From a virus: 21,304 nt of DNA. Where the stretch lies: positions 1 through 21,304 of the IMG/VR virus record IMGVR_UViG_3300035698_002109. The stretch is one strand, 5' to 3'. How positions within the stretch are numbered: the stretch's first letter is position 1; the number at the start of each line of letters is the position of its first letter. Shown here in pieces: positions 1 to 21,304 of this stretch. Below the pieces are notes generated by a model, which was not told the origin of the DNA, ran no database searches, and was given only the letters and a program-made list of their open reading frames with translations. Position numbers and translations under genes: made by a program.

Positions 1-410
1 ACGCGAATCTTACGTGCCCGAATGTCAACGATCTGCGAATCGTCTTCCAGTGCAACCGCTTGCAGTGCGTCACACAGGGGTTTCGTCAGGTTGTCGATGT
101 CGGGCCGCTTATCCATAAAGGACCATCCCAAATCTCGTTGTAGTTGCTTATCTGACTGTCGCCAGGGGAAGCAGTACAACACAGTGAGGCGTATTCTACC
201 CGATATGCTATCTGATGTCAAGGAGGCCCGCAACAATTTGGCTAGATCGGCGAGGTACTTCCGCTTCTTGGGCGAGGTAAAGGACCGCCCGTTGCCAAAT
301 CGCGTACTCTGCTTGGACTGCGGAACAAGCTCCGCATACGCATACACGGCCTTGTCGGGCGAAGCGTAACTGTCCCAGTCGTCTAGCATTGCGCGTAATA
401 GGGGTGTCAT
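1..410 (-). CDS. rusA: RusA-family Holliday junction resolvase (3' end outside window)
   Basis: This gene encodes a RusA-type endonuclease, which cuts four-way DNA junctions by paired nicks. The visible 136 residues contain the family's core: KRPDIDN at 101-107, with acidic residues D104 and D106, followed by LTKPLCDAL, then an EDD triplet at 122-124. These match the two acidic clusters that bind metal in RusA. About the expected length is present, but the C-terminus continues past the left edge, so the gene is partial. The ATG at 410-408 overlaps the stop of the upstream nuclease gene in an ATGA junction, with a GGGAAG ribosome site just before it. It is the last visible gene of a recombination block (RecA, two nucleases, resolvase). 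The likely role is resolving branched replication or recombination intermediates before packaging. The family call is firm; activity is inferred. Confidence 0.92.
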   Translation of the reverse strand, partial: MTPLLRAMLDDWDSYASPDKAVYAYAELVPQSKQSTRFGNGRSFTSPKKRKYLADLAKLLRASLTSDSISGRIRLTVLYCFPWRQSDKQLQRDLGWSFMDKRPDIDNLTKPLCDALQAVALEDDSQIVDIRARKIR

Positions 411-1399
411 GGTGCTTCCCACTTAGAGAGGTCTAACCACTTTCGATTGGGCTGGGCCGCGCTCTGCTCGTCTACCCATGCCTCGAAGTCCATGTCGTCC
501 CAACAAGGGGTCTTGAACACACACTTCTTAGCTCGTGATACATTCTGGCTCGTGCAGGGCATGCCCGACTCGGGGAGGGTGCGGTCGCGGATCGCCTCCC
601 AGATGATGCGGGCCTTGCGGACAGTCTCTTTCCACCAGCCCTCGTCGTAGTCGTACTTGACCGTGTGTATCTTGAACTGGTCCCTGTCGGCGAGCATGAA
701 CATCGTCGAATCGTAGCCAGTCATGTGCTGGTAGATGACTGCCTGCATCTTGTAATAGTCTGGGGTGTCGTCTGCTGTCTTCCACTTAGCCTTACCGTCA
801 AGGCTTAAGGACTTGAGTTCGAGGTGCATCAGCTTGCCGGGTGCAATCGAGTGCAGTTCCTTCAAGGCTTGCGGGAGGTCTTTCCTCACCAAGTTAAGGT
901 TCTCCTCCAGCCACCTGAAGCGATCAATGGATATGATGCCGTCGTGATGCCCCGTAAGCCGCAGAGCATCGTCCTTCAGCGAGTCCTCTGCAAAGGTCCA
1001 CACAGGCTCGGTGGCTTGTTCCTGCATCTCGTGCAGAGTCAGCTTAGGGTCTGGATGAAAACACGGTCCCCGCGTTTCCAGCGCCTCATTGTCAAACCAC
1101 TTCCCATACAGGATACCCAGCGGCCCTAGCACACAGTTCTGCATGTAGCTGTGCCACCATGTCCCGCAGCCCATACGCATGCGGGCAGAGCCATCGAACT
1201 TCTTAGATGGGATGGGCTTCCAGTAATTCAGTACGAACTCTCTTGGGCAGGTGAAGTACATGCCGCTGGCCCGCAACCAATCGGTCTGTAGGCTCTGCGG
1301 GCCTTGGCCATTAGCAAAGGCGTTGAAGACCTTGCCCATGTTATTGAACGGACCCGGTGGTACGGCGTTCCAGTCATCTAGTGTATCGAGTATGCTCAT
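407..1399 (-). CDS. Cas4/AddB-like PD-(D/E)XK exonuclease with predicted Fe-S cluster
   Basis: This is a 330-residue RecB-family nuclease. The motifs appear in the expected order: a lone Cys (C51, in FTCPREF), GTWWH with H83, TGHHDG with D153, LELKS with E194 and K196, and QAVIY with Q219 and Y223. A C-terminal trio, C282, C293 and C299, follows. One N-terminal Cys plus three C-terminal Cys around a RecB-type core is the arrangement that holds a 4Fe-4S cluster in Cas4 and AddB. The family degrades or trims DNA ends; in a phage this suggests end processing for recombination. I chose the ATG at 1399-1397 (MSILDTL) because it forms an ATGA overlap with the upstream nuclease. An open frame continues further upstream but lies inside that neighbour. 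There is no CRISPR array or other cas gene, so an adaptation role is not supported. Confidence 0.85.
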   Translation of the reverse strand: MSILDTLDDWNAVPPGPFNNMGKVFNAFANGQGPQSLQTDWLRASGMYFTCPREFVLNYWKPIPSKKFDGSARMRMGCGTWWHSYMQNCVLGPLGILYGKWFDNEALETRGPCFHPDPKLTLHEMQEQATEPVWTFAEDSLKDDALRLTGHHDGIISIDRFRWLEENLNLVRKDLPQALKELHSIAPGKLMHLELKSLSLDGKAKWKTADDTPDYYKMQAVIYQHMTGYDSTMFMLADRDQFKIHTVKYDYDEGWWKETVRKARIIWEAIRDRTLPESGMPCTSQNVSRAKKCVFKTPCWDDMDFEAWVDEQSAAQPNRKWLDLSKWEAP

Positions 1400-1779
1400 A
1401 GGTCTTCGTCTTGCCCGGCATCGAGCATCCTTTTGAATACGGTGAGGGGAATCAGTGCCCACGTTTGTTCCACGGCCTTCATGTTCTCCCATGTCAGCAC
1501 CAGCCCAGGCTCCCGCGATTCTCCCCAAGCCTCGCGGGTGATCTTCATAACGTCTTTGCGGGAGATACACAGCATGTCGCTGACAGTCTGCTTGCTGTCA
1601 AGGATGAAGTGATCTAGCTTAACATCCCCCTTGTGCCCGACAACGGCGCCAGACGCGGGCTGCCTGTGACCCCCGAGATCATCAGCGATCTTCTGCTCCT
1701 GCTTGCTGGTCTTACCCTTCTTCGACTCGGGCTTGCCCATCTGCCCGCCACGGGGTAGCTTGGGGTCGTGGTCAAACAT
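1396..1779 (-). CDS. small PD-(D/E)XK nuclease, Holliday-resolvase-like
   Basis: This 127-residue protein has the signature of small phage nucleases of the PD-(D/E)XK fold: a basic N-terminus (residues 15-30), then PASGA at 41-45, GDV at 51-53 and ILDSKQT at 59-65. D52 with D61-x-K63 would form the metal site, with Asp in place of the more usual Glu. The spacing and the PASGA/GDV signature resemble archaeal-Hjc-like resolvases, but the exact substrate is inferred. I chose the ATG at 1779-1777, which overlaps the recA stop by 8 bases and has GGAG upstream. MGKPESKK at residue 14 is a possible later start. Its stop overlaps the next gene's ATG. It lies between recA and the Cas4-like nuclease, so recombination or repair is its likely job. 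Confidence 0.75.
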   Translation of the reverse strand: MFDHDPKLPRGGQMGKPESKKGKTSKQEQKIADDLGGHRQPASGAVVGHKGDVKLDHFILDSKQTVSDMLCISRKDVMKITREAWGESREPGLVLTWENMKAVEQTWALIPLTVFKRMLDAGQDEDL

Positions 1780-2851
1780 CGACTCCACACTCCGCTTTGA
1801 CGATCTTTGCCCATAGCTTTCGTGCCTTGTCAACGTCTTCCCGCAGCATGGCCCGCAGGTCATCTTCCACCCGCGCTCGGAAGTCCCCGAAGCCAACGCC
1901 GCCCTCGCGGGTGATGATGCCATACTGCTTACCCTTCTTCACCATCGTAGTCTCGTTGAAGATATGGCCCGCCATGATGCCGTCGATGTCCTTGAGGGCC
2001 ATCTTACACTCGTAGGTCAAGTGGGGGACGTATGTCTTGTTCTTCTTCGTCACACCCGCAAGGTCTACAAAGGCCGTCAACTTCTCGTTGTCATCGAGAT
2101 ACTTGATGGCCTTGGTCCACACGATGACACTCGATGCGAATAACTGCCCGCGTCCGCCAGGCATCACGCGGGAGTCACCCCACATCACGCCGATCTTCTC
2201 ACGAAGCTGATTCAGACAGATAAGTGCGGGGGGCTTAACGCCGGTGTTGGCCACACGGTTCATGGCAGACGGCCACTTGCGGAAGGCCTTGTTCAACAGA
2301 ATAGCGTTCCCACCCATCCTCGCCTGCTCTGCCGAGTCCTGAATCTCCGTGCTGGAGGTCATTGCGGCCAATGAGTCCACTACAATTACATCGAAGGCAC
2401 CCGACTCCAGAGCAGCACTCACAACATCGACGGTCTGCTCGGCATAGTCGGGACGGATATGGGCGTGTAGATCGAAGTCGTAGCCATTCTTAGCCGCCCA
2501 CGCTTTGTCGAAAGCCCCCTCTACGTCTACGAACAGCGCCGTGCAGGGCGTGAAGTCGCCACACTTGCACCCTGTGCGATGGCAGCGGCATGTCTTGCAG
2601 TGATCGGACAGGGCTGCAATTGTCTTCAACATGATGAGGGTCTTGCCGGTACTCTCCTCGCCCGCAACTGTGGAGATGGCGCCGAAGGGCCACCCGCCAC
2701 CGAGCACGAGGTCGAGTGCTAAGATGCCGCTGCTGAACCTGTCTCGCTGGGTAGCGGCTAATGTGTTGCCCCTGCCCGCGAGGTCGGTCTTGTACTGCTT
2801 GTTTACCTCATCAACGAAGGCGTTGATCTTGTCTTGAGCGTCGTTAGTCAT
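1772..2851 (-). CDS. recA: RecA recombinase with cysteine-rich insertion
   Basis: This is a 359-residue RecA-type strand-exchange ATPase. Visible motifs are Walker A GEESTGKT (64-71), VDVEGAFD with the catalytic Glu E111, Walker B VIVVDS (155-160) and the L2 region NQLREKIGVMWG (214-225), followed by a GG pair as in bacterial RecA. That L2 match makes it RecA proper rather than a DnaB or RadA relative. Between Walker A and the catalytic Glu is a short cysteine-rich stretch, with C85, C88, C90, C95, C97 and C103 plus H84 and H91. Cellular RecA has no such stretch there, and it is probably a metal site. The start ATG at 2851-2849 shares one base with the upstream stop (TGATG). It would pair strands for recombination-dependent replication, with the nearby helicase, nucleases and resolvases. 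Confidence 0.93.
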   Translation of the reverse strand: MTNDAQDKINAFVDEVNKQYKTDLAGRGNTLAATQRDRFSSGILALDLVLGGGWPFGAISTVAGEESTGKTLIMLKTIAALSDHCKTCRCHRTGCKCGDFTPCTALFVDVEGAFDKAWAAKNGYDFDLHAHIRPDYAEQTVDVVSAALESGAFDVIVVDSLAAMTSSTEIQDSAEQARMGGNAILLNKAFRKWPSAMNRVANTGVKPPALICLNQLREKIGVMWGDSRVMPGGRGQLFASSVIVWTKAIKYLDDNEKLTAFVDLAGVTKKNKTYVPHLTYECKMALKDIDGIMAGHIFNETTMVKKGKQYGIITREGGVGFGDFRARVEDDLRAMLREDVDKARKLWAKIVKAECGVDV

Positions 2852-3174
2852 CAGCTTCCCTTCTTCTTGGCACGATACTCCTTGATCTTCGTTACCTCAA
2901 CCGACAGCTTCTCGTTGACGAACTCCTTAGCCGTAACAAGGGCTTCGTCGATCTCCTCAACGTAGGCGGGCAGGGTGCAGGTAACACCTACCTTCACACT
3001 CTCGTAGCTACCCATGTTGAGGGTCATCTGCTGTGTGTAGGACACCCGCGCCGTATCGGTGTGAAACACCCCCACGTCGATAGGAGTGGCGTCGTCGGTT
3101 TCCTTCGTGACAACCTTGCCCTTCGTGTAGGTCTGGTTCACGGTAATGGTGCCTGGCTCTTGGTTGCTGTTCAT
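2851..3174 (-). CDS. conserved-looking phage protein of unknown function
   Basis: I do not recognise a named family for this 107-residue protein. It has a polar N-terminus, then a central stretch, MGSYESVKVGVTCTLPAY (54-71), that reads like a beta hairpin. After this comes a charged helical C-terminus (about 72-107) ending in a lysine cluster. I recall phage hypothetical proteins with a similar 'YESVKVGV...LP...EIDEA' layout, but I cannot verify this. An AAGGA ribosome site precedes the ATG. The gene is directly upstream of recA, with a one-base TGATG overlap, so the two are translated together and a recombination or replication accessory role is plausible. Confidence 0.7.
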   Translation of the reverse strand: MNSNQEPGTITVNQTYTKGKVVTKETDDATPIDVGVFHTDTARVSYTQQMTLNMGSYESVKVGVTCTLPAYVEEIDEALVTAKEFVNEKLSVEVTKIKEYRAKKKGS

Positions 3175-3177
3175 GTC

Positions 3178-3525
3178 TTATCCTTTTACACGGACTTCTG
3201 CATCGGGGTGTTTCTTACACGCATCAGAGTATTCCCGTAAGAATGCTCTGAAGTTATCGAAGTTGCTTCCCCCGCAATCGGGATCGATCTCGTACCACAG
3301 GAATCTATCGGGGTCATGGTCCATAGTGGCGACCATGCGATCAAGGCGGTAACTCAGTGCCGATGCCTGCCTGATACCAAGTTTTGTCGGATGCCAGATG
3401 CACTCGTACACGCCACCTTCGCATGCCATCATGTTGTTAGCATGCGATGTCCTGCCCCAATAGACTATATCTCCCTGCCGAGTGTTGGGGTCCACCTCGT
3501 CCACCAAGTATACGTGCAGAAACAT
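3178..3525 (-). CDS. hypothetical phage protein
   Basis: This 115-residue protein matches no family I know. It has a hydrophobic start (MFLHVYLVDEV) and a central region with two Cys and several His and Trp (residues 30-45, ACEGGVYECIWHPTKLG). The C-terminus is charged. It has no signal peptide or membrane segment. An AAGGA site sits 7 bases before the ATG. It lies 3 bases after the helicase stop and 3 bases before the next gene, so it belongs to the same transcript. Length, ribosome site and tight packing support a real gene; the function is open. Confidence 0.7.
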   Translation of the reverse strand: MFLHVYLVDEVDPNTRQGDIVYWGRTSHANNMMACEGGVYECIWHPTKLGIRQASALSYRLDRMVATMDHDPDRFLWYEIDPDCGGSNFDNFRAFLREYSDACKKHPDAEVRVKG

Positions 3526-3528
3526 GGT

Positions 3529-4848
3529 CTATCCTTGCGAGGTGAATCCGAAACTCTCGTACTGTGCTAGTCGTTTGGCTGCTTGTGCCCTGTTCCACGG
3601 GGTATCAAACACGATGTCGATTACCAGCGGGGTCTTCTTGCCCGCAACCGGTCTACGTATTCTACCAACGACCTGCTCAATGTCAACCCTCGGTGTGGCG
3701 AGGAACAACGTGTCGATGCGGGGGATATCTGTGCCCTCCGACATCATGCCGTATGTGGCGATGATGATGTCCTTAGCCGCCTCTTCGTCTCGCTGCTTGT
3801 CCGTCAACCCGCCAACGTACAGCCCGACAGAATGGTCGCTACTGCACTCAATTGCACTCTTGATCGCCTCGCACTGGGCCTTTCTATCAGAGCATGCCAG
3901 TGGGCATCGGCCCGCGTCTGCCGCAGCCACAGCTTTCTTGGCGAGCCAATCGTTCAAACTCGGTGTCTCGGACATCGTGGTGATGTACTTCGATCTGTTG
4001 AGGCTACCTGCCCAGTAGAAGGACGAGTCCCTGAGTGATGTCTCCCACGACACTTGCCGGAAGTTGCCCGACAAAGCGCGGGTATGGCACTTGGACTCTA
4101 CCCGACCGATGTACCACTCCCACAGCATCTCCAGCCCGTCCTTGCGTCGCCAAGTGGCGGACACGCCTAGCCGGAAGTGGGCATGGAAGGCGCCCATCGA
4201 GTAGGCGAACGTCTCTGCCGAATACCTGTGCCCCTCGTCGAAGATGACGATGCCGAAGGACTTGAAGAAGTCGTCTGGCAGTGTATCTCGCTGACTGTAG
4301 ACCGTCTGGGCCATTGCCGTGACAACGTGCTTGTCCTTGTAGGCTAGCTGTTTCTGCTGCACGTGGCCCGTTTGGCAGGTAGGCCAGAACGCCGAGGCTG
4401 TCCTCTGCCACTGCGATGCCAGGTCGCCTTTGTGTACCAGTACAAGTGCTGTAGTGCCTAGTCTGGAAGCGATGTCTAGTGCCATCAGGGTCTTGCCCGC
4501 ACCCGGCATGGCTTCCAGAAGGGCTCCCGACACGCCGCCTTGCCTGTACTGGAACCGATCGTATATCTCCAGCACCGATTCTTCTTGCCCATCGCGATAG
4601 TTGCCGCACGTTGGGAAGCATATCGGAGGCCAGTCTAGGTGTGGGTGAGTGGTGTGCAATCGAGCATCTATGTCTAGGTTATCCGCCGCCCAGTTGCGGG
4701 GGACTCCCACACAATCATCCCGCACCTCTGCTAAACAGAAGGTCTTGATAGACCCATCGTACTGCACCGAGTCTACTGTGAGCTTCTTTACAAGCTCCTC
4801 TCGACTCGCTACTGCGGGGGATACCCATAATAGGCGATCTTCAATCAT
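3529..4848 (-). CDS. SF2 DNA helicase (UvsW/RecG-like role)
   Basis: This 439-residue superfamily 2 ATPase has Walker A AMPGAGKT (113-120), a DEGH box (204-207, a DEAH variant), motif III SAT (230-232), TEGTDIP-like motif V (SEGTDIP, 370-376) and motif VI QVVGRIRR (392-399). All are in the usual two-RecA-domain order. About 100 residues precede the first motif and may be a DNA-contact domain. Phage relatives such as T4 UvsW unwind branched DNA and RNA-DNA hybrids; that role here is inferred from fold and from recA nearby. The ATG overlaps the polymerase stop in ATGA. The ribosome site is poor (AAAAGG abutting the ATG), so translation probably depends on coupling to the polymerase gene. Confidence 0.88.
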   Translation of the reverse strand: MIEDRLLWVSPAVASREELVKKLTVDSVQYDGSIKTFCLAEVRDDCVGVPRNWAADNLDIDARLHTTHPHLDWPPICFPTCGNYRDGQEESVLEIYDRFQYRQGGVSGALLEAMPGAGKTLMALDIASRLGTTALVLVHKGDLASQWQRTASAFWPTCQTGHVQQKQLAYKDKHVVTAMAQTVYSQRDTLPDDFFKSFGIVIFDEGHRYSAETFAYSMGAFHAHFRLGVSATWRRKDGLEMLWEWYIGRVESKCHTRALSGNFRQVSWETSLRDSSFYWAGSLNRSKYITTMSETPSLNDWLAKKAVAAADAGRCPLACSDRKAQCEAIKSAIECSSDHSVGLYVGGLTDKQRDEEAAKDIIIATYGMMSEGTDIPRIDTLFLATPRVDIEQVVGRIRRPVAGKKTPLVIDIVFDTPWNRAQAAKRLAQYESFGFTSQG

Positions 4849-6707
4849 CCTTTTACTTCGCCCCAGTTGTCACATATTACGATGTCTGTTCTCACAGGCA
4901 CCCGCAACTGGACGGCGTGTTCCATGTGGTAACGCACCACTTCGGTTGCTTCTTCTACGTAGTCCTCATCACACTCAAACACAAGCTCGTCGTGGATGAT
5001 ATTCGTTGGTAACACTTTGTTCAACCATGTCCCGCGTTCAATGAAGTCCTGTCGAATCTTCACAGCGGATAGCTGAATGAAGTCGCAGGCCGCAGACTGC
5101 GGGGGGAAGTTGATGAACTGATTGATCGAGTGCTTCCAGTTCTTCTGCACTTCGTGCTTAGGGATACGTCGTTTGCGGCCAAAGATGGTCTTCGTGACCG
5201 GCGACATCTCCATCTGGTGTTCCATACGAACATGGAACGCATGAACCCCTTCGTACATAGCCATGTACTGATCGCTAGCCTCTTGCCACTCGGCCCGCGT
5301 CAGATCAGGGTACTGATAGTGCATCATCCCCGCAGTGGCGTAGTAGATCAGGGCGAAGTTCGCTACCTTGCCGTCCTGACGAGAGTGTAGTGCCGGGATA
5401 CCCTCGTAGGTCTGCGTGTGGATGTCCTTACCGTGCCAGAAGCCCTCGCCCTTACCTGATAGAATCTTCTCGTTCTCTGCCGCCCCGCAATTGGGACACT
5501 CGTGCAGGATCGTCAGGGCGTCACCAGTCCGCCCGCACTTCGTACACGTCCACTGCACATAGGCCTGAAGGAACAGGGGGTCTTGCGAGATATGAGCCAT
5601 CAGCCGCAATTCGATCTGCGAGAGGTCGGCTACGATGAGCTTCTTACCGGGGCCTGCCCGCACACAGCGGCGGATGTTCAGGCCCTTGAACAACTCGTGT
5701 AGGAATGCGGGGATGTTCTGGAAATTGGGCTTCTCGCTCCGCATACGACCAGTCGTGCTGACCAGCCAGAATGTCGGGTGAATACGCTTGTGGGGGTCGG
5801 CATCAGCCCGCTCCACGAGGGGCTTGAGATAAGTACCCACCATCTTCTCGGCGGTACGATACCACACGATCTTCTCGCACACCGGGTATCGCTTAGACAG
5901 CGTAGCCATGGCTTTCTTGTCAACGCTATACCGCTTCTTACTCTTAGTGAGGTCGATCCTGGCCGTCGAATAGCCTAGCTCGTCGAACAGCCTCTTGGCA
6001 AGCTGGTCCCCGCTGGCTAAGTTGATGTCGCCAATCTGCGCCAGTACCTCCCCTTTCAGCCGCACGGCTAGGGCCTCGAAGGATGTCCGAAGATCGTTAG
6101 CGCAGTCGATGTCCCACAGGATGCCCACGAGTTCCATTTCCGCCACGAAGATTGACGATGGCATCAGTATCTTACGGAACAGGTTGTACGAGCCCTCTTC
6201 GATAAGCTGTGGCTTGATGTCCTGCCATAGCTTGTACTCGTAATAGGCGTCGTCCGTGGTGTAGTGTATGAACCGCTCACTGTCGGGACCATCCACGGAC
6301 TCTTCCATGAAATTGCCCATCTCATACCCATAGGTATCTTTGACCACGCACTTGAGACTTAGCTTGTTGGGCTTACGGTTCTCGTTCAGTAGGTTCACAC
6401 CTACCATTGGATCACATAGTTGCTTAGGGTCTTCCCGCACTCCGAGGGCCTTGAGGCACTTCAGGTCATACTTGCCATTGTATGCAACTGCGTCTACCCC
6501 TTCGAGTGCAAACAGTTGCACAATCGCGGGCTGCCACACAGCACGATCCCTAACGAAGTGCCGCTCCTCCCCGATAGCAAAGCTCACACCCCACAGCGAG
6601 AAGTCGGTGTGATTGAACTGCGTATTGGGGTCGTGCTCAACATCGAAGCTGAACGCCCCCGCAGCCTGCGCCTTGGCAACGAACTCGGCGGTGTTAAACG
6701 GGGTCAT
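4845..6707 (-). CDS. polA: family A DNA polymerase with 3'-5' exonuclease and zinc-ribbon insertion
   Basis: This is a 620-residue replicative-type polymerase of the DNA polymerase I family, without a 5'-3' exonuclease domain. The proofreading site is intact: D22-x-E24, N77...D81 and Y149-x3-D153. Polymerase motifs are TTGR (318-321), motif A ADLSQIELR with D361, motif B from R443 through K447, F451 and Y455, and motif C HDE (572-574). Two oddities stand out. A four-Cys zinc ribbon (C388, C391, C404, C407) sits between motifs A and B. Motif B reads NFALIYY rather than the usual NFGLIYG, so both glycines are replaced. The ATG has GAAGG upstream and overlaps the preceding gene by 14 bases. It would copy the phage genome with the primase, helicase and SSB encoded upstream. 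Confidence 0.95.
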   Translation of the reverse strand: MTPFNTAEFVAKAQAAGAFSFDVEHDPNTQFNHTDFSLWGVSFAIGEERHFVRDRAVWQPAIVQLFALEGVDAVAYNGKYDLKCLKALGVREDPKQLCDPMVGVNLLNENRKPNKLSLKCVVKDTYGYEMGNFMEESVDGPDSERFIHYTTDDAYYEYKLWQDIKPQLIEEGSYNLFRKILMPSSIFVAEMELVGILWDIDCANDLRTSFEALAVRLKGEVLAQIGDINLASGDQLAKRLFDELGYSTARIDLTKSKKRYSVDKKAMATLSKRYPVCEKIVWYRTAEKMVGTYLKPLVERADADPHKRIHPTFWLVSTTGRMRSEKPNFQNIPAFLHELFKGLNIRRCVRAGPGKKLIVADLSQIELRLMAHISQDPLFLQAYVQWTCTKCGRTGDALTILHECPNCGAAENEKILSGKGEGFWHGKDIHTQTYEGIPALHSRQDGKVANFALIYYATAGMMHYQYPDLTRAEWQEASDQYMAMYEGVHAFHVRMEHQMEMSPVTKTIFGRKRRIPKHEVQKNWKHSINQFINFPPQSAACDFIQLSAVKIRQDFIERGTWLNKVLPTNIIHDELVFECDEDYVEEATEVVRYHMEHAVQLRVPVRTDIVICDNWGEVKG

Positions 6708-6978
6708 TTGATGCCTTCAACGCAATCTGAACACACGCCTCATCGGATATGTGAGCGTCGGGGATATGCGCCCACGCCACCACTCCAGTGTGTTTATGTG
6801 TCATAGGCTCGTCGGTGAACTGTCGCCGCCAAACACCATCCCTATAATAGCCCACCTCCATCATCCGGTGGCGGCTATCTAGGTACAATCCCGTAATACG
6901 GAGGACCAATACGAGAGCGTGGGGAATAGGAAGCTCGTCGTCTACTGCGATCCATCGGAACTGTTGATAGTCCAGCAT
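6694..6978 (-). CDS. DUF551-like small phage protein
   Basis: This 94-residue protein follows the pattern of short phage DUF551-type proteins: FRWIAVDDELP near the N-terminus, a VLVL strand, GYYRDGVW in the middle (43-50) and VVAWAHIPD near the C-terminus (66-74), giving the spaced W...LP...W...P signature. The family's function is not known to me. The ATG overlaps the upstream stop by one base (TGATG) and has AGGAGA 7 bases before it. The 3' end runs 14 bases into the polymerase gene, which suggests coupled translation. The family match is by eye and moderately sure. Confidence 0.72.
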   Translation of the reverse strand: MLDYQQFRWIAVDDELPIPHALVLVLRITGLYLDSRHRMMEVGYYRDGVWRRQFTDEPMTHKHTGVVAWAHIPDAHISDEACVQIALKASNDPV

Positions 6979-7295
6979 CAGTTCTCTCCTAATTCAATGT
7001 TGTCGTCATCTAGCACATCTACATTGGCAACAGGCGCCCTGTTCCGCAGTCTGTTCTGTGCGTCTAACTCTTGTGCCCGCAGCAGGACATCCAGCACGTC
7101 GTAGGCCTTACGTACACGGACATTCAGATCGTCTGCCATTGAGATGAGGAACACCCGGTGCTGTCGTTGCAGCAGCGAGTCGCTCGTAACGCTCAGCGGT
7201 AGTCTGTTAAAGGCCGCGATCAAGAAGAGGTCGTCGGCATCCGTGAAGTCGTGCAGGCTGTCAGAAGCAAAGTTGATCTGTACAAGTGCGGGCAT
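6978..7295 (-). CDS. small acidic-tailed hypothetical protein
   Basis: The gene encodes 105 residues with no family I recognise. The body looks helical (residues 40-80, with VRVRKAYDVLDVLLRAQEL), and the end is strongly acidic (DVLDDDNIELGEN). I took the ATG at 7295-7293 because AAGGAA lies 6 bases before it. A GTG 21 bases further upstream lacks a site and falls inside the hairpin stem. It is the first gene after the terminator-like hairpin at 7313-7342, so its expression may differ from the SSB gene before it. A replication accessory or DNA-mimic role is conceivable from the acidic tail, but nothing proves it. Confidence 0.68.
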   Translation of the reverse strand: MPALVQINFASDSLHDFTDADDLFLIAAFNRLPLSVTSDSLLQRQHRVFLISMADDLNVRVRKAYDVLDVLLRAQELDAQNRLRNRAPVANVDVLDDDNIELGEN

Positions 7296-7312
7296 CGGTC
7301 GTTCCTTAAAAT

Positions 7313-7342
7313 CCACGCAGGGGGCCGAAGCCCCCCACGAGG
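7313..7342 (-). terminator. UUCG-capped hairpin with U run: probable intrinsic terminator or attenuator
   Basis: On the transcript strand the core is GGGGGC-UUCG-GCCCCC. The stem extends outward through two wobble pairs, two G-C pairs, one U-U mismatch and two more G-C pairs, 13 stem positions in all. AUUUU follows immediately, at 7312-7308. This is the layout of a rho-independent terminator, although the U run is short. It lies in the only intergenic gap of more than 20 bases (7296-7387), between the SSB gene and the next small gene. With no clear promoter after it, partial termination is more likely than a full stop. Confidence 0.65.
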
Positions 7343-7387
7343 TGTGCTTAACTAAGCCGCCGCTGGTTCTTGGGCCAACTTAGTGAG

Positions 7388-8062
7388 CTAGCCAAACGAA
7401 ATGTCCTCTTCATCTGGCTTAGCTACAGCATTGCGTTCGAGTTTCAGTTGCTCGATACACGCCGCCACCTTCTCTGGGTCTGGCTTCAAGAGTTCGGCGT
7501 AGTCAAACTCATCCGCGTCTGGCAGAGAGTCAAGATCGACATGCTTCACATACTCGAAGTCGTCCCCGACACTGCACGACTTGTCAATCTTTGAGCGGTG
7601 AATGTCGAACATTGCGCCACGCAGATTCTGACCCTGTTCGGTCAGCTTGTCGATTCGCCTACGAAGCAACGCTGTTGCGGTCTTATTCGCCACAAACAAT
7701 CGCTTGACGTTCGATCGGGTCTTGCCCGCGTAGTCCACAAACGAAGTGGTGTCAACGATCGTCAGGAACAATGACATCGTACGGCGGTACTCGTCGAACT
7801 TGTCGTGCCATTCGCAAAGGGGGCACGGTTTGCCGGTGGGGGCCAGGCACGTGAACCAGTTCTGCCACGCTTTCTTACCTGTACCGAGCTTCACTCGATG
7901 CTCCCAGATAGCCTTGGCTTTCTGGGCATCGGTCAGGAAGATGACTTTCTTGTCCTCGCCCTGCTTCATCCAGTACCTAATAGCGGATGAATTCCTGTCC
8001 GTAGCGGTATCCATGGGCGTATCCAAGCCCTCTCCTGCCATCCATGCTGGTTGATCGGCCAT
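7388..8062 (-). CDS. ssb: single-stranded DNA-binding protein, zinc-binding, gp32-like
   Basis: This 224-residue protein resembles phage gp32-type single-strand DNA-binding proteins. It has SAIRYWMKQGEDKKVIFL (26-43) as the start of the binding fold, then a zinc motif from H55, C72, C80 and C83 (FTCLAPTGKPCPLC), then strands rich in basic and aromatic residues. The acidic tail PDEEDISFG resembles the protein-binding tip of SSBs. It would coat template DNA and recruit partners. The start needed a choice. An ATG at 8080 makes an ATGA overlap with the primase stop but has no good ribosome site. The ATG at 8062 has AAGGAG 9 bases upstream, so I prefer it; the difference is six residues. The gene lies between the primase and the terminator-like hairpin. 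Confidence 0.85.
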   Translation of the reverse strand: MADQPAWMAGEGLDTPMDTATDRNSSAIRYWMKQGEDKKVIFLTDAQKAKAIWEHRVKLGTGKKAWQNWFTCLAPTGKPCPLCEWHDKFDEYRRTMSLFLTIVDTTSFVDYAGKTRSNVKRLFVANKTATALLRRRIDKLTEQGQNLRGAMFDIHRSKIDKSCSVGDDFEYVKHVDLDSLPDADEFDYAELLKPDPEKVAACIEQLKLERNAVAKPDEEDISFG

Positions 8063-8071
8063 AATCGTGTA

Positions 8072-8077
8072 CTCCTT
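8072..8077 (-). promoter_or_regulatory. Shine-Dalgarno AAGGAG deciding the SSB start
   Basis: AAGGAG on the minus strand lies 9 bases before the ATG at 8062. It overlaps the end of the primase gene and sits just inside the alternative upstream ATG at 8080. It is one of the strongest ribosome sites in the window and supports the downstream start, in keeping with the large amount of SSB a phage needs. Confidence 0.7.
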
Positions 8078-9060
8078 CATGCCCGTAATTGCAATCTACG
8101 TGCGCGGGCATCTTGAAACATGTGGACGAATTGGCTTTTGTTCATTGCGCCTACGTCCTCGGTAGTAAACTGCCCCTTCTGTATAGGGCAACGTCGTTTG
8201 AGCTTCTGGGCGGCCTCCTTGTAGCCCTTTTCACCCGCAGTATCGTTATCATAACACATCAGAACCCGTTTTCCTAGCCCCAGTATTTGGTCCGCTTGCG
8301 CGTCATGCAGCACAGCGGTCCACGTACATACGATGTCGCTGCCCATCCCCATAGCCCACTCGTATGCCTTGAGAATGCACATGAAGCCCTCTACCACGGT
8401 GATGACATCGTTGTCTTCCCGACACTGGTCACCGCCCCCTAGATTCTCTGTTGACTTGAAGCCAAAGTAGTTCTTGTACTTCGGATGCTCATCAATAAGT
8501 GTCCGCCCGACAAGCCCCTTCAGGCCACCTTGCAGATCGCGGGCCGGAAACAACACCCTGCTCAACCGACTATCGTACATGAGGCCAAAGCGACATGCTG
8601 TTGAGAACGGAATGCCTCGCTGCTCCAGATAGGCCATCGCGGGCTTGGCCAGCAGTAATGGGGTGAAGTTCTGTAGCACGTCCTCGTCTAAGACTGGCGT
8701 CTTTGTGGGGGGTGATACCCATTCATCTGAATCCAGCATAGCGGATGCCAGCTTGGTGCGTAGGTCCGGCTTGTCAGAAACAGATAACCTATCTGCTAAT
8801 GCCAAGGCGTCTTCACTACTAGCTAGGCTGCCGTAGGCCCGTACTAGGTGCGCCAGCGTGCCCGACTCCCCGCAGGCGAAGCACTTGAATACCGTGGGGC
8901 ACTTATCGTGCTTGATGCTCAAGCTGGGGTTGTCGTCTTTCTTGTTCTTATGCAGCCACGGTGCCAAGGGGCATGAGATAGACGCCTGCGACTCCGAGCG
9001 AAACATCGCATCGGTCACACCTATCTGGCGCAGTATTTGCATGAGTTCGCGTGGAGTCAT
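8077..9060 (-). CDS. DnaG-like DNA primase
   Basis: This 327-residue primase makes RNA primers for DNA synthesis. The N-terminal zinc site fits a CHC2-type arrangement (C30, H37, C60, C63; FKCFACGESG). The Toprim core has VVEGF with E224 and CYDNDTAGEKGY with D271 and D273, as in DnaG. It is much shorter than a cellular DnaG (roughly 580 residues) and seems to lack most of the C-terminal helicase-binding domain, as in many phage primases. The ATG starts one base after the DnaB-like helicase stop, so the two are made together. The ribosome site (AGGTT) is modest. The stop overlaps an ATG just before the SSB gene. Confidence 0.9.
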   Translation of the reverse strand: MTPRELMQILRQIGVTDAMFRSESQASISCPLAPWLHKNKKDDNPSLSIKHDKCPTVFKCFACGESGTLAHLVRAYGSLASSEDALALADRLSVSDKPDLRTKLASAMLDSDEWVSPPTKTPVLDEDVLQNFTPLLLAKPAMAYLEQRGIPFSTACRFGLMYDSRLSRVLFPARDLQGGLKGLVGRTLIDEHPKYKNYFGFKSTENLGGGDQCREDNDVITVVEGFMCILKAYEWAMGMGSDIVCTWTAVLHDAQADQILGLGKRVLMCYDNDTAGEKGYKEAAQKLKRRCPIQKGQFTTEDVGAMNKSQFVHMFQDARARRLQLRA

Positions 9061-9061
9061 G

Positions 9062-10342
9062 TTAGAACCTAATCATTCCGTCGTCGTGGGCCGCACTCGG
9101 GGTGTCGTCGCCCTCGCACTCCTCGAAGTTCATTGCGTCCATATCCCAATTGATGTAGCACTTTGGTTTAATGGTGTCCGCATCCCGCATTTTGAGGGTG
9201 TGCAGCTCCATACGCTTCACCAGTCGCAGGTCGTCATCCTGGTACAGCCCCAACAGTACGTCGGGGTCGATGGTCCACTCTTTACCGTACCGGACATTCC
9301 ACCCGCGAACGTGATTGTCGTCCTTCTTCGCGGCACCTGTTTCATTGCTGTCGCCAAACTGCGTGGTGACCACCCATGGGATGTTGGTCATCTCGCCCGC
9401 AAGCTGCAAACCCCCCACGACCTTGACCGTCTTGTCCCAGTTATTGCTGCTACCCGGTGCCTCTAGTCGATACCCGCCGTCAATGATTACTAGCTCGGGG
9501 TGATGCTCGTACACCAATGCAGATACGTCGTGTACGGTCCTGACTATCTTCTTGTCTGCTATCAGGATGTCAGAAGTGGTTTCTTCCCGCACCTTGAGAA
9601 CCTCGTCCTTCCAGCGTGCCTCGGTAAGCATGTCCATCTCGGCGTCCCGCAACGTGCCGAACGGAATCTTGTACCGGATGGCGTCTATTCTACGGGCGAT
9701 GCGGGCAGCGTTCATCTCCATCGTTACCAACAGCACACGCTTACCCAGCACGTTCGCAGCATGGTCGGCGGCTAGGCAAGATACCCACGATTTTCCTACG
9801 CCTGTCATACCCGCGATCACATGCAGACAACCGTCTACCCAGCCTTGAATGTTATGGTTGATCGTGGGCCACATCGTAGGCATACCCACTACCCCACCGA
9901 CTGCCTTTGCTGCTAGATAGGACTCCACCCGACTCTCACCGGATGTCTCGTAGCTCTCGACCTGACCCCCGATAGTGCGGGACTTGAGTTCCACCGCTGA
10001 TTCAATGATGTTGTCCAGGGCCGCATCGGGATCGCGGGCGTCGATGCTGCGGATAGTCTGCTCTAGCGTCTTCTCTAAGGCGTTTGCAAGGGACCGCTTC
10101 CGCACCTTGTCAGCGATATAGTTGAATGGGTCGGTCTCTTCCGGCAGCGAGGCCTTAATGTTCTCCTCAACAATGGCTACAGACGGATATGTACTGTGGG
10201 CGGCTACGAAGTCTGCCACGAAGTCGAGGGCTGTGCGGGCCTCTTCTTGTAGGTCATCACGAGACAGCATGTGCCTCTTAAGGCCCGCAAGCTCTTCCTC
10301 TGCTAGTACCGCCTTAACTAGTCGTCGGCCTAGATTATCCAT
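9062..10342 (-). CDS. DnaB-like replicative helicase
   Basis: This 426-residue hexameric-type helicase has an N-terminal helical domain (about 1-120), then a RecA-like ATPase core: Walker A GMTGVGKS (178-185), TMEM with catalytic E209, Walker B VIIDGG (285-290) and a TTQFG strand with sensor Q328. It would unwind the fork with the primase encoded just downstream and the loader upstream. Walker B reads IIDGG where DnaB usually has IDYLQ, and the sensor motif is TTQFG rather than SQLNR, so it is a divergent member. The end is acidic and finishes DDGMIRF. GAGGA lies about 6 bases before the ATG. The start overlaps the preceding small gene by 8 bases. Confidence 0.9.
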   Translation of the reverse strand: MDNLGRRLVKAVLAEEELAGLKRHMLSRDDLQEEARTALDFVADFVAAHSTYPSVAIVEENIKASLPEETDPFNYIADKVRKRSLANALEKTLEQTIRSIDARDPDAALDNIIESAVELKSRTIGGQVESYETSGESRVESYLAAKAVGGVVGMPTMWPTINHNIQGWVDGCLHVIAGMTGVGKSWVSCLAADHAANVLGKRVLLVTMEMNAARIARRIDAIRYKIPFGTLRDAEMDMLTEARWKDEVLKVREETTSDILIADKKIVRTVHDVSALVYEHHPELVIIDGGYRLEAPGSSNNWDKTVKVVGGLQLAGEMTNIPWVVTTQFGDSNETGAAKKDDNHVRGWNVRYGKEWTIDPDVLLGLYQDDDLRLVKRMELHTLKMRDADTIKPKCYINWDMDAMNFEECEGDDTPSAAHDDGMIRF

Positions 10343-10595
10343 TGGCTTCCTCTAGCGAGGCTTGATTATCAGCCCGTGCCCAAATACCTTGTTGTGTAAT
10401 CCGCACCCTCCACAGGTGGCCGTCATCGCCGATAATCACTAAGCCGCGACGTGCGAGGTTGTCGATATCATCTTCAAAGCCGACAAGCGTGCCTGCCACA
10501 AGGTCTTGATCCTTGTTGAGCCAACCTTCATGCCGTTGACATCGTGACAGAACTGTGAGTTCTCCGCGTGTCAGATGTCGTGTGTGTTGAGTCAT
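10335..10595 (-). CDS. small winged-helix-like protein
   Basis: This 86-residue protein has LTRGELTVLSRCQ (8-20), a helical middle, then NLARRGLVIIGDDGHLWRVR (46-65) leading to ITQQGIWAR. A 'helix, LxxxGLV, strand, turn, strand, T..G' order is typical of winged-helix domains in MarR or PadR-like proteins, so DNA or protein binding is likely. It sits between the loader block and the DnaB-like helicase. The ATG has GGAGG 7 bases upstream and overlaps the previous stop (ATGA). A transcription or replication regulator is possible; I cannot name a family. Confidence 0.7.
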   Translation of the reverse strand: MTQHTRHLTRGELTVLSRCQRHEGWLNKDQDLVAGTLVGFEDDIDNLARRGLVIIGDDGHLWRVRITQQGIWARADNQASLEEANG

Positions 10596-10963
10596 CGCGT
10601 CGCCTCCGCATTCTTCATCGCCGCAACGGCCTGCCTTGCGTTATCAAGAACCTCGCCAACACGATATACACCCTCATCAATTGATCCCGTCGAGTTGGTT
10701 ACGCCGTTTGCGGCCGATTCAGGTAGGCCTGTCTCGTTGTCGATCACTAGCAACACTTCGCGAAGTGCCTTCACCGCAGCCCGATCGTGCTCGCCACCAG
10801 GCGTTATGATCGTGTATCCAAGGGATGTCATATCATCAATGGTGTTGATTAGCGTTTGTATGGCGAGTGTTTCGTAGTCTTCCCAGTGCTCGTCGTCGCA
10901 CTCGTGGCCCATCATGTACGTTAGCTTCGCAATTTCTGTGATTTGTTGGTAGGTCAACGCCAT
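10592..10963 (-). CDS. hypothetical protein between helicase loader and helicase genes
   Basis: The gene encodes 123 mostly helical residues with an acidic N-terminal third (HECDDEHWEDYETLA) and a middle segment, LGYTIITPGGEHDRAAVKAL. I recognise no domain, and there is no signal or membrane segment. I chose the ATG at 10963-10961 because GGAG lies 8 bases before it. A TTG start 21 bases upstream would touch the loader stop but lacks a ribosome site. The stop overlaps the next ATG (ATGA). Its place between the DnaC-like and DnaB-like genes suggests a replication accessory role, by context only. Confidence 0.68.
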   Translation of the reverse strand: MALTYQQITEIAKLTYMMGHECDDEHWEDYETLAIQTLINTIDDMTSLGYTIITPGGEHDRAAVKALREVLLVIDNETGLPESAANGVTNSTGSIDEGVYRVGEVLDNARQAVAAMKNAEATR

Positions 10964-10980
10964 CGCATCGTCTCCGTGTA

Positions 10981-11583
10981 TCAACTGCTAATGTCCTCGA
11001 ACTGCTCTTTGATATGTTCTCTGATATCTGCTCTGAAGTCGTGGCCCGCGATCTGGATGGGCAGGACGGCTTCTGTCAAGACGGCGGCTAGCGCGGGATA
11101 CTGGGTCTTGAACTTCTTGGGCGAGAGATTCGTTGTGCAAACGGTTGCACGCTTTGCCCCGATCCTCTCACGTATCAGCCTCTCGAAGTGCCAGTCCCGC
11201 TTATCCCCGAACAGGATGATCTCGTCCACTACCAGCAGGGGTGCGGTGATTGCGCGTTCAATCACCGTATAATCTGCGTCGAATCGGGTGTTGTTGATGT
11301 AGAAGCCGGGAATCTCTGCCGCACTTACCCACAGACCGATCTTACCATAGGTGGCGGCTGCTTTCAAGAGGATGCTGCCGAGGGCTGACTTTCCCGATGA
11401 GTATTCGCCGAACAACAGCAACCCGACACCTTCGTGCAGGTTCGTCTCGATGTCTTCGATATACTTGAGGATGTGCGCCTTGTGAGCACACGTGTCGGGG
11501 ATGGCCGCGAGATTACATCCCTGATGCAGCTTCGGAATCAGCATCCGATCCAGGTGTTCCTGCGTCAGTTGATACTTGGTCAT
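10981..11583 (-). CDS. DnaC-like AAA+ helicase loader
   Basis: This 200-residue AAA+ ATPase has Walker A GEYSSGKS (59-66), Walker B LLVVDEI (116-122) and a sensor TTNLSP (150-155). It ends in a conserved-looking helical lid. This compact DnaC/IstB-type layout fits loading the replicative helicase onto DNA, and a DnaB-like helicase is encoded two small genes downstream. I chose the ATG at 11583-11581, which has GAGGA about 6 bases upstream. A GTG 24 bases earlier overlaps the stop of the initiator gene and lacks a site. Alone, the motifs could also fit an IstB transposition ATPase, but no transposase is present. Confidence 0.87.
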   Translation of the reverse strand: MTKYQLTQEHLDRMLIPKLHQGCNLAAIPDTCAHKAHILKYIEDIETNLHEGVGLLLFGEYSSGKSALGSILLKAAATYGKIGLWVSAAEIPGFYINNTRFDADYTVIERAITAPLLVVDEIILFGDKRDWHFERLIRERIGAKRATVCTTNLSPKKFKTQYPALAAVLTEAVLPIQIAGHDFRADIREHIKEQFEDISS

Positions 11584-11600
11584 TCGTTTCCTCACGTTAT

Positions 11601-12464
11601 CTACCACCCGACACTGGCGGGTTCTTCTACTTCAGCGGCACGGTTCGTTACTGAATCTGCCCGCGCTCGGGGTGCGGGTAGGCCTTCTTCCACATATAGG
11701 AGGATGCGAGGCCATATCTTGCTGGAGCCCACCAAGTGGAAGGATTCCCTGCCGTCTAAGCGCATGGCATCCTTGATCGTATCCCAATTGGTGAACATGA
11801 ACTCGATGGCCTTAGCCGTCTTATCCCCGCTGCCATTCGCCCACTTCACTGCCCGCGATACATACACGTGGGTCACGGCGTGGGGATTGGAGGCGCCTTC
11901 AGATACGAGTGGGGCATCCTCACCGTACTTCTTTCGGTACAGACTCTTGAACAGTAGGATGATATCCTTGGCCCGCGTTTCCTTGGGCCTGAAGTCCGAC
12001 ATCGCCAAAGAGGCAAACTTCTGCTCCACGTCTGCCCGACTCTTGTCCACGACAGGGCTCTTTGCCAGCATCCTTGCCCGGTCTTCTTGGACCTTGGCAA
12101 GCATGATGTCTGCGGGTGAGCGGGTATCTTCCTGCTCATCTGAACCCACGTTATCGGCCAGCCACACTAGCTCATTATCCTTGATCTCGCCAAGTAGGAA
12201 CCCGGAAGGGCTCTTTTGTATCCACCCGCGCTTGACGAGTTCCGTCTGCACCCTCGCGATAGTGGGTTGGGGCATGCCCACTTTCTCGGCTAGTTTGTCC
12301 AAAGGTTCTCCCGATATCAGTTTCAGATCGACTTTTGCTATCTTCGCGGTCGCTGTCTCGCCGCTTTGGGCCTCGGCCCGCATCGCTAGATAGCAGACCA
12401 AGGCATCATTGGACGTGTGCAACCACTCAGTTGAACGTACCAACTGCAAGGGTAGTTTCAGCAT
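11601..12464 (-). CDS. winged-helix replication initiator-like protein
   Basis: This 287-residue protein has an N-terminal winged-helix domain. EPLDKLAEKVGMPQPTIARV (53-72) gives a helix-turn-helix, followed by LVKRGWIQKS and a strand. A charged linker (about 105-160) leads to a helical C-terminal domain (VKWANGSGDKTAKAIEFMF and on) resembling the ends of phage DnaD- or O-like initiators. It lies just before the DnaC-like loader, as initiators do in many phages, so origin binding is a fair inference. A transcription regulator is the alternative. GAGGA lies 6 bases before the ATG. I saw no clear iterons inside the gene. It starts only 10 bases after the tail hub gene. Confidence 0.7.
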   Translation of the reverse strand: MLKLPLQLVRSTEWLHTSNDALVCYLAMRAEAQSGETATAKIAKVDLKLISGEPLDKLAEKVGMPQPTIARVQTELVKRGWIQKSPSGFLLGEIKDNELVWLADNVGSDEQEDTRSPADIMLAKVQEDRARMLAKSPVVDKSRADVEQKFASLAMSDFRPKETRAKDIILLFKSLYRKKYGEDAPLVSEGASNPHAVTHVYVSRAVKWANGSGDKTAKAIEFMFTNWDTIKDAMRLDGRESFHLVGSSKIWPRILLYVEEGLPAPRARADSVTNRAAEVEEPASVGW

Positions 12465-12474
12465 GTGGTCCTCG

Positions 12475-13899
12475 TTAGGGGGCGAACTGTTCTATGTCGA
12501 GTGCCATCGTTACTTCTGCACTCGTAGCATTATAGCTGATTCCCAGCCCGCGTACAACCCCGTCCACCTGCGTTATGTTACCGGGTGGATAGAAGGTCAC
12601 GCGGCGATTCAGGTCCAGCTCGGTAAGCAGTGAGGGTATGTACGAGGTGCGTACCCGCCACGTGTTCTCTGCCTGCTTGTACTCCAACAGTGCCCGGTTG
12701 CCGATCAGCGTGGCAATAGCCTCACTCAAGATGTAGGAGTTGTCGATCTCCCGCCACCGGACGCCAAAGCGGCTGACGAGTGTGGCGTCTGATACCTCAA
12801 TGTCAATGCGGTCCCGCTCGGGCTCCACGGCGGACAGTTGTGAGCGTTGGGCAATCTGCTGAATGCGAGTAGTCGGCGTAGACACTGCCCCTACGGAGCC
12901 AAGGATTTGAGCGTTTGATGGCTTGGGGTTAGGCCGCAGCCCGACACCGAAGGACTCGATCTGGGACTCGCGTTCCTTGTTGCCTGTCACCGTCAAGTTG
13001 ACCGAGTAGTCCCCAGGCAGCCACCACGTACTGAAGACGAACTTGATCGTCGCGGTATTGGGGTAGAAGGAATCCAGCCCTACAAACGAGGCGGTGACTC
13101 CCGGCGTTGTACTCGTGTACTCTGCACTCTGCCACACGTAGTCGGGCTGTGTGGACTGGAAGGTGACTAGCTGCTGTATGCCAAGTGACGATGCGCTGAA
13201 GTGGAAGTCGAAGTTTCCGGTGTACAGAGTAGTTGCGAGGGCGGGATCACTTTGGTCTTCCCAGCCGCCCCGCACTCTGACGCGGGAGTAGGGATCGTCG
13301 CTATTGGACGATGCCGCAGCGGATATGATGTACTTGTCGTCGAGGTCGAACACCGGGTCGCTGCCTACCGTGTATTCCTCGGCCACCAACACGCCGTCTG
13401 ACCGTACGAACATCTCCTGCATGTTGGCTTGTGTAATCAGCCGCAAGGCCTCGGTGATGCTGTTCTCGACCACGATGATGCGCGTCCACTCGAAACCTGA
13501 TCCAGATTTATCCGACGTGGAGAAGTCTACGAAGTCCGAGGAGATGCTGCCATACGTAGTAACCAAGGCTTCCAGCACGGTTTGAGCATTCGCGTTGTCG
13601 AACTCCTTGGTAAATGCGGGCTTCTTCTCCAGCGTACCGAAGAACGAGGCGCACTGAAGTGCGATCTGCTCATTACCCAAAGCATCGAACGTAGGTTGAG
13701 CGTTCATTACAACGCCGTGGAACCACTTGCGTATGGTGCTGTCGATGTCAGTGAATAGCTCGATTTGCTCCCACGTAAGGTCTGCGGGATCATACTTCGC
13801 CGCTGAATTGGCTAACAGGACATTAGCCGTGGCGCCCCCGTCCATCGACAGGTTGACGTCCCACGATACTACATCAATAACATCGGGTGTGAAGGTCAT
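12475..13899 (-). CDS. baseplate hub / tail-tip protein (gp27-like)
   Basis: This 474-residue structural protein fits the gp27-like tail-hub fold. The N-terminal beta domain is rich in aspartate and asparagine (residues 1-70). It is followed by ASFFGTLEKKPAF and a helix, NAQTVLEALVTTYG (103-116), as in hub domain 2. A long beta-rich middle comes next, and the end, VDGVVRGLGISYNATSAEV (446-464), is a closing strand pattern common in such hubs. It would sit at the tail tip around the injection channel. The ATG overlaps the GT4 gene's stop in ATGA, although that neighbour is not structural, and GGGGT precedes it. The call rests on pattern and context rather than catalytic residues. Confidence 0.7.
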   Translation of the reverse strand: MTFTPDVIDVVSWDVNLSMDGGATANVLLANSAAKYDPADLTWEQIELFTDIDSTIRKWFHGVVMNAQPTFDALGNEQIALQCASFFGTLEKKPAFTKEFDNANAQTVLEALVTTYGSISSDFVDFSTSDKSGSGFEWTRIIVVENSITEALRLITQANMQEMFVRSDGVLVAEEYTVGSDPVFDLDDKYIISAAASSNSDDPYSRVRVRGGWEDQSDPALATTLYTGNFDFHFSASSLGIQQLVTFQSTQPDYVWQSAEYTSTTPGVTASFVGLDSFYPNTATIKFVFSTWWLPGDYSVNLTVTGNKERESQIESFGVGLRPNPKPSNAQILGSVGAVSTPTTRIQQIAQRSQLSAVEPERDRIDIEVSDATLVSRFGVRWREIDNSYILSEAIATLIGNRALLEYKQAENTWRVRTSYIPSLLTELDLNRRVTFYPPGNITQVDGVVRGLGISYNATSAEVTMALDIEQFAP

Positions 13900-15611
13900 C
13901 GGAACCCCGCAGGTACTTGGTCTGGACTTTGGCTGTGCCAGATTTGGAAGGGAAGCATTGGAATCGACGCGCCGGACGATACGATGTTCTCAATGTCTAC
14001 TCGTCTGTGCATCCCGCGTTCTCCGAGCATCGCGTTGAACTTCTGGGTGTCAACAGGAGTGTCACTAAACGTGGGCATGTAGCCGTGCTTAATAATCATC
14101 CACGGGGATCGTGCCAAGGCGTCAACCAGTTTGTCCCAATCCTCCTCGGGTACCTGCGGGAGACTGTCCCATAGAATTGTAACCGCCGAGAGTGGGGTGG
14201 GGTCTGTGTATGACCCCACTACATGTGTCCACTTATTGCTATGAGGTGTCGCAAAAGTAGCTGTGTGGCCACACGTCTCGTATCCGGTCACCCGCAACCC
14301 GCTATAGGTCAGGACATCCACGGGCTCACCGAGGAACGTGCCGAAGACCTTAACTGATGCGTGGGGATCAACTCGCTTGCACACATTGGCGATTAGCACT
14401 CGTGCATTGTGCTCGGTACGTTGGTGGAACCAGCCGTAGCGATACTTCGTATATCGAGGTACGTAGGACTCTCTGTTGATTACGGAGTCCCACTCGTCGA
14501 TCATCTTCTGTGGCTGGAACTTGTCGGCCTGGGCCACACCATCTTGTCGAAGCTGCTCGTAGGCCTTCTTGTCCCGCAACAGTTCAACCGTACGCTCGAC
14601 GGCTCCGACCACGCTGGCATCGCCAAACATGGCATCGAATCGCAACGTGTGCCCGGCAATCGGCACAAGGCTCTTGGACGCTTGCCCCAGCACTTCTGGG
14701 AAGGCGGTATGATTTGGAGCGATGTTTGGGCACCCGCAAGCCATGGCCTCTAAGCTTGGAATGCCCAGTCCTTCGCCCTCGCTCATCGAGACTCGGAAGT
14801 CGGACATCTGGTAAAGTTCGGCAATATCCTCGTTGGGGATGTACTTCTGCCAGTCGAAGTCGGTGAATACCACGTGTTGGGCGACTCCGAAGATGGCTGC
14901 GGTCTTCTCTAAGTCGTGCCCAAAGGGAGGCCCGCCAACCTTGGGCGTGTTTGCAATCAGTTGCACTGGCCAGCCCGCATCGTGCAGGCGCCTCACGTAG
15001 TCGAAGACCTTATCCCATCGCTTACGCTGATGGTTACGGTCCACCGCCACGATCACGGTCTTCGAGGACACGTCCGCGTTGAGTTTGTGCGACCACTTCT
15101 CCCGCAACGCGATCTGCTGCCCCTCAGATACGGGGTTGTAGATCGCGGGGTCGATAGAGTGATAAATCGTGCCGTAGCCACCAATTCCGGCATCTGCCCA
15201 CAGCTTACGGCTGTATTCAGACACATGAACGATATTCTCAGAGGGGAACTCGGCAAACATCTCCTCGACACCGATGGGCAGGCTCACACCCTCCCACGGC
15301 AACCACAGATACATAGGACAGTTCTGGGGGATAGCCCGACTCTGCATCAACCCACCGAGGGCGTGCATGTGGCTGAATGCGATGCAGACATCGGGTTGTA
15401 CACGGGTAATGATGGAGTCGATACCGGGAGCATCCATCTCGCTAACGAACCACTCGGTCAGCCCGACAACATCATCTGCGTCGGGTGGCCTAATCGCGCC
15501 TAAGACGTGTACATCGTGGCCTTTAGCAATCAGGCCGTGGGCCAGAATTTTACTCTGCGTCCCGAACCCGCTGGGGGTCTGGAGGCTATCCGATATGAGG
15601 GCTACTTTCAT
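13896..15611 (-). CDS. GT4-family glycosyltransferase with an extra C-terminal domain
   Basis: The first 380 of 571 residues form a GT-B glycosyltransferase. GFGTQSKILAHGL (15-27) and GHDVHVL (31-37) build the acceptor half. VDRNHQRKRWD (190-200) begins the donor half, and EGEGLGIPSLEAMACGCP (278-295) holds the E-x7-E pair (E280, E288) that binds the nucleotide sugar. After about residue 395 a second segment begins, with RVLIANV, a WTHVVGSYTD strand (461-470) and a helix ending in WMIIKHGYM (504-512). It looks like a Rossmann-type, possibly degenerate methyltransferase half. The start overlaps the GT9 gene by 26 bases, with GGAG upstream. It would transfer a sugar in the same pathway as its neighbours; donor and acceptor are unknown. 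Confidence 0.83.
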   Translation of the reverse strand: MKVALISDSLQTPSGFGTQSKILAHGLIAKGHDVHVLGAIRPPDADDVVGLTEWFVSEMDAPGIDSIITRVQPDVCIAFSHMHALGGLMQSRAIPQNCPMYLWLPWEGVSLPIGVEEMFAEFPSENIVHVSEYSRKLWADAGIGGYGTIYHSIDPAIYNPVSEGQQIALREKWSHKLNADVSSKTVIVAVDRNHQRKRWDKVFDYVRRLHDAGWPVQLIANTPKVGGPPFGHDLEKTAAIFGVAQHVVFTDFDWQKYIPNEDIAELYQMSDFRVSMSEGEGLGIPSLEAMACGCPNIAPNHTAFPEVLGQASKSLVPIAGHTLRFDAMFGDASVVGAVERTVELLRDKKAYEQLRQDGVAQADKFQPQKMIDEWDSVINRESYVPRYTKYRYGWFHQRTEHNARVLIANVCKRVDPHASVKVFGTFLGEPVDVLTYSGLRVTGYETCGHTATFATPHSNKWTHVVGSYTDPTPLSAVTILWDSLPQVPEEDWDKLVDALARSPWMIIKHGYMPTFSDTPVDTQKFNAMLGERGMHRRVDIENIVSSGASIPMLPFQIWHSQSPDQVPAGFR

Positions 15612-16335
15612 CTAACAACGGCTCCAAAGCGAAGTTAAGGTGTCTCGGTCTCATCTTCCAGAATCTCTGCGTCTTCATCACACCCGCGTCCACGTAAGGT
15701 CGCAGGAATATCTTGTCTCGGCCCCCATCGGGGTAGTCGCCTATCAGGGTGTATGTGGGAATCTTGTTGATGGCTGCCATTGTCTTCCCGCAACTGTCCA
15801 CTCCGATGAACGCTTTGCAGGCCATGAGGGCGCCCAAGTTCTCCCACATGGTCCCGTCTAGTATAACGTGTGGGGCGTCAATTTGCAACAGGGCAGCCTC
15901 GTCACGGGAACACACGATCACGCAGCGGTACTTTTCGTGCAATCGTTGCACGGCTGCTGTCAAGATGCCGTTGGGGATCATCTTCTGTGGTCGCCCGGCG
16001 TTTGCCTGGTTCACGTTAGCGTAAGGCGATCCGAACGGCTGAATCGCCACGAACGGCTTGTCCGTGACGTACTTCTTAACGGCCCACTGCGGGTCCAGAC
16101 CTTCGGGCAGTTGAATCTCGGGCCACACCACGTGAGGAAGCGTATCCCCAGCATACTGCGGGACTGTACGGGGACTGTCGTAGTACACGAACTCGCGTAC
16201 CTTGACGCCCGCTTCTTCCATGAATTGCGGGAGACCCTTGCAGTGTGAATGTACAACGACCTCGCCGACAGCCTGCGCCCCTCCCATCATCAAGAGGGCG
16301 TCACCGATGCCGCCGACTATTCTAGGACATATCAT
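15586..16335 (-). CDS. GT9-like (heptosyltransferase-type) glycosyltransferase
   Basis: This 249-residue protein fits family GT9. VGGIGDALLMMGGAQAV (7-23) matches the 'GD-LL-P-L' start, AIQPFGS (97-103) the start of the donor domain, and FIGVDSCGKTMAAINKIPTY (176-195) the 'GxDSG..H.A.A...P' signature. It is shorter than cellular heptosyltransferases (about 320-350), with a trimmed N-terminal half. In GT9, the residue after DSG-x is usually His in GPMH; here it is GKTM, so donor use may differ. The start overlaps the methyltransferase gene by 14 bases and has no good ribosome site, so coupling is needed. It probably works with the GT4 enzyme on one glycan. Confidence 0.8.
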   Translation of the reverse strand: MICPRIVGGIGDALLMMGGAQAVGEVVVHSHCKGLPQFMEEAGVKVREFVYYDSPRTVPQYAGDTLPHVVWPEIQLPEGLDPQWAVKKYVTDKPFVAIQPFGSPYANVNQANAGRPQKMIPNGILTAAVQRLHEKYRCVIVCSRDEAALLQIDAPHVILDGTMWENLGALMACKAFIGVDSCGKTMAAINKIPTYTLIGDYPDGGRDKIFLRPYVDAGVMKTQRFWKMRPRHLNFALEPLLDESSPHIG

Positions 16336-16858
16336 AAGCTGGCCCGCGTGCGAGTAGGGTCTGCTTTGCTACGAACACTGCTTTCCAGCCATCCTCGACA
16401 GCTTGGGGGACCGCCAACTTGCCTTTGCCCCCGTCAGTATGATCTGTGTCGTCAATGAGGATTAGGCTGGTTGCCCGCATCTTGGGCCACGCCAGTTTGT
16501 ATGCCGCAAGATGCTGCTCCGCGCTGTCTGGAACAGTGTCGTAGTCCCATGCGTCGAGATACAGCAGGTCGATCGTGCCATCGAAGGCCCGCAGGAACTT
16601 CTGGCCGTCCATGGTCACGGTGATGACGTTATCGTACTCGGCAGTCTCTTCCCGCGTTAGTGTGGTTGCCTTGGGGTTAATGTCCACGGTGTACACTACA
16701 CTAGCGTGCTGTGCCCATGCAACGGTTGAATACCCATCGCCCGCGTAGTTGTTACGCTGTCGTATGCTACCCAGCTCGACCACCACGCCACCACCATTGC
16801 TGTGAAAGTGCTCCAACGTCTCGTTGATGGTAGGTTGTCGTCCGTATCGCTTAGACAT
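16322..16858 (-). CDS. SAM-dependent methyltransferase-like protein
   Basis: This 178-residue protein looks like the class I methyltransferase type found in glycan clusters. VVVELGSIRQRN (25-36) is motif I, YTVDINP (56-62) carries the SAM-ribose acid, LLYLDAWDYD (98-107) is the post-core strand, and SLILIDDTDH (131-140) with GGKGKLAVP (143-151) follows. The spacing 'GS.R...GDGYST' and 'IDDT' fits sugar or small-molecule O-methyltransferases better than DNA methylases. The catalytic specificity is unknown. I chose the ATG at 16858-16856, since GAGGT lies 6 bases before it. An ATG 15 bases upstream has a weaker site. It overlaps the previous gene by 8 bases. Confidence 0.75.
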   Translation of the reverse strand: MSKRYGRQPTINETLEHFHSNGGGVVVELGSIRQRNNYAGDGYSTVAWAQHASVVYTVDINPKATTLTREETAEYDNVITVTMDGQKFLRAFDGTIDLLYLDAWDYDTVPDSAEQHLAAYKLAWPKMRATSLILIDDTDHTDGGKGKLAVPQAVEDGWKAVFVAKQTLLARGPAYDMS

Positions 16859-17435
16859 GCACGTACCTCGCATATAGGTGGTTCTCGCCCGACACGTTCA
16901 CGGTGTCCACGTCGTTGTCTAGCTTCCAGTGCTTCTCGAAGATCGAGAACACGTTCACGTCCTTTGTCGGGCCGTCTGCATACCACCTGCCAAACAAGCA
17001 TACGTAGGGAGTCATATCGAGGAGGTCTATGGCGTACTCTTCGATCTCGTCGGCCTCAATATGCTGAAACACCGTCCACGCGAATACAAAATCGAAGCGG
17101 CACATCTTGAGCATAAGCCACTCCGATGCCAAGCGAATGCGGTGCATGTCTTCGATGTAGTCGTCGGCCCGACTCAGCATAAACGGAGAGTCGTATCCGG
17201 TGATACGCCAACCGGGGTCATGGTCACGTAGGGCTACTGTGTTGCGGCCTACCCCGCAACCGAAGTCCAATACCGCACGCAGCCCATCGAACATGGTCAT
17301 CTCTGACTCGATGAACTCCGTCTCCGGCACGAGAGCATCGTAGCTGTGATGCTTGGCCACGATCTGCTCGGCGAGAGCTTCGTCGGACATCTGCTTAGCC
17401 GCGTGAATGTATCTCTTGTACCTGAAGTGGCTCAT
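16851..17435 (-). CDS. class I SAM-dependent methyltransferase
   Basis: This 194-residue protein has a classic SAM site: AVLDFGCGVGRNT (54-66, motif I), ITGYDSPFML (78-87, with D82 for the ribose) and FDFVFAWTVFQHIEADEI (114-131, motif IV with a following helix). The fold is that of small-molecule or sugar methyltransferases (Methyltransf_11/25 type). No DNA-methylase catalytic motif (DPPY or PCQ) is seen. The ATG makes an ATGA overlap with the zinc-ribbon gene's stop, with a purine-rich GGGGAGGT just upstream. An in-frame ATG far upstream lies inside that neighbour and is rejected. With the second methyltransferase and two glycosyltransferases it forms the modification block. Confidence 0.85.
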   Translation of the reverse strand: MSHFRYKRYIHAAKQMSDEALAEQIVAKHHSYDALVPETEFIESEMTMFDGLRAVLDFGCGVGRNTVALRDHDPGWRITGYDSPFMLSRADDYIEDMHRIRLASEWLMLKMCRFDFVFAWTVFQHIEADEIEEYAIDLLDMTPYVCLFGRWYADGPTKDVNVFSIFEKHWKLDNDVDTVNVSGENHLYARYVHV

Positions 17436-17764
17436 ACACCTCCCCTTTTCCATGAACTGCCACCGGAATGCTTGCACCCGTACTCGGCTGTCTCTTCGTA
17501 CAAGACCAAGTTGACTAACCAGCCCTTGTATCGCGTATCGACACTTGCGGGGGCGTTTAACCTGCACCCGCAAATCCCGCAGCGGAAGGTTTTGTTGTCG
17601 GTGCGTACCTTGTCGCAGGCCAGACAAATCTTCATCCTCTCCCGCATACGGTCGTGGGAGACCTTCTTCCCGCACACGACCGCGCTAGCTACAGACATCA
17701 AGTTCTTTAGCGTCACGTCAGGCAGTTCTTCTTTAGTGATTTCCGGTATCTCAGGGGCACTCAT
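17432..17764 (-). CDS. zinc-ribbon phage protein
   Basis: This 110-residue protein carries C47, C50, C62 and C65 (MKICLACDKV ... FRCGICGC) in a zinc-ribbon pattern, with further Cys at 67 and 97. The layout is a leading helix, CxxC, a short loop, CxxCGC, and a Lys followed by a late Cys. It recalls short zinc-ribbon proteins encoded near phage tail-fibre genes, though I cannot confirm the family. The start is ATG 17764-17762 (MSAPEIP), overlapping the FN3 gene by 14 bases, with AAGGCG upstream. The longer open frame upstream lies inside the FN3 gene in another frame. It may help assembly or act with the methyltransferases; its role is unknown. Confidence 0.72.
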   Translation of the reverse strand: MSAPEIPEITKEELPDVTLKNLMSVASAVVCGKKVSHDRMRERMKICLACDKVRTDNKTFRCGICGCRLNAPASVDTRYKGWLVNLVLYEETAEYGCKHSGGSSWKRGGV

Positions 17765-19493
17765 ATAGACTGATCGCCTTGTATTCGTGTAAGTAACTAC
17801 CTTCGTACATGTCCACCAGCAGCCCGCAGTGATTGTAGTGATACTGCCAATAGGAAGTGGTCCACGACAGGAACAGGTTTGTGCCTGTAATGTATAGGTC
17901 TTGATCGTACGACGTGGTGATTGTACCAGACCCCTCGGACTCGGTGTCCACGTACAGAACTGAAGGGGAGCCCGCGACGGTTTTAAGGCAGCTACCGAGG
18001 ATAATAAAGGGGTCAATGGAGTAGCCATTGGACTCCGTATACAACCTACTGAGCACCCCGCAATCATTGTATCCGTAGACAATCGCATGGTCATACGTGT
18101 AGAGGTTCACTTCGGTATCGAACACGCCATACGTACTGATGAAGCTCCGCAGAGGTGGCCCCAATGAGTCATAGCCGGAGGGGGCGCTGTTAAGGTTGAT
18201 GATGGGGGCATACCCGCCACCGGGAATCTCGTACTGTAGCCACTCAAGACACCCGCTCGAATAGATAGGCCCGAGTGAGTTGGTCTCCGCGGCATAATCG
18301 ACCTGCACGTAATCCAGCAGCACACCCTGAGTCGAGCATCCGTTGTCATCAAATGAGTAGGTCGATTTCCAGTGGTCCATTTCCCAGTACATGACCAGCG
18401 AGGTCAGTAGGGTATCTGAGGGGGCTGCGGCGAGGGTGCCATCGAAGTCCCAGTAGATGTTGCGCAACGACTCGCCGATTGGCTTGGTCTGGGCCGACTC
18501 CCAGTCTATATAGTTGATGACCGGCCACTCCTGCGTGCCATAGTAGCCCTCGCAGTATTCGTAGCCCGACACGAAGTAGCCGTACTGATCGTCGTAAAAG
18601 TTGTAGTAGTGGTACTCGGGATCGACGTATACCTTCTTGGATACCATCGTTGACAGAGCGTACTGCGAGGGTACCTTGGGGTCGGGTAATGTGTAAGGGT
18701 CAATCGGGATGCCCGGCGTAGCGTAGCACGGGTTGAGGTCTTGTATGTATGTGGAGTTGCCTACGCTGTCTTCGCAGCTAATGAAGATCGTCTGGCTTAC
18801 CTCGCACGTATCTACATACAGGCCGTCTGTTGCCGTGATACTAGCCGTCAGCACAAGTGTGGGGTCGCTGGACCCGCAAGCCTCTGTGTAGAAGGATATG
18901 CCTGTCAACGAGCGGCTGTCTATCAAGATGATGCCGTCGTAGCCCACGTCCCACTGCACATTCTGAATGGTGTAGCCCGCTGGGATAGCATAGTTCAGGG
19001 AGGCTTCTATCAGATCGCCGCAATAGGATGAGTCGGGCACCGATATAGATGCGTCCAACGTGGCGCAGATATCCGTGTTATCGTCTGAATCGCCCCCACC
19101 TTCCCGACACGATGACGTGAACTGTCGTGACTTGGATAGGGGGCTAGCCCCACCCGTGGAACTGTATGCCATCACCCGCCAATAGTAAGTCGCACCGTAG
19201 TTCAGTTCGGTGCCAACCGTAAGGGTCAGGGTGACTGTGGGTGCGGTGACCTCGGAGGCCCGCAACGAGGGTCCGTCAAAGTCGCCACTACGGGAATACT
19301 GTACCACGTAAAAATCGGCCCCGGCAACCGCAGTCCACACGAGGTCAATCGTGCCCCCGTTACGCTTGCATAACGCGGCCTGATCTGATGGGGAGGAAAG
19401 CTCTGGGGCTGCCAGCGCAATATCATTGAAGACCGGGGGATAGGTCGGGGAGTACGGGTATGCGTAGACGAGTTGATCGTCGTAAGTGCTCAT
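17751..19493 (-). CDS. fibronectin-III / Ig-like tail protein
   Basis: This 580-residue secreted-looking but signal-less virion protein has a fibronectin type III domain at about 28-127 (TIDLVWTAVAGADFYVVQYS ... YYWRVMAYSSTGGASPLS). A linker rich in Gly and Asp follows, then a second beta domain, Ig or PKD-like, at 143-240 with C143, C158, C206, C230 and C240. The rest is beta-rich. A striking tyrosine-dense patch lies at 291-323, with 10 Tyr in 28 residues. Such domains decorate phage tails and often bind host surfaces. It lies between the small tail protein and the modification block. The ribosome site (GGTGTAG) is weak but adjacent to the ATG. Adhesin or tail-fibre-like function is inferred. 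Confidence 0.8.
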   Translation of the reverse strand: MSTYDDQLVYAYPYSPTYPPVFNDIALAAPELSSPSDQAALCKRNGGTIDLVWTAVAGADFYVVQYSRSGDFDGPSLRASEVTAPTVTLTLTVGTELNYGATYYWRVMAYSSTGGASPLSKSRQFTSSCREGGGDSDDNTDICATLDASISVPDSSYCGDLIEASLNYAIPAGYTIQNVQWDVGYDGIILIDSRSLTGISFYTEACGSSDPTLVLTASITATDGLYVDTCEVSQTIFISCEDSVGNSTYIQDLNPCYATPGIPIDPYTLPDPKVPSQYALSTMVSKKVYVDPEYHYYNFYDDQYGYFVSGYEYCEGYYGTQEWPVINYIDWESAQTKPIGESLRNIYWDFDGTLAAAPSDTLLTSLVMYWEMDHWKSTYSFDDNGCSTQGVLLDYVQVDYAAETNSLGPIYSSGCLEWLQYEIPGGGYAPIINLNSAPSGYDSLGPPLRSFISTYGVFDTEVNLYTYDHAIVYGYNDCGVLSRLYTESNGYSIDPFIILGSCLKTVAGSPSVLYVDTESEGSGTITTSYDQDLYITGTNLFLSWTTSYWQYHYNHCGLLVDMYEGSYLHEYKAISLYECP

Positions 19494-19506
19494 CTACACC
19501 GCCTGA

Positions 19507-19872
19507 TTAAGAGGACCACGAAGTAACGGCTACGACCTGAAACGATCCGCTAAGGTCGAAGATTCTGCCGGTCACATCCGGGGCATCGAACACATGGAAC
19601 TTCACTGTGAGCACGTCGCCCCAATACCCGGTAAAGGGCATGTTCGGATTCGAGTCTTGATCGGCCTTACCGAGGAACCACTGCCACTCAGTCTCACAGC
19701 AGTTCCGACACTCCCATGCCAATAAGGAATCGCCATCGACAATCTCGGTCGCTGTCTGAATGACAACCGCATTAGTCGTTCGCTTGACGTTGAACCTTTT
19801 GGCAGGGGTAATCGGATTATAGCTGAATTGCTCTGGCAAGTCAACCCCGTCTAGAGTCGCTAGATATGCCAT
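19507..19872 (-). CDS. small tail protein
   Basis: This 121-residue protein is mostly beta strand, beginning MAYLATLDGVDLPEQF and ending FDLSGSFQVVAVTSWSS. It has a paired-Cys motif, ECRNCCETEWQWF (54-66). I do not know a named family, but the 'L.GV.LP' opening and position directly after the tape-measure gene fit a distal-tail or tail-tube-adjacent protein. AGGAG lies 9 bases before the ATG, inside the end of the tape-measure gene. Three bases separate the two genes, and 13 separate it from the FN3 gene. The tail assignment comes from context. Confidence 0.68.
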   Translation of the reverse strand: MAYLATLDGVDLPEQFSYNPITPAKRFNVKRTTNAVVIQTATEIVDGDSLLAWECRNCCETEWQWFLGKADQDSNPNMPFTGYWGDVLTVKFHVFDAPDVTGRIFDLSGSFQVVAVTSWSS

Positions 19873-19875
19873 GGG

Positions 19876-21304
19876 CTATACTCCTGTCCCGATTTTGCGC
19901 CTGCGGAAGTGCTGATCGACAATTCGCACGACCTCTTGCTCGTCAATCTTGCTGTTAACGGTCATCTCAAGCCTGCGGTTATCGTTCGTGTCGCCGCCCC
20001 GATTTTGGGCGGGGTTCACTTGGATACCTGCGACCGCTGCACTTGATTGCACGGACGCCATCTCCGCCACACCACCCGCCACGTTTGCGGGATCGAACCG
20101 GGCGATATCCCCTATCTCACGGTTGATAGCGTCCTTAGCCGACTTGATCGCCTGCACTGTCGAGGCTAGATACTGGTTCAAGGATGGGCTGGACTCGAAG
20201 TTTGGGCCGAAGGTCGCCCGCACCTTGGCCATGAGGGTCTTGACCTCGGCAGCCATCTTATTAAGAGCGTCTAAGAAGTTATCAGCAAAGGAGTTACCCG
20301 CCTTCGTCCCGACCTTGCCGACGTTACTCACGAACTGGTTCAGGGTGGGGAGAAGGGACGTGACCTTCGATATGGACGAGAACACGGCCTCGCCCACAGA
20401 CCTCATGCCAGACGACAAGGCGTCTGTTAAGGTCGTCGTCGTGGTCTGGACTTCCCTGACCTTGGTCTTAAGAGCATTGATGGCATCAGTTGTCGGGATA
20501 GCTCCCTCAGTGGCGGCGTCAGGCAACGTGAAGCCAGATTCTTCGGCAGCACCCTTCAGTCTGGCCAACTGAGTCTCAACTGCGGCCTTGAGTCGCTGGG
20601 CGCGGTTAAGGTCACCCGCCTCGATCGCCCGTTGCAGAGCTTGCCCGAGCTTGATGACGTTCTGTAGCTTGCGTTGTACCTCTGCCTGCAACTTCTTCTC
20701 GAAGCGTCGCAGAGCAATGTACTCGGCATAGGTATTGACCTGATCTCTCAGCACTTGGCTGATCTTCGACTGCCCGCTGACCTGCTCGCGGAACTCGCGA
20801 GTGGTCCTCTCCGAGATAGTCTCGCCCGACTCAAGCTGCTTGTTGACGCCCTTCAACTCGCTCTCTAGCCCGCTCAAGGCGCCCTTCTCACGTTCCAGTG
20901 CCGCAGCACGCCGTGCAAGCTCCCCGCTGTCAGCCCCGCGTTCGCGGGCAGAGTTCAGGGCTTCTTGCAGGGTCAGGGTCTTCTGCATCTGCCTGTTGAT
21001 ATCGCTCTGGATATCTTCCCTACGCTCTTGTAGAGAATTGATCTCCTGCTCTGTCAGCAGCCGCTTCTCGATCTCCTGGCGAACCTTGGCTTCGGACTTC
21101 GCCCGCTTCTTGGCATCGCGTTCGGCCTTCTCCTTTGCACGCTTAGCCTTCTTCTCTACAGACGCTTCGGCGAACTTGCGGTTCAGATCGAAGGTCGCTT
21201 CAAGGCGAGCTATTTCAGCCTGCTTCTCGGTCTCGATCTGTTTTTGCCGCGATGCAGACTGGTTCTCACCGAGCTTGGCGAGATCGTCGTAGTAATCAAC
21301 GGCG
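19876..21304 (-). CDS. tape-measure-like tail protein (5' end outside window)
   Basis: The open frame runs from the stop at 19876 past the right edge, giving about 476 visible codons of a longer protein. The ATG at 20988 is probably internal, since the frame stays open upstream to the window edge. The first part is a long charged coiled coil full of Lys, Glu, Ala and Arg (window 21304 to about 20650). It then turns to mixed helices with hydrophobic and small residues (SSGMRSVGEAVFSSI, NSFADNFLDALNKM), and ends in a basic tail, HFRRRKIGTGV. This matches tape-measure proteins, which set tail length and enter the tail tube, and small tail genes follow it. A coiled-coil tail-assembly protein of another kind is possible. 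Confidence 0.75.
   Translation of the reverse strand, partial: AVDYYDDLAKLGENQSASRQKQIETEKQAEIARLEATFDLNRKFAEASVEKKAKRAKEKAERDAKKRAKSEAKVRQEIEKRLLTEQEINSLQERREDIQSDINRQMQKTLTLQEALNSARERGADSGELARRAAALEREKGALSGLESELKGVNKQLESGETISERTTREFREQVSGQSKISQVLRDQVNTYAEYIALRRFEKKLQAEVQRKLQNVIKLGQALQRAIEAGDLNRAQRLKAAVETQLARLKGAAEESGFTLPDAATEGAIPTTDAINALKTKVREVQTTTTTLTDALSSGMRSVGEAVFSSISKVTSLLPTLNQFVSNVGKVGTKAGNSFADNFLDALNKMAAEVKTLMAKVRATFGPNFESSPSLNQYLASTVQAIKSAKDAINREIGDIARFDPANVAGGVAEMASVQSSAAVAGIQVNPAQNRGGDTNDNRRLEMTVNSKIDEQEVVRIVDQHFRRRKIGTGV

Follow-up and report, generated by a model that had tools for sequence, protein, structure and literature searches.

Introduction

Phage genomes saturated with a recognition word are already known. 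The known Chi words (GCTGGTGG, AGCGG, GAAGCGG, and GCGCGTG) are short, asymmetric, and G-rich, and to our knowledge Chi words have been established for just a handful of bacteria. Known DNA uptake words are 9–12 bp long, and the chromosome-orientation words KOPS and AIMS are defined by strong polarity. The density of Chi in E. coli is approximately 0.2/kb (PMC3784561). Chi is over-represented in E. coli phages that lack a RecBCD inhibitor, and this extends to phages with a recombinase of their own (PMC3784561).

The window analyzed here is the whole 21,304-base record of an unclassified bacterial virus, which was handled as a fragment. Like E. coli phages with Chi, it repeats a short and asymmetric G-rich word through its coding DNA, whatever the frame and in either orientation. 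It is also comparable to the Haemophilus phage HP1, whose genome is saturated with the uptake signal sequence (USS), although the USS is a longer word with more conserved positions that occurs less often. With KOPS and AIMS, it shares a short, repeated, G-rich word with uneven raw counts between the strands; however, the YGCGGG form of the window was equally enriched on either strand after correction for coding content.

Gene content of the window

All main genes lie on the minus strand, which is thus the coding strand. It encodes tail-like proteins, glycosyltransferase and methyltransferase-like genes, replication genes (DnaC, DnaB, primase, DNA polymerase, and helicase), and recombination genes (a RecA-type recombinase, a resolvase, and a RecE/Cas4-like exonuclease). 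The exonuclease, SF2 helicase, RecA-type recombinase, and resolvases adjoin one another. The genes relevant to this analysis are as follows:

422..1381, minus strand: RecE/Cas4-like PD-(D/E)XK exonuclease gene (PHROG matches with E 7e-11 to 3e-7)
1772..2851, minus strand: UvsX/RecA-type recombinase gene, which supplies the phage with a strand-exchange protein of its own (PHROG 97, E 3.5e-56)
3529..4848, minus strand: SF2-type DNA helicase gene (PHROG 16, E 2.8e-45)

A sequence search of the exonuclease against solved structures gave no match. DNA and protein searches among phages returned distant relatives at most, or none, and scans of viral sequences with the DnaB and SSB-like proteins returned zero. 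TTGCGGG was absent from the relatives sharing a similar RecA and polymerase, and among the relatives examined, no close relative of the phage showed the motif signal.

Over-representation of TTGCGGG

The original prediction had counted 21 coding-strand copies of TTGCGGG and 6 copies on the opposite strand. All 27 copies in the window were recovered in their places within 227-20091:

Minus strand, exact TTGCGGG (low coordinate of the 7-mer): 227, 1270, 2055, 2661, 3271, 3641, 4901, 5484, 9396, 9646, 10284, 14291, 14573, 14733, 15101, 15787, 17253, 17567, 18057, 18873, 19259
Plus strand, exact TTGCGGG (within 869..20091): 869, 1556, 4694, 16225, 17545, 20085

The dinucleotide shuffle gave a mean of 2.85 copies, with a maximum of 7 among 100 shuffles. 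When proteins and codon usage were held fixed in a synonymous-codon shuffle, 2.0 sense and 1.4 antisense copies were expected (z of 13.7 and 4.3), and TTGCGGG was the most over-represented 7-mer of all. A strict null, in which the codon-junction dinucleotides were fixed in addition, raised the sense expectation to 3.4 and left 1.3 for the antisense strand, and none of its 120 shuffles exceeded 8 and 4 copies, respectively. TTGCGGG also ranked first under Markov models of orders 1–3. It was not outstanding in the maximal-order word model because that model conditions on its own enriched, overlapping 6-mers.

The prediction had proposed two ways to overturn its claim. A codon-preserving shuffle with similar counts was not obtained (2.0 + 1.4 against 21 + 6), and unrelated heptamers with equal enrichment did not appear either: when GCGGG and GTCGGG were masked, the remaining words of the window showed no comparable enrichment.

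A degenerate motif family with two spacings

Substitution and extension analysis of TTGCGGG was used to define a motif family. In this family, CGGG is preceded either directly by TG or CG (YGCGGG) or by AG or TG with an intervening T (WGTCGGG). TTGCGGG is thus the tip of the degenerate family YGCGGG with its spacing variant WGTCGGG.

227..20940, both strands: motif family YGCGGG + WGTCGGG (143 sites, mean spacing 147 bp)

The family reaches a density of 6.7/kb in the window. YGCGGG occurred 72 times on the minus (sense) strand and 39 times on the plus (antisense) strand, where the codon null expects 16.2 and 12.9; the corresponding counts of WGTCGGG were 22 and 10, against 3.7 and 4.0. The flanks contributed little past approximately three bases, and no long conserved flanks were found around the motif.

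The heptamer had been described as occurring in every codon frame. This was borne out by the family, whose sense sites were distributed over the codon phases as 39/28/27, with an excess in all three phases on both the sense and the antisense strand. The observed-to-expected ratio (O/E) exceeded 2.5 in 18 of 25 gene segments. TTGCGGG, TGCGGG, and YGCGGG were above all 120 strict shuffles on both strands, and WGTCGGG only on the sense strand. The 6-mer TGCGGG was used at 47 of the 92 sense positions that the proteins permit (51%; approximately 10 expected) and at 25 of 78 antisense positions (32%; approximately 7 expected). Therefore, selection or drive acts on the DNA, largely irrespective of codon meaning.

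These results show a word family enriched at the DNA level, whatever the frame or protein, across most genes. The earlier claim of a DNA-level rather than a codon-level cause is well supported by all phases, both strands, two codon-preserving nulls, and most genes. It is accordingly very improbable that the enrichment arises from base composition, codon usage, or a preference for certain codon pairs. The CGG, GGG, and GCG codons are fairly common, and fixing the junction dinucleotides raised the YGCGGG sense expectation from 16.2 to 25.2. However, an artefact of codon usage vanishes under codon-preserving shuffles and keeps to one frame, and the excess did neither; moreover, CGG and GGG were rarer outside the motif. 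Equal enrichment of the antisense strand makes an mRNA-level cause unlikely in our judgement.

Strand bias and gaps

The 21:6 bias of TTGCGGG was borderline relative to the coding expectation (p = 0.05). Under the strict null, YGCGGG was enriched 2.86-fold on the sense strand and 2.87-fold on the antisense strand. The whole family showed a modest sense excess under the simpler codon null (94:49, p = 0.005), which under the strict null was carried by WGTCGGG, whose antisense count lay inside the shuffle range. The strand bias, which the prediction had taken as a clue, is therefore present as a count but largely reflects coding composition.

The two gaps in the exact heptamer, at 5.5–9.4 and 10.3–14.3 kb, are real (randomly placed sites would show two gaps of this kind with p = 0.0016). 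However, of the 77 positions at which the proteins permit the heptamer, they hold just 7 and 6, and sites of the wider family occur within them at 5.6 and 5.8/kb, compared to 6.7/kb overall. The gaps, also taken as a clue in the prediction, are thus mostly a by-product of where the proteins permit TTGCGGG.

A packaging or orientation element, which had also been suggested, fits poorly with approximately 143 sites on both strands and little true polarity. KOPS and AIMS would require strong polarity beyond coding effects, and YGCGGG, at 2.86-fold and 2.87-fold, showed none. Ideas of a packaging site, a promoter, or a primase site were dropped because of the number and distribution of the sites.

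Positive controls and survey of other sequences

The same scan was applied to 445 sequences with a minimum length of 5 kb; most were viral contigs, and genome loci and phage HP1 were included. This sample was not random, as many contigs were chosen because TTGCGGG was present. Among those of the 445 sequences whose top word lies outside repeats, the window ranked second; only L286, a GC-rich contig, scored higher. Of 488 sequences, the window alone had both parts of the family clearly enriched, and none of the contigs found by scans for clustered words had the whole family. L105 and L170, the runners-up, were rejected since the WGTCGGG excess was missing, and the weak candidate L438 was rejected since its enriched word, CGGGCRA, differs.

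The scan blindly gave the E. coli Chi core as the top 7-mer in contigs L099, L137, and L197, the first two of which match E. coli phages across short stretches. In these three contigs, full Chi GCTGGTGG had an O/E of 5.4–9.2 at 1.1–1.7/kb; TTGCGGG in the window had an O/E of 7.1 at 1.30/kb. Full Chi was used at 82–86% of the protein-permitted sense positions and 43–60% of the antisense positions, and its sub-word CTGGTG at 32–44% and 22–31%. The use of the 6-mer core in the window (51%/32%) equals that of the Chi sub-words. The window is therefore similar to the Chi controls (O/E 5–9, more than 1/kb) in its use of permitted positions, whereas its family is looser, with two spacings, and denser, at 6.7/kb, than Chi in any control.

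In HP1 (L264), the scan likewise recovered the uptake word AAGTGCGGT blindly, with 15 copies in the tested genes (O/E 28), a density of approximately 0.5/kb, and use at 85% of the sense and 44% of the antisense permitted positions. The Chi contigs and HP1 look statistically alike; thus, Chi and uptake signals can both yield the pattern of the window. Chi was little enriched in HK97 and in the initial 50 kb of T5, so Chi saturation is not universal in phages. In the Lactococcus phage TP901-1, its Chi word was not enriched.

Search for the host

Approximately 430 distinct genomes, reached only via RecA-like matches, were surveyed. By title, they belonged to Actinomycetota, Acidobacteriota (Chloracidobacterium), Armatimonadota, Patescibacteria-type lineages, Omnitrophota, and one Euryarchaeota; most Pseudomonadota, Bacillota, Cyanobacteriota, and Bacteroidota lay outside the survey. 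TTGCGGG never exceeded approximately 0.35/kb in these genomes, compared to 1.27/kb in the window. Density alone is unable to exclude a host because Chi stands at only approximately 0.2/kb in E. coli and yet at more than 1/kb in the control contigs. Therefore, we applied the codon null to coding stretches (7–40 kb) of 19 higher-ranking genomes, and the motif family was found in none of them. A host-genome signature, as originally suggested, was thus not found among the approximately 430 genomes, and the true host probably lies outside that set. In the literature searched, TTGCGGG was not found as a reported signal.

Candidate explanations

The motif is a real, strong, frame-independent DNA signal, and it is best read as Chi-like. 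By analogy with the phage controls, we give a probability of roughly 45% that it is a Chi-like recombination or protection word of the phage's host. A Chi-like site was the best among the functions proposed in the original prediction, and the word shows what is typical of Chi: it is short, asymmetric, and over-represented beyond codon and composition effects. The reading is further favored because the fragment encodes a RecA-type recombinase, and Chi is over-represented in E. coli phages with recombinases that lack a RecBCD inhibitor (PMC3784561). We infer that a nuclease reads the signal, that this reading drives the selection, and that the host owns the signal. TTGCGGG is identical to none of the known Chi words, which themselves were unremarkable in the window (GCTGGTGG, O/E 1.07; AGCGG, 1.14; GAAGCGG, 1.81 with z 1.8; GCGCGTG, 0). 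Since Chi words are lineage-specific, this mismatch leaves room for a new one.

The main rival reading is that a naturally competent host uses the word as a DNA uptake signal, which also built up in its phage. HP1 demonstrates that phages can be saturated with uptake words, and GTGCGG resembles TTGCGG. The word of the window, however, has 6–7 bp, is degenerate, has weak flanks, and its family occurs at 6.7/kb against approximately 0.5/kb in HP1; AAGTGCGGT itself is absent. Word length, density, looseness, and missing flanks thus favor the Chi-like reading, and we regard an uptake signal as improbable. Somewhat less improbable, but still unlikely, is selection for the word by another sequence-specific DNA-binding or DNA-modifying factor of the host, such as a nucleoid protein, a chromosome-orientation system, or a self-marking system. 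A DNA-level signal on two strands suits many DNA-binding factors, and the avoidance of CCWGG, GCGC, CCGG, and palindromes indicates that the genome responds to host DNA enzymes. Restriction, however, selects against words and not for them, and the polarity that orientation words need was mostly gone after coding correction.

The signal might instead belong to the phage, with recognition by the exonuclease, helicase, and RecA-type recombinase that it encodes, or by its replication or packaging proteins, and with no host counterpart. The exonuclease, SF2 helicase, RecA-type recombinase, and resolvases are encoded together, and the same family was seen in no surveyed host or other phage. On the other hand, we found no precedent for a phage-owned Chi, the relatives with a similar RecA and polymerase do not have TTGCGGG, and the absence from hosts is a weak argument because most phyla were outside the reach of the survey. 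We therefore hold such ownership to be quite improbable. The same low weight is given to its specific form, a phage-encoded Chi system in which a dense recombination signal with a degenerate two-spacing motif would be read by the phage's own exonuclease, helicase, and recombinase; the RecE/Cas4-like exonuclease (422..1381) would be the candidate reader.

Proposed role and significance

If the Chi-like reading is right, the phage genome would bear a near-saturating, short, asymmetric, G-rich signal (YGCGGG, at its best TTGCGGG, with the variant WGTCGGG) that works like Chi. A host helicase-nuclease of the RecBCD, AddAB, or AdnAB type would enter at a DNA end and read the signal, degradation would stop, and the strand would then be passed to a RecA-type recombinase. 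With the signal in both orientations, both ends of linear DNA would be protected and concatemer formation would be helped.

In a phage under near-saturating pressure for such a word, the word becomes readable from raw sequence; without other guidance, a simple synonymous-shuffle scan picked out E. coli Chi and the uptake signal of Haemophilus. On the Chi-like reading, the window yields the recombination word of the phage's host and hints at the way in which an unclassified phage withstands nucleases that degrade DNA ends, or turns them to its own use. The same scan could list candidate host signals across viral collections.

Other word biases

Several words were avoided in the window (1-21304). 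CCWGG was strongly avoided (15 against 62 expected), GCGC occurred 45 times against 101 expected, and CCGG 52 times against 94. Many 6-bp palindromes were also strongly avoided, several of them at 0. These avoidances suggest pressure by host restriction enzymes. GGAGG was scarce within genes (13 against 38.9 expected), as if ribosome-binding-like sites inside genes were avoided.

In the surveyed genome G067 (L525 and L545; Actinomycetota group), ACCAGG/CCAGG was enriched (82 against 30 expected, z 9.4) and YGCGGG was depleted (4 against 15). Strongly enriched non-repetitive words in other viral contigs were GCGAGCC in L286, CACGGGC in L206, AAAGCTT in L387, and AGCCGCA in L074. The viral contig L438 (1-9196) has no tandem repeats and contained CGGGC 92 times against 32 expected, with the strands about equal. 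It is saturated with its G-rich word CGGGCRA, which may be a further host signal of this type.
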